Assembly: GCF_024707525.1 (NCBI RefSeq) | Contig: NZ_CP062232.1 | Span: 62,001 to 126,000 of the forward strand | Reading direction: 5' to 3' | DNA from: Rhizobium sp. TH2 | Lineage (GTDB): Bacteria > Pseudomonadota > Alphaproteobacteria > Rhizobiales > Rhizobiaceae | DNA: 64,000 nucleotides | In this document: piece by piece, positions 1 through 64,000 of the stretch | How positions within the stretch are numbered: position 1 is the first letter of the stretch | Layout: every line of letters starts with the position of its first letter | Program-made: the position numbers and the translations under genes | The notes under the pieces: model-generated | Seen by the model: the letters and a program-made list of their open reading frames with translations, nothing else | The model's database searches: none | What the model was told of the DNA's origin: nothing

Positions 1-716
1 AGGATTTCCCAGGACCCGACCTGGACGAGCGTCGGCGGCAGGCCGGTGAAATCGCTGTAGAAGGGCGTGACCAGTTCGGACTTGCGGTCCCCGGTGCCGA
101 CATAGACAATATTGAAGAGCGCCATGAGTTGCGGTGTGAGCAGCGGCGCGTCGGTCACGGAATGATGGGAGTCGCCCACACTTGCGAGATCAAGCGCAGG
201 TGACATCAGCACCAGCGCGCCGGGCTGCGGCAGACCTTCCTTCTTCGCCCGGACGGCGACCGAAAGCGCGAGATTGCCCCCGGCACTGTCTCCGGTCAGC
301 GCGATCGCTGCCGGATCATAGCCCTGCGCCAATGCCCATTTGTAGACGGCGAGTGCATCGTCGTGTGCGGCCGGCGCTGGGTCCTCGGGCGCCAGCCGGT
401 AATCTGCGGCAATCACCGCGGCACCCGACGTGCGGGCGAGATTGGTGGCGATCACCCGATGCGATCGGCCGGAGCCGAAGAAGAAGCCGCCGCCGTGATA
501 GTAGATGACCAGCCTGTGCTCGTCGGTCTCATTCCGGCGGATCAGGTCGCCGCCGCAGGGCCCGGCCGAAACCCGTTCGATCATCGAACCGTCGGCGATC
601 GGCGTCTGCGCATTGATGCCCTCGAACCACGCCCGCATCACGTCAGGCGTGGCGTTCTCGGGCGGTGGGTTCTGCGCACTGATATCGAGAATGAAATCGA
701 GTTGTTCTTTCGACAT
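1..716 (-). CDS. Alpha/beta hydrolase (HSL-type esterase), 3' end outside window
   Basis: About 238 N-terminal residues are present and the C-terminus lies beyond base 1. The oxyanion-hole motif HGGGF and the nucleophile elbow GDSAGG place it in the hormone-sensitive-lipase family of carboxylesterases. The catalytic Asp/His would be in the missing part or near its edge. The start is fixed by a GGAGG Shine-Dalgarno about 5 bases upstream of ATG at 716. It is the third gene of a leftward operon after an aldehyde and an alcohol dehydrogenase. That order matches the aryl-ester (areCBA) logic known from Acinetobacter: the ester is hydrolysed to an alcohol, which is oxidised twice. The substrate (for example benzyl esters) is inferred from context only. 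Confidence 0.85.
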   Translation of the reverse strand, partial: MSKEQLDFILDISAQNPPPENATPDVMRAWFEGINAQTPIADGSMIERVSAGPCGGDLIRRNETDEHRLVIYYHGGGFFFGSGRSHRVIATNLARTSGAAVIAADYRLAPEDPAPAAHDDALAVYKWALAQGYDPAAIALTGDSAGGNLALSVAVRAKKEGLPQPGALVLMSPALDLASVGDSHHSVTDAPLLTPQLMALFNIVYVGTGDRKSELVTPFYSDFTGLPPTLVQVGSWEI

Positions 717-771
717 GGTTTCCTCCCTGAAATTCCGGATGGGGAAGGGCCGGCGCGGCCCTCCACCCCGA

Positions 772-1872
772 CTACTGTATGCGTACGATCGGCTTGATGG
801 TCTTGCCGCTTTCCGAATCGTGTATCGCCTGGTTGATCTCGTCGAAGTCGTAGAACTTCACCAGCTTGTCGAGCGGGAAGCGGCCCTGGGCATAGAGTTC
901 GACCAGCATCGGAATGAAGGTGTCTGGGTTGGACTCGCCCTCGACGATCCCCATCAGACGGCGGCCGCCGCTCATGAAATGCACTTCGTCGAGATTGATC
1001 TCAGTGCCCATGGCGGAGGCGCCGAGAATGCCGCAGGTGCCCATCGGCGCCAGCGCCATCACCGCGCCGCGGATGACGCTCGAAATGCCCGTGGTATCGA
1101 GCGCGAAGTTCAGCCCGTAGCCAGTGATCGCCATGATCTCGGCCGTCGCATCAACCTTGCCGGGATTGATCGTGTGGGTGGCGCCGAGCTCGCGGGCCAT
1201 CGCCAGCCGCTCGTCGTTCATGTCGACGGCGATGATCGTCGTCGCGCCGACGACCTTTGCGGCCATCACGGCGGAAAGCCCGACCGAGCCGGACCCGAAT
1301 ACGGCGAAGGATTTGCCTGCGGAAACCTTGAGCGCGTTCATGACGGCGCCCGCGCCGGTTTGGATGCCGCAGGCCAGCGGTCCGAGCAGTTCGAGCGGCG
1401 CCGTGTCCGGCACCTTCACGACATTCACCTCATGGCAGATGGCGTGGGTGGCGAAGGACGACTGGCCGAAGAAGTTGCCGTGGATGCGCTCGGCGCCTAG
1501 CGAAAGCGCGCTTGAACCGTCGGTGCGGGCGGCAAAGAAGTTGCGCGGAAAGAATTCGTGGCAATAGCTGACATGATGGTCCTGGCAACTCGGGCAATGA
1601 CCGCAGGAATTGAAAGTCATGACCACCTTGTCGCCGGCCTTCACCTTCGACACGGCGCGTCCGACCTTCTCGACAACGCCCGCGCCTTCATGGCCGAGCA
1701 CCACCGGCAGAGGCGTCGGCAGCATGCCGTCGCGGACGACGATATCGGTGTGGCAGACGCCCGTCGCGACGACCTTGACGAGGATTTCATTGTCCCTCGG
1801 CTCCTCGATATCGATGGTTTCGAGGCTGAGGTCGGCGCCCTGCTGGCGGGCTATGGCAGCTTTGATCTGCAT
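772..1872 (-). CDS. Zinc-dependent alcohol dehydrogenase, benzyl-alcohol (XylB/AreB) type
   Basis: The 366-residue length is normal for class III-like medium-chain dehydrogenases. The catalytic-zinc region GVCHTD is near residue 40, GHEGAGVV near 60, and the structural-zinc cysteine cluster CGHCPSC-x6-C near 90-105. A Rossmann GSGSVG motif near 195 indicates NAD(H). It would oxidise an aryl or allylic alcohol to the aldehyde. The start has GGAGACCACC upstream of ATG. It lies between the aldehyde dehydrogenase (73 bp upstream) and the esterase (55 bp downstream), and all three presumably share the sigma-54 promoter at 3576-3591. Aryl specificity is inferred from the neighbours and the regulator class. 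A formaldehyde/glutathione role is less likely in this context. Confidence 0.88.
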   Translation of the reverse strand: MQIKAAIARQQGADLSLETIDIEEPRDNEILVKVVATGVCHTDIVVRDGMLPTPLPVVLGHEGAGVVEKVGRAVSKVKAGDKVVMTFNSCGHCPSCQDHHVSYCHEFFPRNFFAARTDGSSALSLGAERIHGNFFGQSSFATHAICHEVNVVKVPDTAPLELLGPLACGIQTGAGAVMNALKVSAGKSFAVFGSGSVGLSAVMAAKVVGATTIIAVDMNDERLAMARELGATHTINPGKVDATAEIMAITGYGLNFALDTTGISSVIRGAVMALAPMGTCGILGASAMGTEINLDEVHFMSGGRRLMGIVEGESNPDTFIPMLVELYAQGRFPLDKLVKFYDFDEINQAIHDSESGKTIKPIVRIQ

Positions 1873-1944
1873 GGTGGTCTCCGGAATGAAATGTCACGCG
1901 GCGGATGCGGGCGCTCAGGCCCGCATCCCGGTCCCTGGGAGTGA

Positions 1945-3417
1945 TCAGAAGGGATAGGGGGTGGCGGCGTCCTTGACGGAAATCCACTTCCAGGTGGTGA
2001 ATTCCTCGATGTCGGCTGGGCCGCCGATGCGGCTACCGTTGCCGGATTTGCGGGGGCCGCCGAAGGGCGCAAACGGGCCGCCGTTGACGGTCTGGTCGTT
2101 GATATGGACCATGCCGACATCGAGTTCGTCGGCAATCCGCATGGCGCGGCCGGTATTGGCCGAGATCACGCCGGCGGCGAGGCCGTAATCGCTGTTGTTC
2201 GTCAGCGTGATCGCCTCTTCCTCGGTCCCGAAAGTGGCAATGCAGGCCACCGGGCCGAAGATCTCCTCATCGAAGGCTCGCATGCCGGGCTTGACGCCCG
2301 AAAGCACGGTCGCGGCATAATAGCGGCCGTCATGCGTACCGCCGGCGAGCAGTTTTGCGCCCTTGGCCACGGCCTCATCGACAATCGCCTGGATGCTTGC
2401 CACCTGTCCATCCGAAATGATCGGGCCGAGCGCCACCTGATTGGTGGAGGGATCGCCCGCGGGAAGGTGGGACGCTTTCACGACCAGCTTGGCTGTCAGC
2501 GCATCGGCGATCTTTTCGTCGGCGAGGATCAGCCCCGTCGCCATGCAGATCTGGCCCTGGTGCAGGAAGGCGCCCCAGGCCGAATTGGAGGCCGCGACGT
2601 CGAGATCGGCATCGTCGAGCACGATCAGCGAGTTCTTGCCGCCGAGTTCCAGCTGCACCTTCTTGAAATGCTTGCCGGCGATTTCCGCGACCTTCGAGCC
2701 GCCTTTTGCGGAGCCGGTAAAAGAGATCATCGCGATATTGGGATCGATGCACATCGCCTCGCCGGCATCGGCACCGCCGGGCACGACCTCTAGCACGCCT
2801 TTGGGCAGGCCGGCCTCCTCGAAAATGCGGGCGATGATGATGCCGCCGGAAATCGGCGTGCGGGGATCAGGCTTGTGGACGACGGTATTGCCGAAGGCCA
2901 GCGCCGCCGCGATCGAGCGGATTGAAAGCACGAGCGGGAAATTGAACGGCGAGATCACGCCGACGACACCATGCGGCACCCGCTTGGCATAATTCGCCCG
3001 GCCGTCCATCGACGGGATCATCATCCCCATCGGTGCCGTGGCCAGCGTTGCCGCATGGCGGATGAAGAGCGCACCATGTTCGATCTCAATGCCGGCCTTC
3101 GGATAGATCGAGCCGGATTCCCGCATGATCCAGGGGATCAGTTCGTCGCCGTTTTGTTCGAGCAGGTCGGCGGCCTTGGAGAGAATCCGCGCCCGGTCGG
3201 TCGGCAGCGCCTTGGCCCAGGCCTTCTGAGCGGTACGGGCTTCAGCCGCGGCACGGGCAATATCGGCGGCACCGCCGACGCCGACCGAAGCGATTACCGC
3301 GCCGGTCGCAGGATCGGTCACGTCCATGACGCCCGCCGCTGTCGCTTGCCAGCCGGCAAAGAAGGCGCGTCCCTGCCAGCGTTCGCTGTCGAGGAAATTC
3401 TGGTTCTGGATGTTCAT
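1945..3417 (-). CDS. Aldehyde dehydrogenase, benzaldehyde (XylC/AreC) type
   Basis: A 490-residue NAD(P)-dependent aldehyde dehydrogenase. The catalytic Glu sits in LELGGKN and the nucleophilic Cys in the GQICMAT context near residue 290. FTGSAKGG is the cofactor-binding segment and EEIFGPV the late family motif. A longer open frame begins at 3465, but ATG at 3417 has GAGGAGG at the right distance and the family N-terminus begins there. It is the first gene of the leftward catabolic operon and follows a long leader with a sigma-54 promoter. It would convert the aldehyde from the neighbouring alcohol dehydrogenase to a carboxylate. The aryl substrate is an inference. Confidence 0.88.
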   Translation of the reverse strand: MNIQNQNFLDSERWQGRAFFAGWQATAAGVMDVTDPATGAVIASVGVGGAADIARAAAEARTAQKAWAKALPTDRARILSKAADLLEQNGDELIPWIMRESGSIYPKAGIEIEHGALFIRHAATLATAPMGMMIPSMDGRANYAKRVPHGVVGVISPFNFPLVLSIRSIAAALAFGNTVVHKPDPRTPISGGIIIARIFEEAGLPKGVLEVVPGGADAGEAMCIDPNIAMISFTGSAKGGSKVAEIAGKHFKKVQLELGGKNSLIVLDDADLDVAASNSAWGAFLHQGQICMATGLILADEKIADALTAKLVVKASHLPAGDPSTNQVALGPIISDGQVASIQAIVDEAVAKGAKLLAGGTHDGRYYAATVLSGVKPGMRAFDEEIFGPVACIATFGTEEEAITLTNNSDYGLAAGVISANTGRAMRIADELDVGMVHINDQTVNGGPFAPFGGPRKSGNGSRIGGPADIEEFTTWKWISVKDAATPYPF

Positions 3418-3575
3418 CGTGGTCCTCCTCAAAAATGTCGCTCGGCCGTCGGGAGGTGCGGGCACAGCTTCGCCATCGCAAGAATGGGCGCTTTCGCCAA
3501 CCTCGCTGGTTTGCTGTCACATGGCTGTCTGCCGATGTCCTCCTGCCGCCTCCTCAAGCGGTTCGGAAAGTACAT

Positions 3576-3591
3576 AGCAAAGGCCGTGCCA
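3576..3591 (-). promoter_or_regulatory. Sigma-54 (-24/-12) promoter of the catabolic operon
   Basis: On the minus strand the sequence is TGGCAC-N5-TTGCT, an exact match to the RpoN consensus TGGCAC-N5-TTGCW. It lies about 160 bp upstream of the aldehyde dehydrogenase ATG, facing it. A sigma-54 activator gene is divergent next to it, so the assignment is strong. Confidence 0.9.
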
Positions 3592-3726
3592 GAATTTCGG
3601 AAGCCATGCGGCGCGTGCCGGGATGGGGCTGCAAGCGATTGACGACACTGGCTTTTCCGTCGCGCAGCGGAGGGCGGTTCGCCCCTGCGGCAAGGGTCTT
3701 GTAATTACGCAAATAATGAAATAGTG

Positions 3727-3742
3727 TTGATGAATTCATCAA
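3727..3742. promoter_or_regulatory. Perfect 16-bp palindrome, probable activator (UAS) site
   Basis: TTGATGAATTCATCAA is a perfect dyad centred about 150 bp upstream of the -24 element. That is the usual distance for enhancer sites of XylR/DmpR activators, whose UAS also has TTGA...TCAA ends. It lies only 16 bp before the regulator ATG, so binding could also repress the regulator gene. A second short dyad, GTCATCATGAC, overlaps the regulator start at 3752-3762. Confidence 0.7.
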
Positions 3743-3757
3743 ATTATTAATGTCATC

Positions 3758-5542
3758 ATGACAAACACACAGCAACCCGACGGACTGATCTCTCTCGCCG
3801 AAGCCTCTCGCAAGACGGGCAAGATCCTCACGCGTGGCGCTTTCAGCGAACTCGACACGGGTGCCGCCCCGACTCTCACCGATCTCACGGAGGCACTACA
3901 TTTCGCGCTCGGCGATGGCCGGATCTGGCTCAACGACCAGCGCATGGTGCTGATCCAGTCGCTGGTGCTCGGTCGTCTCAGGCAGGAGATCATCGATGCC
4001 TTCGGCACCGAGACGGCCAAGGGCCTCTTCATGCGCGTGGGCTACATGCAGGGTGTGCGCGACGCCGAGCTCATCCAGAAGCGCTTCCCGCAGGAGGATC
4101 TCACGCATGCGCTCGCGGCCGGCCCGCGCGTCCATACGCTGGAAGGTTTCGTCAAGGTGACGACGAAACAGTTCCAGTTCGATCTGAAGAAGGGCACCTA
4201 TTTCGGTGAGTTCTACTGGGATGACTCCTCGGAAGCCGCCGAGCACATTTCGAGCTACGGCATTTCCAGCGAGCCGGTATGCTGGATGCAGACGGGCTAT
4301 CCCTCGGGCTATACGAGCACTCTCTTCGGCAGGCCGGTGATCTTCCGCGAGATCGAATGCGCCGCCATGGGCGCTCCGCGCTGTTTCGTCGTCGGCCAGC
4401 ATGTCGATGCCTGGGGCAAGGACGCTCCGGAGCGGCACTATCTTGGTCTGGACTGGAAGAGCGGCCGCTATGTTGCGGTGGACCGTCCGAAACCGGCACC
4501 GGCGGCAAAGCCGTCCGGCGGGAGCGCGCAGGACGCCGCCGAGGGCCAGGTCGTCGGCGTTTCGGCGAGCTTCCTGCGCACTCGGCTGATGCTGGAAAAG
4601 GTGGCGGATACCGATGCGACGGTGCTGTTCATGGGCGAGTCCGGCGTCGGCAAGGAGCTTTTTTCCAACGAACTCCACAAGTTGAACCCCCGCGCGCAGG
4701 GACCGTTCGTGCCGATCAACTGCGCGGCTATTCCAGAAAACCTCGTGGAATCCGAACTGTTCGGCGTCGAGAAGGGCGCCTTCACCGGCGCCACCCAGTC
4801 CCGCGCCGGTTATTTCGAGCGCGCGCATGGCGGCACGCTTTTCCTCGACGAAATCGCATCGCTCACCTATTCGGCACAGGGCAAGGTGCTGCGCGCGATC
4901 CAGGAGCGGAAGATCGAACGTGTCGGCGGCGCCAAGACTATTCCGGTCGATGTCCGTGTGGTCGCCGCCTCGAATGTCGATCTCACGGACGAAGTCCGCT
5001 CCGGGCGCTTCCGCCAGGACCTCTATTTCCGCCTCTGCGTGTTCCCCATCGTCATTCCGCCGCTGCGTGACCGGCGCGACGATATTCCGCTGCTCGCAGC
5101 GCATTTCCTGAAACTCTTCCGCGAGCGGCATCGCCGCGATGTCGCCGGCTTCACGCGACGCGCGATGGATGCCCTTCTCGCTTATGGCTTTCCTGGCAAT
5201 ATTCGCGAGCTGCAGAACCTCGTCGAGCGTGGCGTCATCTATGCCGAAAGCGGTTCGCTGATCGACATGCAGCATATGTTCACGGGCTTCGAAAAAGTCC
5301 CGTCGCTCTCGTTGAAACTGACCGGCGAGGGCCGCATCGGCGCGGCGCCACAGGATGGGACGGACTTAACGGACGAGCGGCGGATGATAACGGCGCCCGA
5401 GGCTCTCAAGCGTGCCGAAGCCGAACTCTATCGATCGGCACTCGAGGCTGCGGGCGGGAACGTGTCCGCCGCCGCGCGCCAGTTGGGGCTGACGCGCGCC
5501 AAGTTGGAGTACCGGCTTCGGAGAATGGGGTTGTTGACGTGA
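3758..5542 (+). CDS. Sigma-54-dependent XylR/DmpR (AreR)-type activator
   Basis: 594 residues. The order is an XylR_N effector-sensing domain (about 30-120), a V4R domain (about 150-220), a linker, an AAA+ sigma-54 interaction domain and a C-terminal Fis-type HTH. The AAA+ domain (about 265-500) has Walker A GESGVGKE, the sigma-54-contacting GAFTGA loop, and LFLDE as Walker B. In this family the N-terminal domain binds an aromatic effector directly and relieves repression of the ATPase. It is divergent from the esterase/dehydrogenase operon, which has a canonical -24/-12 promoter and an upstream palindrome. It is therefore the likely activator of that operon in response to an aryl alcohol or ester. 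The effector identity is not visible. Confidence 0.92.
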
Positions 5543-5576
5543 CCTCGACAAGAAAATCCGCTCGAAATAACAGCGT

Positions 5577-6332
5577 TCAGTTCAGCGCGCTGTCCACGAT
5601 CACCAGCGGCCGGTTTTGCGAGCAGCGCTCGATTCTCGCCTCCACACGATAGATGTCGCGCAGCAGGTCGGATGTGATCACGTCTTCGGAAGGCCCGCTT
5701 GCGGCCAGGCGCCCATTGGCGATCACGAGCGTATGTTCGCAATAGCGGAGCGCGTGGTTGAGGTCGTGGAGTGCGATCATGACCAGCATGCCGCTGCTTT
5801 TCGCCAGCCCGGCCATATAGGTCAGGACTTCGAGCTGGCGATAGAGGTCGAGCGCCGATGTCGGCTCATCCATCAGCAGGATTTCCGGTTTGCGAATGAG
5901 GGCCTGGGCGATGGCGACGAGTTGGCGCTGGCCGCCCGAGAGCTCGCCGAGATTCTTGAAGGCCCAAGGCGCGATCTTGAGCGATGCCAGGATCCGGTCG
6001 ATTTCGGCGAGCTCGCGGTCTTCCACCTGCCAGCCGGAACCCTGCTTGGCCGCCATCAGAACCGATTCATAAACGGAGAGGACGGCGTTGCAGGTGGAGT
6101 CCTGCGGCATGTAGGCGATGCCTTTCCCGCCTTGCCTGCCGTCGATGGTGATCACGCGGCCATAGCCCTTGGCGAGACCGGCGATGCGTTTGAAGAAGCT
6201 CGATTTGCCCGCCGCATTGGGGCCGATCACGGCAGTCAGCCCGCCGCCGGGTGGGATGTCGGCGCTGATGCCGGATATGATCTCCGTCCTGCCATAGCGG
6301 ACGGAAAGATCCTGGATGGCAAGTCCTACCAT
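5577..6332 (-). CDS. Iron/siderophore ABC transporter ATP-binding protein (FecE/FepC-like)
   Basis: 251 residues. The Walker A is GPNAAGKSS, the signature LSGGQRQ and the Walker B LLMDEPTSALD, followed by the switch His in ALHDLNHA, so it is a complete ABC ATPase. The length and the HDLNHALRYC segment are typical of iron-chelate and B12 importers. It overlaps the end of the permease gene by 7 bases, so the two are translationally coupled. It powers import through the FecCD permease at the inner membrane. Confidence 0.92.
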   Translation of the reverse strand: MVGLAIQDLSVRYGRTEIISGISADIPPGGGLTAVIGPNAAGKSSFFKRIAGLAKGYGRVITIDGRQGGKGIAYMPQDSTCNAVLSVYESVLMAAKQGSGWQVEDRELAEIDRILASLKIAPWAFKNLGELSGGQRQLVAIAQALIRKPEILLMDEPTSALDLYRQLEVLTYMAGLAKSSGMLVMIALHDLNHALRYCEHTLVIANGRLAASGPSEDVITSDLLRDIYRVEARIERCSQNRPLVIVDSALN

Positions 6333-7393
6333 GCGCGCCCCCGATGGGTGAAAATCAGCACAAAGAAGAAGGGCACGCCGACCAGTGCGGTGATCACCCC
6401 GATCGGCAGAATCGCGCCGGGGATGATCGACTTGCTCACCACCGAGGTCGCCGAGAGGATGAGCGCGCCGCAGATGACCGATGCAGGCAGGAAGAAGCGC
6501 TGATCCTCCCCCACCAGCATGCGGGCGATATGCGGGCCGACCAGGCCGATGAAGCCGATCGTACCGACGAAGGACACAGGGATCGCGGCAAGAAGTGCTA
6601 CGATCATCAGCGTGGTCAATCGCAGGCGGCCGACATTGACGCCGAGGCTCGCGGCCTTCTCGTCACCCATCCTGAGCGCGGTCAGCTGCCAGGCGCTGCG
6701 GGCGAAGAGCGGAATGGCGAGCACCAGCATGATGGCGGTGACGGCGACCTTCAGCCATGTCGCCTTGGTGAGGCTGCCCATGGTCCAGAAGACGACTGCG
6801 GCGAGCGCCTGTTCGGAGGCGAGATATTCCAGCAGCGACAGTGCCGCATTAAAGGTGAACACCAGCGCAATGCCGAGAAGCACGATGGTCTCGACCGTCA
6901 CGCCGCGCAGCGTCGAGGCAAAATGGATGAAGAGTGCTGCGACCATCGCCATGACGAAGGCATTGATCGGCACCATGAGATGGACGGCTGCGGGCACCAG
7001 CGCCACGCCGCCGACAAGGCCGAGGGCGGCGCCGAAGCTCGCGGCGGCCGAAATGCCGAGCGTGAAGGGGCTTGCCAGCGGATTGGCAAGAATGGTCTGC
7101 ATCTGCGCGCCCGCGAGCGACAGTGACGCACCCACGGTGACGGCCATCAGCGCGATCGGCATGCGGATATCCCAGATCACGACGTGGAGCTGGGTATCGA
7201 CGCTTTGCGGAGAGAAGAGGGCGGAGAGCACATCCGCAATCGCATAATTCGCCGGCCCGAGCGCCATGTCGGCGGCGACCGAGACGAAGAGAAGACAGCA
7301 AAGCACGCCGATCAGCAAAATGCGCTTGAACGAGAGGGCGCGGTAGATACCGCGCCCCTCCCTGATCTCTGCGGTTTCCGTGCCCGGCACCAT
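6326..7393 (-). CDS. Iron/siderophore ABC transporter permease (FecCD family)
   Basis: 355 residues from ATG at 7393. The open frame extends to 7588, but the extra part is out-of-register low-hydrophobic sequence overlapping the binding-protein gene. The family motif GAxxQxxxxNPLAxPxxLG is present after the first membrane helices (GAQMQTILANPLASPFTLG). VPHIAR-like GPHIARMLVG near the C-terminus marks the ATPase-contacting loop. About nine or ten membrane segments are visible. The start lies one base after the stop of the binding-protein gene, giving a tight binding protein-permease-ATPase operon. A single permease presumably acts as a homodimer. Confidence 0.92.
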   Translation of the reverse strand: MVPGTETAEIREGRGIYRALSFKRILLIGVLCCLLFVSVAADMALGPANYAIADVLSALFSPQSVDTQLHVVIWDIRMPIALMAVTVGASLSLAGAQMQTILANPLASPFTLGISAAASFGAALGLVGGVALVPAAVHLMVPINAFVMAMVAALFIHFASTLRGVTVETIVLLGIALVFTFNAALSLLEYLASEQALAAVVFWTMGSLTKATWLKVAVTAIMLVLAIPLFARSAWQLTALRMGDEKAASLGVNVGRLRLTTLMIVALLAAIPVSFVGTIGFIGLVGPHIARMLVGEDQRFFLPASVICGALILSATSVVSKSIIPGAILPIGVITALVGVPFFFVLIFTHRGRAW

Positions 7394-7394
7394 G

Positions 7395-8534
7395 TCAATA
7401 TCCCGGATTGAGCGAGACGAAGTAGCCGGGTCGGTATTCGACCGGCAGGAACTTCTCATGCAGCATGCGGAAGGTCTGGTCGGGATCGAGATCTTTGAAG
7501 AGATCCGGATGCAGCCATTTTGCGATCTGCTGCACGGCGACGAACTGATAGGGGCTGTTATAGAACTGGTGCCAAATAGCATGGACATTGCCGTCCTTGA
7601 CCGCCTTGATGCCGGTGAAGGCCGGACGTTCCATCAGCTTGGCGAGCTTGCCTGATGCCGTCGCCTTATTGGCTCCAGGGCCTACGCCCACCCAGGCGCC
7701 GCCTGGCACATAGAGCTCCCAGTTCGAGCCGGTGATGATGACCTGATCGGGGTTGGAGGCGATAATCTGCTCCGGATTGACCGTGCCGAACGTGCCGGGA
7801 ATGATGCCGGACGCCATGTTATGGCCGCCGGCGAGTTCGACCATCTGGCCGAAATTCTCGTTGCCGAACGACATGCAGCAATCGTCCGAATAGCCGCCGG
7901 CGCGCTCGATAAAGATGTTGGGGCGCTTGAGGTCCTTTGCCCTGGCGATCACATCGGTGACCTTGGCCATTTCCTCGGCACGGAACTTGACGAATTCCTC
8001 GGCACGTTCTTCCTTGCCGAACAGCTTGCCGATCACCCGCATGGACGGCTCAGTGTTGAGCATCGGTTTTTCGCGGAAATCGACATAGACGAGCGGAATT
8101 CCGACCTTGGCGAGCTTTTCGATATAGCCGGCTTCCTCAGTCGCGGTCTTGGCGTCGATGTTCATGATGATGACATCGGGCTTCAGCGCCACGGCCTGTT
8201 CGATATCAAATGTGCCGTCCTTCATGCCGCCGAAGGTCGGCAGCTTTTCCATCTCGGGGAACTTTTCGAGATAGGCGTTGTAGCCGTCGAGATCGGCCTT
8301 CCTGAAATCGTCGCGCCAGCCGACGACCCGCTTGAAGGGAGCGTCGGTATCGAGCGCCGCGACGAAGTAGATCTGCCGGCCTTCACCCAGGATCACATGG
8401 TCGACCGGCACGCTGACTTCGATCTCGCGGCCGCTGATATCCGTGACCTTGACCTTGTCCTTTGCCAGGGCGGATCCGGAAAAAAGCAATGCAATACCGA
8501 GGACGGCTTGCGCCGCCTTATTGAAGATATTCAT
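7395..8534 (-). CDS. Periplasmic iron-chelate binding protein (FecB/TroA-type)
   Basis: 379 residues with a clear Sec signal peptide ending at GSALA-K. The mature part has the helical-backbone (TroA-like) binding-protein pattern, starting VKVTDISGREIEVSVP with two alpha/beta lobes and a long linker helix. It delivers a ferric chelate to the FecCD permease encoded immediately downstream. It is somewhat longer than FecB, as in a rhizobial subgroup with a C-terminal extension containing LNPGY. Transcription starts near the iron-responsive operator at 8574-8590. The exact siderophore cannot be read from sequence. Confidence 0.88.
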   Translation of the reverse strand: MNIFNKAAQAVLGIALLFSGSALAKDKVKVTDISGREIEVSVPVDHVILGEGRQIYFVAALDTDAPFKRVVGWRDDFRKADLDGYNAYLEKFPEMEKLPTFGGMKDGTFDIEQAVALKPDVIIMNIDAKTATEEAGYIEKLAKVGIPLVYVDFREKPMLNTEPSMRVIGKLFGKEERAEEFVKFRAEEMAKVTDVIARAKDLKRPNIFIERAGGYSDDCCMSFGNENFGQMVELAGGHNMASGIIPGTFGTVNPEQIIASNPDQVIITGSNWELYVPGGAWVGVGPGANKATASGKLAKLMERPAFTGIKAVKDGNVHAIWHQFYNSPYQFVAVQQIAKWLHPDLFKDLDPDQTFRMLHEKFLPVEYRPGYFVSLNPGY

Positions 8535-8573
8535 CTTTTTCTCCTGCGTAGATTAATGCTCGCAATAGATATC

Positions 8574-8590
8574 TTGATATTTACAGTCAA
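8574..8590. promoter_or_regulatory. Iron-responsive operator (IRO, RirA-type)
   Basis: TTGA-N9-TCAA is a perfect match to the extended IRO motif (TGA-N9-TCA) bound by RirA in Rhizobiales. It lies 40 bp from the binding-protein ATG and 50 bp from the methyltransferase ATG, so it could control both directions. It fits repression of the importer when iron is sufficient. Confidence 0.72.
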
Positions 8591-8639
8591 CAAATATCTT
8601 TTATAAAGCTTCCAAACTTGGCTGCGTTCGGAGCGGAAG

Positions 8640-9440
8640 ATGAGCCTTGCCGGCAATTATGATTTGAGGGACGAGATCAAGGCCTACTGGTCAGAGCGGG
8701 CATCGACCTTCGACGACCAGCCCGGTCACGAGATATTCTCCGAGGGCGAACGGGCAGCCTGGCAGGCGCTGTTCTTGAAGCATCTGGGCCGCGGCGGCGG
8801 GCGGCATGCCGTGGATCTTGCTTGCGGCACGGCGGTCATTTCCCACATTCTCGACGATATCGGCTTTTCGGTCACCGGCATCGACTGGGCTGAGCCGATG
8901 CTGGCAAAAGCCCGAGCCAAGGCGAAGAACCGGTCCCGCAACATCCGCTTCCTGATCGGTGACGCGGAAAATACGATGGAACCAGATTGCTCCACCGACG
9001 TGGTGACGAACAGGCACCTCGTCTGGACTCTGGTCGATCCGGAGGCTGCTTTTCGTGAATGGCACCGTATCCTGAAGCCGGGCGGCAGGCTGCTGATCGT
9101 CGACGGCGATTTTGTCAATCCGAGCTCGCTCTCCCGGCTCTTTGCCCGGCTCGCCGGCTGGAGCCAGAAGCTCGGCCTATCCAAAGGCGTCAAACGCCAC
9201 GGCCCCGGCGCGCTGACTGAGACGCACCGCAGCATCCTGTCCCGGGTCTATTTTTCCGGCGGCGCCCGCGCCGAGGACGTGGCGCGACTGCTCGAAGCCG
9301 CTGGGTTCGCCGATGTCCGCATCGACTACGATCTGAAAACTATTCATCGCGAGCAGCGCCGCAACTTTCCGTTTTTCGAGGGACTCCAGCGCGCCACGCA
9401 GCACCGCTATGCAATTTCGGCGGGCAAACCCCGGCCGTAG
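8640..9440 (+). CDS. Class I SAM-dependent methyltransferase
   Basis: 266 residues. Motif I is VDLACGTAVISHIL (glycine-poor variant of DLGCGTG) near 60. VTGIDWAEPML is motif II with the acidic residue that binds the SAM ribose, and LKPGGRLLIVDGD is the post-II strand. It belongs to the Methyltransf_11/25 group acting on small molecules, and no substrate domain is recognisable. It is divergent from the iron-chelate importer and shares its operator region, so a role in siderophore modification or release of iron from an imported chelate is possible but inferred. Confidence 0.8.
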   Translation: MSLAGNYDLRDEIKAYWSERASTFDDQPGHEIFSEGERAAWQALFLKHLGRGGGRHAVDLACGTAVISHILDDIGFSVTGIDWAEPMLAKARAKAKNRSRNIRFLIGDAENTMEPDCSTDVVTNRHLVWTLVDPEAAFREWHRILKPGGRLLIVDGDFVNPSSLSRLFARLAGWSQKLGLSKGVKRHGPGALTETHRSILSRVYFSGGARAEDVARLLEAAGFADVRIDYDLKTIHREQRRNFPFFEGLQRATQHRYAISAGKPRP

Positions 9441-9451
9441 CTGCTTGAAAA

Positions 9452-10366
9452 TCAGCAAAACTTTGCCCCGGAAGTCGCCATGTAAACAGCGTAAAGCGAC
9501 TTTGTTGCGGTGATGAACAGCCTGTTGCGGCGCGGTCCGCCGAAGGTGACGTTGGACACGGTCTGCGGCACCAGGATCTTGCCGAGCAACTCACCCTCCG
9601 GCGAGAAGCAGTGCACGCCATCGCCGGCGCTCGACCAGATATTGCCCGTGCTATCGATGCGGAAACCGTCGGGCAGTCCCTTGTCGGTCACGCAAAGCTC
9701 GTCGCCACCGGTGAGCGTGCCGTCGGCCCGGACATCGAAAGACCGGATATGGGCGGGCCAGTTCGGGTCGTGGCTGTGGGCGGAGTCGGCGATGTAGAGC
9801 TTGGATTCGTCAGGCGAGAAGGCAAGGCCGTTGGGCTGCCCGAAATCGCTGGCGACAACAGTGAGTTTTCCGCTTGCAGGATCGAGGCGGTAGACATTGC
9901 ACGTCGCCTGCTCCGGCTCTGCCTTGTAGCCCTCATAGTTCGACATGATGCCGTAGCTCGGATCGGTGAACCAGATCGTATCGTCCGACTTCACCACGAC
10001 GTCATTCGGAGAGTTGAGCCGCATGCCCTGGTAACTGTCGGCGAGCACTGTAATCGTGCCGTCGATCTCGGTGCGGACCAGGCGACGTGCACCGTGCTGG
10101 CAGGAGATGAGCCGACCCTGGTTGTCGCGTGTATTGCCATTGGTAAAGTCCGACCGCGGCCGGAACACAGAAACTTCACCGTCCTGCGAATACCGTAGCA
10201 TGCGCTCGTTCGGGATATCGCTGAAGATCAGGCAATTGAGATCGGCAAACCAAACCGGACCTTCCGCCCATCGGCAATCCGAATAAAGTTGATCAAGCGC
10301 AGCACTTCCCACGACGAGATGGCGGAAGCGCGGATCGTGGATTTCATAGATCGACGAATTGCTCAT
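9452..10366 (-). CDS. SMP-30/gluconolactonase-family lactonase
   Basis: About 304 residues from ATG at 10366, which follows GGAGGG. The upstream in-frame ATG at 10390 lacks a ribosome site. The six-bladed propeller metal ligands of SMP-30 are visible: Glu in WAEGPVW, Asn in NSPNDVVV and Asp in IADSAHS. GLPDGFRIDSTGNIWSS is the family strand near the C-terminus. It hydrolyses sugar lactones in known members. It sits downstream of a sugar-type ABC permease pair on the same strand, which suggests uptake and oxidation of a sugar or sugar acid. Confidence 0.87.
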   Translation of the reverse strand: MSNSSIYEIHDPRFRHLVVGSAALDQLYSDCRWAEGPVWFADLNCLIFSDIPNERMLRYSQDGEVSVFRPRSDFTNGNTRDNQGRLISCQHGARRLVRTEIDGTITVLADSYQGMRLNSPNDVVVKSDDTIWFTDPSYGIMSNYEGYKAEPEQATCNVYRLDPASGKLTVVASDFGQPNGLAFSPDESKLYIADSAHSHDPNWPAHIRSFDVRADGTLTGGDELCVTDKGLPDGFRIDSTGNIWSSAGDGVHCFSPEGELLGKILVPQTVSNVTFGGPRRNRLFITATKSLYAVYMATSGAKFC

Positions 10367-10392
10367 TTTATTTCCCTCCATTCCCGGCATGC

Positions 10393-11334
10393 TCAGCGAC
10401 CCGTCCGGAACTTGCCGCTCGCCACAAGGATGACAGCGATGATGATCAGTCCGGTCAGGATGAGCCGCACGCCTGCGCCAAAGCCATAGGTGTGGAGCAT
10501 CGACACGACCAGAAACATGAAAAGAGATGCGCCGCAGATACCGGGCACATTTGAGTTCCCCCCGGCCACCGCCGAGCCGCCGATAACGACCACGGCGATC
10601 GAGGTCAGCAGATATTCGGCACCCATATTGAGTGCGGCACCGCCGGAGAAGCTCGCGAATAAAAAGCCGCAGACCGCGGCGAGCACGGCGCAGAGCACGT
10701 AGGTGACGAAACGCGTCCCATCGACCGGAATACCGGCCATGCGGGCGGCGAACTGCGACTGGCCGATCGCCGAGATCCAGCGGCCATAAATGCTTTTCTC
10801 AAGCAGGAACCAGGCGGCCACGGCGAGAATGAGCGCGACAACAGCGATATTGGGTACGCCCGCCAGCTCCGAAGTGGTGAAGCTTGCAAGGCTCTCGGGC
10901 GGCTTGACCCGCAGTCCGCGGTTCGACCAGATCGCGGTCGATTGCACAATGAAGCTCATCGAGAGCGTGGCGATGATCGGCGGGATTCGAAGCAGCTTGA
11001 TCAGCGCGTAATTTGCCGTGCCCACGGCGAGGCCGACAAGGATTGCGATGCCCAGGCCGGGGAGCACCAATCCCTCGCCGCCGTCCATGTATTTGAGCGA
11101 CAGCGTGCCGGCGAGCGTCATGGTCGCAGGCACCGAGAGATCAACATTTCCGGGGCCGAGCGTGATAACGAACATCTGGCCGATACCGACCAGCACCGAG
11201 AAGGCGGCGAAAGTGAATGCCGCTTGCGACAGCCCGCCAGCGCTGGCGCCGCCAGTGAAGAGAATCGTGATGATCCAGACGATGGCCGCAGCGGCATAAG
11301 ACCAGATCCAGGGCTTGCGGAAGACGAAACTCAT
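10393..11334 (-). CDS. Sugar ABC transporter permease (RbsC/BPD_transp_2 family)
   Basis: 313 residues with eight to ten hydrophobic segments. The family pattern is visible in LGPGNVDLSVPATMTLAG near residue 60, GTANYALIK, and SIAVVVIGGSAVAGG near 235. It overlaps the truncated partner permease by four bases and precedes the lactonase gene by 26 bp. It would form a heteromeric membrane channel with the upstream permease, but that partner has lost its N-terminal two thirds. No ATPase or binding-protein gene remains next to it, so the transporter is probably dead. Confidence 0.88.
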   Translation of the reverse strand: MSFVFRKPWIWSYAAAAIVWIITILFTGGASAGGLSQAAFTFAAFSVLVGIGQMFVITLGPGNVDLSVPATMTLAGTLSLKYMDGGEGLVLPGLGIAILVGLAVGTANYALIKLLRIPPIIATLSMSFIVQSTAIWSNRGLRVKPPESLASFTTSELAGVPNIAVVALILAVAAWFLLEKSIYGRWISAIGQSQFAARMAGIPVDGTRFVTYVLCAVLAAVCGFLFASFSGGAALNMGAEYLLTSIAVVVIGGSAVAGGNSNVPGICGASLFMFLVVSMLHTYGFGAGVRLILTGLIIIAVILVASGKFRTGR

Positions 11335-11610
11335 GCTCGCTTCTCCCGCTTTTGCGATCGGTTGAGCAGCAGGCGAAGTCCCAGCACGATGATCAGGATC
11401 GCGCCCTGCGCGCCGATCTGCCAGTCCGGCGAAATGCGGAGGAATGATAGAAACGAGCCGGCGAGAGCCAGCGTCAGCGCACCGATGACAGCGCCGACGG
11501 GAGACACCCGCCCGCCGACGAACTCGCCGCCGCCGAGTATGACGCCCGCAATCGAAAGCAGCGTGTAGCGAAGCGCAATGTTCGCATCAGCCGAAGTTGT
11601 AAGGCCGACG
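11331..11610 (-). pseudogene. 5'-truncated sugar ABC permease, cut by the IS6-family element
   Basis: About 92 C-terminal residues of an RbsC-type permease remain: IALRYTLLSIAGVILGGG, then two hydrophobic helices and a basic tail. The full family length is 300-330 residues. The reading frame continues into the insertion-sequence end at 11611, adding only four residues from a GTG. The missing two thirds are not found on the other side of the element, so this is a deletion junction and not a simple insertion. Confidence 0.85.
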
Positions 11611-12419
11611 GGTGTTGTCACATAAACGCGGCGTCAGTGAATTGGGCATAGAGACGGTGGGATGAAGAGTCCTGCCGTTAGCTACAAGCGCCACCGTTTC
11701 CCGCGACAGATCATCTCGAATGCGGTCTGGCTGTATTTCAGGTTTCCGCTGAGCTTACGCCTTGTCGAGGAAATGCTGCTGGAGCGCGGAATTGTCGTCT
11801 CGTATGAAACGATCCGGCGATGGGGTCGGAAATTCGGACCGGCCTACGCAAAACAACTTCGTCGCAGGCGACCTTCGCGCCAGGATGTCTGGCATCTGGA
11901 TGAGGTGGTGATTTCCATCGCCGGCAGAAAGCACTGGCTTTGGCGTGCCGTTGATCAAGATGGCTATGTTCTCGACGAGATTGTTCAGAGCCGACGCGAT
12001 ACGAAGGCTGCCAAGCGACTGCTCGTCAGTCTACTGAAGAAAGCAGGCATGCCGCCCAAGCGGATCATCACCGACAAGCTCCGCTCGTATGGGGCAGCCA
12101 AGCGTGAGGTTATGCCGGCTGTCGAGCACCGATCCCACAAGGGTCTCAACAATCGAGCGGAAAATTCCCATCTGCCACTGCGAAAACGAGAACGAACGAT
12201 GCAAAGGTTCCGATCGCCCGGAAGTCTGCAGCGCTTCATCTCGATCTTCTCCGCGCTTCGAAACCTCTTCGTCACCCCACGTCACAAACGATCCGCACTG
12301 GCCACCCACATTCATCGCATCCGCGCAATGGCGCACTGGAAGGCCGTCACCGGCGCGGCTGCTTGATAGCAGGCTGCCTGCGACAAAGACCGCTCAACGC
12401 TCGATAACGTGACAACTCC
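11611..12419 (+). mobile_element. IS6-family insertion sequence, about 809 bp
   Basis: The terminal inverted repeats are GGTGTTGTCACATAAACG at the left and the complement of GGAGTTGTCACGTTATCG at the right, matching at 14 of 18 positions. They enclose one transposase gene. No 8-bp target duplication is seen: the flanks are CCGACG... and TATCAACG. The left flank is a sugar permease and the right flank a Tn3 transposase gene. Replicative IS6-type transposition with adjacent deletion explains this junction. Confidence 0.85.
11662..12366 (+). CDS. tnpA: IS6-family transposase (DDE)
   Basis: 234 residues, the normal size. An N-terminal HTH segment (SLRLVEEMLLERGIVVSYETIRRW) is followed by the DDE catalytic core: Asp in WHLDEVV, Asp in IITDKLRSYG and Glu in NRAENSH. 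The order and spacing are typical of IS6/IS26-like enzymes. The gene is intact and fills the element, so it may still be active. It carries out replicative transposition and adjacent deletions in known members. Confidence 0.93.
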   Translation: MKSPAVSYKRHRFPRQIISNAVWLYFRFPLSLRLVEEMLLERGIVVSYETIRRWGRKFGPAYAKQLRRRRPSRQDVWHLDEVVISIAGRKHWLWRAVDQDGYVLDEIVQSRRDTKAAKRLLVSLLKKAGMPPKRIITDKLRSYGAAKREVMPAVEHRSHKGLNNRAENSHLPLRKRERTMQRFRSPGSLQRFISIFSALRNLFVTPRHKRSALATHIHRIRAMAHWKAVTGAAA

Positions 12420-14069
12420 TATCAACGTTCCGGCCTCAAGACGAACTCCGTCGAGCTTTCCGGATCGGGCTCTGTGCGCCAGACGCTTCAGGTTGAAGTC
12501 GAGCATCTAACGGGCTTCGGCAAGCCACTGCGCGCCATCAGCTTCGACACCCAATCCGAGGCAATCCGCTTCCTTCATCGTGATGAATGTCGATCGCGGC
12601 ATCAGATGCTCGTCAATCGGCCGGAAAGATCGGCTGCCGTCGATCCAGATCTCCGCAGATCTAAGCCGGTCTCGCAAAGCCGCGAGCGTTGCGATCTCGT
12701 AGAGACGGCGATCAGGGTTTCGTTGTTCGAAGAAGAGCCGTCGATCAGTCTGGCTGAGGTGGGTGAGCGGGATCCGATCCGGGAGTGTCCGCCGCTTCTC
12801 GGCATGGAGACGTTTCAGCAGCGCAATTGCCGCGAGAAGCGGATCGTGGCGACGCGCCGAGCGAAACGTGAACGCCTGTAGGAACGCACCGGAATATTTG
12901 TTGACGGTTGCATATTGCTCGGCCGCGACGGTCAAAGGCGGCGCCTCGTTGTCCTCAACCATCGACTCAAGCTCAGGCTTCATCCGAAGCAGCCGGTCCC
13001 AGCCGACTTTCTGGTCGAGAACCTCCAACGCGTTCCGACCATAGTCGTTGGCGGACTGCAGGGCAGTGATCGTATCGAGGAACATGCGCAGCGCCTTGGC
13101 GGTGTTCGGTCTGCAGTCAATCTGTCGCTGCTTCTTTCGGTTGTTGGCTTGCGAGAACAACTTACCCATCAGTTTGATGAACATAGTCACCGCATCGTCT
13201 GTGAGCTTCTGGCCGAGCTTGATGACCTGAGCCACTATCAGAGCGTGGCGGCGGCTGGCATTGAAGTCGTTGGCCAACCAGGCCGGCGTTGCGTTGCCCT
13301 CCCGGATCATCTGCTCCCACCGTCCCGATGATATGCGCGCCTGCAACGTCGGATCAATCTCCAGCCGACGCAGAAAGGCTATCCGCTCGGTCAGCCCGAC
13401 CAGGTTCGACGCACCCGGCGCTTCTGGCGCCGAGCGCAGCCAATGAAAGCGCGTCTGGCCGATCGACGGGTCAACCTCCAACAGCCCATCCAATGACTGA
13501 AGCGTATCGAGCGGGAGGTCTTCAATCAGAGTTCTCTCTGCTCGTCGGCGGGCTATCGCACGACCGGCAAGGCCGATCCGTTCGATCGTGTCGGCCGCCG
13601 GCAGAAGCGCTCCGCGTTCACGAAACGTCGCGACAATCGAACTGGCGATTGCAGCACCGTCGTCGGACATCGTCGCCGCCTGGATTGCAGCCAATAGCGC
13701 GGCTCGGCGATCTTGCGCCGTGGCGCTTTTTGTATCCAGATACACCATTAGGCGCGCCGTGTGGTCGCGACGGGTTTCTTCGCGGCGTGCATAGAGGGCA
13801 AATGCTTCAGGCGCGGCGCCAATCTGATCAGCAACATATCTCAGCATGGCGCGAGGCGGAGTTTCTTCTGCTCCCAGCACTCGGCCCGGGTATCGCATCA
13901 CACATAGCTGAATGGCAAAGCCGAGCCGATTATGATCACGCCTACGCAGTTCGATCTCCAGGCGATCCGCCAGTGACAACGAATAGTGTCGGATTAGGCT
14001 GTCCTCATCGACTGGTATATCGAAAAACTGCCGTCGATCTTGGTCTTTGAGAAGCTTCCGCTTAGCCAT
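12420..14069 (-). pseudogene. tnpA: Tn3-family transposase, N-terminal half, amber codon plus truncation
   Basis: The start is ATG at 14069, preceded by GGAG; an upstream open extension to 14156 is not needed. About 549 codons run from MAKRKLLKDQDRRQFFDIP (DUF4158 N-terminal domain of Tn3 transposases) to a TAG at 12507-12509. The same frame then continues LDFNLKRLAHRARSGKLDG for about 28 codons, which is also Tn3-transposase-like, before the IS6 end at 12420. The amber is therefore a single nonsense mutation inside the gene. The catalytic DDE half (about 400 residues) is missing, so it cannot transpose. Confidence 0.88.
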
Positions 14070-14214
14070 CGCCCGACTCCATCCACGACGAATCTGCACG
14101 AAGCGTTGCCGAGTCGGGCGGACGAAGAAATCAAAGCTGGCGCATCTTGATGGCAATCCACAGAGATCGGATGCTATAGGCCTGAGCTACAGCATCGTTC
14201 ATGCTCCGTTCGGT

Positions 14215-14252
14215 CTTATCGTACGATTTCGGACTGCTCTTGTTCTGACCCC
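14215..14252. repeat. 38-bp Tn3-family terminal inverted repeat
   Basis: Read inward from 14252 it begins GGGGTCAGAACAAGAGCAGT and ends ...GATAAG after exactly 38 bp. This follows the Tn3-family layout (GGGG at the tip, TAAG at the inner end). It lies 145 bp upstream of the transposase ATG. The DyP reading frame runs into it and stops at 14216. Confidence 0.88.
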
Positions 14253-15628
14253 AGAAACCTGACGGCGCTCCTGCTCGGCATGAACAGGTAAGCGCCGCCG
14301 CGCATCCGAACGAAATCCTTTATTCCCGTCAGGTTTAGCGGGCCGCGCGGCGACGGTATCGTGAGGCGACCCATGCCGCCGCCGCGACCGGTAATAGGAT
14401 CGACTTCGTTTTCCAATCCGTGGAACTGCCAGGCTGTAGCCCATGTTTGCTGAATAAACTCGAACTGGCGTTCGATATCCGCGTTGAGGCACATGAACAG
14501 CAGACCAGGCTTCTTCTCTGCCGGGTCACCGGCTCCATTTGCGTCGAAGGCGCGCCCAACGCGCAGGATGCGGTGGCGATTGACGATAGAAAGTTCGTCT
14601 TTGGAGCCCGGCGCCAGACTGTCGCGCGGATTAGATCGGCGAATGTGAGCACCGAGTGGGCAACGCTCGCCAAGCGGATCCTCCGCGCCGGGGAGGAATT
14701 CGTTGTCGGGCCGAAAATCTCCTGCCTGTTTAACGGTCGCCGGACGGTGAGGATACCGCACCAGAGAGGAACCATCCTTCCAACGGCCGACCATCTTGGC
14801 GCCGATCCACTCGGGTAAAAGTGCGGGATCGAGTTGATCGGGCACTGCGGGATGATGGGCGTAGCGTTTTGCTGCGTCCTCGAGATAGTCATTGAAGACA
14901 TCGACATACTGCGCAAGCTGGCGGATTACCAGGAATGTGCCGTTTCGGCCGAGATCGCGCGCGGCAGCGGCACCGCTCGTCGCAAAATCGGGCTGGAAGG
15001 CACCGCGGGAGTGCCTCGGATCCGCAAGAGGCAGAAGATTGTCGGGATCTATTGCGGCAGGAACTTGCGGCGAAGGCGGGTAGAAGCCACGGGTGTCGGG
15101 GTAGCCGAGCAGAAATTCTCCAGGCTCGACCGCATGGATGGCATCCGATTGGCGCATCCAGCGTCGCGTCCCCTTTATAATCGGTTGCGAGATGCCGTCG
15201 GCAAAGCCAAACGGCTCGCGAACCATTTGCGCTGCGGTTTCACCGGGTTTTGGCTGTGGCAGCGGCATTGGTGTCACCCGGTGGATAATGCTGCCTCCTG
15301 CGGCATCAATGCCCGAGATCAGGCCTTCGGCATAGGAGGCGAGGGTCGCTTCTGAATCCGCATAGAGCAGCAGCGTGGCGTCGATCGCTTTTTCGGGACC
15401 GCCCCATAGCCATTGCCCAGCCTGATCGTCGCCCGTATCGGCAAGCAGGTTCGCCCGCCCAGGCGAGCCCATCCCCAAACGGAAAGCGGTTGGGAACGCG
15501 TCGCTCACATCGGAGGGCAATCCCAACCGTCGCAAACCGTCGGCGGTGAGCGCAAAGATCAACACTTTGTCGGTCGGCGTTGATCGCCGAAGGAGATTTG
15601 ATCCTCGATCGATTTTAACCAGGCACAC
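14216..15628 (-). CDS. DyP-type haem peroxidase domain (3' part of a split gene)
   Basis: 470 residues from a GTG. The DyP signature EPFGFADGISQP is near residue 140 (catalytic Asp in GFADG). The proximal haem His lies in CPLGAHIRRSNPR near 340, and RGGAYLFMPS is the C-terminal family strand. The frame opens inside the last 70 bases of the upstream gene, which encodes the first DyP strand, and there is no clear ribosome site. It is probably the continuation of that gene after a -1 frameshift. The last 13 or so residues are encoded by the Tn3 terminal repeat, replacing the native tail just after the conserved FMPS strand, so peroxidase activity could survive. Confidence 0.82.
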   Translation of the reverse strand: MCLVKIDRGSNLLRRSTPTDKVLIFALTADGLRRLGLPSDVSDAFPTAFRLGMGSPGRANLLADTGDDQAGQWLWGGPEKAIDATLLLYADSEATLASYAEGLISGIDAAGGSIIHRVTPMPLPQPKPGETAAQMVREPFGFADGISQPIIKGTRRWMRQSDAIHAVEPGEFLLGYPDTRGFYPPSPQVPAAIDPDNLLPLADPRHSRGAFQPDFATSGAAAARDLGRNGTFLVIRQLAQYVDVFNDYLEDAAKRYAHHPAVPDQLDPALLPEWIGAKMVGRWKDGSSLVRYPHRPATVKQAGDFRPDNEFLPGAEDPLGERCPLGAHIRRSNPRDSLAPGSKDELSIVNRHRILRVGRAFDANGAGDPAEKKPGLLFMCLNADIERQFEFIQQTWATAWQFHGLENEVDPITGRGGGMGRLTIPSPRGPLNLTGIKDFVRMRGGAYLFMPSRSAVRFLGSEQEQSEIVR

Positions 15629-17154
15629 GCCTGTTTGGTATCATCCGATAGCTTGATCGCGAGACACGTTGAATATGGGTGTTTGCTCAATCCGCCATAC
15701 AGCAGCGTCTGGACCTCGAATGTTTCGATCAATGTCGCCGGTCTTACTTTCGAGCCGAACAGCCCGAGCCACGCCGATGCTTCGTCCTCGGTGGATACAC
15801 TCCCAAGACCTTGGCGGATTGCGGCATTGGTACGAATGCGTGCGGTTGTCAGATGCGGATAGGCACTGTACCAGAACCATGTCGGTTGTTGCTGGCGCCG
15901 CGCCCAGCGTTTGAAACGGTCGCCATCAACGGCCCCTTTGAAAAATAGGTTCTCCGTACGCGGGAAACCGAGCGTATTGCTCCAGGCGGCAGTCAGGCCG
16001 TGGGACGCCTTCGTGATGAAATCCTCCAGATAGCTTTCCCAACTGCCGCCGTAGTTCGAGAAAAACAGGAGCTTGTTGGTCTTCGGCAATCGCAGCCAGC
16101 GGGCATAGTGAATTGTGCTGATATCGCCGAGAAATCCAGGCCGGAAGCGCTTGGTCGCCATTTGGCCAATTACCCAGAAGGCTATTCTCAGGGTCATGCC
16201 GCGCAGCAACCCAGCCTGCATGATCGAGATGCCAGCAAGATGGTTCTGCTGCGTATCCTTGAGATTTTCGGCCTCTGATAGTGCCTCCATCACCACCGGA
16301 TCGACCAAAGTGTCGATCGGCGTATTGGCGGCCTCGAGCCGCCGCAGCCCAAGGTAGACACTCGCCACAATCGCCAGGAGAGCCATGGCTGCTACGATGG
16401 TCGAGAGGAAAAACGCAATCACGCCAACCGCGAGGCCTTGCGAAAGCCCAGCCGTGATCGTCGCGCCAGCGACGACAATTCCGAGCAAACAAAGAGCCGG
16501 CCAGAAAAACTTGAGAAGCCCCTGGAAGGCGAGAGAGAGTATGAAGCCGATATCAAGACCGGACGGCTCTTCCGCAATAAGGCGTGGAAATGGCTCGGAC
16601 ACTAGCAACGGTGCCAAATCGGCATCGGCTTGTACGAACGCACGCACGCGCGCAACGGTATCTATTAGCGGCGCCCCAGCGGCGGGGTTAATGTCGAAGT
16701 AGGAACGCAATTCGCGCGCAAGTAAGTATTCGCGCTTGATCCGCTCTACCGTCATGCCTGGGGTGCCGCAGAAGTCCAGGCCCGGCACCTCGAACAGGCC
16801 TTGCCCGGTGCGGACGTGATGGGTTGCAAGGAGACGGCCCACCGAACCGCCCGCATCAATGCCTGCCACCGACAGGATTTCCGTGACGAATGACGTCAGC
16901 TTGCTATCGACCGTGTCAAAGGCATGCTGTGGCGTCCCGTCGACTGACATTTCGAAAACGAGGTGCGTCGACTCACCGACATCACCGCGAACCACCGTGA
17001 TCGACATGAAATGGATGCCTTGGTCGCGCAGGGCGACGCGGATAAGTCCTTCCTTGCCGAACAACTCAGTGCGGAAGTCCTTGAGCTTTGCGTCGACGAG
17101 ATCGGCCCTTTTTATGTCGAAGGGGATCGCACTCGTTACAAGCGATTGTGTCAT
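15559..17154 (-). CDS. N-terminal part of a long DyP-type peroxidase protein, membrane-anchored
   Basis: 531 residues; the start is fixed by GGAGG before ATG. Residues 1-200 are an uncharacterised domain. Two or three hydrophobic helices occupy about 205-270. A soluble region follows and ends with YGGLSKHPYSTCLAIKL, which resembles the first ferredoxin-like strand of DyP peroxidases. The frame stops at 15559 while the DyP core is open in the -1 frame from 15628. The two together would make a single protein of about 980 residues. Either the gene is frameshifted, or two proteins are made from overlapping frames. It would place a haem peroxidase at the membrane. Confidence 0.65.
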   Translation of the reverse strand: MTQSLVTSAIPFDIKRADLVDAKLKDFRTELFGKEGLIRVALRDQGIHFMSITVVRGDVGESTHLVFEMSVDGTPQHAFDTVDSKLTSFVTEILSVAGIDAGGSVGRLLATHHVRTGQGLFEVPGLDFCGTPGMTVERIKREYLLARELRSYFDINPAAGAPLIDTVARVRAFVQADADLAPLLVSEPFPRLIAEEPSGLDIGFILSLAFQGLLKFFWPALCLLGIVVAGATITAGLSQGLAVGVIAFFLSTIVAAMALLAIVASVYLGLRRLEAANTPIDTLVDPVVMEALSEAENLKDTQQNHLAGISIMQAGLLRGMTLRIAFWVIGQMATKRFRPGFLGDISTIHYARWLRLPKTNKLLFFSNYGGSWESYLEDFITKASHGLTAAWSNTLGFPRTENLFFKGAVDGDRFKRWARRQQQPTWFWYSAYPHLTTARIRTNAAIRQGLGSVSTEDEASAWLGLFGSKVRPATLIETFEVQTLLYGGLSKHPYSTCLAIKLSDDTKQACAWLKSIEDQISFGDQRRPTKC

Positions 17155-17476
17155 GCCTGTCCTCCAGCCCGACGGCGTCCATGGCGGGACTGCCGCTACT
17201 CAGGATCACACTGTTTCCTGCGAGGGCCCTGCGCGTCCTCGCGTCAAGCGTGCAGTATGTGTTTCACCCTATTGGCAGAGTCACAAGTAGAAAGCTTGGA
17301 AATACCCTGCGCGAGGCGTTATTTCATTAAGTTGTCACCATAGACACCCAAGAGTGTATGCGGGGAAGAAAATGCTCGTTCTGAAAAAGCATATTCTCGT
17401 TGCTTCAATCTCATTGCACGAAATCCGTGCGCCTGCAGCGATCTCCGCCGCCCATGAGATCGCCTAGAGCCGCGCA
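17155..17476. other. Intergenic region, no gene recognised
   Basis: It holds the leader of the DyP-type gene. No convincing coding frame, repeat or terminator stands out. The GTAAC direct-repeat element found elsewhere in this block is absent here. Confidence 0.5.
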
Positions 17477-17854
17477 TCAGCCATCTTCGTCCAACGTTGG
17501 AGACCAAGGCATGGAAAAGGATCCGGAAGCGTCAGAAATCCAGAACGATATCGTCGCAACTGAGTCGGCAGCACTGTCTGTTATGAACCAGGTTAGAAAG
17601 CCGGCCTGCCTATTGGGCTTACCTTCTTCGAACAAGATTGACAGGCCTGGAACACTGCTCGCACCACGCTCAACGAGCTCTAATTTGGCCTCTTTCGATG
17701 CCGCATCACCGGTGAGTTTCAGGACTAGAACCGTCGTCCCGTTTTGCAGTCCCGGAGCCAGCGCGACAGTCGATCCCGCTTCAAACACGAAGCTGCTCTT
17801 CGCAGGAGCGGCAATGGCTGAGGGAAGATTGCCAGCCAATAAAATCATTGTCAC
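17477..17854 (-). CDS. Small putative secreted protein, unknown family
   Basis: 125 residues from a GTG. The N-terminus ILLAGNLPSAIAAPAKSS reads like the end of a Sec signal peptide with an Ala-x-Ala cleavage site. The upstream in-frame sequence CFASLVT would lengthen the hydrophobic core but offers no standard start. The mature part is beta-rich (FVFEAGSTVALAPGL, TVLVLKLTGDA). It lies 165 bp downstream of the PLD-like gene. The start is uncertain, a frameshift at the 5' end is possible, and no function can be assigned. Confidence 0.4.
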   Translation of the reverse strand: MTMILLAGNLPSAIAAPAKSSFVFEAGSTVALAPGLQNGTTVLVLKLTGDAASKEAKLELVERGASSVPGLSILFEEGKPNRQAGFLTWFITDSAADSVATISFWISDASGSFSMPWSPTLDEDG

Positions 17855-18019
17855 CAGACTGGCGAAACAGCGAACCGGTGAGGCAGCGCTTGGGCATTTT
17901 GAAAAGCGCCGGTTTGCGTGAGCTCGTCATGCCGCGAATGGCAAACTCTCCTGGCGGCGGGTGCCAGTCAAAACTTGCAGAGCGCCACGGCAGGCGCTCA
18001 ATCCGTCAATCGCCGAGAG

Positions 18020-19624
18020 CTACGGGTAGTAGTCACGCCAGTTGATACGAGCCATTCCTGGCGGGGTAGGTTCGTCCACTTCGGCAAGAACAACCGGCGG
18101 ATCGTCTTCAAGTCCCGATCGGGCACGATCCTCCCAGTCGTCGTCGAATATCGACTTGTAGTAGCCCGCGATCTCGGGGTCGTAGATGATGAGACCGGCG
18201 TCGCGATTGCGTAGCACCCCGTCCGAGGACCAGTTCGTACTGCTGATCAAAACGATTTCGCCGTCGACGATGATGCCCTTGTTGTGGATGTTCGCCTGGA
18301 CCTTGAAGCATTGCTCGTTGAATCCGTTCTCAACAAGCTTGCGGATCTTGTCGGCTGCATCCGACGATCCGACGATGATGCGTATCTCCATTTTGGGGCG
18401 GTAACTGAGGTCCGCCAGGAGCGCCAACATCTCGCGGAACGGCCCATCATGGGCTGCTGTGCTAAAATTGATGTAGGAGAATTGTAGATAGATAGAGCTT
18501 TTTGCATTCCGCAGCAATTCCATAATGCGCGGCAGATAGTTGTCCGGTGTCAGAACTGGCCTGATGCGAACCGGTCGATTGGAACTCGGTAGCCTGCGTG
18601 GTTCGACCAGATCGACAATGCTTGCAGCCAGCTCGACATCGGCCACAAGATTTTCCAGAGGAATGAGCAGGTCGGGCAGGCGAGGGACCTCCACGACGTC
18701 CATCACCAGGCCCGGCTCGCCGGCGTGGGACTCCGCTTCAGAGCCATCGCGGTCATGCTCGATGTAGCGCTCGAAGAGCCGCGACAGTGCCTCATCTTCG
18801 ACAATGATGTGCCATTCCCGGTTGCCCTTCGAATACATCCCTGGTGCCTGGGCCGGATTGGCAATCGGGTCGATATCCGGCTGGCTACGGACGCTCCAAT
18901 TGCCGCTCGAAAGCCAGAAGGCCTCTGAATCGCGAACTGCGACCTTTTCATGGTAGGCGGAGGCGAAGCGGCGATTGGCGCCGCATTTGACGATCCAGCC
19001 ATCAAGCTGATCGCCGAGACTCGATCGCAGTTTTTCGCGGATTTTCGTCTCTGGCGCGGTCATGCCGTCGTCCCAGGTAAAGACCGCCTTGATATCGCTG
19101 GCGCGAACCGTGTCGATGAACGTCTTGGCGATGTAATCGGCGTTGAAGTCATACATCGCCGTTGTCAGCGTCTGTCGGGTCGCCTCTATGAAGGGTTTCA
19201 GGACCGGCCAACCCGCCTCTGGACCCACATGGCAAAGAAGGGACGAATTGACCTCGTACTCCTCGTCGATCGGATTGCCCTCGATCGGCTCATAGGTCAG
19301 TTCCGAAGCCGACGCAGTGACGATCGCATCCGAAAGCGATTGAAGACTTTCACGCGCTTCCAACTGCCGCTGCGGGCTGGCTTGCATGACAGACACCCGA
19401 AACGGCCCAAGCTGCCGCGGTGCCCTTTCTTCCTGCATTAAATGTGCAGGCGGTTTCTTATGAGCCACAAAAACGATGATAGCGGGCTCGCGGAAAATAC
19501 GGCCATCGACAATGGGGAAGCCCGGCTCTGCGCCGACAAAGCCTGGAATGCGCCTGAGAGCCTCGGCATTGTCATCAATGACAGCCTGTACGTCGCGTCG
19601 CGTGGCGTTATCAAGGAACCGCAT
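18020..19624 (-). CDS. Phospholipase D-like protein with two HKD motifs
   Basis: 534 residues from ATG at 19624, which follows AAGGAGG; an upstream ATG at 19648 lacks a site. Two PLD half-sites are present: HEKVAVRD-x5-LSSGNWS near 230 and HNKGIIVDG-x5-SSTNWS near 455. Both keep His, Lys and Asp of HxK(x)4D and the downstream Ser-x-Asn. There is no signal peptide. Family members cleave phosphodiester bonds in lipids or nucleic acids. It is the last gene after the S8 peptidase and the I9-like gene, probably in the same operon, so it may be an effector of that unit. The substrate is unknown. Confidence 0.85.
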   Translation of the reverse strand: MRFLDNATRRDVQAVIDDNAEALRRIPGFVGAEPGFPIVDGRIFREPAIIVFVAHKKPPAHLMQEERAPRQLGPFRVSVMQASPQRQLEARESLQSLSDAIVTASASELTYEPIEGNPIDEEYEVNSSLLCHVGPEAGWPVLKPFIEATRQTLTTAMYDFNADYIAKTFIDTVRASDIKAVFTWDDGMTAPETKIREKLRSSLGDQLDGWIVKCGANRRFASAYHEKVAVRDSEAFWLSSGNWSVRSQPDIDPIANPAQAPGMYSKGNREWHIIVEDEALSRLFERYIEHDRDGSEAESHAGEPGLVMDVVEVPRLPDLLIPLENLVADVELAASIVDLVEPRRLPSSNRPVRIRPVLTPDNYLPRIMELLRNAKSSIYLQFSYINFSTAAHDGPFREMLALLADLSYRPKMEIRIIVGSSDAADKIRKLVENGFNEQCFKVQANIHNKGIIVDGEIVLISSTNWSSDGVLRNRDAGLIIYDPEIAGYYKSIFDDDWEDRARSGLEDDPPVVLAEVDEPTPPGMARINWRDYYP

Positions 19625-19731
19625 GACTGGCCTCCTTGGCGCAACCATTCATCCACGCCCGCGAGCTACGCGTTGCGTCATGAACCCACATTACAGCATG
19701 AAGAGGTGAAACTTGCTCGGCAGCCGGCCTG

Positions 19732-19986
19732 CTAGTCGATGACGGGCAGGGCTTTTGAGATCGAGATTGATTCCACCGCTGGATCGTTCTCGGCGCGGTG
19801 GAGGTCGCCCGCGTCGATCTCGCCGGAAAGCATGTCCGAACTGATACGAGCACGCTCTTGGATATAGTCCGGCGCCGAATGGCCCTTGTTGAGTTTGACC
19901 AAGATCTTGAATCGCTGCTGGGATCCAGAATCGAACTGCATCGCCGCTGAAACACTCTCCAGTTTTTGGAGCTTCGAAAAATCCAT
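19732..19986 (-). CDS. Small I9-like (subtilisin propeptide/inhibitor-like) protein
   Basis: 84 residues. The pattern RFKILVKLNKG...DPAVESISISKALPVID (a strand, a helical stretch, then a V-x-S-I strand near the end) resembles the peptidase-inhibitor I9 fold of subtilisin propeptides. The similarity is judged by eye. It begins 93 bp after the S8 peptidase stop on the same strand. The same arrangement (S8 gene followed by a small I9-like gene) recurs at 30364-30672. A stand-alone chaperone or inhibitor for the adjacent protease is inferred. The ribosome site is weak. Confidence 0.55.
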   Translation of the reverse strand: MDFSKLQKLESVSAAMQFDSGSQQRFKILVKLNKGHSAPDYIQERARISSDMLSGEIDAGDLHRAENDPAVESISISKALPVID

Positions 19987-20079
19987 CGAACCAATCGCTC
20001 TTTGTTCGGTACAGTCCTAATATACGATCTTGCGTGATCGGAAACAAGAAGCAGCAACAATGCGCGCATTTTTTCCCTC

Positions 20080-22233
20080 CTAGACCGACGGCGGCTGTGC
20101 TGTCGGGAGTTGTCCTGCTGGCGGTTGTCCTAACGCATCGCCACTGGCCCGTCCGTAACCGGAGCGCGGATCCCAGGCGCCGGCGGCGGCCGCGGGGTGG
20201 GACTGCACCGAGTCCTTCAGACGTTCGCGTAACTGATCAATCGTTAGCTCCTGATTGTTGCGCTGAGCTTCTGCAAAGACCAGGGCAATGAGGCCAGTCG
20301 TGGCGGGGGCTGCCATACTGGTGCCCGATTTTCTGACGATCCCGCTGCCTGTCCTCGATCTCGCAGCGAAGACCGCATGGCCGGGCGCCGACAGTTCGGG
20401 CTTTTCGCGCCCATCACGAGTTGGCCCGGAGCTCGAGAAGCTTGACATGGGAAAGTTTGCCTTGTGTCCGTCATAGGACCCGACAACGATTGTCGACTTG
20501 CCTGTCGAGATTGAACCAAGCGTATGGGTGAACACCGGCTGTGCGAAGGACGCCTGGGCTAGGTCGTTGCGTTCGATCCAGGCATGATATTCGACCGCCG
20601 CTCCGTCATCGCTCTCGAGGCGCATGATCCATTCGCCATCGCTCAAGCCCTCGGCAATCCATACGCCAATCATGTTGTCGTGATTGTTAGGGTCGTCGAG
20701 GCGGCTGGAAACAAAGAGCACAACATTGTTGCCTGTACCTATGGGCAGGTTTTCTCCGGGTCGGACAGGCCCAAACGGCGTTCCGTCGGGCGCAATCATG
20801 GTGGCCCTGAGTCGGCTTGTCCCGGGATACCAGAGCTCCACTTCCGCACCGCCAGAACCGAACTGCCGGATAGCGATATCATGGGGACCTGCTGCCGGAG
20901 CCAGCCCTTCGGTATGCGTACCGTGCTGCTGCGAATTGCCTGCAGCGATGACGACTGCGCGGTTCGGCTTCTCCTGGACCAGAGCGTCCAGCCCCTGCTC
21001 GACCAACGACAAGCCATCATGCGGCCCGCCATTCGTTCCCAGGCTCAAATTTACCACACAGGGGCGATCACCAGCCATATTGAAGATGAAGCGGACGGCT
21101 TCGAGCAACTGGACTGAATCGCCGAAGGATTTCTGGACCACGGCCGGACCCTGCCAAGCGATATCGGAACTCGACGCCTCAACGAATATCAGGTCGGCGG
21201 CCGGCGCGACACCAGGCTGACCGGATCCGCCGCCGTTGCCCGCTGCAATGTCCATGACATGAGTGCCGTGGGTTCCCTGTTGCGAGAGGCTATCGGGTCT
21301 TGGACCATAGCCAAGCGTGTCATAGGGATTGGCTGTCGCTAATGCTCCATTGATACTCGCCGCATCGAACAACTGACCATAACCGAAAGGGCTTCCCGCC
21401 TGAGTGATCGCGCCTTGGTTCCAGATGGCAAGCAGACGCGTCTTGTCGTCCCGCAGAAAATTCTTATGAGCGAAGTCACAACCAAAATCGACAATGCCGA
21501 TCACGACGCCTTTGCCGCCCTCGGGATCAACCTGCTTTGCGGCGAAGTCCATTGCGGTCACCTTCATCGCCGGAAGAGTCGCCGCAAGCGCGGGCCGAAT
21601 CGGCTGGGATGCCTTTAGACTCAGGACCGGAGGCTGGCCCCGGACATATTCGACGCGGTTGATCGGTATCCTAGCCGTCACGATCCAGGAACCGTCATTG
21701 GCATCCTGCAGGCGCCCAAGTGTAGCGCCCTCAATGACATCCTCAAGATTGGTCCAGGCCTCGACGCTCGACACACGTGCGACCACCGCCACCTCATCTC
21801 CGTCGGTCGAGGCGACGGCCAGGTTTTCCTTGCCACATAGCCGATTGAGAATTGCGAGTTGCAGTCTAGGGTCCAGTGCGGACGAGACTTTCAAGGAAAG
21901 TCGCTTCAGCTCCTTGGACAGGATTGGCACTGAGGCACTCACGCGCGTGCTCAGCTTGTCGCTCTGAAAAAGCGGGCTGATAAGGCTCGTCGCGGCACTG
22001 ACTATCGTACTGAGAGCTGCCTGGGAGGTCGCAGCGCCAACGACCTGTGCAGCGGCGTTGGCAGCAACACGAAACGCCCAGTCATTCTCTCCCCCGAGCA
22101 GTGCCATGGACGGGCGAGCAGCAGCAATGGGCATCCCTTGCGCGCTTTCGACGGGTTCACTGGGAGGCGCGCCCACCTTCGAGCGGGAACCTGCTTTCGA
22201 TGTCTTGGGCTGCCCTCGCGATTTTCTGGCCAT
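20080..22233 (-). CDS. S8 (subtilisin-family) serine peptidase
   Basis: 717 residues; GGGGGG seven bases before ATG supports the start. The catalytic triad is Asp249 (IVDFGCD), His322 (GTHGTH) and Ser639 (SGTSMAAP), and the oxyanion Asn is at 433 (AAGNS). About 170 residues between the oxyanion Asn and Ser form an inserted beta-rich domain, as in Csp-like subtilases. Residues 1-220 precede the protease domain and contain an Ala-rich amphipathic stretch; there is no classical signal peptide. It heads an operon with an I9-like protein and a PLD-like protein, under a GTAAC direct-repeat promoter. Its substrate may be one of the neighbouring proteins. Confidence 0.9.
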   Translation of the reverse strand: MARKSRGQPKTSKAGSRSKVGAPPSEPVESAQGMPIAAARPSMALLGGENDWAFRVAANAAAQVVGAATSQAALSTIVSAATSLISPLFQSDKLSTRVSASVPILSKELKRLSLKVSSALDPRLQLAILNRLCGKENLAVASTDGDEVAVVARVSSVEAWTNLEDVIEGATLGRLQDANDGSWIVTARIPINRVEYVRGQPPVLSLKASQPIRPALAATLPAMKVTAMDFAAKQVDPEGGKGVVIGIVDFGCDFAHKNFLRDDKTRLLAIWNQGAITQAGSPFGYGQLFDAASINGALATANPYDTLGYGPRPDSLSQQGTHGTHVMDIAAGNGGGSGQPGVAPAADLIFVEASSSDIAWQGPAVVQKSFGDSVQLLEAVRFIFNMAGDRPCVVNLSLGTNGGPHDGLSLVEQGLDALVQEKPNRAVVIAAGNSQQHGTHTEGLAPAAGPHDIAIRQFGSGGAEVELWYPGTSRLRATMIAPDGTPFGPVRPGENLPIGTGNNVVLFVSSRLDDPNNHDNMIGVWIAEGLSDGEWIMRLESDDGAAVEYHAWIERNDLAQASFAQPVFTHTLGSISTGKSTIVVGSYDGHKANFPMSSFSSSGPTRDGREKPELSAPGHAVFAARSRTGSGIVRKSGTSMAAPATTGLIALVFAEAQRNNQELTIDQLRERLKDSVQSHPAAAAGAWDPRSGYGRASGDALGQPPAGQLPTAQPPSV

Positions 22234-22347
22234 TGTGTTTCCCCCCGTCAGCTCTTACCCACCAATAAGCGCTGATGAACGGTGCGGCGAACTGCCCTAT
22301 GAGGGGGCAGCGCCTTGACCAATCTAAGCGCTCTATCCAGCGGCAGA

Positions 22348-22380
22348 AACCTACTAGGGGTCGCGTTACGCGAGCGTTAC
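22348..22380 (-). promoter_or_regulatory. SARP-type direct-repeat promoter, S8 peptidase operon
   Basis: On the minus strand, GTAAC at 22380-22376 and again at 22369-22365 (11-bp period) is followed after 11 bases by TAGGTT as the -10-like box. It lies 115 bp upstream of the peptidase ATG. The same layout occurs at five other promoters in this block. Confidence 0.7.
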
Positions 22381-22447
22381 AGGGCGCCGCAGGAACCGCA
22401 TTGGTTCAAAGGCCAAAGATTGGTCACAAGCGCGCCGTATATAGGGT

Positions 22448-22615
22448 TCAATCGAGGGCTGCGCATCGCGCCTTCAACCTCTCAATCACCTCCTCGAATT
22501 CCGGTCGGGGATTATCCCAGCCAGCAGGACGGCTTGTCGAAGGCATCGTTTTTTCTGAGGCTTACCGCAGCGGGCCGCAGTATCTTTTGGACAGTGCAGG
22601 CAGCTCGTGGCATTG
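22448..22615 (-). pseudogene. Decayed 3' fragment of a dihaem cytochrome-like gene
   Basis: The minus strand encodes QCHELPALSKRYCGPLR, then TAA, then SEKTMPSTSRPAGWDNP and ending ARCAALD-stop. This matches the C-terminal 55 residues of the intact cytochrome-like gene at 37705-38961 (CSQCHE...AAEKTMPS...PAGWDNP...ARCAAVGG). One in-frame stop (22562-22564) interrupts it, and upstream coding has lost frame, though an RGYTPS-like trace is visible in another frame. It is a dead duplicate. Confidence 0.75.
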
Positions 22616-22836
22616 CGGCCGCGGCTTCAAGACGAGGGGGTGTAGCCGCGATGAAGTGTGACGGGCGACGTCTCATGCTCGTTTGAGCCCTGGGCCGCGA
22701 CGTGCCACGCTTGCTTACTTGGACCTGAATTTACCGCGACCCATGCCAAGACAATGCGATTTAGCTCCTGAGGTTTCTTGACCCGAAACAATTTGGCCTT
22801 CGATGCTCCGGGATCAGCCACGACTCATTACGAATG
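22616..22836. other. Non-coding or decayed sequence between the pseudogene fragment and the 427-aa gene
   Basis: A 64-codon GTG-started frame (22627-22821, minus) exists without a ribosome site. Its tail overlaps the region where the cytochrome-like pseudogene would continue. I see no other feature. Confidence 0.4.
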
Positions 22837-24120
22837 CTAATTCGTCCCGTAGGAACTTTTTTGTATTCCCATAATAGCGTCGGCCACGTCTCCGGCGGAG
22901 CCGTCCCTGTTCGCGAGTTCGTTCCGGAGTTGCGCTGCTCGTTTCCAGGCACTCTCGCCTGATCTGAGAGCCTCTCTCTCATCGGTGGTGAGCGAGAGTG
23001 AGCTCTGCTCCACCAGGGGACCATAGATTTGCGGAATCCCGCTCACTGCACTCAAGAGGTCGTGCCCTTCTTCCCCGCCCCGCGTGAGCCCCGCAGCTTC
23101 CGTCGGCTTTCCGAAGACCTTCGCGGCTTTGTCGAACTCCAGCAGGTATCCCGCGAGCGCGGCGTCACGGTCACGCGCGATTAGTTCGGAGCCGTAGATG
23201 GTACGCTGAAGTTTGCGGAAAGAATTTGTTGCCGCGCCATCCGCTCCATTGAAGGACTCGATCACTTCCTCCCACTGTGTACCAAAGAGATCAGGTGCGG
23301 TGCCGCTCGCATCGATGATGGTCTCCCGTCGTTGCACCGCCAGTAAGCAGTAATCGAAGTCGGTGACCAGAGGGGAGTCGGCTGCTTCCCCCGTGCGGAG
23401 CCGACCACCGGACACGAACAGCTTTCCCTTATGGGGCGAGTTCTCCGGTGCGTTGGAGATGAGCAGATACCCGCTTTGCTTTAGCAAGCCCCCATGCAGC
23501 GCCTCCACTTGCGGCGTCACCCCGTCTATGCCGAGAAGTTCGTTGAATCCCGAATAAACCTTCTCAGCGACGGCGAGTGCCGGAGCAAGTGCTCCTCCCA
23601 AGGCTCCGCTCACGCTCCCCATCACATTGAGCAGTGTGCGCGCAATGTCATCGCCGGGCACAGCGTAGAGCCCGACGAAAGCCTGAAGGTTGTTGAGCGA
23701 GACCGGCATCAGGCGCACGATCTCAATATCGCGCAGTTCTACCCAACCAGGACGCGCCTTTTCGTTTTCGGGCGCGTCGGGCTGGATCTCCTTCAGGCGC
23801 TGGCGAATGGTATTCGGACCAAGCGAAAACGGTACGGTCTGTGGTTTGCCGCGGGACCGAAACTCCGCCAGGCATAGGAATAATGGGAGCACCTTTACAG
23901 CGAACCGTCGCGAATCCGCGAGATGAAGACCGGAAAGCCGAAGGGTGAAGTAACAATCTCCGGGGGTGAAAGTCTTCCCATCCACCAATTCGGGGTCGCG
24001 GTCATGGCGGATGCGTTCAGCATCAATCCATTCTACCAACCTCGGGACAGTCTGAGCACCACTAGCTTTGCGAGCCGTATCTACCGCTTTCTTAAAGCTG
24101 AACAAGTCCCACAGCGACAT
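22837..24120 (-). CDS. Protein of unknown family, 427 aa
   Basis: The start has GAGGAG seven bases before ATG. I do not recognise the family. The first 180 residues look like an alpha/beta domain with alternating strands (CYFTLRLSGLHLADSR, WVELRDIEIVRLMPVS). A glycine/alanine-rich helix pair (VMGSVSGALGGALAPALAVAEKVY) could insert in a membrane. The C-terminal third is helical and charged. There is no signal peptide. It lies 18 bp after the CHAT-protein gene and in the same operon, so it is a candidate partner or substrate of that protease-like protein. Confidence 0.8.
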   Translation of the reverse strand: MSLWDLFSFKKAVDTARKASGAQTVPRLVEWIDAERIRHDRDPELVDGKTFTPGDCYFTLRLSGLHLADSRRFAVKVLPLFLCLAEFRSRGKPQTVPFSLGPNTIRQRLKEIQPDAPENEKARPGWVELRDIEIVRLMPVSLNNLQAFVGLYAVPGDDIARTLLNVMGSVSGALGGALAPALAVAEKVYSGFNELLGIDGVTPQVEALHGGLLKQSGYLLISNAPENSPHKGKLFVSGGRLRTGEAADSPLVTDFDYCLLAVQRRETIIDASGTAPDLFGTQWEEVIESFNGADGAATNSFRKLQRTIYGSELIARDRDAALAGYLLEFDKAAKVFGKPTEAAGLTRGGEEGHDLLSAVSGIPQIYGPLVEQSSLSLTTDEREALRSGESAWKRAAQLRNELANRDGSAGDVADAIMGIQKSSYGTN

Positions 24121-24138
24121 CGAAATTCTCCTCGTTTC

Positions 24139-25698
24139 TTAGACAGTTGTCCATTCGTCGTCCTGAACCACGAGCATCGGCGAGACGAAAGTAGGGCTGT
24201 GAGGGAACGCGGTTCGCACCGCGCTCCCGGCAGCGTGGAAGGCACGCGCCAGCGGAACTTGCTTGCCCAGCAATTCATGCAATTGGCCCGTAAAGAACGC
24301 TGCCTCCTTATCGTTGACTTCCCAACGGAAGCCGATAACGGCGGGAATCCCGGCCTGTGATAGGCGGAACACGGCTTCCGGGCCGCTGCTCTCGCACGAC
24401 GATAATATGACGAGTTGGACTTCAGCTTTGCGAGCCCAGGCTGCGAACTCGCTTACTCGCAAAGGGAGCACGTCGCCGGGCGCACGGCCGGGCAGGATCA
24501 AATACGTGGTGTCGTTGTCAGCCCGAATGCTGTGGCCAGCATAATGGATGATCTGCGGTTTAGGGGTCTGGGCCGAGGGTGCCGCATCCAGTCGATTCCG
24601 CAGCACTGCCAACGCGTTCCCGTCGGCCGTCAGTGCCAGTTCCTCCGGAGCAACCAACTCCGCAAGTTTGCGCGCTTGATCGACAGCATCGAATTCGACA
24701 TCCAAGGCCTGCAACGGTCCAAACATCCGCGCGCCGCCCGGACCAGGAAACTCGTATCGTCCATGCGCATCCGACTTGACGAAGATAATTTGGCCTGTGA
24801 GTTGCGCGGCATTCGTCAGTGCGGAAGCTGTCCGCGACTCGCTGGACAGACAGACGCGTCGAGCAATCGGCGCAAGAGAACGAACGAAGTTCTTCTTTAG
24901 CGGGTCATACAGCATCTCGAACGGCACATTGACGAACGGATTCGGCGAGTCCGGGCCAGGGCTCAGCAGGTTGAACCGGACGTGAACGCGGTCAAGCGTA
25001 CCGACCTCGTCAAGGCATTTGGAGATCGCAGCGGTTACGGCTTGTCCGGCGTAGTCTGTTTCGTAAGAGATGTCTTCCCCCGCTACTTTCAATACATCGA
25101 ACCAATTGTCGGTATAGCGCGCCGAACCGCCGCTACGCTGAATCGGCGTCCACTTAGCGAATTGTTCCTCCAACCGTCCCATCTTGCAGCGGCCAGCCCA
25201 ATCCCGACTTGAAGATGCGCCCACAAGCTTGCCATCAAGCGCAACTTCCGTGCGGATACTTGCTGCTCCAATCTGTAGTTCAACTTTCGCGGTGCGCGGT
25301 GCGGGCCCGCTGATTAGCGGTGAGTCAGCGAGAGCCGCCGCAATCGTCGAGGGTGCGTCATTTGCAAGCAGCACAGTATCGGATGAACGCGACGCTATGC
25401 TCTCGAGACGCTCCGAGGGAAACGGAGACCACACCAGAAGAGGGATGATTTTGTCTGCCTTGCGCAATGCGTCAAGAACGTCGGTTGCTTCCAAGAGAGC
25501 GTCGCTCTGATGCTGGCCCGGGGCCGCGAGGGCACTGATGAGAACGCTTGCAAATTTGGAGGAGCGCAATGCCGCAAGCGACTGGATGACTGAACGGGGG
25601 CCAGGTACACCTGTGACTTCAACGTCATATGCTTCGAGCGCGATCTGCAGGAACTCGATCCAATTGGCATCAGGAGAGACAACGAGGAGGCGCTTCAT
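24139..25698 (-). CDS. CHAT-domain (caspase-like) protein with receiver-like N-terminus
   Basis: 519 residues. The C-terminal CHAT domain (about 235-510) has the catalytic dyad region IIHYAGHS (His389) and VILSSCESSG (Cys435), followed by AGIPAVIGFRWEVND, the typical helix-strand after the Cys. Residues 1-125 have a response-regulator-like alternation (KRLLVVSPDANWIEFLQ...) but lack the phospho-acceptor Asp after the third strand, so it is receiver-like and not a working receiver. CHAT proteases cut partner proteins after sensor activation in known systems. Its gene overlaps the upstream sensor gene by four bases (ATGA), which suggests a sensor-protease pair. The substrate is unknown. Confidence 0.85.
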   Translation of the reverse strand: MKRLLVVSPDANWIEFLQIALEAYDVEVTGVPGPRSVIQSLAALRSSKFASVLISALAAPGQHQSDALLEATDVLDALRKADKIIPLLVWSPFPSERLESIASRSSDTVLLANDAPSTIAAALADSPLISGPAPRTAKVELQIGAASIRTEVALDGKLVGASSSRDWAGRCKMGRLEEQFAKWTPIQRSGGSARYTDNWFDVLKVAGEDISYETDYAGQAVTAAISKCLDEVGTLDRVHVRFNLLSPGPDSPNPFVNVPFEMLYDPLKKNFVRSLAPIARRVCLSSESRTASALTNAAQLTGQIIFVKSDAHGRYEFPGPGGARMFGPLQALDVEFDAVDQARKLAELVAPEELALTADGNALAVLRNRLDAAPSAQTPKPQIIHYAGHSIRADNDTTYLILPGRAPGDVLPLRVSEFAAWARKAEVQLVILSSCESSGPEAVFRLSQAGIPAVIGFRWEVNDKEAAFFTGQLHELLGKQVPLARAFHAAGSAVRTAFPHSPTFVSPMLVVQDDEWTTV

Positions 25699-28097
25699 AC
25701 TGGCACCTCTTCGAATCCGGGCGAGTGATCGACGCTATCCTTGTCGGACTTTTCCAGCCGTATGATCCGCATTCCCCCTAATATGACCAACGTCCTGCCG
25801 CCTTCTCGCCGGACCTCAAGCCTTGCGGCATGCGCCCTCATCACTTTCCGAACAGCCTCGGTAGCGTGCGTTGCTACTTCGAATGCCATGGATTCAACGC
25901 GAGCGATTTGATCCGGCTGGTTGGAGTCCAGCGGCTCTTCTGAAAGGGCACTCACGATAGATGCGCTATTCTGAGTTGTCAGAACTATCTTGACGAACGC
26001 CTTTGAACCGACTTCCTCCAATGAGACCCTTAGGGGGGACTCTGCTGTACCTACGGCAAGCAAATGGCCGAGAAGGGAGCGGAACGCAAAGGCGAGGCGC
26101 TCCGGATCGCCCCTAACGACCAACATCTTGTCAGGTTCAAAGCCAAGTTCAATGTGCTCTACCTCGTCATCTGGAAGAAGTGACCAGAAGCGCCGCAATT
26201 CTGCCGCGAGGTCGAGAAAGCCGTTACGGCGCTTAGGAGCTGAGACGACATCGAACACGGACGCAATGCGCTCGAATGGTAGATCCGCTCTGGACAGATT
26301 GCGCGAAGCGCGGTCTATCAAACCACGTGCCGACGAGGAATCCTCGGCCGACAGCTTTTTCTGCGCGCTAGCGAGCAGTGCTCCCGTCAGGAGCAAGCGT
26401 CCATGGGCCTGTGCGGCCACGGTCCGCACCGCAGTTTCCATGTACTTCAAGGCGCCGATCCATTCCGCTTGTTCGACATCGGCCAGAAGTAGCACTCGGC
26501 GGTGAAATGCCTCGTCCCTGTAGGAGGCTACCGCTAGCGCGGTGCGTATGATGCCATCGGCTCCTTTTAACCGAAGGTGCATGCCGACGCTTGAAACCTG
26601 ATCACCTGCGAGGAACTCGCGGGTCGTCCTATCGGCCGCATACCTCTTGAAGTCGGTGCGCTTGTCGCTACGAGAAAATATATGTTCCTTTGGCAAGCCG
26701 AGCAATTTTAGGGCCGCGACGTTGGCCCTTTCAATGCGTGTGGAACCGCCAAGCACGACGACGCCCTGCTCCACGACATTAAGCAGAGCCGCCGCGAGCC
26801 GCGCCTCAAACCACAGGGCGACCGCGCGCTCAATCTCGAGAATGACCTGTCTTAGCACTTCCTGGTCGGGGCGGGGAAAGGCATTGAATTGCGATGACTC
26901 AAGGTCAAGTATCCATTCGATTTCGGCGTCAGCGCGAAGGCCGATCTTGATCGGAAACGTAAGCGTCGACTTATGGTAATCGCTCACCCGGATGTAGTCG
27001 TGAGGCGTTGGCTCCTGCGTCACGTCCGCCACATAAAGTGCATGCCCCTTGTCCAAAGTTCGACCGAGCATCCCCGCCGTCAGGGGCTGTTCGTAATTGG
27101 TTGTGAAACTTAATTCTCCATGAGAGTCGTATTCCGCAACGACCTCAAACATGTTGCGAGCTCTATTGACGCGGAAGAGGCCTACATACTCCCACCCAAA
27201 GCCGCGACTGAGTTTTTTCACGAGTTGCCGGGCCAATTCCGTAGGCTGGGCGTCCGGCGTAAACAAACCCACGAGCTCCTGCGCAATCACCTGCGTACGC
27301 GCTTCGAACGCATCCTGAACTCGTCGCAGCACGCTTTCGAGGGACAGTGCGTCGAGCTTGATCTGATCGGCCTGTCCAAACGGACCGTAGGAATTGTCGC
27401 GTCGACGGGCGAGCGTGAGCACCGCCTTGACCCGGTTTCCGTCAAAGAGGGGTGCAACCAGGTAGCTGGTGGCTCTTCGTGCCTCGTATTCGCGTGTGAC
27501 AATGTTGTTCCGCATGACTTCTGCGTGCGGGTTCTCTTCGTAGAATTTTTCAGAGTCCGCGACCCAACGCACCTCCCCCTCCGCCCAGCGCGCGAGACCT
27601 TCGGGTACGTCGACCCACCGGGCTGGCCATTGAAACTCGACGCCGCTGTCCATTGCAAAACGCCCTCGGACAAGCGTGGTGCCAGTGGTCGCTTCGTCGC
27701 CATGATAGTATTCGGCGAAGCTGACCAGATCGAAAGGGATCTGCCGCTGTAGGATCGCGATGACCGAACGCAACATCGACTCCGGTTCCACGCCCGGTCC
27801 GCACGCGTCGAGCATTTCGACCGAAGCCTTGGGCGGGGTGGAAGAGTCAGATAGGCGCATTGCGAGAAGTGCGGCCCGATCGAAAAAACCGGCGACAGCC
27901 GCGTCCAAGTCATTGTGACGCACGTGTTCCAGCGCGCGCGTGAGATCGCGCCAGTCGATCCCGGGATTGCGGAGCTGGACCGCCAAGGATCGGGCCAGAT
28001 TAATCCAACGGTTCGGATCCGGGCTCAGAGCAGCTGTCGAAAACAGCGATGCGAGCTTGGTTATCCCGGATTCCTTATCATACAGCAGAGGTTCCAT
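25695..28097 (-). CDS. GAF/PAS sensor protein with degenerate histidine-kinase end
   Basis: About 800 residues from ATG at 28097 (GGAAA upstream); the frame is open to an ATG at 28187 that lies in a hairpin without a ribosome site. Two GAF-like domains (about 85-265 and 280-460) are followed by a PAS-like segment (AALLNVVEQGVVVLGGSTRIERAN). A helical dimerisation-like region contains AAQAHGRLLL, and an ATPase-like fold follows. The classical H-box (SHELRTP) and the N and G boxes are not recognisable, so kinase activity is doubtful. It is the first gene of an operon with the CHAT protein and is probably its sensor. The ligand is unknown. Confidence 0.75.
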   Translation of the reverse strand: MEPLLYDKESGITKLASLFSTAALSPDPNRWINLARSLAVQLRNPGIDWRDLTRALEHVRHNDLDAAVAGFFDRAALLAMRLSDSSTPPKASVEMLDACGPGVEPESMLRSVIAILQRQIPFDLVSFAEYYHGDEATTGTTLVRGRFAMDSGVEFQWPARWVDVPEGLARWAEGEVRWVADSEKFYEENPHAEVMRNNIVTREYEARRATSYLVAPLFDGNRVKAVLTLARRRDNSYGPFGQADQIKLDALSLESVLRRVQDAFEARTQVIAQELVGLFTPDAQPTELARQLVKKLSRGFGWEYVGLFRVNRARNMFEVVAEYDSHGELSFTTNYEQPLTAGMLGRTLDKGHALYVADVTQEPTPHDYIRVSDYHKSTLTFPIKIGLRADAEIEWILDLESSQFNAFPRPDQEVLRQVILEIERAVALWFEARLAAALLNVVEQGVVVLGGSTRIERANVAALKLLGLPKEHIFSRSDKRTDFKRYAADRTTREFLAGDQVSSVGMHLRLKGADGIIRTALAVASYRDEAFHRRVLLLADVEQAEWIGALKYMETAVRTVAAQAHGRLLLTGALLASAQKKLSAEDSSSARGLIDRASRNLSRADLPFERIASVFDVVSAPKRRNGFLDLAAELRRFWSLLPDDEVEHIELGFEPDKMLVVRGDPERLAFAFRSLLGHLLAVGTAESPLRVSLEEVGSKAFVKIVLTTQNSASIVSALSEEPLDSNQPDQIARVESMAFEVATHATEAVRKVMRAHAARLEVRREGGRTLVILGGMRIIRLEKSDKDSVDHSPGFEEVPV

Positions 28098-28153
28098 TCG
28101 CCATTTCCATGTCGATTGTCGCCACAGTCCGTGCGTCGCGGTCGCAAGCGGCC

Positions 28154-28198
28154 CCCGACTATTCATGGCCACCGAGACGGCGGCCATGAATAGTCGGG
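28154..28198. repeat. Perfect 17-bp inverted repeat in the sensor-gene leader
   Basis: CCCGACTATTCATGGCC (28154-28170) and its exact complement (28182-28198) flank an 11-base loop. It lies between the SARP-type promoter and the likely ATG at 28097, and it contains the alternative ATG at 28187. In RNA it would be a strong hairpin. No T-run follows, so it is not an ordinary terminator. Confidence 0.75.
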
Positions 28199-28264
28199 CT
28201 CATCTAGCGGAATGCGCTGACCTACTCTGCTCGGCTACCTTCTCGAACACCGTGTGCAGATGCA

Positions 28265-28297
28265 ATCCAATCACAGGTCACGTGACGGAGCCGTTAC
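28265..28297 (-). promoter_or_regulatory. SARP-type direct-repeat promoter, sensor/CHAT operon
   Basis: Minus strand: GTAAC (28297-28293), GTCAC 11 bp later (28286-28282), then 11 bases to TTGGAT. This copy has the weakest -10-like box but the spacing is identical to the others. Confidence 0.6.
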
Positions 28298-28398
28298 ATC
28301 GTCATCTCAAACAATGATTGGCGCGGAGCGCTAGGCTGCCGACCCAATACTTTGCACTACATTCGCAGGGAACCAACCACCGCTTTGCCGCTCGCGTT

Positions 28399-28431
28399 GT
28401 AACGAGAGAGTCACGCCGCATCTGCTTAGAT
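28399..28431 (+). promoter_or_regulatory. SARP-type direct-repeat promoter, cell-wall hydrolase gene
   Basis: Plus strand: GTAAC (28399-28403), GTCAC (28410-28414), then 11 bases to TTAGAT (28426-28431). It faces the hydrolase gene at 28546 and is back-to-back with the sensor-operon copy, about 100 bp away. Confidence 0.7.
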
Positions 28432-28545
28432 GATCCCCCACGAGGCGACGTCTACCGTCTGACCGAGATCCGGGATCGGGATGTGGCTCAGTCATGACGT
28501 CCACCGTCGCGGCATCAACTCATTCAAAGAACGGAGGTAAGGGAT

Positions 28546-29790
28546 ATGCAAAGGCTCGAAGGCATTGCCGAGGTCGATTCCGACAGGGTCATCGCCGAGT
28601 TGATTTCGGCGGGTTTGTCGGTCGCAACGAAATTCCAGACGCCAGACCGGACCTGGACCTTGCTCGTCGACGGGCCCGGAGACGCCATGTCAGCGGCGAG
28701 AAGTCTCGTGCCCGAGGACGTCGATTACAAGCCTCCAGTCGCAGCATTGGATACGCCTTTGCCGATAAAAGCAGGGCCTGCGGGCAAATTCGTTTCCGCC
28801 CGCAAGATCGGCGACCGCCGCATTCTTTTCATCGACGAGAACGGCAGGGATTTTATCCGCGAAGGCGGGTCACGCGCATGGAGGAATTTCAACCCCGGCA
28901 ATATCAGACGCGGTACCTTCGCGAAAAGCGCGGGTTCGATCGGAGACGACGGCGCATTCGCCATTTTCCCCGACGAGGATACAGGGCTGGAAGCCGTGGT
29001 CACCTTGTTGAGATCCAAGTCCTATAACGACCTCAGCTTGGTAGACGCCGTTTTCAAATACGCGCCGCCGTCCGAAAATGATTCCAAGACCTATGCCAAG
29101 TTCATCGAAGATCAGACCGGAATTAAGCGGACCACGGTCCTGTCGACATTGGGCATCGCCGAGATAAGAAAGATCGCAAGGACAATAAGGCAGATAGAAG
29201 GCTGGTCGAACGGTTCCGAGCATCCCAACATGCCGCCGTCTTCGTTGTCTGCGGACACGCAAGCGGTCGCTTCCGCTGCGGCTTCGGCGTCCGACTGGAT
29301 GAGCACCGCGATAAGTGAAAGCCAGCTCCCTGCCAACGACCGCACGCAGTGGATCGACCCGGGCGAAAATCCGCGCATCCTGAATTATTTCAAGGTAGGC
29401 GCGCCCTGGTTCGATCCGGTTGGCGGTGACGAAGTCGACTGGTGCGCGGCGTTCGTGAACTATTGCCTCGTGACGGCCGGCTACATCGGAACGGAGCATC
29501 CGGGTGCGCGGTCGTTCTTCTGGAACAAGAAAAAGCAATTTGTTTCCCTGCCTGCGCCGACTTATGGCTGCGTCGCGGTGCGACGTTACGATCCCTTCAC
29601 CGATCCGGAGTGGAAAACGGGCACCGGACATGTCGGTTTCGTCGTAAGCAGTACGGCGACGACCGTCACCCTCCTCGGGGGCAATCAAAGCGACACCGTG
29701 CGGACGACGACATTCCCGCTGGAGGAAAAGACCTCGGCCGGGAAGCTACTGTCCAAGTTCGTCGCCTTCATGATGCCAGTCGGCAACTGA
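28546..29790 (+). CDS. Cell-wall hydrolase, lysozyme-like plus CHAP-type amidase
   Basis: 414 residues; GGAGGT eight bases before ATG fixes the start. Residues 100-215 resemble a structural glycosidase/lysozyme module (RAWRNFNPGNIRRG, GAFAIFPDEDTGLEAVV). The C-terminal 140 residues are a CHAP/TIGR02594-type amidase with Cys in DWCAAFVNYCL and His in GTGHVGFV. There is no signal peptide, so export would need lysis or a dedicated secretion route. It has its own SARP-type promoter and is divergent from the sensor/CHAT operon. It would cleave peptidoglycan glycan and peptide bonds. The first domain call is by eye. Confidence 0.82.
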   Translation: MQRLEGIAEVDSDRVIAELISAGLSVATKFQTPDRTWTLLVDGPGDAMSAARSLVPEDVDYKPPVAALDTPLPIKAGPAGKFVSARKIGDRRILFIDENGRDFIREGGSRAWRNFNPGNIRRGTFAKSAGSIGDDGAFAIFPDEDTGLEAVVTLLRSKSYNDLSLVDAVFKYAPPSENDSKTYAKFIEDQTGIKRTTVLSTLGIAEIRKIARTIRQIEGWSNGSEHPNMPPSSLSADTQAVASAAASASDWMSTAISESQLPANDRTQWIDPGENPRILNYFKVGAPWFDPVGGDEVDWCAAFVNYCLVTAGYIGTEHPGARSFFWNKKKQFVSLPAPTYGCVAVRRYDPFTDPEWKTGTGHVGFVVSSTATTVTLLGGNQSDTVRTTTFPLEEKTSAGKLLSKFVAFMMPVGN

Positions 29791-29832
29791 CCCGTCTTCG
29801 ACCGACCATCGCGTGGGAGATGGACAACAACT

Positions 29833-30279
29833 ATGGAGCCTGGTGCTTTTCCAACCGTCAACGTCAAGGACGTGAACGACGGCCTCTCGCGGCAGCTACA
29901 GCCGCTGTTGGATCTGACCTCCGCGAACGCGTCTGGCATCTCGGATCTTTCGTTGGCCGCACCTGTTGCCATGTTCTCGTGGGAAGCGCCAAAGCCCTCA
30001 AACTGAAGGAAGCGGAGCGCCTCGTGCTATCCACCAGCACCGATTTTCTGACGGCCTTCCTGATTGGTCTCGGTCGGCCGCCAACATGACGACACCGAAA
30101 GCGGTGGAGGACTGGCTCGGCTAAGACAGTGGGGAGAAGCGCTGCTCGGCAACTATTCCGACGCGCTCGAGAAAATAGCCCCCGAATTCTTCGAGCAAGT
30201 CCCGATACCGGATCTGGTGGAATTCGAGGCACTGCCCGATCAGACTGGGCGTGCGATCCAACAATGGACGACTACATGA
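29833..30279 (+). pseudogene. Frameshifted gene of unknown function
   Basis: A protein-like stretch starts MEPGAFPTVNVKDVNDG (57 codons to a TGA at 30004). The sense then continues in another frame as LKEAERLVLSTSTDFLTAFL, briefly in a third (MTTPKAVEDWLG) and back in the first as RQWGEALLGNYSDALEKIAP, ending at 30279. Each piece has normal composition and together they read as one protein of about 145 residues with at least two frameshifts. The family is unknown. It follows the cell-wall hydrolase gene by 42 bp and was perhaps its immunity or partner gene. Confidence 0.45.
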
Positions 30280-30363
30280 AGTTGGCTCTAAATTCGGAAG
30301 GAGGGCATTTTAGACATACAAACTTCTTGGTCGAGTACGTCATCGACCGCTTCACGACGTTCT

Positions 30364-30672
30364 CTAAGAATCGTGGCGGGGCTTCGGGAGGATATCGTCA
30401 ACCGCAGTGGGAAGGATGGACTTGACGCGTGAATCACCGGCAATCTTGCGTAGCATCGACACGTCACCATGGACGGCAAACGACTTTGCGATGCGGCTAA
30501 CCGGGCCTATCGACGCGCCTCCCGCTGTTTTAACAATTTCGTGTGCCAAGGTTTCCACTTCGGAATTTGGCACATCTTCGCTCAGAAACACTTGCAGGCC
30601 GGGCTCGGCTGAGCCCGACTGCTCCAGATGTTTCATGACATCAGCCTTTTCCCAGTTCGGCGACTGACCCAT
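30364..30672 (-). CDS. Small I9-like protein following the giant S8 fusion
   Basis: 102 residues with AAAGGA before ATG. The pattern GLQVFLSEDVPNSEVETLAHEIV...AVHGDVSMLRKIAGDSRVKSILPT (strand, helix, strand, helix, strand) resembles the I9 propeptide fold. The similarity is judged by eye. It begins 27 bp after the stop of the giant multidomain gene, whose C-terminal domain is a subtilisin. This repeats the S8-then-I9-like arrangement at 19732-22233. It is inferred to be a chaperone or inhibitor of that domain. Confidence 0.6.
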   Translation of the reverse strand: MGQSPNWEKADVMKHLEQSGSAEPGLQVFLSEDVPNSEVETLAHEIVKTAGGASIGPVSRIAKSFAVHGDVSMLRKIAGDSRVKSILPTAVDDILPKPRHDS

Positions 30673-30699
30673 GACAAATCCTTTGTTACAACGTCGACT

Positions 30700-33600
30700 C
30701 TACTTTTTCGCATTGCCGCGCCGTCGTGCTGCACCAACCGCCGGAACCAGCGCCGCTGCCGGCACCCCGACGCATTTGAGCGCCTTGATGGCGTCAGGCA
30801 CGCCTCGGTTACCCCGGCTTTTATCCATAGTTGGTGGCAGCGTGCAGGAATTCAAGATGCAGTCCTGTATTTGGGTCACTGTGGCAAGCGGGTTGGCTTG
30901 GCACAGGATCGCGGCGAGCCCGGCAATGTGCGGCGTTGCCATCGAAGAGCCGGACATGGTTGCATACCCTCCGCCCGGGATACACGAGACGACATCGACA
31001 CCGGGGCCCACGACATCAGGCACGAGCGCGTCTCGGTCGCGAAGGAAGGTCTCGCTGCTCGAGAAATCCGCGACCAGGTCATTGACGCTGCTGGCGCCGA
31101 TCGAGAGAACTTCGGCATAGTTGCCCGGTGAGCGGCTTGACCCCGCATATTCGTTGCCGACAGCGATGACCGGCAGGACGTTACCATCGATCAACGCATT
31201 GATGAGGACCTGAAAGGCAGGTGTGAATCCGCGCAGTCCCAGTGACATCGATAGGACACGTGCACCTTGCCCGAGGACCCATTCCATGCCGCCGATGATG
31301 CGCGTGATGACGTCGCCATTTTCGATGACGAGTGCGCTCGCCAGCTTGCAACCGGGCGCCACGCCAAATCGTGCACCGTTGGCAAGTCCACGGCCGGCAA
31401 TCGTGCCGGCAGTATGGCTGCCATGTTGACCGCTATCGCGGGGCGCCGCGTTGTCCACACGCCGCCCCGCGAGATCGAATTCGGCGAAGCTGTGAAGCGC
31501 ATCGGCAAGCGCAGGGTGCGTTGCGTCGATGCCCGTGTCGAGATGGCCGACGATAACGCCCGTGCCGTCATAGCCCGCAGCCCACGCGTTGTCGACGTTG
31601 AGCCGGCGAATGCCCCACGTAACGTCTACCGGCTCAACTACTGCCATGGCTGCTGCCGGTCGGATCAGGCTGAGCACCGGTGCCTCGTGAATGGCGCGTG
31701 TTGCCGCATGGTGCCTGAGGTTGTTGATCGTCCTCCAGGTCACAATTCCGACGGCGACGCCGAGACGAGGGAACACGGTGACGGGTTGGGGCCGTATCTG
31801 GTGTTCCTCCGCGCTGTCGATCGCCGCGGCAGCGGCAAGATGGTCCGCCTGCGCCATGTCGGGAAATTCGAAGCACGCTTCGAAAGAAGGATCACCGATG
31901 GAAGCGGCAAAGCCCTCAGCGCCCAAGGCAAGTGCCGCGCCCGCAGTGTCGCGTCTCAGCGACACAAGAACTTTGGCAAAGCCCGTCCGCTCGATCGCGT
32001 TATCGACGTCGCTTGCCACGCGCGGCTGGGCCGGCGGGCGGGCCATCGCGCTTGTGCTTTCTGCGGGTGTAGCGGCCGCCGCAGCAGCGCCCGTGAAGCT
32101 GACATGGAGATGATTATCGTGGCCTCCGAGCGGAGTGACGCCCGATATGTTCGGATCGTTGAAGAAGATCGTCCTGATGGGCATCACCGCATTTTTGCGG
32201 ACGATATCAACAAGGAGCCGTGTGCGGGCGGATGAGTAGGAGGCGTCCTGCCACGTCGAACCTTCTGCCCTGGCGTCTTTGCGCGGAACACGAAAGTCGA
32301 CGTCGATGCCATGCTTATGATCCTTATGTGGTGGCACTGGCCCGCCGCCGTCACGGCTGATATTGCCAACGCCCAGCCGTATGCCAGTCGCTTGGAAGTA
32401 TTCGTCGGCTATGGCTCGCACGGCCTGAATCGTGAGCGCAGTTCCGAACCTTTTCTGGACGGGGCCGTAAGCGTAAAAGCTTGTCTCGGAGGCGGGCAGT
32501 TGCACGTCAATTGGGGCGACAGCCGCAGCCATTGCGTCGTCGGAACTGTCAGGTGCCTCACACGCCGTCTCTGCCGTGTCTTCTTCGAATTGTTTGATTT
32601 GCGACGGCTCCGAGAGGGCGAGCGATGCCGAATTGTCGGCGAGTTTGCCATTGCGGGCGAGGACGTAGACATGTGTCTTTGTCCGCCAGCTCAGACTGGC
32701 CCAGTCCCGTGTGTCCGGCCCGAAGCCTCCATGAGACTCGGTCGTTTTGCCGTTGACGATCAGCAGGACGTGTCCAATTCCCGAGGCTGCGTCCTGTGGG
32801 CGCAGAAAGGCGATGCGCACGACGCCGTCGTTCAACGCACCGTCCGCCGGTGTGCCTTTCAAAAATCTGTTTGCCTTGACCCAATCATGCTGCACGACAG
32901 AACCGTCGGGAAACTTGAGTCGCGGCGTAGTGACCCGGCGGATGGCTTCGCGTATGAAGCCGCTGCAATCGACCTGAGTGAAATCGCGTCCGGGTACCGC
33001 CCCAAAGAACGGCACCTTGTCACCCAGTCCGTAGCGAACGCGCGGGGTCGACGACCTGCAGGCGTCGCGAAAGGCGAACGCGGCACTGCTGTCAAACGCA
33101 ATGGTGCTCGCCACAACGGCTTGAAGCTCAGCCCCTTCCGGGTCGCCACCAGGAACGCCAAGATTGGCGAGCATGCGGGCGGTATCGAGATCAGCGCTGG
33201 CGTCTGGGTCGAGCGGGGCGTAGCCAGGATCCTCATCGGCTCCCCGGGCGATATCAAGCGCAGCAACGGTGCTCTGCGCAAGACCTAACCCGTCACCGTG
33301 CGCGGCTTCCTCGCAATGGGGCAGAAGGCGCATCACATCCGTTGCATATTGTTCGGCGCGCGGACCGGAGCCATTATAGGCGCGCACCGCAGCGCGTATG
33401 CTGCTGCTGCCCGTCGCAACAAACTTGCGCTGTAGTTCATCGACAGCACGTTTGACGCATTCCCCAAAATCGTACCACTTCCGCTCGCGGAAGAACGCTT
33501 CGTCAGTTTGAACGTGTTGGAGATCGTACTGGAAGATGCCGTAACCTTTGTAGATCATCGAGGAGGCGTTGAGGCCGCGCGCGGCGCGCGCTTTGTTGGT

Positions 33601-35844
33601 CTCAGCGATGAGGAGGTTGGTAAATACCTGGCCGTAGGTGGCGCGAAATTCAGACGTGTTGACAGGGAAGGCTGATCGCGGGGCACCGGAAACGTCGCCA
33701 CTGGCATCATAGACGCAGAGCCTCAGAATCTCTGCCGAGCTTCGACCAGCGGTCAGCGGCAGCCAGTAGATTCCCGCCTCGCGGCAGGCGATGGCGCATA
33801 ACAACGGCACGCTGAAACGCGTACCCCGCACCGCGTCGTCGAGTTCGTCGCGGAAATGCCGTACCATCCAGCGTGTTACGGCCTGCGCAGTATCCTTCTC
33901 ACTATTGGCTACGGCAAGAAAAGTGCCGTCGAAACTTTCGCCTCCGGTTCCCGTATTCTCCAGCCCCAGTTCCCGTCCGCCGACCCATGCGTGTGGCGGT
34001 ATGGGTAAGTCAGTCGCATCGCTTGTCCCGAACCTGTTGCCAGCTTCAGCCACGCCGAGATAGGCCCACGAACTCTGGCCAGCCGCCGCCGCCGAAAGCT
34101 CAATGGCATCCCCGATCTCGCTCGCGTCGGCCGTCTCGAAGCCGGCGCTCTCCACGCCGGTTCCGAGATAGGATTCGATGCCGCGCGCAAGAGCCTTCGC
34201 GATCCGAATGCGATATGCCTCGGTTTTCAGCTTTGCTTCTTCGTCAACGCGGTCGAGGAAGCTGACCTCAAGCAGGACAGCGGCGGTGCGGGATGAATGG
34301 CTGACGCGATCGATAACCCCGAACGCAGCCTGCTTGACGCCGCCAGGGTGGGATCTGTTGCGATCGGAAAGACCCAGTTCCGAGACCATGGACCCTTGCA
34401 CTGTGACGCAAAGACGTCGGGAAGCGTCGATATGGTTGTTGTGGACGAATGTCTCGGTGCCCTGTGCGTTATGGTTATCCGAGGCGTTGAAATGGATTGA
34501 GACGAAGACGGGGGCGGCGCGCATTTTTGCCACCGCCGCCCTGTTCGCCAGCGACAGGTTGTTGTCACCGTCGCGCGTCAGCAGAACCTCGAATCCTCGG
34601 CCTTCGAGGACCGCCTTGGTCTTCTTCGCGACATCGAGCGTCAGAGTCTTCTCGAGCGTGCCCGATGGGCCGATCGCGTTGTTCCAGCTTGAACCACCGA
34701 GCTTAACGGGAGGAGCTGTTCCGCCATGGCCGGGATCCAGCACGACAACTGCTCGGCTTGCCGCCTCGAGGCTGGGCAGATTGCCGCCGGCCATCGTTTC
34801 GAGCGCCGCGATGGCGATTTCGGCACCGTCCGGGCTGCCGCCGGCGGCGCTCTCAGTGGCAATTTCGGCTGCCACTATTGCAATCGCCTTGCGAAATTCC
34901 TCGGCCGCGCGGCCAAAGCCTTCATTCTTTGGATGCAGTTCGTCGAACCAGCTTGCGCGACCCTTGTCGACTTTGCCTCGCAGGTCGACGAACCGAAAAT
35001 TGCTGAACTCGGACTCAAGTGCTCGCAGTCCTGAGGTGAACCTATCCAACACTAACCCGACGATCTTGCGGCCAATGGCAAGCGAAATGCCGCGATCGGC
35101 CAGCGGTTTGCCGATCCATCGGGCGCCGTCCTGGGGGTAGGGCACGTCATAAGCATGGCCGAGCACCCGGACCTGAGGAAAGCGCAGGCGCACGTCGGTC
35201 AGGATGCTGCGATAGGCCGCCAAAACCTTCCGCAGTTCGGCATCGAGCATTGGCAGGTTCAATAGATCCTCGGCCTGTTTGCCTGCGGCAAAGGGGAGCA
35301 GCAAGGCGGCAAAGCGTCCGTCGCCGAGAATGTCGTTGCCGCCGCCGGAGAGAATCAGAATTCTCGCCGAGCTCTGGGTCAGGGCGGGAAGATATTCCTT
35401 GCGGGCAGCCATGTCCTCGACTAGGTCACCGGCGGCGCCCAGCGAAAAAATCGCCTTGTCGGAGTCGTTGCCGAGCTGGTCAACGATATCATCGAGCAGA
35501 AGCGGATACTGGGTCCAGCTATCGCCCTCTTCGACTATATGCAGCCCTTTGAAACCAATCGCGGTCTTTGTCTTGTAGGTAACCCAACGGCTCGCACGGG
35601 CGATCTTGTTGGCCCAGTTGAGGGCTGCATTGCTTTCGAGCGCGACCTCGGCCAATTGGCGCTTGATTTCAGGCCTTAGCTGGATAGCGGCATCGAAGGG
35701 TTTGTCGGCCTCCTGGGAAGGCTCGTAAAGTTCGTGAAGCAGCTTTTCGAGCGCCTCCCGATCGCCCGCGGCTACCGCTGCATCGATCCGTTCCTGGATC
35801 GTGTCGGCAAGTGTCTGGCCTTCATGCACATTCATAGCCGGCAT
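30700..35844 (-). CDS. Giant fusion: SGNH, amidase, lysozyme-like, NlpC/P60, M74-like and S8 domains
   Basis: About 1,714 residues; ATG at 35844 is seven bases after GGAGGG, better than the ATG at 35850. Domains in order: SGNH hydrolase (100-330; GDSW, GGGND, DELHP); N-acetylmuramoyl-L-alanine amidase_3 (366-565; DPGHGG, SIHFNAS, LLEVSFLD); lysozyme-like transglycosylase (660-845; CREAG, GYGIFQYD, YNGSGP); NlpC/P60 (925-1068; DCSGF, IGHVLL); M74-like endopeptidase (1115-1255; HKDHKHGIDVDF, GGHDNHLHV); I9-like strand region; S8 protease (1405-1680; Asp1438, His1476, Ser1636). All key residues are present. There is no signal peptide. It would digest several peptidoglycan bonds and process proteins. 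It has a SARP-type promoter and is followed by an I9-like gene. Confidence 0.88.
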   Translation of the reverse strand: MPAMNVHEGQTLADTIQERIDAAVAAGDREALEKLLHELYEPSQEADKPFDAAIQLRPEIKRQLAEVALESNAALNWANKIARASRWVTYKTKTAIGFKGLHIVEEGDSWTQYPLLLDDIVDQLGNDSDKAIFSLGAAGDLVEDMAARKEYLPALTQSSARILILSGGGNDILGDGRFAALLLPFAAGKQAEDLLNLPMLDAELRKVLAAYRSILTDVRLRFPQVRVLGHAYDVPYPQDGARWIGKPLADRGISLAIGRKIVGLVLDRFTSGLRALESEFSNFRFVDLRGKVDKGRASWFDELHPKNEGFGRAAEEFRKAIAIVAAEIATESAAGGSPDGAEIAIAALETMAGGNLPSLEAASRAVVVLDPGHGGTAPPVKLGGSSWNNAIGPSGTLEKTLTLDVAKKTKAVLEGRGFEVLLTRDGDNNLSLANRAAVAKMRAAPVFVSIHFNASDNHNAQGTETFVHNNHIDASRRLCVTVQGSMVSELGLSDRNRSHPGGVKQAAFGVIDRVSHSSRTAAVLLEVSFLDRVDEEAKLKTEAYRIRIAKALARGIESYLGTGVESAGFETADASEIGDAIELSAAAAGQSSWAYLGVAEAGNRFGTSDATDLPIPPHAWVGGRELGLENTGTGGESFDGTFLAVANSEKDTAQAVTRWMVRHFRDELDDAVRGTRFSVPLLCAIACREAGIYWLPLTAGRSSAEILRLCVYDASGDVSGAPRSAFPVNTSEFRATYGQVFTNLLIAETNKARAARGLNASSMIYKGYGIFQYDLQHVQTDEAFFRERKWYDFGECVKRAVDELQRKFVATGSSSIRAAVRAYNGSGPRAEQYATDVMRLLPHCEEAAHGDGLGLAQSTVAALDIARGADEDPGYAPLDPDASADLDTARMLANLGVPGGDPEGAELQAVVASTIAFDSSAAFAFRDACRSSTPRVRYGLGDKVPFFGAVPGRDFTQVDCSGFIREAIRRVTTPRLKFPDGSVVQHDWVKANRFLKGTPADGALNDGVVRIAFLRPQDAASGIGHVLLIVNGKTTESHGGFGPDTRDWASLSWRTKTHVYVLARNGKLADNSASLALSEPSQIKQFEEDTAETACEAPDSSDDAMAAAVAPIDVQLPASETSFYAYGPVQKRFGTALTIQAVRAIADEYFQATGIRLGVGNISRDGGGPVPPHKDHKHGIDVDFRVPRKDARAEGSTWQDASYSSARTRLLVDIVRKNAVMPIRTIFFNDPNISGVTPLGGHDNHLHVSFTGAAAAAATPAESTSAMARPPAQPRVASDVDNAIERTGFAKVLVSLRRDTAGAALALGAEGFAASIGDPSFEACFEFPDMAQADHLAAAAAIDSAEEHQIRPQPVTVFPRLGVAVGIVTWRTINNLRHHAATRAIHEAPVLSLIRPAAAMAVVEPVDVTWGIRRLNVDNAWAAGYDGTGVIVGHLDTGIDATHPALADALHSFAEFDLAGRRVDNAAPRDSGQHGSHTAGTIAGRGLANGARFGVAPGCKLASALVIENGDVITRIIGGMEWVLGQGARVLSMSLGLRGFTPAFQVLINALIDGNVLPVIAVGNEYAGSSRSPGNYAEVLSIGASSVNDLVADFSSSETFLRDRDALVPDVVGPGVDVVSCIPGGGYATMSGSSMATPHIAGLAAILCQANPLATVTQIQDCILNSCTLPPTMDKSRGNRGVPDAIKALKCVGVPAAALVPAVGAARRRGNAKK

Positions 35845-35923
35845 TTTCATTCCCTCCGACGAGCATGATTGGAAAAATGTTTTGGCGCAGATGCAATTCT
35901 GAGTGGGTCCGGTCCCGCGAGTT

Positions 35924-35956
35924 GACCTAGCGGCCCGGGCGTTACTTGCCCGTTAC
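35924..35956 (-). promoter_or_regulatory. SARP-type direct-repeat promoter, giant fusion gene
   Basis: Minus strand: GTAAC (35956-35952), GTAAC 11 bp later (35945-35941), then 11 bases to TAGGTC (35929-35924). The -10-like box is almost identical to that of the S8 operon (TAGGTT). It is 80 bp upstream of the ATG. Confidence 0.7.
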
Positions 35957-36125
35957 AAGGCGTCTCGAATTGGTGCTTGACCTGCAAGAGGTAATATTAT
36001 GGGACCGGTAGCGGTCCGGATGCGATCGATGACAGGGACTGCCGTGCCATCGTGCCGCGGCCGGGCAGAGCGAGGGTGGTGGAAACTCACCGCATCACGC
36101 CGGTGGAGACCCCATATGCAGCCTT

Positions 36126-36158
36126 GTAACGTTGCCGTCACGGCATACTCGCTATTTC
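36126..36158 (+). promoter_or_regulatory. SARP-type direct-repeat promoter, ATPase gene
   Basis: Plus strand: GTAAC (36126-36130), GTCAC (36137-36141), then 11 bases to TATTTC (36153-36158). It is 70 bp upstream of the GTG start of the ATPase gene. Confidence 0.65.
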
Positions 36159-36227
36159 TTCCGCAAAGCTTGGAGCCTTGCCTAACTTCTCGTCGCCCGG
36201 ATCGAATCCGCTACGAGGGCATGTGAG

Positions 36228-37328
36228 GTGGAGAGGATACGGAAATTGTCCGACATATCATTGTTCCGGCCGTCAGAGCTCAAGAGGCAGCGCGATCGTG
36301 CGGAATGGTTGACGCCTTTGGAAATCCTTGTAGGCGCCTCGCCGCAGGACGGAACCGATTGCTTCGTGGGCCGGCGCAACGAACTGAAGACGCTTGTGAA
36401 CTTCACGGACGTGCTTCGACCGCAGTCTGTCGGAGAAATGGAAACACGGCTCTTGCGGAGCGCGAGCAGTTCGTGCTTGCCCAGCCCGGGGGCACGCGCG
36501 ATGATGCTGGTCGCCCCGAGCGGACTGGGCAAATCGACACTCGTCGCGAAATTCGCAATGACCTACGTCCTAAAGTCGGCGGTTCCGTTTCCTTTCATCT
36601 ATTTCAATTTCGGCACGGCATCGAGTCGGCCTCGGCGATCCCTCGATCTTCTCGTCGAGGCCGCCCGGCAACTGTCACTTCAATTTCCCGACTACTGCCG
36701 TTCGTTCACCAACCTGAAGGGTAGAGTGAGTGATTGGATTGCAGAAGGAGATGACGTTGGGCACCGCTCGAAGAAATCGGGCGACGACAGCGCCTTACAA
36801 GGATCGTCCGAGACATTCTTCGTCTCGTTTCGAGACCAACTGCAGGCGACGTCGCGATGGTCGGATAGGACCGTGATGGTGTTCGACGCGCTCGAGACCA
36901 TTCAAAGCAGCCCCGACGCAATGTCGGACCTGAAGGAGTTCCTACGGTTGTTGTGCGCGAACGGCTTCCCACAGCTTAGGCTGTTGTTTGCCGGTCGAGC
37001 CGAGGTTGCGGAATTCCGCGATGAGCCTTGGCTGGACATGGTGAAGAAGCCGCTCACTTTGGGTCCGCTCGGCATCGCCGAAGCGTGCGAGATGGTGAAC
37101 AGGCTCGGTGCCCTTCTTTTGAGGGATAATTGGCGGCCGAGTTGGGCCAACAAGATCGCGGGGTGTTCCAATGATCCACCCGGCCGTCGCGAACCGTTGG
37201 CGTTGCGTGTCGGCGTCGAGCGTATTTGCTCCGCCTCGAAGGAACAACGAGACAAGGTCGTCGGCGACTACGCGGAGAGCTGGGCGCTTGCCGCCGGATC
37301 AGTATCAAACGACCGTTGCAAGCGTTGA
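36228..37328 (+). CDS. P-loop ATPase, AAA_16/STAND-like, possibly truncated
   Basis: 366 residues from a GTG. FVGRRNELKTL near 45 is the usual start of AAA_16/STAND ATPase modules. Walker A is APSGLGKST near 100 and Walker B VMVFDALE near 205. EPLALRVGVERI near the end corresponds to the sensor/GxP region. Nothing follows in the way of a winged-helix, TPR or WD repeat domain. The frame ends 33 bp before the convergent gene, so either it is a minimal switch or it has lost its sensor end. It has its own SARP-type promoter, so it belongs to the same regulon as the hydrolase genes. Confidence 0.75.
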   Translation: MERIRKLSDISLFRPSELKRQRDRAEWLTPLEILVGASPQDGTDCFVGRRNELKTLVNFTDVLRPQSVGEMETRLLRSASSSCLPSPGARAMMLVAPSGLGKSTLVAKFAMTYVLKSAVPFPFIYFNFGTASSRPRRSLDLLVEAARQLSLQFPDYCRSFTNLKGRVSDWIAEGDDVGHRSKKSGDDSALQGSSETFFVSFRDQLQATSRWSDRTVMVFDALETIQSSPDAMSDLKEFLRLLCANGFPQLRLLFAGRAEVAEFRDEPWLDMVKKPLTLGPLGIAEACEMVNRLGALLLRDNWRPSWANKIAGCSNDPPGRREPLALRVGVERICSASKEQRDKVVGDYAESWALAAGSVSNDRCKR

Positions 37329-37360
37329 AGTGATTTCTACATCCATCGGCGCGCAGTCCT

Positions 37361-37708
37361 TTAGTTCGCAGCACTTCTACCCGTAGCGGTGTTTCCATTG
37401 GCGGCCTTCAGCTCGATGCCAGGCCGCTCGGCCAGATACAGACAATACTCCTCGAAGGCATCTGCGAAAGCCAGCGCGACCTCCGATTCCCGCCAGCCAG
37501 TCTCGAGGAAAGCCAGGACGACGTGTCGGGCTGTATCCCTGGTGATCTTTGTCAGCTCACGGTTCCGCCGGCGGTCGGCTGCACTGGACACTGGCGACTT
37601 CACGAGAATTTCCATCATTGACCTCCTTGCGGACTGTTTAAGCTGAATATTCGCTGCTGCCTGCTGCTCCGCCATCGCTTCCGGCCTGTCTGCGTTTCGC
37701 TCGTTCAT
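37361..37708 (-). CDS. Small helical protein of unknown function
   Basis: 115 residues. ATG at 37708 overlaps the stop of the cytochrome-like gene (ATGA), which chooses this start over a longer upstream frame. The sequence is charged and helical (RRNRELTKITRDTARHVVLAFLETGW) with no Cys-rich or repeat pattern apart from one Cys. The N- and C-terminal ends are low-complexity (AAANIQ, GNTATG). It is third in an operon with a 76-aa protein and a dihaem cytochrome-like protein, just downstream of the YcaO-TfuA genes. The family is not recognised. Confidence 0.6.
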   Translation of the reverse strand: MNERNADRPEAMAEQQAAANIQLKQSARRSMMEILVKSPVSSAADRRRNRELTKITRDTARHVVLAFLETGWRESEVALAFADAFEEYCLYLAERPGIELKAANGNTATGRSAAN

Positions 37709-38961
37709 CCTCCGACCGCCGCACAGCGCGCCTTGATCTTCTCGATTGCGTCCTTGTACTCGGGCAGGGGATTGTCCCACCCAGCAGGCCGGACCGGGGA
37801 GGGCATCGTTTTCTCGGCAGCCTGCCGCAACAAGCCGCAAAACCGCTTCGTCGGGGCAGCCAGTTCGTGGCACTGAGAGCAGGCTCCTTCCCCCTTGTGT
37901 TCCATTGGCGAAGGGTTTTCCCAATCTTCCTGCCCGATCGGCGTATAGCGCACGTCGGGAAGACGCTGTTTGACTGCGTCCAGCGGGGTTCCGGGATGAA
38001 CCAGGAAGACGTTCTCGCCGCGATGGCAATCAGTGCATCGTTCTCTCATGTTCGAACCGTTGCCCATAGTGCGGACATCGAGTTGAATTTCCAAACCCCG
38101 AATCCGGTTATCCATGCGCTCGCCCGGGACGACGTTGTCCCAGAAGCAAGCCTTCCCGGTTGCCTTGCTCTGGCAGATCATGCCCACTGCCTCGTACCAC
38201 CGGTTACGATTCTTGCGCACGAGCGCGTAGCAAAGCCCCTGACCGTTTGGTTCCTCGTACGTGAAGACCTCGGTTGTTCTGGCATCCGGGAAATCCGCGA
38301 AGAAGAAGGGTAGCTCGCCGCGGGAAACCCACCTTTCGTCCGGCCAGTTGGGCGGAATCGGCACGTCGTTTGCCCGGCAGGTCTCGATGTAGCTGTCACC
38401 TGGCTTTGCCGAAGTGTCGTCCTCGCTTTCGACCGTTATTGCCTGGGGCAGCGCTCCATCGGGCGCTGTCGACATTGCGGCGAGGCTTTCTCCGATGACA
38501 CTCAGCCTTCCACGCACGAACTCCCTTTGATCGCGGCTCAAGCGGTGAATTCCCTTCTCGATTTCGGCTTGCCGGGCAAGCAATTCTCTGATTTCGGCGG
38601 AAACATCGGGAAATTCCATCGGCAGTTCCGATGGCGTGCTGTCCCCCCCAGTCGGTCCCCAGACTGTCGAAGGGGCACTCTCGATAAGCTTGAGAACGGA
38701 CTGCTGGATGCTCCTGATCGCGGCCGTGTCGAGTTCGATCGCCGCACGCTTCCGATTCACCGCCACACCGTGATAGACGTAGCTGATGTCCTCGATGACG
38801 GGATGGTTTCCCGACCCCCACGGGCTGAAGACCATGAAGGCGATCAGTGCGACTGCCACCGGAACGATCGTGAAACCTCTTTGAGATCTGAAATGCCACG
38901 CGCCGATGCGGCTGGTCGGTGGCGGTCTGCCGCCACCGCGGCTGAAGAGCCTGATGATCAT
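37705..38961 (-). CDS. Membrane-anchored dihaem c-type cytochrome-like protein
   Basis: About 418 residues from ATG at 38961 (a TTG at 38970 is the alternative). One N-terminal membrane helix (FTIVPVAVALIAFMVFSPW) follows a basic cytoplasmic tail. A helical region (RSIQQSVLKLIES) leads to a soluble domain. Two CxxCH haem c attachment motifs, CTDCH and CSQCH, lie near 325 and 365. It would be a periplasmic electron carrier or peroxidase-like protein. I cannot name the family. It is coupled to a downstream 115-aa gene and preceded by a 76-aa gene and a SARP-type promoter. A decayed copy of its 3' end lies at 22448-22615. Confidence 0.78.
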   Translation of the reverse strand: MIIRLFSRGGGRPPPTSRIGAWHFRSQRGFTIVPVAVALIAFMVFSPWGSGNHPVIEDISYVYHGVAVNRKRAAIELDTAAIRSIQQSVLKLIESAPSTVWGPTGGDSTPSELPMEFPDVSAEIRELLARQAEIEKGIHRLSRDQREFVRGRLSVIGESLAAMSTAPDGALPQAITVESEDDTSAKPGDSYIETCRANDVPIPPNWPDERWVSRGELPFFFADFPDARTTEVFTYEEPNGQGLCYALVRKNRNRWYEAVGMICQSKATGKACFWDNVVPGERMDNRIRGLEIQLDVRTMGNGSNMRERCTDCHRGENVFLVHPGTPLDAVKQRLPDVRYTPIGQEDWENPSPMEHKGEGACSQCHELAAPTKRFCGLLRQAAEKTMPSPVRPAGWDNPLPEYKDAIEKIKARCAAVGG

Positions 38962-38976
38962 CCAAGGCAATCCACG

Positions 38977-39207
38977 TCAGTGATAGCCCTGAACATGCCC
39001 TAGCTCTACCGTTCCGGATACCGATGAAATATCCACGCCTGCGATCTTGAGTTCGTCCAGTACCGAAGCGAGCGCCATGTCCAGGAAGTATGCCGGAAAC
39101 GATACATTCAGATCCTGCGCCGTCTGGCGTGCGAAACTGACGATGCGCGCGAGTGCTGCAAGTTCTTTCTGAAAATTCTCCGATTGTTCGACAATACTGC
39201 GTTCCAT
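38977..39207 (-). CDS. 76-aa protein next to YcaO-TfuA, candidate RiPP precursor or partner
   Basis: 76 residues: a helical first 55 (MERSIVEQSENFQKELAALA...FLDMALASVLDELKIAG) and a short polar tail (VDISSVSGTVELGHVQGYH). A helical leader with a small Gly/Ser/Thr-rich tail is compatible with a RiPP precursor, but there is no diagnostic motif or Cys. It is the first gene after a SARP-type promoter that overlaps the end of tfuA, and it is followed closely by the cytochrome-like gene. ATG has GGGGG ten bases upstream, which can pair with the CCCCC of a leader hairpin. Confidence 0.6.
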   Translation of the reverse strand: MERSIVEQSENFQKELAALARIVSFARQTAQDLNVSFPAYFLDMALASVLDELKIAGVDISSVSGTVELGHVQGYH

Positions 39208-39225
39208 CTTAGCCCCCGAATTGCC

Positions 39226-39248
39226 AACCCCCTGAAAATTTGGGGGTT
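39226..39248 (-). promoter_or_regulatory. Leader hairpin before the 76-aa gene
   Basis: AACCCCC and GGGGGTT arms flank a 9-base loop just after the predicted transcription start. A further GGGGG lies ten bases before ATG at 39207. The CCCCC strand could pair with either GGGGG, which suggests translational control. The arms are short, so this is tentative. Confidence 0.4.
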
Positions 39249-39258
39249 TACTTGAAAA

Positions 39259-39291
39259 AGATAAACAGTCGCGCCGTTACATCGCCGTTAC
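39259..39291 (-). promoter_or_regulatory. SARP-type direct-repeat promoter, cytochrome/76-aa operon
   Basis: Minus strand: GTAAC (39291-39287), GTAAC (39280-39276), then 11 bases to TTATCT (39264-39259). The first repeat overlaps the tfuA stop codon. The 76-aa ATG is 52 bp downstream. Confidence 0.72.
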
Positions 39292-40016
39292 AAACGGGCG
39301 GCGTTCGGCCGGAATCCGACCACAAAACGCTCGAATTGATCCGTGTGTGAGAACGTCCAGCAGGGCGGAGGGCCTCTCACATTTTCTGCTTTCTCGACCA
39401 GTTCAACCAGCATTTGCGCGTCCAGCGACTTCCGGTCGATGGCAGCCGACTTCGCCAACGCCAGAATCTCGGCAGCACGATCGGGTGGAACACGTGCCCT
39501 GTCGATCACGTCCCGCCAGGTCCTATCCTTGAAATACAGGCCCTGCGCCGCATTCAGGAGGTGAACGGCTTCCTCGGCGCTTATCAGATCCCGATCGCGC
39601 CAGGCGGCGGCGGTCCACATGACGTTCACAAGAGGCACCGTGAGCGGTTTGTAACTCAGTTCGCGTGGGGCGTGTGCCAAGGCGACCGCGTCGTCGTCGA
39701 GGATGGATCCGTTTTTATATGCCTCGAATATCTCTCCAACGCCGATCATGCCGAATTCCATGCACTCGACCGCCCTCAGCGCACCCATGCTGGCGGCTCC
39801 GAATACGCTGACGCCGCATGAAAGGGCGTGGAGGATCTCCTTGTGCCAGATTGAGGACACCGACTCGAAGAAGCCGTCGATGATGCCGATCACATTGGCA
39901 CCGTTTGCGACCGCGCGGTAAACATCGCCCTGGAAGGCGGGACCGCGAAACTCGACTGAGGCTTCGGCCGCGCGTTGCAAGCCGGAAAGTGAGGGGCCTG
40001 CGAATACGATCTTCAT
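39288..40016 (-). CDS. tfuA: TfuA-like protein, partner of YcaO
   Basis: 242 residues, within the size range of the TfuA core family. Family features are visible: KIVFAGPSL at the N-terminus, PAFQGDVYRAV, IGIIDGFFE, WHKEILHALSCGV, VFGAASMGALRA and GMIGVGEIFEAY. TfuA partners YcaO in trifolitoxin-type clusters and in backbone thioamidation of RiPPs or of methyl-CoM reductase. The gene starts directly after the YcaO stop (TGAATG). Its presence argues for thioamidation over azoline formation. The sulfur donor is not encoded nearby. Confidence 0.88.
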   Translation of the reverse strand: MKIVFAGPSLSGLQRAAEASVEFRGPAFQGDVYRAVANGANVIGIIDGFFESVSSIWHKEILHALSCGVSVFGAASMGALRAVECMEFGMIGVGEIFEAYKNGSILDDDAVALAHAPRELSYKPLTVPLVNVMWTAAAWRDRDLISAEEAVHLLNAAQGLYFKDRTWRDVIDRARVPPDRAAEILALAKSAAIDRKSLDAQMLVELVEKAENVRGPPPCWTFSHTDQFERFVVGFRPNAARL

Positions 40017-41261
40017 TCAGAACACCGTCAATTTCGCGAGCGCCCTCGCGCCATATCTCTGGCGGCGCGCGCCTTCCGGGTTCTCGAGTTCCGGCACGAA
40101 GACCTTCACGACCGAAAACTTGTTTTCCTCGGGTGTCAGGTGAACGGCGAACAACCGGGTCACACGCTCCGACAGGGTATCGAAAAGTAGCGACGCCATT
40201 TCCGGCAGTCCTGCGCCGGGATGGCAGGCGTCGGGCGGCGGCGGCTTGACAGCGGGACTGGCAAGATCCTCGACGAGATCGGGGGACAGTTCGTTCTCGT
40301 AGGCGCTCGGATCGACGTCGTCTCTTGCGCCGGTTATGAGGGTCAAGCGCGACTGCGCTGCCTCGGTGATGGCACGGATGGTCGCGCGTGCCGCGATCGG
40401 GTGTGCTCCGCAGCCGCCCGCAGCGTCGATATATCTGAATGTCGTCGCGCGGCTTTGAACGGGGCCGATAAGAGCGGAGACGACTGGAATACCGAGATCA
40501 CTGGTCTTGTCGAAGAGCACAAGCCGCAACCCGGCATCCGCGATCATGGTGGAGAGCTTGTCCACCACGGGGTCGCCGAGGTCGGATGGGTCGAACCTCG
40601 ACCGCAGCCTGGCGTCCCGCCGTTCGAGCGACCAAAGGATGTCGGCGTCGCGTTCGACACGCTCCAGCAATCCGTGAAACAGCGCTTCATCGAGGGTGTT
40701 TCCAGACGCCAGCCCGTCGGATGACTGCCAATACCGGGCGTCACGCGTCCGATCGATCGTGACGGCTTCGAGCGGAAGCAGGATGGCGGAGCCTGTGAGC
40801 AGGTTGCGGCCTTCGATCCATGCGAGGGGTTTGTCGCCGGCAGCCGGCACCTGCCGAAATCCGACAAAGCTGTCGAGCGCGTCGTGATCCAGGCGTTTTG
40901 ACGTGAGAGAGTAGCGGGTCTCGACCACGTGAGGGATCGCCACACATTCGGCCACTGCGCGTTCGATGGCCTCCATGACGGCCGACGCACGCGCATCGTC
41001 GTCAGTGATGCCCTTTCCCTGATGGATCGAAAGCGACCTTGCGTTCGGGCGCATCGCGTTCCAGACGGGAATGCCGACACGGTCAAGCCCGGTCACCCGG
41101 GCGACGCGTGTGATGCCGTAATTCCTAAGCAACGGCGTCACTTTCTCCAGCGTCTCGGCTGCAGCACAGACACGGTCAGAGTAGATCCCCACGGGACGAA
41201 TGCCGGAGCCAGAGGCTCCGGGCGGTTCCGGCTTGATCGGTGCTGGACGGGCTGTAGCCAA
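40017..41261 (-). CDS. ycaO: YcaO-domain cyclodehydratase/thioamidation enzyme
   Basis: 414 residues from TTG at 41261. The ATP-binding elements of YcaO are recognisable: RASAVMEAIERAVAE near 95, SSDGLASGNTLDEALFHGLLERVERD near 185-210, and a C-terminal KVFVPELENPEG segment. The enzyme activates a peptide-backbone amide oxygen with ATP. With TfuA encoded directly downstream it probably installs thioamides. It lies 6 bp after an 83-aa ORF, in an operon that also includes the SARP regulator. No canonical precursor, E1-like or dehydrogenase gene is adjacent, so the substrate peptide is unknown; candidates are the 83-, 76- and 115-aa proteins. Confidence 0.88.
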   Translation of the reverse strand: MATARPAPIKPEPPGASGSGIRPVGIYSDRVCAAAETLEKVTPLLRNYGITRVARVTGLDRVGIPVWNAMRPNARSLSIHQGKGITDDDARASAVMEAIERAVAECVAIPHVVETRYSLTSKRLDHDALDSFVGFRQVPAAGDKPLAWIEGRNLLTGSAILLPLEAVTIDRTRDARYWQSSDGLASGNTLDEALFHGLLERVERDADILWSLERRDARLRSRFDPSDLGDPVVDKLSTMIADAGLRLVLFDKTSDLGIPVVSALIGPVQSRATTFRYIDAAGGCGAHPIAARATIRAITEAAQSRLTLITGARDDVDPSAYENELSPDLVEDLASPAVKPPPPDACHPGAGLPEMASLLFDTLSERVTRLFAVHLTPEENKFSVVKVFVPELENPEGARRQRYGARALAKLTVF

Positions 41262-41267
41262 GTTGGG

Positions 41268-41519
41268 CTACGGCTTGCTGTCAAAGCGGTTTGTGAACGC
41301 CACGGAGTCGTATTTTCCGTTGAAGGCGTCGTCGTGATCATAAACGGTCACGGCCATATCGACATTCGCGATAAGCGTGGCGCCCTTGGACCGAGCCGAG
41401 GCGGTGTGGCCGAACGGCGCGGTCAAAGTATCGGGCAGTGGCGTGACCGACTGCATGTCGAAGTCCACGAGCCAGTACCCACTTTCACCAGTCACACCCA
41501 ATACTACGTACTTTGCCAT
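41268..41519 (-). CDS. 83-aa protein immediately before ycaO, candidate RiPP precursor
   Basis: 83 residues with GGAG nine bases before ATG. It has no Cys. The N-terminal half looks strand-forming (KYVVLGVTGESGYWLVDF), the middle has THR/SER-rich stretches, and the tail is polar (SVAFTNRFDSKP). It lies between the SARP-type regulator gene (22 bp) and ycaO (6 bp), so it is co-transcribed. Position makes it a plausible YcaO-TfuA substrate, but a small globular protein is equally possible. No leader motif is recognised. Confidence 0.6.
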   Translation of the reverse strand: MAKYVVLGVTGESGYWLVDFDMQSVTPLPDTLTAPFGHTASARSKGATLIANVDMAVTVYDHDDAFNGKYDSVAFTNRFDSKP

Positions 41520-41541
41520 TGTTCACGTCTCCGTTGTTAGA

Positions 41542-43485
41542 CTACTTGAAACCCGCTCTCTTCAGACCTTCCCGGTAGTGTTCCTTGTGCCAATTGTCCT
41601 TCACCGGCATGATCGAAAGCCACTTGTCTACCTCGAAGTCCGGATAAATCTTCATCGTCTTGCGCATCAGCCTCTTGGCCTTCGAGGCGTCGCCGAGCAT
41701 TCCCCAGCAGGCCGCCGCCAACCGAGTGGCACCCGACTGGTCATCCATCTTGCCGACATACTTGAGCGCCGTCTCGAATTTCCCGAGGCAGTAGTTCGCC
41801 CCGGCCGCGGTCCACCAGTAAACGTCGGGGCAAAGGGGATTGAGGTCGATCGCTTTTTCGATCTTTTCGAGAGCAAGCTCGGGATCCGAGGCATGGACCA
41901 GCGTGTCGGCATAGTCCGCAATGAGGTCAGCGTGGGAAGGAGCACGTTTTTCGGCCTCGTCGAATGCGCCCACGCTCTCGTCGAAATCGGCCCTGTAGAG
42001 GCTTGTGACGCCAAGTTGGTGATAGCCGCTCGCATTGCCCGGATCCGCGTCGATGGCGCGCCGCGCATGCCGTTCCGACGACAACAGCAGCTCGTTGTCC
42101 CCCCGCGCCGTCACCAGCCATTCGAGATGTTCCGTTCGCGCCAGTCCGCTCAAGGCATTGGGGAAATCGGGCGCTGTCTGCAGCGAAGCACGAAACATCT
42201 TGCGCGCGCGTCTGAGATGCATGAGATCAAGCTTGCGCAGATGGAATTGCCCGAGGAGATAGTGCTGATAGGCGTCCGGCGCGGTGATGTTGGCGATCTT
42301 CGCGAACTCGTGCCGCTCGATCTGGTTGGTTACAGCGACGACCAGATTGCGGACGATGTCCCGGTACGAATGGCTGAGGTTGCCTGCGGCAATGTTGAAC
42401 CGCTCTGCCCAGATGAGTTCGTCCTTGCGGACATCCGCAAGCCCTCCGAAGAGCAGCAAATCCTCGCCATCCTGGCGGAGGCTGGTCTCGAAGGCGTAGC
42501 AGACAAGATGGCGCGCGTAAGTCTCGTGACGGGGCTCTGGAACGCGGGCGATTTGGCGCGCGGTGTACGGGGCGACCACGGCGACGGTTCGCGCCTGGCA
42601 GAGCGCGACAGTGACATCTTCGATCAACGCTCCGCCAAGCGCAGCGGCATTGCCTGACAATTCCTGAGGCGGAAGAATAAGTAGACGCGGCAGGACGGTG
42701 TTGCTGTCGAGGCCGGGTTTTTGGACGCTGTCCTCGACTTTGCCTGGGCGTGCAACTGCCGGGGATTGGGGGAAGAGATCGCGCATCAGGTCGACGAGCT
42801 CCGGTTCAGGAGCAACGCCGAACTCGGAGCGTATCCGGTCCTGGTATCGGGCGAAAAGCGCGCGGGCCTGGACGCGCTGCCCCGCGGCAGCATAAGATCC
42901 GAGAAGAACGCGATGGGCCGTCGTATTGAACGGGTCGAGGTTCAATAGGCAGAGACAGGCCTTGCGGACAACATCCGTGTTCGCCGCGCTGCCATCCTCG
43001 TCGGGCGCTGCCGTAATGGCTGCCGCAAGCTGCGATACATGGCGGGACCGCTCGGATACGGCCCAGAGTTCCGCTTTCTGTGAATCCAATGCGATGCCGG
43101 CGAGAAACTCTCCGGTCATGAGGGCGATCATCTTGATTATCGCCGCCATGGGATCGACCGTGACATCCCGGGGAAGCTCGTCCAGATCGCAGATTAAGCC
43201 TTCCGATCGGAGAACGACGTCGGTGTCTTCGAAGCCTAACACTTCGAAACCGTCCGCGTTTTGTCTTGCTCTTATGCGCGCCAGAAGCTGCCTCAGGTTG
43301 CCGAGCAGATTGGACTGATCGGCATCGCCCCAGAGAAACTCGGCGAGTTCCGTGCGGGAAACGCGGCGCGTCCGGGTGGTCGACAGATAGGCGAGGGTGG
43401 TCAGTCCCTTTTCGGAAAAGGTAATCGTCCTGCCGAACTCGTCGGTCAGCCTGGCACCTGAAAACGTCGTGAGCCTCAAGACCAA
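41542..43485 (-). CDS. SARP-type (BTAD) transcriptional regulator with TPR-like C-terminus
   Basis: 647 residues from a TTG preceded by GGGGGCGG. Residues 1-95 are an OmpR-type winged helix (FSEKGLTTLAYLSTTR...SRTELAEFLW...LRQLLARIR), followed by a BTAD domain to about 240 (CLLNLDPFNTTAHRVLLGSYAAAG). Residues 265-420 resemble the alpha/beta region seen in CadC/adenylate-cyclase-type TPR regulators. TPR-like repeats run to the end (ASGYHQLGVTSLYRADFDESVGAFDEA). SARP proteins bind 11-bp-period direct repeats overlapping -35, exactly the element found at six promoters here. It is co-transcribed with an XRE regulator upstream and ycaO-tfuA downstream. It is the likely master activator. Confidence 0.85.
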   Translation of the reverse strand: MVLRLTTFSGARLTDEFGRTITFSEKGLTTLAYLSTTRTRRVSRTELAEFLWGDADQSNLLGNLRQLLARIRARQNADGFEVLGFEDTDVVLRSEGLICDLDELPRDVTVDPMAAIIKMIALMTGEFLAGIALDSQKAELWAVSERSRHVSQLAAAITAAPDEDGSAANTDVVRKACLCLLNLDPFNTTAHRVLLGSYAAAGQRVQARALFARYQDRIRSEFGVAPEPELVDLMRDLFPQSPAVARPGKVEDSVQKPGLDSNTVLPRLLILPPQELSGNAAALGGALIEDVTVALCQARTVAVVAPYTARQIARVPEPRHETYARHLVCYAFETSLRQDGEDLLLFGGLADVRKDELIWAERFNIAAGNLSHSYRDIVRNLVVAVTNQIERHEFAKIANITAPDAYQHYLLGQFHLRKLDLMHLRRARKMFRASLQTAPDFPNALSGLARTEHLEWLVTARGDNELLLSSERHARRAIDADPGNASGYHQLGVTSLYRADFDESVGAFDEAEKRAPSHADLIADYADTLVHASDPELALEKIEKAIDLNPLCPDVYWWTAAGANYCLGKFETALKYVGKMDDQSGATRLAAACWGMLGDASKAKRLMRKTMKIYPDFEVDKWLSIMPVKDNWHKEHYREGLKRAGFK

Positions 43486-43506
43486 TGCACCGCCCCCGGG
43501 GAATAG

Positions 43507-43965
43507 TCAGTTAACGCTCGGTCGCTCGCCCTCGTCGGCGTCATCGTCGGCGAACGAGGATGCTAGTCCTTCGGCGTTGCCCAACGCCTTGGTGAGCGCG
43601 ACAACTGACCGACGAATCTTCGTGTCCTTGATCTTGAGGAACGCGTGGTTGAGCAGTACACCTTCTTTCGTCGCGAGGAAGTTGGAAATAGCCCGCTCAT
43701 CCGACGGACCTTCGATGCCGTCGAGTGAAACTCCACCGTGCTCCTGCTGGAAAAAGAAGCTGATGGGAACCGCGAGGGTCGTCGCTATCGCCTGCAGGCG
43801 CGAGGCACCAACCCTGTTCGTTCCCTTCTCATATTTCTGGACCTGTTGGAATGTAACGCCCAGATTGCCGGCCAGCCGCTCCTGGGACATTCCGATCATG
43901 TTTCGGCGTATCCGGATACGAGATCCAACAAAAACATCGGTCGGATTGGGTGATTTCAAAGACAT
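43507..43965 (-). CDS. XRE-family transcriptional regulator
   Basis: 152 residues from ATG at 43965 (GAGGGGG upstream); a longer frame starts at 44001. The HTH_3 domain lies at about 8-65 (GMSQERLAGNLGVTFQQVQKYEKG...RLQAIATTLAVPISFFF). This is the rhizobial XRE pattern with a C-terminal extension rich in acidic residues. It precedes the SARP-type gene by 21 bp, so both are in one operon and may control each other. No GTAAC direct repeat is seen before it, so the operon head seems to be outside the SARP-type element set. Confidence 0.85.
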   Translation of the reverse strand: MSLKSPNPTDVFVGSRIRIRRNMIGMSQERLAGNLGVTFQQVQKYEKGTNRVGASRLQAIATTLAVPISFFFQQEHGGVSLDGIEGPSDERAISNFLATKEGVLLNHAFLKIKDTKIRRSVVALTKALGNAEGLASSFADDDADEGERPSVN

Positions 43966-44186
43966 ACCGAGTCCCCCTCGCGTTCGCGACCTGAGCCGCA
44001 ATCATCCCTTGAAGTCATCCAGCCTACAACTTATCGCCGTTATTTCAACCACTATTTAGTTCTTAGTAACGATTAACTCCGATCGAGGTTGGATTGAACA
44101 TCGGCAAGATGCTTCCGCTCTTTATCTTCCTTTCCACATAGCAACCAGCACTCGATTGGGTTGAACAAAAAAGTACGAGGCTTATG

Positions 44187-44600
44187 TCAGCGCGCGAATA
44201 TGCTTTCGAAATCACGGAAGCCTTTTACTTCGATCGGATTGCCGCTGGGGTCGAAGAAGAACATAGTGCGCTGCTCGCTTGGTTCGCCGGCAAAGCGAAC
44301 CATCGGCGGTATGTCGAACTTGATTTCAGCGGCCTCCAGGCGGTCCGCCAGTACAAACCAATCATCGAGTGGGAGCACCACGCCGAGATGCGGCATCATC
44401 ACCATATGATCGCCCACCTTGCCCGTTCGGGTAACGGCGAACGGCGTGCCGAGATGCAAGGAAATCTGATGCCCAAAAAAATCGAAATCCACCCACGAGT
44501 CGGTGCTGCGGCCTTCGCGGCAGCCGAGAACATCACCGTAGAAGCGCCTCGACGTGTCCAGGTCGGTCACGTGATAGGCGAGATGGAAGGCAGAGCGCAT
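44187..44600 (-). CDS. VOC-superfamily (glyoxalase/dioxygenase-like) protein
   Basis: 137 residues made of paired beta-alpha-beta-beta-beta modules: FHLAYHVTDLDTSRRFYGDVLGC at the start and RTMFFFDPSGNPIEVKGF at the end. Potential metal ligands are His in LAYHVTD and Glu in NPIEVKGF. The family includes glyoxalases, extradiol dioxygenases and antibiotic-binding proteins, and no specific reaction can be chosen. It stands alone, about 220 bp upstream of the XRE gene on the same strand, and may not belong to that unit. Confidence 0.85.
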   Translation of the reverse strand: MRSAFHLAYHVTDLDTSRRFYGDVLGCREGRSTDSWVDFDFFGHQISLHLGTPFAVTRTGKVGDHMVMMPHLGVVLPLDDWFVLADRLEAAEIKFDIPPMVRFAGEPSEQRTMFFFDPSGNPIEVKGFRDFESIFAR

Positions 44601-45262
44601 ATGGAGTTTCCTTGTTGAGGATGATTAGCGAACGCATCCTGCATAGCAGAACAAGAGCCATTGTTTATAATGGCGGACAGGATCTCGACGCAGTGCAGGG
44701 GATTACATCGAAAAATGCCGACCCGTGATCAGGAGACCCACGGGTAATTCACGGTCCCTGCTCGTGATCGGAGTACTGGCCCCAAGCTATGGGCTCATTG
44801 ACCGGGCCGAGGCTCTTCGTTCCTTGCGGAGAGTTCAGTACCCTGGCCGTCGTCTATAAGTTCGTGATCGTTTGCGACTGTTCGTTGATGTCATGTCGCC
44901 GCTCGGCAATTAAGACTGCGGCTTCCGGCCTCCTGAACGTCCATTGAGGCCATGCCCCAATGTGGCGTTTTACAGAACCCGAGCTTCAGGGGCATACTTG
45001 GAAAACTGGATACGGCATCAATCGTTGCAGGCAGGGCGTCCTGGGCAACTGCGCTATTTGGTATGGTCTGCGGTTTGGTTCCCATCACGGTGAGAGAGCT
45101 GTTGCGCCGAAAAATCACAGACCCCACCGCAGGCACTGTTAGATTGACGACGCGTTTGCGATCGGCTTTCGGGGTATCGGGATGAATGACCGATGTCGCC
45201 GGTTTCCGTGGAATAGAGGCATGGTGTGATCGAGCCCGGATTGTGGAGATCGTGCTGAAACT
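44601..45262. other. Long non-coding stretch, no gene recognised
   Basis: Several short frames exist (for example 44952-45185 plus, 44891-45136 minus), but they overlap, lack ribosome sites and resemble no family I know. The stretch separates the VOC gene from the HipA-type gene and looks like a decayed junction. Confidence 0.45.
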
Positions 45263-45362
45263 GTAACTATCGCGTATCTGGAATGCGTGAAAGTTGCATG
45301 GACATTGTAGTCTGAGGAAGAATACCGTAACTATCGCGTATCTGAAATGCGCGAAAGTTACA
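45263..45362 (+). repeat. Two 36-bp direct repeats before the HipA-type gene, probable operators
   Basis: 45263-45298 and 45327-45362 differ at three positions. Each begins GTAACTATCGCGTATCTG. In the second copy the ends form an imperfect dyad, GTAACTATCGCG against CGCGAAAGTTAC (one mismatch in 12). The second copy ends three bases before ATG at 45366. They are likely autoregulatory sites for the N-terminal winged-helix domain of the gene product. Confidence 0.75.
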
Positions 45363-45365
45363 AAT

Positions 45366-47207
45366 ATGCCGCTCTATCTCGTCGGCGAAAATATCGACAA
45401 AACCCGCGGTTTCCGCCAAGCCGAGGCTGGCAAGCTCGTCCAGTTGATGCGCGGCATCTATGTCGACGCCGACGACGATATGGACCTAACGGTGCGGACC
45501 CACGCGGTACGCATCGCCAAATACCTTTATCCAAACGCGTACCTTTCGGCCGCCAGCGCCGTACTGCTCGGTCCGATGCGTGATGGCCGCCTGTTTCTGA
45601 CCGGCCGCCGCGTGCAACGACAGCGTATCAGGACGCTCGAAATCATCCAAAATAAAGCGCCGGACCACCCCTCCGTTGCGCAGGCGGTGGTCGGCGACGA
45701 CATGGGTGAACTGCGCGTGGACGTGTCTTCACTGCGCCAGCGTTTTCTGGAAGCCTTTCGCATCCGTAGCGAACATGCGGCCTCGTTCGACGAAACGATG
45801 AAAGAGGGGATCGCCGCGCGCCTGATCGAAGAGTACGGCAGCCCGGACGCCGCCGCCGACGCTGTTTTCAAGCTCGCTCGAGACAATGATTGGCTTGATG
45901 AAGGGCGCGCAGCCGAACGTTTCCTCAAACAGACACCGACCGCAGTGGTCGCCGTCACAAACCAAGCCGCGCTCGACCTGATCGTGGCTTGGCACGGGGT
46001 ACCGATCGGCAACTTGGTGCACGATGGCTTCGAATGGCGATGGCAGGCGGCCAATCTGGATGGTCCGCCACTCGTGCGCCAGACCACGCCTGGCAGGCTG
46101 CCGCCCTTCATTGAATCTCTTCTCCCGGAAGGCTGGCTGAACCGCGTCCTGAATAGTCCGGACGAGCGGGTAGAGCTGCGCACGGGCAAGCGGTACATGT
46201 CGAACATCACGATCGTGGAACGGGCGGCCGAGCTGGCAGCCATGCCGGCTGATGTCCTACTGACGCGACTGACTAGCTTTACGACGGATCATATGTTCAC
46301 GGGGACCTACGCCGGTCCCGGCCGCGGCGACATCCATGATACGTTCGAACAGAATCTGGCACGGATGTTCGCGACAGGCGCGACACCGCGCCTGTCGGGC
46401 GTCCAGATCAAGGCGCCGATGTTCCTCGATGCCGACGGCATCCTGATGCCGAGCACGGACAAGCCGTTCACGCATATTCTGAAGCCTGCCGGCACGTCCG
46501 GATTCGAGGCGCTACCGGCGATCGAATGGCAATCGATGGAGCTTGGCAGCGCGGCTGGATTCACCGTCCCGGCGATTGCGCTCGTTGCCATGCCGGATGG
46601 TATGCCGGCAGCCCTTGTTGTCGAGCGGTTCGACATCCGCACCCGCCTTGATGACATGCGCTGTCTGGCGCTCGAAGACATGACTTCGGTCTTGGGAGTG
46701 CGGGCGGAAGACAAATACACAGGCACGATGGAACGGATCGCGGCCGCGCTGCGCCCTCTTTCGACCGACGCGGATGCGGACCTGCTGCTGCTCTTGCGGC
46801 GGGCACTGTTCGCCTGGCTGATCGCAGATGGTGACATGCACCTGAAGAACATGGCGGTGCTGAAGATCGCAGAGCCAGCGAGGGGAGATTTCAGCTCGGT
46901 TCGCATGGCGCCGCTCTACGATGCCGTAACGACACGGGTGTTTCCAAACCTGCAGCATGACCGCATGGCCCTCAAAATCACCGGTAAGGACGAACGGCTG
47001 AAGCGAGCCGATTTCAAGCGTTTCGCTGCGACGGCGGGTATCCCGGCGGCGGCGGCTGATACGGCCATGGATGAACTCGTCGCAGCACTTGCGCGCGGGC
47101 TGGAACAGCTTGCGCTGCCGTCGTCGTTGACAGATGGATCAGTCGGTGCTGAACGAGCAGCGCTGATGCGGGAGCTTGTCCGCGAACGCCTTCACACATT
47201 CGAATAA
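45366..47207 (+). CDS. HipA-type kinase fused to an AbiEi-like winged-helix domain
   Basis: 613 residues from ATG at 45366; the frame extends to 45294 across the repeat. Residues 1-200 look like an AbiEi-type antitoxin N-terminus (ETIDK-like helix, LVQLMRGIYVDADDD, YPNAYLSAASAVLLGP). The rest is HipA: GRLPPFIESLLPEGW, LSGVQIKAPM, THILKPAG (ATP-contacting Lys), IADGDMHLKN (catalytic Asp and Asn) and MAPLYDAVTT. HipA kinases phosphorylate aminoacyl-tRNA synthetases in known toxin systems. Here regulator and kinase are one chain, with operators just upstream. The target is unknown. Confidence 0.85.
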   Translation: MPLYLVGENIDKTRGFRQAEAGKLVQLMRGIYVDADDDMDLTVRTHAVRIAKYLYPNAYLSAASAVLLGPMRDGRLFLTGRRVQRQRIRTLEIIQNKAPDHPSVAQAVVGDDMGELRVDVSSLRQRFLEAFRIRSEHAASFDETMKEGIAARLIEEYGSPDAAADAVFKLARDNDWLDEGRAAERFLKQTPTAVVAVTNQAALDLIVAWHGVPIGNLVHDGFEWRWQAANLDGPPLVRQTTPGRLPPFIESLLPEGWLNRVLNSPDERVELRTGKRYMSNITIVERAAELAAMPADVLLTRLTSFTTDHMFTGTYAGPGRGDIHDTFEQNLARMFATGATPRLSGVQIKAPMFLDADGILMPSTDKPFTHILKPAGTSGFEALPAIEWQSMELGSAAGFTVPAIALVAMPDGMPAALVVERFDIRTRLDDMRCLALEDMTSVLGVRAEDKYTGTMERIAAALRPLSTDADADLLLLLRRALFAWLIADGDMHLKNMAVLKIAEPARGDFSSVRMAPLYDAVTTRVFPNLQHDRMALKITGKDERLKRADFKRFAATAGIPAAAADTAMDELVAALARGLEQLALPSSLTDGSVGAERAALMRELVRERLHTFE

Positions 47208-47859
47208 CCTCGAGCAATTGAGATTCCGCTAGCAAACCGAGATGATGCTTGGGTCCCTCTGCTGGATGAACGACAAGTACAGTCGTGCACGTTGGTTTTC
47301 ATAATGCTCACCGACGCAAGCCATTCCAACCCGCCTTCAGCACTTATCAGATATTTGAAAAGCGACATTATTACATGTAAACAGCGCGTTGGCATCATCA
47401 AGATAGGGATCTGGGTTCGATTCCCATAAAGACCTCGAAATCGTAGCGCTGAACGCGGAAATAATTTCCGCTTTGGCGCGGGTTTAAATATCCCATGGAT
47501 CGCGGAGACCTGCAGTTCGATTCCGCTCAAGGCGCTCATAAATACTCGTAGTGCGACCATTGGGAGTAGACCTTCCTGACCCAGGCCACCAACGAGGATT
47601 TCAAGGTCGGCGAGCAAACGCCCGTGCCATGTCTTGCGTACCCTGATGTGCAGGGAGATCAGCGCCACTCGTGCATCAGCGACCACCGGTTCGGCAAGCG
47701 CCATTTCCTTTTGCGCCGTCGATTCTCCGCGAGTTGACCGTTCGCTTTACCGACATGGAAAGCGATTTTTTGGAAGAGGATTCAGCCTGTTAGACGCCGA
47801 AATTTGCGACGAGCCGAAGAAAAATGGCTGAGCCGGCATAGGAGGGCTCCGGCCCGCGC
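47208..47859. other. Non-coding stretch, no gene recognised
   Basis: A 170-codon minus-strand frame (47192-47704) overlaps the end of the HipA-type gene and has mixed composition; I do not accept it. TGGGTTCGATTCCCA at 47412-47426 looks like a tRNA T-arm but no cloverleaf surrounds it. Confidence 0.45.
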
Positions 47860-49170
47860 TCAGATCAAGAACACGCTGAAAACAGGGAAGGTCGTCAACA
47901 GCACGATGCGCAGCAGATCCGCGCCGACGAACCAGACGATGGCGCGATAGGTCTCGCGGATCGGCACTTCCTTCGCCATGGCGGCGATGATGAAGAGGTT
48001 AAGCCCCACAGGCGGTGTGATCAACCCGATCTCGGCGACCATCAGCACCAGGATGCCGAACCAGATCGCGAAATGTTCGGGCGAGAGACCGAAATCCATT
48101 GCAGTGACGATCGGAAAAAAGATCGGCACGGTGAGGACGATCATGGACAGCGAATCCATGACGCAGCCGAAGATGATGTAGAGGATCAGGATGATGATCA
48201 TCACTGTCATCGGCGTGAAGCCCTGGGCGGTGACCCATTCGGCACCGACCTGCGGCAGCCGAGAGAAGGCGAGGAAGGAGTTGAACACCGTAGCGCCGAG
48301 CACGATGAAGAAGATCATGCCGGTCGAGACTGCGGTCTCCTTGAGGCATTGGAACAGCGCACCCTTGCCGAGCCCTCCGCGCAGCCATGCGATGAGGCCG
48401 GTGCCGACGGCGCCGACGGCCGCGGCCTGGGTCGGCGTGAACCAGCCGAGATAAATACCGCCAACGACCAGGAAGAAGATCACCAGGACCGGCCAGACCG
48501 CGATCAATGGCGGGACGCGATCGGCCCAGGGCAGCCGCGCGACGGTACCGGCAGAACCGGGATTGAGGCGAACGTAAATGGCAATGACAGTGAGATAGGA
48601 AAGCGCCGCGATGATGCCAGGCACGAAGGCCGCCAGGAAGAGCTTGGCGATGTTCTGCTCAGTCAGGATCGCATAGAGCACCAGCACGACGGAAGGCGGA
48701 ATGAGTATGCCAAGCGTGCCTCCGGCCGCCAGCGTCGCCGTCGCAAGGCCGCCGGCGTAGCCGTTACGGCGGAGCTCAGGCAGCGCCACCTGCGCCATCG
48801 TCGCCGCCGTGGCGAGCGAGGAGCCACAGATCGACCCGAAGCCGGCGCAGGCGCCGACGGCGGCCATGGCAACTCCGCCCTTGCGATGGCCCAGGAAGGC
48901 CGAAGCTGCGTTGAACAGCGCCTGGCTCAACCCGCCGCGGGCAGCGAACTGGCCCATCAGCAGAAAGAGAGGAATGATCGACAGCGAATAGTTCGCGTTG
49001 GTGTTCCAGGGCACCGCCTTCAACTGGTTGAAGATGATCATCCATTTGCCGGTCACCAGCCAGGTGCCGATGATGCCGGTGCCGAGCATGGCGGCTGCGA
49101 TCGGGATCCGCAGGAAGATCAGGAAAATGAGGACTGGAAAGGACCAAAGGCCGATTTCGATATTGCTCAT
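47860..49170 (-). CDS. dctM: TRAP transporter large membrane subunit (DctM)
   Basis: 436 residues from ATG at 49170, overlapping the small-subunit stop by four bases (ATGA); a longer frame to 49371 is rejected. Ten to twelve hydrophobic helices are visible. Family motifs include FLLMGQFAARGGLSQALF, GFGSICGSSLATAATMAQVALPEL and GTLGILIPPSVVLVLYAI. It carries out sodium- or proton-coupled import of the ligand held by the periplasmic DctP subunit. All three components are present in order P-Q-M. Confidence 0.93.
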   Translation of the reverse strand: MSNIEIGLWSFPVLIFLIFLRIPIAAAMLGTGIIGTWLVTGKWMIIFNQLKAVPWNTNANYSLSIIPLFLLMGQFAARGGLSQALFNAASAFLGHRKGGVAMAAVGACAGFGSICGSSLATAATMAQVALPELRRNGYAGGLATATLAAGGTLGILIPPSVVLVLYAILTEQNIAKLFLAAFVPGIIAALSYLTVIAIYVRLNPGSAGTVARLPWADRVPPLIAVWPVLVIFFLVVGGIYLGWFTPTQAAAVGAVGTGLIAWLRGGLGKGALFQCLKETAVSTGMIFFIVLGATVFNSFLAFSRLPQVGAEWVTAQGFTPMTVMIIILILYIIFGCVMDSLSMIVLTVPIFFPIVTAMDFGLSPEHFAIWFGILVLMVAEIGLITPPVGLNLFIIAAMAKEVPIRETYRAIVWFVGADLLRIVLLTTFPVFSVFLI

Positions 49171-49703
49171 CCGTGGCCCCCGAGCGGCAATTCGACGTCG
49201 ATACCACGCCTGATATCGTGGATGTCGGCATAGACCGTCCACGCGCTGACCACGAGATTGATGACGAGCAGGACCATGGCCGCGGCAAAACCCCACCAGA
49301 TTGGAATGAAGAGGATCGGCGTGAACTCGCCATTGCGGAATTTGTCGAGCGTGCCGATCCAGTGCCGCCATGTCAGAAGAGCGAAGAGCACGGTGATAAT
49401 GATGTCGCCGACCAGTTGGGTCCAGTTGATTGCCTTGTGCCCCAGCATGCCGATGAAAAGATCGACACCGACATGGCCCTTATGAAGCTGGCAGTAGGGC
49501 AGGAAGGCGAAAACCGCCAGGCCGCACAGGATCTCGACCACCTCGATCTCGCCCGGCAGCGGTTTGTAGGTCAGGCTGCCGGCGATGGAGATGCCCGTGA
49601 GCACAGAGGCCGCCGCGAGGCAGAGGCCTCCGACGATGGCGACCCATTCGGCAAGCCTGTATATGGTCCGTCCGGCAGTGCCGGAGGAAGCAGTGTTTTG
49701 CAT
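49167..49703 (-). CDS. dctQ: TRAP transporter small membrane subunit (DctQ)
   Basis: 178 residues with four hydrophobic helices. EVVEILCGLAVFAFLPYCQLHKGHVGVDLF is the usual second/third helix region of DctQ (core shown by LPYCQLHKGHV). It forms a complex with DctM. It lies 33 bp after dctP and overlaps dctM. Confidence 0.9.
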   Translation of the reverse strand: MQNTASSGTAGRTIYRLAEWVAIVGGLCLAAASVLTGISIAGSLTYKPLPGEIEVVEILCGLAVFAFLPYCQLHKGHVGVDLFIGMLGHKAINWTQLVGDIIITVLFALLTWRHWIGTLDKFRNGEFTPILFIPIWWGFAAAMVLLVINLVVSAWTVYADIHDIRRGIDVELPLGGHG

Positions 49704-49736
49704 CGCGCCCTCTCCGGGATCGCCTGGCGTTTCGCG

Positions 49737-50771
49737 TTACTGGTTGTATTTGTCGATCAGGGCAATAGCGTCGTTAAACAGGGTGGTTCCATCCAGGCCT
49801 TTGCTGTTCATGTCCTCGATCCAGGCCGTCGTCACCGTCTCCGATAGTGTCTTCCACTTCTCGGTTTCGGCCTCGTCGAGTATGATGATCTTGTTGCCGG
49901 CATCTTCAGCGATCTTTTTGCCGCGAATGTCGCCTTGGTCCATCGCGATGCCGAACTTCTTGGCAAGCTCCATGCCCGAATTCTTGTCGATGACCTGCTT
50001 GAGGTCTTCGGGAAGCGCTTCATAGGCCTCTTTGTTCATCGCAAACAGAAAGGTCGCGGTATAGAGACCTTTGTCACCCGAGAAGCCGGTATGATTGGGC
50101 GCGAGCTCGGCGATCTTGATGGCGGGCGTCACTTCCCAAGGCACGACAGAGCCGTCGATGACGCTCTTGGACAGCGCCTCAGGCACGGCCGTGACGGGCA
50201 TGCCGACGGGCGAAGCCCCCATCGCTTCGAGGAGCGCGTTGACGACCTTGGAGGTGCCACGCAGCTTGAGCCCGTTCATGTCCTCGACGCTGTTGACCGG
50301 TTTGCTGCCGATCGTGTGGATCAGGCCCGGGCCGTGGGTGTGCACTGCGAGCACGTGGTAGTCGGCAAACTCGTCCTTGAGATGCTTTTCATAATATTCG
50401 TAGAAGGCCTGCGAGCTCTTTTCCGCAGTGGTGATCATGAAGGGAAGCTCGAAGGCCTCGGTCTTCGGAAAGCGGCCCGGCGTGTAGCCGATAACAGTCC
50501 AGACGATGTCGACGACGCCATCGCTCGCCTGATCGACGAGGTCGGCGGGCTTCCCGCCCAATTGCATGGCCGGGTAGAGCTCGACCTCGATGCGGCCGCC
50601 TGAATCCTTCTTGACCTGTTCGGCCCAGGGCACCAGCACTTTCGACGGAATCGTCGCCTGCGGCGGCAGCATCTGATGCAGTTTTAGCGTCACGTCGGCC
50701 GCCAGGGCGGCGCTGCCGGCCAGCAGTAGCGAGGCTACCGAAAAACCCGCAAGAACGCATCTTCTCAACAT
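49737..50771 (-). CDS. dctP: TRAP transporter periplasmic binding protein (DctP)
   Basis: 344 residues; GGAGGAG before ATG at 50771 chooses this start over 50786. A Sec signal peptide ends SAALAAD. The DctP fold is recognisable: LKLHQMLPPQATIPSKVLVPWAEQV, IEVELYPAMQLGG, and the ligand-carboxylate Arg in NGLKLRGTSKVV near 175. Ligands of the family are organic acids. There are no enzyme genes next to it to narrow the substrate. It may be regulated through the inverted repeat 113 bp upstream. Confidence 0.92.
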   Translation of the reverse strand: MLRRCVLAGFSVASLLLAGSAALAADVTLKLHQMLPPQATIPSKVLVPWAEQVKKDSGGRIEVELYPAMQLGGKPADLVDQASDGVVDIVWTVIGYTPGRFPKTEAFELPFMITTAEKSSQAFYEYYEKHLKDEFADYHVLAVHTHGPGLIHTIGSKPVNSVEDMNGLKLRGTSKVVNALLEAMGASPVGMPVTAVPEALSKSVIDGSVVPWEVTPAIKIAELAPNHTGFSGDKGLYTATFLFAMNKEAYEALPEDLKQVIDKNSGMELAKKFGIAMDQGDIRGKKIAEDAGNKIIILDEAETEKWKTLSETVTTAWIEDMNSKGLDGTTLFNDAIALIDKYNQ

Positions 50772-50883
50772 TGGCTCTCCTCCCACAGTTGATCCGGCTC
50801 GTCCGATGCATACGCGTCCTCCCTGCGTATGCCGTCGAGTGGCTTGATCATTTCAAATTGCGCGCGCAGGTTCAAATAAATTC

Positions 50884-50925
50884 ACGCGGCCAAATCATAA
50901 CAAAGCAGTTATGATTTGGCCGCGT
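50884..50925. promoter_or_regulatory. Perfect 18-bp inverted repeat upstream of the TRAP operon
   Basis: The arms ACGCGGCCAAATCATAAC and its exact complement flank a 6-base loop. No T-run follows on either strand, so a large operator is more likely than a terminator. It lies between the dctP leader and a gene fragment of the opposite end. Confidence 0.7.
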
Positions 50926-50959
50926 TGTTGGCAGGTCTGTAACAGTTCAGGCCACCACC

Positions 50960-51073
50960 TCAGATCTCTAGTGCGTGCTTGTCCGGATCGTAGAGGCCGA
51001 AGGCGCGCTGCTCGCGAAAGTAGAGCCAGGCTCCATGTGGATCGAAAACGAATTCCAATCGTGGCAACTTCTC
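50960..51073 (-). pseudogene. C-terminal fragment of an unidentified protein
   Basis: 37 codons after an in-frame stop: LEFVFDPHGAWLYFREQRAF, then GLYDPDKHALEI and a stop. The composition is protein-like and resembles the C-terminal end of a small enzyme, but there is no start or upstream part. It is probably a remnant. Confidence 0.4.
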
Positions 51074-51274
51074 TCATGGATAGCTCTCCTGTCTGCCGCG
51101 GTCGATATGGATTCCATTTTGCTTCGACGAAGGGCCCAGTGCCGTATGTCGAAAGTCCGCTGAACGGAGGGGCGGGCGTCTTTTTCTATCTAAGATGGCA
51201 CAATGCAGAGGGGTGAGGAGACAGTTTGAAAGGCGGCGGGTCTGTCAGGCGCTATCTGACCGCCATGATACATT

Positions 51275-52084
51275 TCAGGCTCTGGCTGTCGCCAGATTGG
51301 TACTGAGTTCAAAAGCGATTCCCGATCTATCGGCATAGAGTTCCATTACAGGCCCACTTTCGCTCACGATGTCGTCCACGACACGCTTGCGCTGCTGATC
51401 GTCCATTGCCTTGCCGGCGGCGCTCATGCCGACCAGCGCCATCGTGTTCATTCTAAGCAAGGGCGCGCCGTCCGCAAAACGCATGGTACGCGACAGCACC
51501 CGTGACCGGACGTCCTTGAAGCCGGCGTCCCGGAGTAGTGCCTCAAGCGATGCCGCCTCTCCAAAACTGTAGCGCAGGTCCGTGATTGGGCCCAGATAGT
51601 GCTCCGCGACGCCGCGTAGCGCCCGAAAGAAGGGGATCTCGTCGTCAGGACGCCAAGTGCTTACCGCCAATCTGCCGCCTGGCGCCAGCGCCCGCCGCAT
51701 TTGCGCTGCTGCAACGGTTTTGTCGGAAAAGAACTGCAAACCCTGCTGGCAGGCGACGACGGCGAACTGCTCCCCATTATGGAGAGGCAGGGCATTGGCA
51801 TTGCCCTCGCGCCAGTCGATGTCCGGTGCCGTTGCACGCGCAACCGCAAGCATGTCCGAACTCACATCGATGCCGACAATATAGCCGGTTTCACCGAGCC
51901 GCTTCCTGGCAACGCGTGCCACGATTCCCGTTCCGCAGGCGATGTCGAGGACACGATCGCCTGCAGACAAACGCACTTCTTCGAGGGTCATGTCCGCCCA
52001 CGGTTGGAAAAGCGGGGCTACGAGCCACCGCTCGTACATCTCCGGGAAAGTTGCCTGATTCATCGCGTAGCTGGGCAGGGTCAT
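51275..52084 (-). CDS. Class I SAM-dependent methyltransferase
   Basis: 269 residues from ATG at 52084 (GGGGGCGA upstream); ATG at 52114 is the alternative. Motif I is VLDIACGTGIVARVA near 40, motif II VGIDVSSDML, and LAPGGRLAVSTW follows. This is the Methyltransf_11 type, similar to UbiE-like and phospholipid or small-molecule methyltransferases. It stands alone between decayed regions and its substrate is unknown. Confidence 0.85.
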   Translation of the reverse strand: MTLPSYAMNQATFPEMYERWLVAPLFQPWADMTLEEVRLSAGDRVLDIACGTGIVARVARKRLGETGYIVGIDVSSDMLAVARATAPDIDWREGNANALPLHNGEQFAVVACQQGLQFFSDKTVAAAQMRRALAPGGRLAVSTWRPDDEIPFFRALRGVAEHYLGPITDLRYSFGEAASLEALLRDAGFKDVRSRVLSRTMRFADGAPLLRMNTMALVGMSAAGKAMDDQQRKRVVDDIVSESGPVMELYADRSGIAFELSTNLATARA

Positions 52085-52536
52085 GCTCGCCCCCATGGAT
52101 TTCGGCAGTCCCATCCTTCATGAAACTGCTGCCTGTCGCGGCATAAGTATACTCTCACCCCGAACTGCCAGCAAGTTTCTCAAACCACCGCGCCATAGGC
52201 ATGTTCAATTGGTGCAAGCGTCGAGGTCGCATTGCTGATCATTGTCGTCCGATGTTCCGATTGGTATGGTTGGACTATTGTCGGGATAAAGGCAGCCTAG
52301 GCATAAGACAAATACGCGCATCTTTGGGCATCGCAGCTCATAGCGTGCCAGGGAACGCGCAGCAAATATTGGGTCTAGAGTTCGAAGCCCCTCAAGACCT
52401 TTTAGATGCTTGTCCGCTGTCGGGGCGATTGTGGACATTTGCGATGAATGAGTTCAACGACGGCTTCGCGCCCTCAAGACGGTCGTTAAGACACCCGGTT
52501 GGTCGTTCCGAAAGCTGCCGGTCGGCTATGAAAGCG
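52085..52536. other. Intergenic region, no gene recognised
   Basis: Overlapping short frames on both strands (52201-52551 plus, 52205-52438 minus) have no ribosome site or known motif. No repeat or terminator stands out. Confidence 0.5.
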
Positions 52537-52971
52537 TCAATGTTGCATTGAGCGTTCAGGTAGCAAACGTTCTCCCGCAACATTCCGGTGCTTCCGATCG
52601 CAACTCGAGCAGCAATCTCCTACGATAAAATCATAGACCACCTGATTGCTATTCGGAACATTGAACCAGAAGCTGGTTCCGGAGAGACCGCTTGCATTCT
52701 TGACAGTTACTGAGCAGATGACGGCGCCATTCGAACAGGTTGCGGCTCCAGAGGCTCGCCATGCTAGTTTGTTGCCGCGCCATTCTTCGAAATAGACGCT
52801 ACTGCCATAATCAACACCGTCCGTGCCGTAGACGACATGGCGAGTCCCATTCTTTTCATAAGCCCAGATCGCTGTTTTGTTCGTGCATGCCGCGTCGGCG
52901 ACATTGGATATTCCGAGCAGAACGATCCGTTCGGTATTTGCCAATGCCCTCAAGCTGAAGCTCCACACCAT
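52537..52971 (-). CDS. Putative exported small protein, unknown family
   Basis: 144 residues from ATG at 52971; TTG at 53001 is the other option. The N-terminus LRALANTERIVLLGISNVADAACTN could be a weak signal peptide. The body is strand-rich with paired cysteines (AATCSNGAVICSVTVKN) and aromatic-rich (YFEEWRGNKLAWRASG), suggesting a small secreted beta protein. The tail GDCCSSCDRKHRN is odd and may be read-through of a decayed end. It is isolated, and the start is uncertain. Confidence 0.5.
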   Translation of the reverse strand: MVWSFSLRALANTERIVLLGISNVADAACTNKTAIWAYEKNGTRHVVYGTDGVDYGSSVYFEEWRGNKLAWRASGAATCSNGAVICSVTVKNASGLSGTSFWFNVPNSNQVVYDFIVGDCCSSCDRKHRNVAGERLLPERSMQH

Positions 52972-53165
52972 CGTTCCAACTCTGCATGACCGCACTCCCA
53001 ACGCAACTGACGCGAATCAATCAAATCCCTTGCGACTCGTTCCGCGAGCAAGGAAAGAATCTTCGCAACCGAGCGCAAATCACATTTGATTGTTCAAAGA
53101 AGTATCATTTGACTCGCATGACGCCTGTGCCAAGCTGATGATCAGCAGAGGTCGCATCCGTGTCT

Positions 53166-53420
53166 ATGAATTCGCCTCGATATCCTTGGCCGTACCCGCA
53201 AAGATCATACGATTGCGAGCAAGCGATAGAGCGTGACTTTCTAAAACACGCAATTGAAGCTGGGACCGCTTATCTCGATCTTGATGGACTTCTCTCCGCT
53301 ATCGCGGACGACGCCACCCAAGCGGGCTGGTCGGAGGAGGACCTGACAGAGGCAGTCATCGCCTTGGCGAAACGTCACAAAATGGGCGCTGTGGTTGTTC
53401 CAATCTGCACGCAGGACTGA
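53166..53420 (+). CDS. Small hypothetical protein, 84 aa
   Basis: 84 residues from ATG at 53166 (GTG at 53160 possible). A helical C-terminal part (GWSEEDLTEAVIALAKRHKM) is of a kind common in short rhizobial proteins. There is no catalytic motif. It overlaps the 5' end of the open frame of the next gene. Its function is unknown. Confidence 0.55.
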   Translation: MNSPRYPWPYPQRSYDCEQAIERDFLKHAIEAGTAYLDLDGLLSAIADDATQAGWSEEDLTEAVIALAKRHKMGAVVVPICTQD

Positions 53421-53439
53421 CGCATCGGACGCCGCATTT

Positions 53440-53790
53440 ATGCGGCCGGTGGGCGATAGCTTGCTTGAGCTTTGGCCCCTAGATACCGGCAGAGCCTTCA
53501 TGGCCGCTCAGCGAGCCTGTCTGGCGGCCCTGGAGGGTAGAGCTACGGCGGACAAAGCACGTGCGGCCTTTATCAAGGCCGCCGATGAAGCAGACGTCCA
53601 TATCCGATCGCACGAGGACCCGCGAAAGGCTGCGATGCGCAATCCTGCTAAGTCCCAGGCATGGCGCAAGGCAAACAAGAGCGCGCTTGAAGCCGTCGAG
53701 AAATCCGTCACCAAGATCAAAGCCGAGCGGGAACGGTTCTTTCGGAAACGGCGCAACAGCAGGAACAGCCATGGGTCAGGGCTGGCCTGA
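53440..53790 (+). CDS. DUF982-domain protein
   Basis: 116 residues from ATG at 53440; a TTG at 53395 would overlap the previous gene. The DUF982 pattern covers the first 70 residues (ELWPLDTGRAFMAAQRACLAALEG, then AFIKAADEADV). A basic helical tail follows (KSVTKIKAERERFFRKRR). DUF982 proteins are abundant in Rhizobiales and have no assigned function. The lineage restriction supports the organism call. Confidence 0.75.
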   Translation: MRPVGDSLLELWPLDTGRAFMAAQRACLAALEGRATADKARAAFIKAADEADVHIRSHEDPRKAAMRNPAKSQAWRKANKSALEAVEKSVTKIKAERERFFRKRRNSRNSHGSGLA

Positions 53791-53791
53791 A

Positions 53792-54226
53792 TTACTCCGC
53801 GATCAATTCTCCCGTGCCGCCCAAGGCCGTTGGAACGTCCCGATATTTAGGCAATCCGTCCTTCATCGGCAGCACCGTCTCCTGATAATTTACATGGAGC
53901 GCAGGCTCGAACGGCAGTGTCGGAATAATTGCTGCATAGACATCCGTGACACTCCAGAGCGGATGCTCGGTCATAAGATGCCCACCGCAGACCTTGCACC
54001 ATCTGCGCACACTCGTCGCAGTCTTCTGATAGCCCAGCAGATTGTCCGCTCCCTTGACGATCCGGACCTTCTCCGGTGGCCAAAGCGTGAAGGCATTCAC
54101 CGGTCCCGCCGACCACGTCCGACAGGAGCTGCAGTGACAGAAGCCCATGGCAGTCGGGTCGCCGCTCACCTCGATCTCAACTGCCCCGCAGAAGCATTTT
54201 CCGGTGTAGCTGCCATTCGCTGTCAT
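53792..54226 (-). CDS. GFA-family (glutathione-dependent formaldehyde-activating-like) zinc protein
   Basis: 144 residues from ATG at 54226, which has AAAGGAGG upstream; a longer frame to 54304 is rejected. Zinc-binding cysteines are visible in GKCFCGAVEIEV, CHCSSCRTW and CKVCGGHL, the layout of the GFA/CENP-V fold. Family members bind zinc and sometimes glutathione. The enzymatic role of most members is unproven. Confidence 0.88.
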   Translation of the reverse strand: MTANGSYTGKCFCGAVEIEVSGDPTAMGFCHCSSCRTWSAGPVNAFTLWPPEKVRIVKGADNLLGYQKTATSVRRWCKVCGGHLMTEHPLWSVTDVYAAIIPTLPFEPALHVNYQETVLPMKDGLPKYRDVPTALGGTGELIAE

Positions 54227-54387
54227 GACGTCCTCCTTTCGGCTCGCGGCACCCAGAGAGTGGGCTGTCGCGGGTGAACGATGATAGCGAAGTGATCGTG
54301 GCACTTTTGAACCTTAGGTCAATCACTATTTCAAGCTGGCTAAGTTTTCCCTGCTCGCTGCGCGGGTCGCGTGTCGGGAGAGCTGAC

Positions 54388-54624
54388 CAGACCATCAACG
54401 CGCTTGAGAACGTGACGCGGTTGCTTGAGGCGGTGGGAAGTCATCCGACCCATATCCTTAGCGCAACGATATGGCTTGCCGATATCGCGACCTTCGATGA
54501 GATGAATGCGGTGTGGGACAGCTGGGTGCCTCACGGCCATTCGCCGGCGCGCGCCACTGTTGAGGCGAAGCTGGCGGGCGTGGAATACGCTGTGGAAATC
54601 GGGATTGTCGCGGCGCTGGCTTAG
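54388..54624 (+). pseudogene. 5'-truncated RidA/YjgF-family gene
   Basis: About 78 residues match the C-terminal two thirds of RidA proteins (QTINALENVTRLLEAVGS, ILSATIWLADIATFDEMNAVW, ARATVEAKLA, VEIGIVAALA). The N-terminal 30-40 residues, including the usual start, are missing. The frame is open further upstream (to 54274), but that part does not look like RidA. It is probably non-functional as a deaminase. Confidence 0.7.
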
Positions 54625-54650
54625 AACCTTCCATCTAACAATGAAAGAAT

Positions 54651-55622
54651 TCAGCCGCGCAATCCGTTGCCTATCGATCCCGCAAAAGCGGCAAGGATGA
54701 CGATCAGGCCGATGATGACGGACTGTAGCGATCCGTCGATCTGGGCCAGGTTCATCCCAACGGAGACAATCGTCACAAGTAGGGCACCGAAAACAGGCGC
54801 CAGTACCGAGCCCACCCCGCCGCGGAGCGAGGCGCCGCCAACCACGGCTGCGGCTATGCTGTTGAGAACGAGGCTGGCTCCCAGACTGGGTTCGCCCGAC
54901 CCGGTTCCGGCCGTCATCATGAGCCCGGCCATGGCCGCGATCACGCCGCAGCCCATATAGGCGAGAAACAGATGCAGCCTGATATTCCTGCCGGCGACCA
55001 TTGCTGCCCGCGCATTGTCGCCGATCAGATAAAGTGTCCGGCCGAACACCGTTTTTGAGAGCAGAATATGGAGGATCGCTGCAAGCAGAGCGGCCAGAAC
55101 GAACGGCGCGGGCAGGGCGAGCACATGTACCTGATTGAAAATGTAGGTGAAGGCCACTGGGACGCCGAAGACGGGAAACCCGCCTGAAATCGTCGTCGCC
55201 AGCCCAGTGGCGATGCTCATCATACCAAGCGTGACGACGAACGGGTTGATCTCGAGATAGGCGATCAGAAATCCGTTCACCGCACCGATCACGCAGCCGA
55301 TCGCAAGCGCCACGACGAGTCCAGCCGCGACCGCGACTCCCGCATGCTCCGGCGGAAGCGCAACCATGACCATGCAGGAGGTCACCGAGACGACGGACAC
55401 ATTGGCGCCGACTGAAAGATCGAAGCCCCGGCCGATCAGCACGAGCAATTGCGCGGCTGCCAGCATGAACAGCAGCGACGCCTGCTTGAGCAGATTTTCA
55501 AGATTGGCGAATGAAGCCATTGCCGGCTGGATGAGCGCAAACAGTCCGAAAATCGCCAGGATGACGATCGGCAAGCCGAGCGCGCGGATCGGGGACGAGG
55601 GCATGAATGTCGCCGCCTTCAT
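54651..55622 (-). CDS. Sugar-type ABC transporter permease (RbsC-like)
   Basis: 323 residues with about nine hydrophobic segments. Family motifs are LIGRGFDLSVGANVSVVSV near 60 and LNSIAAAVVGGASLRGGVGS near 255. It overlaps the second permease gene by four bases. The two permeases would form a heterodimer fed by the TorT-like binding protein. It is the last gene of a four-gene operon (binding protein, ATPase, permease, permease). Confidence 0.9.
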   Translation of the reverse strand: MKAATFMPSSPIRALGLPIVILAIFGLFALIQPAMASFANLENLLKQASLLFMLAAAQLLVLIGRGFDLSVGANVSVVSVTSCMVMVALPPEHAGVAVAAGLVVALAIGCVIGAVNGFLIAYLEINPFVVTLGMMSIATGLATTISGGFPVFGVPVAFTYIFNQVHVLALPAPFVLAALLAAILHILLSKTVFGRTLYLIGDNARAAMVAGRNIRLHLFLAYMGCGVIAAMAGLMMTAGTGSGEPSLGASLVLNSIAAAVVGGASLRGGVGSVLAPVFGALLVTIVSVGMNLAQIDGSLQSVIIGLIVILAAFAGSIGNGLRG

Positions 55623-56614
55623 GGGCTGGTGCTCCGCATGCGTTTGAAATTATCGAGCGCCACCGCGGCAATGACGATGGCCCCTACCAGGATGACCTGA
55701 TATCGGCTGTCAATGCGGACAAGGTTCAAGCCGTTGGCGAGCACCGACAGGAACAACGCGCCCGTCATCACCATGGAAAGGCGGCCCGAACCGCCCTTGA
55801 GAGATACCCCCGCCAGGATGGCCGCCGCGATGCTGTCGAGCATCATGGAACTGCCAAGCGTCGCCTCGCCCGATCCCACGCGGGCGGTGAGCAACAGTCC
55901 TGTCGCCCCGGCAAGAAGGCTACCCAGGCAATAGGCGAGGATGGTGACAAGCCGCACGTTGACTCCGGAGAAATGCGCGCCGCGTTCGTTACCGCCGACG
56001 GCATAGAAATATCGGCCTGTTCGTGTCGATGTCAGCACATAGCCGAGCGCGGCCAAAATGAGAACGGCGACCGCGATCACGATCGGCATGCCGTGGAATC
56101 GTCCGCGTCCTATCGTTTCGGTGAAGATCTCGGGAAGCCCGTAGAGCGGTGTGCCGCCTGACAGAAATTGCGCGAGGCCGGCGGCAATCGACATCGTGCC
56201 GATGGTGACGATGAAGGGCGGTGCGCGCAGGATCGCGACGCACGCGCCGTTCGCCAGGCCGATCAGGCCGGCGGCAAGCATGCCCGAGAGGCAGCCGAGC
56301 ACCAAGCCGGCGATCGCGAAATCAGGCATGAACTCCAGGAAATAGACCATCGACATAGTGCTCGTGACACTTGTGAGCGCGATGACAGCACCAACGGAAA
56401 TGTCGAAGCCGCCGACGACGATCACCAGCATCTGGCCGGCGGCCACCAGCGAGAGATAGGAGGTGTTGCGCAGGATGTTCATGACGTTCTCGAACCGAAG
56501 GAATTTGGGTTCGATGAGCGCGAATAGCAGGCAGGTTGCGGTAAGAAGAAGTGGCAGGGCCGGAGGCCTTGTGATCTTGCTCCTGATGGTGCGGTTTTGG
56601 ACGAGGGTGTTCAA
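55619..56614 (-). CDS. Sugar-type ABC transporter permease (RbsC-like), second copy
   Basis: 331 residues. VIVVGGFDISVGAVIALTSV near 65 and LDSIAAAILAGVSLKGGSGR near 260 are the BPD_transp_2 hallmarks. It overlaps both neighbours by four bases (ATGA), so translation is coupled. It pairs with the 54651-55622 product. Confidence 0.9.
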   Translation of the reverse strand: MNTLVQNRTIRSKITRPPALPLLLTATCLLFALIEPKFLRFENVMNILRNTSYLSLVAAGQMLVIVVGGFDISVGAVIALTSVTSTMSMVYFLEFMPDFAIAGLVLGCLSGMLAAGLIGLANGACVAILRAPPFIVTIGTMSIAAGLAQFLSGGTPLYGLPEIFTETIGRGRFHGMPIVIAVAVLILAALGYVLTSTRTGRYFYAVGGNERGAHFSGVNVRLVTILAYCLGSLLAGATGLLLTARVGSGEATLGSSMMLDSIAAAILAGVSLKGGSGRLSMVMTGALFLSVLANGLNLVRIDSRYQVILVGAIVIAAVALDNFKRMRSTSP

Positions 56615-58221
56615 GACGCTACTCCTTCCCTCTGTTCGCCTTTCATGTCCCGCGGCACTTCAACCGGATGGTCGAAGAAGGCCGACAGCAGTGCCGCTTC
56701 CGATATGTCATCGCCCTCCAGTTCGGCCACGATCTCGCCGTTTCGCATCACGAGGAGCCGATGCGAGATATGGATGATTTCGGCCATATCGGATGAGCAA
56801 ACCACGACGGCCTTGCCGGCTTCGGTCAGTTCCTTGATGAAATTGTAGATTTCGACCTTGGCCTGGACATCGACGCCGACGGTTGGTTCGTCGAACAGAT
56901 AAATGTCGAGTTCACGGGAAAGCCCGCGCGCGAGCAGAACCTTCTGCTTGTTGCCGCCGGACATTCCTTCGACCGGGGCGTTCACGCCGCGCGCCTTGAT
57001 ATCGAGACGGTCGGTCATGCGCCGCGCGAACAGTTTTTCGGCGCGTTGCCGGATCCAGAGCCTGCTCTTCGAGAAGGCACCATCGTCAAGAGCCGCAATC
57101 GTCGCATTCCAGCCGAGGCTCTGGCGCATGGCCAGGCCCTCGGTCGCTCTATCGGACGGGAAGTAGCAGAGCTTGCGGCCGAGCATGGCGGCGGGTGTCG
57201 GATTCTTCACCGGCTCGGCATCGAGGCTGATCGTGCCGTCCAGGATCGCTTCGAGACCGTAGATCGCGCGTATCAGTTCGGATTTGCCGCAGCCGGCGAG
57301 CCCGGCGATGCCCAGCACTTCGCCATGCCGGATCTCCAGATCGACGGCGTTCACGAGGCCGTTCGCAGCACACAATCCCCTGACCTCGAGAGCCGTCGAG
57401 GACGCGTTTCGCTCGATCTTCGGATAGAAGGTCTCGAAACTCCGCCCGGTCATCGATTTGACGAGTGTCGGATGGCTGATCTCATCGCGAGCGAGGGTGC
57501 AGACATATTTGCCGTCGCGCAGCACTGTCACGCGATCGGCGAGACGATCGATCTCGGCCATGCGATGGGTGATGTAGACGATCCCGAGACCCTGGTCGCG
57601 CAGGGACTCGATCAGATCGAACAGCGCCGCTGCCTCCTGGTCGGCGAGCGAGGCGGTCGGCTCGTCGAAAATCATCACCTTCGCGTCGTGCAGCAGTGCC
57701 TTGGCGATTTCCACCATCTGCTTGTGGGCGCGTCGCAGTGTGACGATCCTCGCATCGGGGTCGAGGGCAAAGCCGAGCTTGCCAAGAATGGCGTCGGCCG
57801 CTTGTCGCATGGCCGTTTTGTCCAGCCGACCCCGGCGCATCAATTCCCGTCCGAGAAAGAGATTTTCGGTGACGGTCAGTTCGGGGATCAGGCTGAATTC
57901 CTGGAACACCGCGGAAATTCCGGCGCGCTGCATCCTGGCCGGCGTGGCGTTCTCGATAGTCTGCGACAGGAGCCGATATTCGCCTTCGTCGGCCTGCAAG
58001 ACGCCGGCCATGATCTGGATGAGCGTCGATTTCCCGGCACCGTTCTCGCCAAAGAGCGCGTGGACTTCACCCGCTTCGAGATCGAAATCCACGCCTGACA
58101 GCGCCGCGAATGCGCCGAACCGTTTGACGATTGCCCGCATCGAGAGGACCGGGCTTGACGATACGGGTTCTTTCGAACCCGTATCGTCCGTGTTGGCAGT
58201 CTTCATCAACATGACTTTCAA
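56611..58221 (-). CDS. Sugar-type ABC transporter ATP-binding protein (RbsA/MglA-like)
   Basis: 536 residues with two ABC domains. The first has Walker A GENGAGKST and Walker B VMIFDEPTASL near 190, with a degenerate signature. The second has the weakened Walker A LAGCGKSE near 310, the signature MSGGNKQKVLLARGL and Walker B IYLFDEPTVGVD. This two-domain layout is the family norm, with the second half often catalytically weak. It energises uptake through the permease pair. It overlaps the binding-protein gene by four bases. Confidence 0.93.
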   Translation of the reverse strand: MKVMLMKTANTDDTGSKEPVSSSPVLSMRAIVKRFGAFAALSGVDFDLEAGEVHALFGENGAGKSTLIQIMAGVLQADEGEYRLLSQTIENATPARMQRAGISAVFQEFSLIPELTVTENLFLGRELMRRGRLDKTAMRQAADAILGKLGFALDPDARIVTLRRAHKQMVEIAKALLHDAKVMIFDEPTASLADQEAAALFDLIESLRDQGLGIVYITHRMAEIDRLADRVTVLRDGKYVCTLARDEISHPTLVKSMTGRSFETFYPKIERNASSTALEVRGLCAANGLVNAVDLEIRHGEVLGIAGLAGCGKSELIRAIYGLEAILDGTISLDAEPVKNPTPAAMLGRKLCYFPSDRATEGLAMRQSLGWNATIAALDDGAFSKSRLWIRQRAEKLFARRMTDRLDIKARGVNAPVEGMSGGNKQKVLLARGLSRELDIYLFDEPTVGVDVQAKVEIYNFIKELTEAGKAVVVCSSDMAEIIHISHRLLVMRNGEIVAELEGDDISEAALLSAFFDHPVEVPRDMKGEQREGVAS

Positions 58222-59273
58222 TCGACCGAATAGACTGGCTTCCAGCCGGCGGGAGCGAAGGAGCGGGTCAGATCGATAGTATCGATATTGTCCTTGGTCA
58301 CAATACTCATCGCCGGATTGAGGTGCTTGTAATGCTCCTTCTTTTCAAGGATTCGGACTGCGAGGTCGACCGCGATACGGGCCTCCATAACAGGCGACTC
58401 CGTAACCGTCGCGGACACGTCGCCTTTCTTGACGAGATCGACGATGCCCTCGTTGGAATAATAGGAGGCGATCGTGACGTCCCGGTCGATGCCGGCTTCC
58501 TGAAGCGCCTGCTTGGCGACCTCGGCCGTCACCGCTGTGCCGTAGATGATGCCGACATCGTCATAGGTCTGGAGGGCATCCTCCACCAGCTGGAGCTGGA
58601 TGCTCTTGCCGGTGTCGCCGTATTTGGCGTCCGCGAGCTCGATCTTGGAGTCCTTGATACCGAGCTTCACGCCCTCGGTTGATGCCTCTGCCCAGCCGGA
58701 ACCCTGCGGACCGGGAAAATGCAGCAGTTTGACGGGATCCGCGCTATCCTTGAATTTCTCCGCCAGGAATCTTGCGCCGGCTGCGGCCGCGACGTCGTAG
58801 TTCGCATAGATCTTGGCATCGGCCACGTCGCCCTGCAGCGGATTGATCACGCCGACCTGCACGATCCCCTTCGCCTTGCCCTCGGCCATGCTCTTGGCGA
58901 GACCCGCCTCCGAGATCGCGCCGATGATGATGGCATCGACGCCGAGCGCCACGCAGTCGTTATACTGTGCCACCTGCTTGGCGGCTTCGGTATAACCGCC
59001 GGCCTGGAAGATCGTCGCCTTGACACCCAGCGCCTTGGCCTGGTCGGCAATGCCGTAGTCGACGCCCACCCAATAACTGTCCTTCATATGCGGGAAAAGG
59101 ACACAGATGTGCCATTTCTTCGATGCCTTATCGAGGCCCTGATAGGAGACCGTCTTGCCGGCAACGACATCGGCCACGTCGAACGGCCAGGTATCGGTGG
59201 CATGCGACAGGGTAGGGGAGAGAAGCGCCAGTAAGCCTGACAAAATCACTTTCTTCATGTTTGTGCGTTTCAT
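58218..59273 (-). CDS. TorT-like periplasmic sugar-type binding protein
   Basis: 351 residues from ATG at 59273 (AGAGG upstream; ATG at 59258 is an alternative). A Sec signal peptide ends LSHATDTW. The type I periplasmic fold is visible: WHICVLFPHMKDSYWVGVDYGI, ALGVDAIIIGAISEAGL, VTIASYYSNEGIVDLVKKG. Length and the mid-region resemble TorT/TMAO-sensor-type binding proteins more than RbsB. It is divergent from an AraC regulator and hydantoinase genes, so a hydantoin- or amide-like ligand is conceivable but unproven. Confidence 0.88.
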   Translation of the reverse strand: MKRTNMKKVILSGLLALLSPTLSHATDTWPFDVADVVAGKTVSYQGLDKASKKWHICVLFPHMKDSYWVGVDYGIADQAKALGVKATIFQAGGYTEAAKQVAQYNDCVALGVDAIIIGAISEAGLAKSMAEGKAKGIVQVGVINPLQGDVADAKIYANYDVAAAAGARFLAEKFKDSADPVKLLHFPGPQGSGWAEASTEGVKLGIKDSKIELADAKYGDTGKSIQLQLVEDALQTYDDVGIIYGTAVTAEVAKQALQEAGIDRDVTIASYYSNEGIVDLVKKGDVSATVTESPVMEARIAVDLAVRILEKKEHYKHLNPAMSIVTKDNIDTIDLTRSFAPAGWKPVYSVD

Positions 59274-59793
59274 TGGTTCCGACCTCTTTTATTTGATTAT
59301 GTTTGCACGCATGAATTTATACTTCGACGCGTCCACAGTATGGAATGCGGTCCGCCAGCATTTCGAGCGTCGAAAGGCCCTGAGGTTGTTTTCCTTCCCC
59401 GCCATGCGCAACACCTGCCAACGTAGCAGAGAGACGGGGAAATACATCATTTCTGCGCGAACAAATTCTGGTTCCACTGCGCACAGTCAGGGACGTTCAG
59501 TCACCAGAGTTTCACAGTCTATACTGCCTGGTTTATGAATAGATACGCGCGCGCGACGTTTTGCATTCTATGGATGAGGCGAGGAACGTTCTGCAATTTT
59601 CGATTCGATTGCCCGTGCGCATTGCCTGTTCTGGGCTCGGTAATGACGGGTCCTATGCCAGGATTGACGAGATTTTATGCGCCTGGTGACAAGACACCCG
59701 CCTATTTCATGCTATCTTCGGAAAAAGAACGAATGGGAACAACTGGTGAGACCGGTAACAGCCGGCCGCCGCCTTCGCAAAGGAGGATGAGAC
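59274..59793. other. Divergent promoter region between the ABC operon and the AraC gene
   Basis: About 520 bp without a gene. Its right end carries AAAGGAGG for the AraC-type ATG at 59794. I see no clear inverted repeat or riboswitch. It probably holds the operator of the AraC-type protein. Confidence 0.5.
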
Positions 59794-60750
59794 ATGCATT
59801 ATTCGACGGCCAATTCCAGCCCTGGGGCTCGCGCGGGTTACTGGAAAGACATCATCTCCAACGCGTATTTCCCGCTCGACCTCAAGTATCGGGACGAAGA
59901 CCGGTTCAACGGCGGTTTGGACTATTGGTCGATGGGGAGCGTATCGCTTTCCAGAATTCAATGCGACGCGATCCTTTATAAGCGCCACGAACGGCAGATC
60001 GTCACGGAACGTGAGAAGAGCTTCCTGGTCACCATCCCCGATCTTGCCGATATCAGATTTGCCCAGGACGGTCGGGAAGTCTCCTGCGCACCAGGCGGAT
60101 TTGTGCTCGAACGCGGCGATGCGCCTTATGAATTCAGTCACCCCGGTGCCAATCTGCTGTGGGTTTTCAAGGTGCCGGCCGCAGCGCTGAGGGCGCGTGT
60201 CGGGCCGCCGGAGCGGCTTTCGGCGATGTCCTTCGATGCCACCAAAGGTGTGGGCGCCTATTTCGTGGATGCGGTGCGGACAAGCGCTCGCCGGATCGCC
60301 GAGATGGATTCCGCCGCGCATGAAGTGGTTGGGCAACACCTGATCGATCTGCTTTGCCTGGCGATCCAGGGCGACGAGCGTGTGCTGAGCAGCAATCTCA
60401 GTTCCGTACGGTCGGCGCATCTGTTCCGGGCCGAGCAATTCATTCGCGGCCAACTCAACAAGCAGGAACTGCTTCCCCAGGATATCGCCGATGCTTGCGG
60501 CATCTCGCTCAGATATCTCCAGCGGCTTTTCACCGACAGTGGCCGGTCGATCTGCGAATGGATCCGCGAGCAGCGGCTGCTGATGTGCGATGAGGAATTG
60601 CGCAAGAAGAATTCGCAGCTGACGATCTCCGAGATCGCCTACAATTGGGGCTTCTCCGACCAGTCGCAGTTTTCCAAGCACTACCGGGCCTATTTCAGCC
60701 GCTCGCCGAGCGAAGCGCGCCTGCAATACCGGCAGCAGACTTTCTGCTGA
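59794..60750 (+). CDS. AraC-family transcriptional regulator
   Basis: 318 residues; GGAGG before ATG. Residues 1-200 are an AraC_binding_2-type cupin sensor. The C-terminal HTH_18 has the two helix-turn-helices LPQDIADACGISLRYLQRLF and ISEIAYNWGFSDQSQFSKHYRAYF, with the AraC signature end RSPSEARLQ. It precedes the hydantoinase genes by 120 bp on the same strand and is divergent from the ABC importer, so it probably controls both. Confidence 0.92.
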   Translation: MHYSTANSSPGARAGYWKDIISNAYFPLDLKYRDEDRFNGGLDYWSMGSVSLSRIQCDAILYKRHERQIVTEREKSFLVTIPDLADIRFAQDGREVSCAPGGFVLERGDAPYEFSHPGANLLWVFKVPAAALRARVGPPERLSAMSFDATKGVGAYFVDAVRTSARRIAEMDSAAHEVVGQHLIDLLCLAIQGDERVLSSNLSSVRSAHLFRAEQFIRGQLNKQELLPQDIADACGISLRYLQRLFTDSGRSICEWIREQRLLMCDEELRKKNSQLTISEIAYNWGFSDQSQFSKHYRAYFSRSPSEARLQYRQQTFC

Positions 60751-60869
60751 TCCATGAAATCTAGCTGGCCGCAGCGAGCGGCCATCCTGCCAAAACCCAA
60801 CTTCTGCATGAAAGCGGCAATCCGTTGCGTCAGCGAACGGTCTCCGCTTGCCTATAGAAAGGACATACA

Positions 60870-62903
60870 ATGGAGACCATCCGCGTTGCGGTGGATGTCG
60901 GCGGCACGTTCACCGACATCTGCATCCTCGACGAAACAACCGGCGAGATCAGGATCGAGAAGACGTCCTCGACGCCGGATCCGATCGACGGGATTATATC
61001 CGGGATCGAGCATGCAAAGGTCGATCTTTCGCAAGTCTCGATGTTCTCCCACGGCACGACCGTCGCGACCAATGCACTGATCACCCGCCGCTTGCCCCGC
61101 ACCGCCATGATCTGCACCGAAGGTTTCCGCGACGTGATCGAGATCCGCCGCGCCAACAAGCAGGATCTCTGGGACGCCTACAAGGATGTCGCCAAGCCTT
61201 ATGTGCCGCGCAAGGACCGGCTGACGGTCGCCGAGCGTGTCGATGCGTCCGGCAAGGTGCTGACACCGCTCGATGAAGACGGCGCCCGGCGCGTTGCCCG
61301 CATCCTCAAGAAACGCGGCGTAAAGGCGGTATCGGTCTGCTTCATGAACGCCTTCGTCAACGGTGAGAACGAGCGGCGCATGCGCGCCATCCTGCGCGAG
61401 GAAGTGCCGGGCCTTCCGGTTTCGATTTCATCGGAAGTCATGCCGGAGATCTTCGAGCATGAGCGATTCTCGACGACGGTGGTCAATGCGGTGCTGAGCC
61501 CGGTTGTCGTCGACTACACGACGCGCCTCGGCGACAATCTGCGCAGCAAGGGCTACAAGCGCGACCTGTTGTTGCTTCACACCGGCGGCGGCGTGATGAC
61601 GCCGAAGAGCGTGCAGGATTTCGCCGCGCGTCTGGCCGGCTCCGGCATCGCCGCAGGCGCGATTGCCAGCCGCTATATCGCGATGCTCTGCGGCTATCCC
61701 AATTCCATCGGCCTCGACATGGGGGGCACATCGACCGATGTGTCGATGGCCTATGAGGGCGAATCCCGCATCAGCAAGGACTGGTACATCGAATTTGGCT
61801 ATCCGATCCGCTTTCCCAGCATTGAAGTCCTGACGATCGGCGCCGGCGGTGGATCGCTCGCCTGGCTCGACGAGGCGGGATCGCTCCGCAACGGCCCGCA
61901 ATCCGCCGGTTCCCAGCCCGGACCGGCCTGCTATGGCAACGGCAATGTGGTGCCGACCAATACCGACGCCAATGTCGTGCTGGGCCGGCTGGGTACGAGC
62001 CTGGCAGGCGGCAAGCTGACGCTCCGTCCCGAACTCTCGGAGGCGGCCGTTCGCACCGGTGTCGCGGAGCATTTCGGCATCGATATCCATGTTGCGGCGG
62101 AGTCGATCATCAAGGTCGCCAATGCCAATATGGCGAATGCCGTCCGGCTGATTTCGATCAGCCGGGGCTATGATCCGCGTGATTTCGCGCTGGTTGCCTT
62201 CGGCGGCGCGGGCGCGCTCCATGGCGCGGCGGTCGCACAGGAACTGGCCATCCCCGTCGTCATCGTGCCGCCCAATCCCGGCGTCACGTCGGCTCTCGGC
62301 TGCCTGCTCGTCGATATCCAGCATGATTTCTCCGACAGCTTCATGGCGGATGCCGCCAGCACGAAGCCCGAAGAGATGGAGGCGGCATTCCAGCGGCTCG
62401 AGAAGGAAGCGCTCGATCGGCTGATCCATGAAGGCGTGGCTCCAAAGGACATCGTCCTCCAGCGCAGTGTCGAAATGATGTATCAGGGCCAGTGGCGCTC
62501 GCTTGCCATATCGGCGCCGGGCAAGGTGGTCGATATCGGTCTCCTGATCGAAAGCTTCCATCGCGAGCACGAGCGGGAATACAATTTCCGTCGCGACGAC
62601 GCCCCGGTCGGTCTGTTCCGTGTCGCGCTCAAGGCCATCGGCACGGTGCCCAAGGCGCAATTGTCCGAGCACAAGCCCAGCATGGAAAGACCCGGCCCCA
62701 AGTCGCGGCGCCCAGTCTGGTTCGAAGGCGAGCCGCATGACACACCGGTTTTCGAGCGCAGTGAATTGCCGGCCGGTTTCAAGATCACCGGACCCGCGAT
62801 CGTCGAGCAGTTCGATTCCACCGTCGTCGTCCCGCCGAACACCACGGCCGTGGTCGATAAATATCTCAATATTCTCATTCACCTCCAGGGAGTTGCCAGA
62901 TGA
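60870..62903 (+). CDS. hyuA: Hydantoinase A / N-methylhydantoinase-type subunit
   Basis: 677 residues; AAAGGA before ATG. The ASKHA-type ATPase motifs are DVGGTFTDICILDE at the N-terminus (phosphate 1) and GLDMGGTSTDVSM near 285. ALVAFGGAGALHG near 440 is the adenosine motif. Together with subunit B it hydrolyses cyclic amides such as hydantoins, oxoproline or related rings with ATP. The stop overlaps the B-subunit start (ATGA). The importer across the promoter region may supply the substrate. Confidence 0.92.
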   Translation: METIRVAVDVGGTFTDICILDETTGEIRIEKTSSTPDPIDGIISGIEHAKVDLSQVSMFSHGTTVATNALITRRLPRTAMICTEGFRDVIEIRRANKQDLWDAYKDVAKPYVPRKDRLTVAERVDASGKVLTPLDEDGARRVARILKKRGVKAVSVCFMNAFVNGENERRMRAILREEVPGLPVSISSEVMPEIFEHERFSTTVVNAVLSPVVVDYTTRLGDNLRSKGYKRDLLLLHTGGGVMTPKSVQDFAARLAGSGIAAGAIASRYIAMLCGYPNSIGLDMGGTSTDVSMAYEGESRISKDWYIEFGYPIRFPSIEVLTIGAGGGSLAWLDEAGSLRNGPQSAGSQPGPACYGNGNVVPTNTDANVVLGRLGTSLAGGKLTLRPELSEAAVRTGVAEHFGIDIHVAAESIIKVANANMANAVRLISISRGYDPRDFALVAFGGAGALHGAAVAQELAIPVVIVPPNPGVTSALGCLLVDIQHDFSDSFMADAASTKPEEMEAAFQRLEKEALDRLIHEGVAPKDIVLQRSVEMMYQGQWRSLAISAPGKVVDIGLLIESFHREHEREYNFRRDDAPVGLFRVALKAIGTVPKAQLSEHKPSMERPGPKSRRPVWFEGEPHDTPVFERSELPAGFKITGPAIVEQFDSTVVVPPNTTAVVDKYLNILIHLQGVAR

Positions 62904-64000
62904 ACGGCGAAAAGTTGGACGGGCTCGATCCCGTCACGTTCGAAGTGCTCAAGAATTCGTTCATCACCTCGGTCGACCAGATGGCCGAGCAGATGCTGAG
63001 GACCTGCTATTCCTTCGTGATCTACAATCGCGACTTCTCGAACGGACTGCATGATGCCGAGGGCAATTCGGTGGCGCAGGGCACGCAGGATATCGCGGTG
63101 CATGTCGGGACGCTGCATTTCACCTGCAAGGAGGTCATCCGCGCCTTTGAAGGCGACATGCTGCCCGGCGATGTCTATGCCATCAACGATCCCTATGCCG
63201 GCGGCACGCATTTCAGTGATGTCCGCTTGATCCGGCCGATCTTCGACGAGGACGAACTGATCGGATTCAGCCAGTCCAACGGCCATTGGTCGGATCTCGG
63301 CGGCAGTGTGCCGGGTTCCTTCGATGTCACGGCCAAGGATATGTTCCGCGAAGCGCTGCGTATCACGCCGGTTCGGTTGTTCAACGGCGGGCGTTTCTGC
63401 AGCGATGTCGCAAACCTCATTGCAGCCAACACTCGCGACCCGCGGTCGATCATCGGCGATATCCACGCCCAGGCGCAGGCAACCCACGTCGCCGAGCGCG
63501 ATGTGCTGCGGCTGGTCAAGAAATATGGCCGCAAGACGGTTACATCAGGCATGGCTGCCGTTCAGGACTATGTCGAACGCGCCATGCGCCAGCGTATCGC
63601 CGCCCTGCCTGACGGCACCTGGGAAACCGTCGACTATATCGACCGCGATCCGGCCGCGGGCGAGGGCATGATCCCTATCCGCATCAAGATGACGATCAAG
63701 GGCGACAAGGTCTATTACGACTTCACCGGCAGCCATGGAACGATCGGATCGATCTACAACTCCGCGCCCGGCGCCACCTTCTCCGCCGTCGCGGCCGGCA
63801 TGAAGACCTTCTTCCCGGATCTCCCGCTCAACAGCGGCTTCTACCGGATCTTCGAGATCGTCAGCCCGGAAAACAGCGTGGTGAGCGCCCAATGGCCGGT
63901 CGCCGTCACCGGCTTCCTGATGCCGTTCGAGAAAATCATGAATTCGATCTTCGAAATGTGGTCGAAAATCATCCCCGAACGGGCGATTTCCTGCTCGTTC
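62900..64000 (+). CDS. hyuB: Hydantoinase B-type subunit, 3' end outside window
   Basis: 367 codons are present. LDPVTFEVLKNSFITSVDQMAEQM is the N-terminal family start, INDPYAGGTHFSDVRLI near 95 and GHWSDLGGSVPGS near 130 are metal/active-site region motifs. YDFTGSHGTIGSIYN-type sequence near 275 is also conserved. It forms the catalytic pair with HyuA. The usual length is about 550-600 residues, so roughly a third is missing at the window end. Confidence 0.92.
   Translation, partial: MNGEKLDGLDPVTFEVLKNSFITSVDQMAEQMLRTCYSFVIYNRDFSNGLHDAEGNSVAQGTQDIAVHVGTLHFTCKEVIRAFEGDMLPGDVYAINDPYAGGTHFSDVRLIRPIFDEDELIGFSQSNGHWSDLGGSVPGSFDVTAKDMFREALRITPVRLFNGGRFCSDVANLIAANTRDPRSIIGDIHAQAQATHVAERDVLRLVKKYGRKTVTSGMAAVQDYVERAMRQRIAALPDGTWETVDYIDRDPAAGEGMIPIRIKMTIKGDKVYYDFTGSHGTIGSIYNSAPGATFSAVAAGMKTFFPDLPLNSGFYRIFEIVSPENSVVSAQWPVAVTGFLMPFEKIMNSIFEMWSKIIPERAISCSF

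Follow-up and report, generated by a model that had tools for sequence, protein, structure and literature searches.

Six spaced direct repeats in a 64,000-nucleotide stretch of Rhizobium sp. TH2 DNA (the window, which lies on a 238-kb contig) are probably the operators of a SARP-type regulator encoded at 41542..43485 (minus strand), which belongs to a gene cassette and would control one regulon through them. The cassette runs in the order XRE protein, BTAD/TPR regulator, precursor-like peptide (p83), YcaO and TfuA, followed by a small protein, p76. By computation, the repeat is confined within the genome to two such cassettes and is conserved before p76 in relatives, its half-site is linked to the recognition helix of the regulator, and the regulator model matches the fold of the Streptomyces SARP AfsR.

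The first-pass annotation had reported six GTAAC-N6-GTMAC sites, each pointing at its gene and followed after exactly 11 bases by one of six listed hexamers; their coordinates and strands were confirmed, and all six spacings and hexamers were identical on re-reading. A G follows each half in all six sites, giving the common word GTAACG-N5-GTMACG with a hexamer N10 behind it. GTAACG fills both halves of site 1, before an S8 peptidase (22348..22380, minus strand, hexamer TAGGTT), of site 4, before a multi-hydrolase fusion (35924..35956, minus strand, TAGGTC), and of site 6, at the TfuA end before p76 (39259..39291, minus strand, TTATCT), which is the conserved site of the family. The second half is GTCACG in site 2, before a GAF/CHAT operon (28265..28297, minus strand, TTGGAT), site 3, before a CHAP hydrolase (28399..28431, plus strand, TTAGAT), and site 5, before a STAND-like ATPase (36126..36158, plus strand, TATTTC). 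Six GTAAC-N6-GTMAC sites in the window compare with 0.02 expected, and none of 100 dinucleotide-preserving shuffles contained at least six. The hexamers lie 51–114 bases from the annotated starts, which are those of the ORF caller. Half-sites, spacing and direction are constant across the six sites and the flanks otherwise differ; a dispersed mobile repeat as their source was rejected because the flanking sequences do not match.

The genes behind the sites are varied. Site 1 precedes a 717-aa S8 peptidase (20080..22233, minus strand; PF00082, E = 6.8e-29), and site 2 a two-GAF sensor protein (830 aa, 25695..28187, minus strand) with a CHAT peptidase (519 aa, 24139..25698, minus strand; PF12770, E = 1.3e-18). 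A 427-aa protein at 22837..24120 (minus strand) has no family assignment, with zero matches in Pfam, NCBIfam and PADLOC. Sites 3, 4 and 5 face a 414-aa CHAP-domain protein (28546..29790, plus strand), a 1716-aa fusion of GDSL lipase, Amidase_3, M74 and S8 parts (30700..35850, minus strand) and a 366-aa STAND/AAA-like ATPase (36228..37328, plus strand; NPHP3_N, E = 7e-7, and AAA_22), respectively. The small helical protein p76 (38977..39207, minus strand) is followed by a 421-aa protein with an N-terminal hydrophobic stretch and two CxxCH motifs (37705..38970, minus strand). The cassette itself comprises, all on the minus strand, TfuA (39288..40016; PF07812, E = 2.9e-43) and the adjacent YcaO (40017..41261; PF02624, E = 2.3e-62), p83 (41268..41519; conserved leader, variable tail with core units), the 647-aa regulator (winged helix, BTA, alpha/beta part and TPR) and the XRE (HTH_3) protein kept beside it (43507..44001).

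Other features are visible in the same window. A PLD-domain gene with a weak NAL1_N match lies behind the S8 peptidase (18020-19648, minus strand) and possibly shares its operon. A DUF4158 protein (12507-14156, minus strand) points to mobile DNA in the neighbourhood of the cluster; DUF4158 is part of Tn3-type transposases. Two direct repeats of 39 nucleotides (45260-45298 and 45324-45362), which agree to 90% and lie 64 bases apart, sit where a HipA_C-domain gene (45294-47207) begins, a possible operator of a toxin–antitoxin-like unit.

Over the whole 6.44-Mb genome, GTAAC-N6-GTMAC has 9 matches against 16 for a letter-reversed control, so the pattern is not rare genome-wide; it is the clustering that stands out, with 6 of the 9 matches falling within 17 kb. 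We therefore adopted the GTMACG form for genome scans. GTMACG-N5-GTMACG has 7 matches against 2 for the control, and all 7 lie in or beside two cassettes: the six window sites and a site on the 5.88-Mb contig (C1:4325610), where it closely follows TfuA in a second YcaO/TfuA/BTAD cassette. The genome scan for the motif proposed in the first-pass annotation thus divides: the GTMACG form is confined to the two cassettes, whereas the original pattern stays below its control. The same confinement bears on a PhoB-kind winged-helix regulator as the owner of the sites. PhoB-kind regulators also use 11-bp direct repeats before a −10 element, and the half-site is, we presume, somewhat like the Pho half-site. 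Against this, BTAD cassettes contain or adjoin all seven genome matches, and the half-site varies with the BTAD helix (see below), so that we regard a PhoB-kind owner as highly improbable; membership of the PhoB regulon, judged only from the confinement to BTAD cassettes, appears unlikely.

In seven other genomes GTMACG-N5-GTMACG gave 20 matches against 14 for the control and is therefore mostly background there, and it was not used alone as evidence in those genomes. Additional targets sought in Ciceribacter and six Pleomorphomonas-group genomes were rejected: of 15 matches, 7 lie before p76, and the 8 elsewhere were taken as background, having by eye no −10-like hexamer at N10.

A search at E ≤ 1e-50 detected the regulator in 92 of the 394 Rhizobiaceae genomes sampled and in 27 of 109 genera, and the cassette recurs in the Rhizobiaceae and in Pleomorphomonas with the same gene order. 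Across 90 regulator loci (80 plus 10 earlier ones; 1.89 Mb) there are 58 exact sites in 52 loci and 0 in the reversed control; a second set of 80 loci, which overlaps the first, holds 41 sites in 40 loci, again with 0 in the control. The usual position is some tens of bases behind TfuA, before p76. A longer pattern, GTCACG-N5-GTCACGCGC, has 54 matches in 47 of the 394 genomes (2 in the reversed control), and these fall in 38 of the 92 genomes with the regulator compared with 9 of the 302 without it (Fisher p = 2.5e-19, relatedness ignored). For 2 of the 38 genomes (G376 and G078) the match lies either on a different contig or some 9 kb off.

After removal of duplicates, 158 regulator loci remained, the window included, and 98 of them have p76 behind on the same strand. 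At each of these, the 260 bases upstream of p76 were searched for the best direct repeat, with scoring for similar halves and a bonus for an ACG ending. Scores of at least 8 were obtained at 97 of the 98 loci and in 100 of 1,960 shuffles, and the period is 11 bp in 91 loci and 12 bp in 7, the latter forming one branch that includes R. rhizogenes. The repeat is thus conserved upstream of orthologues of p76, which sequence comparison indicates is its conserved target; among 171 loci, the peptidase, CHAT, CHAP and ATPase units were seen only here.

Further repeats occur beside related genes. In one Ensifer genome a second site, GTCACGCAACTGTCACGCGC (L265:9633, minus strand), lies beside another BTAD-family regulator (585 aa, L265:10730-12487), and the same 20 bases are present in four more genomes (G238, G333, G369 and G397). 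Ensifer-type loci (L084:8282, L192:9215, L085 and L087) carry GTAACG-N6-GTAAC, with a 12-bp period, about 315 bases before the XRE match, a possible autoregulatory site. Before p76 in many of the loci L079-L087 and L098-L106, a third GTCACG lies 20 bases behind the second half-site and abuts the −10 element (GTCACGC-TATGAT or alike).

Two proteins of the cassette have DNA-binding domains, and the XRE protein could be the one that reads the repeats, with the BTAD protein as its partner or sensor. XRE and repeat go together: across the 158 loci both are present in 81, neither in 44, XRE only in 27 and the repeat only in 6, so that XRE is found in 81 of the 87 loci with the repeat and is absent from 44 of the 71 without it. 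Of the regulator loci lacking XRE, 44 have no such repeat nearby; near-repeats beside such regulators are just scattered matches with up to two mismatches (17 of the loci inspected). Because of this co-occurrence, presence alone cannot settle which protein is the reader. The sequence of the half-site is more informative. We typed the regulators by residue 66, which stands behind LR in the recognition helix. Among loci with both XRE and p76, the GTMACG repeat is present in 76 of 84 with a K or Q regulator and in 0 of 12 with an S or T regulator. Loci of the S type instead carry GCAACG-N5-GCAACG at the position that the GTMACG repeat holds elsewhere. Over the 98 p76 loci, the first half begins with GTC in all 54 K types, with GTC (20), GTA (7), GTG (3) or TTG (1) in the 31 Q types, with GCA in all 12 S types and with GTA in the single T type (G006), which has T at residue 66 yet keeps a GT half-site.

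On a tree of the C-terminal parts of the regulators from all 98 p76 loci, neither the S state nor the GC state changes more than twice, and their changes coincide, giving one supported independent pair. The link between helix and half-site is best taken as a telling pattern rather than statistical proof, with apparently one or two evolutionary events behind the S/GCAACG switch. The recognition helix of XRE is largely the same with or without the GTMACG repeat (F in 79 of 81 and 22 of 27 loci, respectively), so that changes in the half-site accompany those in the BTAD helix against a mostly constant XRE helix. In addition, the fetched stretch shows no XRE match at six repeat-bearing loci, including three species of one genus and G005. 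A winged helix also suits direct repeats better than an XRE dimer does. On balance, we consider it quite unlikely that XRE is the reader and favour the BTAD regulator.

The domain structure of the regulator is consistent with a SARP. Pfam BTAD matches it above the cut-off (E = 1e-7) and Trans_reg_C below the cut-off, although BTAD reaches E = 0.01 in just 2 of 10 family members. The structural model (mean pLDDT 76, built from 8 sequences) predicts a winged helix with its recognition helix at residues 57-78 and an all-alpha domain up to residue 237, beyond which it has a poorly predicted linker, a putative alpha/beta part and a predicted TPR array. TPR chains top the Foldseek ranking because the tail of the regulator is long, and the AfsR SARP domain appears at ranks 8, 28 and 29 (8k60 and 8hvr), with E values of 2e-7 to 1e-6, TM scores of 0.65–0.67 on the AfsR chain, r.m.s.d. 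of 4.5–5.7 and 21–22% identity. The 50 matches listed by VIA-align are all of TPR type and say nothing on the N-terminal half. We also considered a HilA-type protein, which combines an OmpR-type DNA-binding domain with TPR; the NCBIfam HilA/EilA model matches residues 334-550 (E = 4.6e-8), and this identity was rejected at 31.9 of 589 bits, far under the cut-off of the model.

A weak profile alignment (E = 0.13) places LR-K/Q-x-x-S-R of the regulator on VR-T-x-x-S-R of AfsR, and thereby residue 66 on T88 and R70 on R92. In AfsR, according to the accessible text of two reports, T88 contacts the base at −36 and R92 contacts T-38 (PMC10936776, PMC10972967). Against R87, T88, S91 and R92 of AfsR, this weak alignment sets R65 and R70 in the same register, K, Q, S or T at residue 66 and mostly S at residue 69. 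By our own reading, the S-type half-site TGCAAC would share the C at −36 with AfsR, and the K and Q types would have T there. Compared with those accessible parts, the regulator resembles AfsR and other SARPs in its winged helix followed by a BTA domain, in a head-to-tail pair of repeats with an 11-bp unit, in the register of its recognition-helix residues and, in the window branch, in a box that would replace a poor −35 element before a weak −10 element (PMC10936776, PMC10972967). The differences are that the hosts are Rhizobiaceae and Pleomorphomonas rather than actinomycetes, that the regulator has an alpha/beta and TPR tail and lacks the NOD of AfsR, that the half-site is another one and the regulator is tied to a YcaO–TfuA cassette, and that the box of most relatives sits one turn further upstream. 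The SARP reading of the first-pass annotation is thus supported by the repeat beside the regulator family in many genomes, by the half-site that follows the helix and by the fold match to AfsR.

The −10-like box at fixed spacing, also proposed at the outset, is a positional signal beyond that of shuffles. Over offsets 3–41, the mean −10 score of the six sites peaks 10 bases after the 17-mer, a value reached by 3 of 5,000 shuffles. Nine sites from other genomes (six of the Pleomorphomonas group, one Ciceribacter, and G005 and G006, which are grouped with the window by genus) share this peak offset, again with 3 of 5,000 shuffles, at a low mean of 0.47 bits. TG stands one base ahead of the hexamer in 11 of the 15 N10 sites, and several N10 hexamers score poorly against the −10 matrix. 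In contrast, 45 family sites elsewhere have their peak at 22, where 25 of them exceed 3 bits, or at 21, with 11. The window, Ciceribacter, the six Pleomorphomonas-group genomes and G006 form one supported branch of the tree, from which G005 is missing because it lacks p76. As stated in the accessible text on SARPs, the 3′ repeat lies about 8 bp before the −10 element and the box overlies −35 (PMC10936776, PMC10972967). The SARP box position given in the first-pass annotation therefore roughly fits the window branch, with N10 between the half-site and the −10-like box, and does not hold for most other family sites, at 21–22. By analogy with the AfsR phase, as far as it is given in those sources, the window box would be centred near −31.5 (AfsR, −29.5) and the other family boxes near −43 (class II activators, −41.5).

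A narrower alternative is that the repeat before p76 is a true operator and that the remaining five window sites, in part or all together, have ceased to work or do not work yet, so that there is no six-unit regulon. In relatives the repeat is mainly before p76, and the 170 other regulator loci contained no homologues of the S8, GAF, CHAT, CHAP, STAND, 427-aa and 421-aa proteins (duplicates included; stretches mostly about 9 kb per side), with partial relatives of the 1716-aa fusion in 3. These peptidase, CHAT, CHAP, fusion and ATPase units look like local additions in this genome. However, half-sites, spacing and direction are kept in all six sites despite their different flanks, and we judge the narrower alternative unlikely. 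Our preferred reading remains one regulon, in which proteases and cell-wall hydrolases would share their control with a CHAT peptidase and a STAND-like ATPase; by inference from the encoded proteins only, this suggests lysis, killing or defence. A known anti-phage system was rejected, since PADLOC run on 10 proteins returned just generic subtilase and weak IetS matches in two S8 proteins.

The 1716-aa fusion (30700-35850) looks like a member of a modular effector family. Its first 600 residues (GDSL and Amidase_3) have relatives of 65–68% in three Rhizobiaceae genomes (L260, L261 and L262), which carry other C-terminal parts; relatives of these residues elsewhere have no repeat nearby. The GDSL part also occurs in L120 and L134 (L134:831-3197). 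In one genus, the surroundings of a BTAD–YcaO–TfuA cassette hold a GDSL–matrixin protein, another, weak GDSL match and a Tle1-like phospholipase (L120:11938-13602, minus strand; PF09994, E = 1.2e-69).

The cassette also holds a candidate for a signal. The 76 distinct relatives of p83 share a common leader and have a variable tail with core units such as SGKLE and GGYMD: two to six units in 12 relatives, one in 49 and none by motif in 15. The window p83 has three motif matches, one of which (VTVYD) is outside the core proper, and its model (mean pLDDT 57) predicts a disordered tail. Of 118 loci measured, 88 have the p83 start 16–44 bases behind the regulator match, with greater distances being partly an artefact of split matches, and p83 is also present in 23 loci without XRE, YcaO, TfuA or p76 matches nearby. 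The pairing of YcaO and TfuA resembles that for McrA-glycine thioamidation, an identity that was rejected at 184.7 of 235.2 bits for TfuA and 194.9 of 365 for YcaO (NCBIfam equivalog cut-offs). Adjacent YcaO and TfuA genes are likewise the mark of the TfuA–YcaO thioamidated RiPP clusters, of which over 500 were counted in Rhizobium; the accessible part of that report makes no mention of a p83 precursor, a BTAD regulator or its box (PMC8120280).

From these features we infer binding, activation and joint expression as follows. Two regulator protomers would each occupy one GTMACG half-site in head-to-tail orientation, at a spacing of 11 bp. As AfsR does in Streptomyces, the bound regulator would stand in for a good −35 element and bring RNA polymerase to a weak −10 element, whose hexamer is mostly preceded by TG at a distance of one base. 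The regulator would be inherited within a cassette with the XRE protein, p83 precursor, YcaO and TfuA, with p76 as the conserved output, and here the operator would also serve the S8 peptidase, GAF/CHAT operon, CHAP hydrolase, multi-hydrolase fusion and STAND-like ATPase. A peptide signal from p83 is possible. In a more speculative extension, p83 would receive a thioamide and be processed into short peptides containing a G-x-x-D/E core, the TPR domain of the regulator would sense these peptides, and the activated regulator would turn on p76 and, here, protein and cell-wall hydrolases together with the CHAT peptidase, which would place lysis, killing or defence in Gram-negative rhizobia under the command of a modified peptide; the box of the regulator family would also have two positions, one SARP-like and one class II-like, separated by a shift of one helical turn. 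We offer this extension tentatively, and as a whole it is rather doubtful.

SARPs have been studied mainly in actinomycetes, and among open-licence papers we found none joining BTAD, alphaproteobacteria and SARP. On the sequence comparisons made here, a switch of the kind used by antibiotic-producing Streptomyces seems to work in rhizobia too. The family described is a single SARP-type family with a visible box, one residue linked to the half-site and two natural box positions. It gives a rule for finding the targets of such regulators, and its p83 peptides are precursor candidates for uncharacterised rhizobial TfuA–YcaO clusters. The two box positions offer a natural test of the distance between a SARP box and the −10 element.
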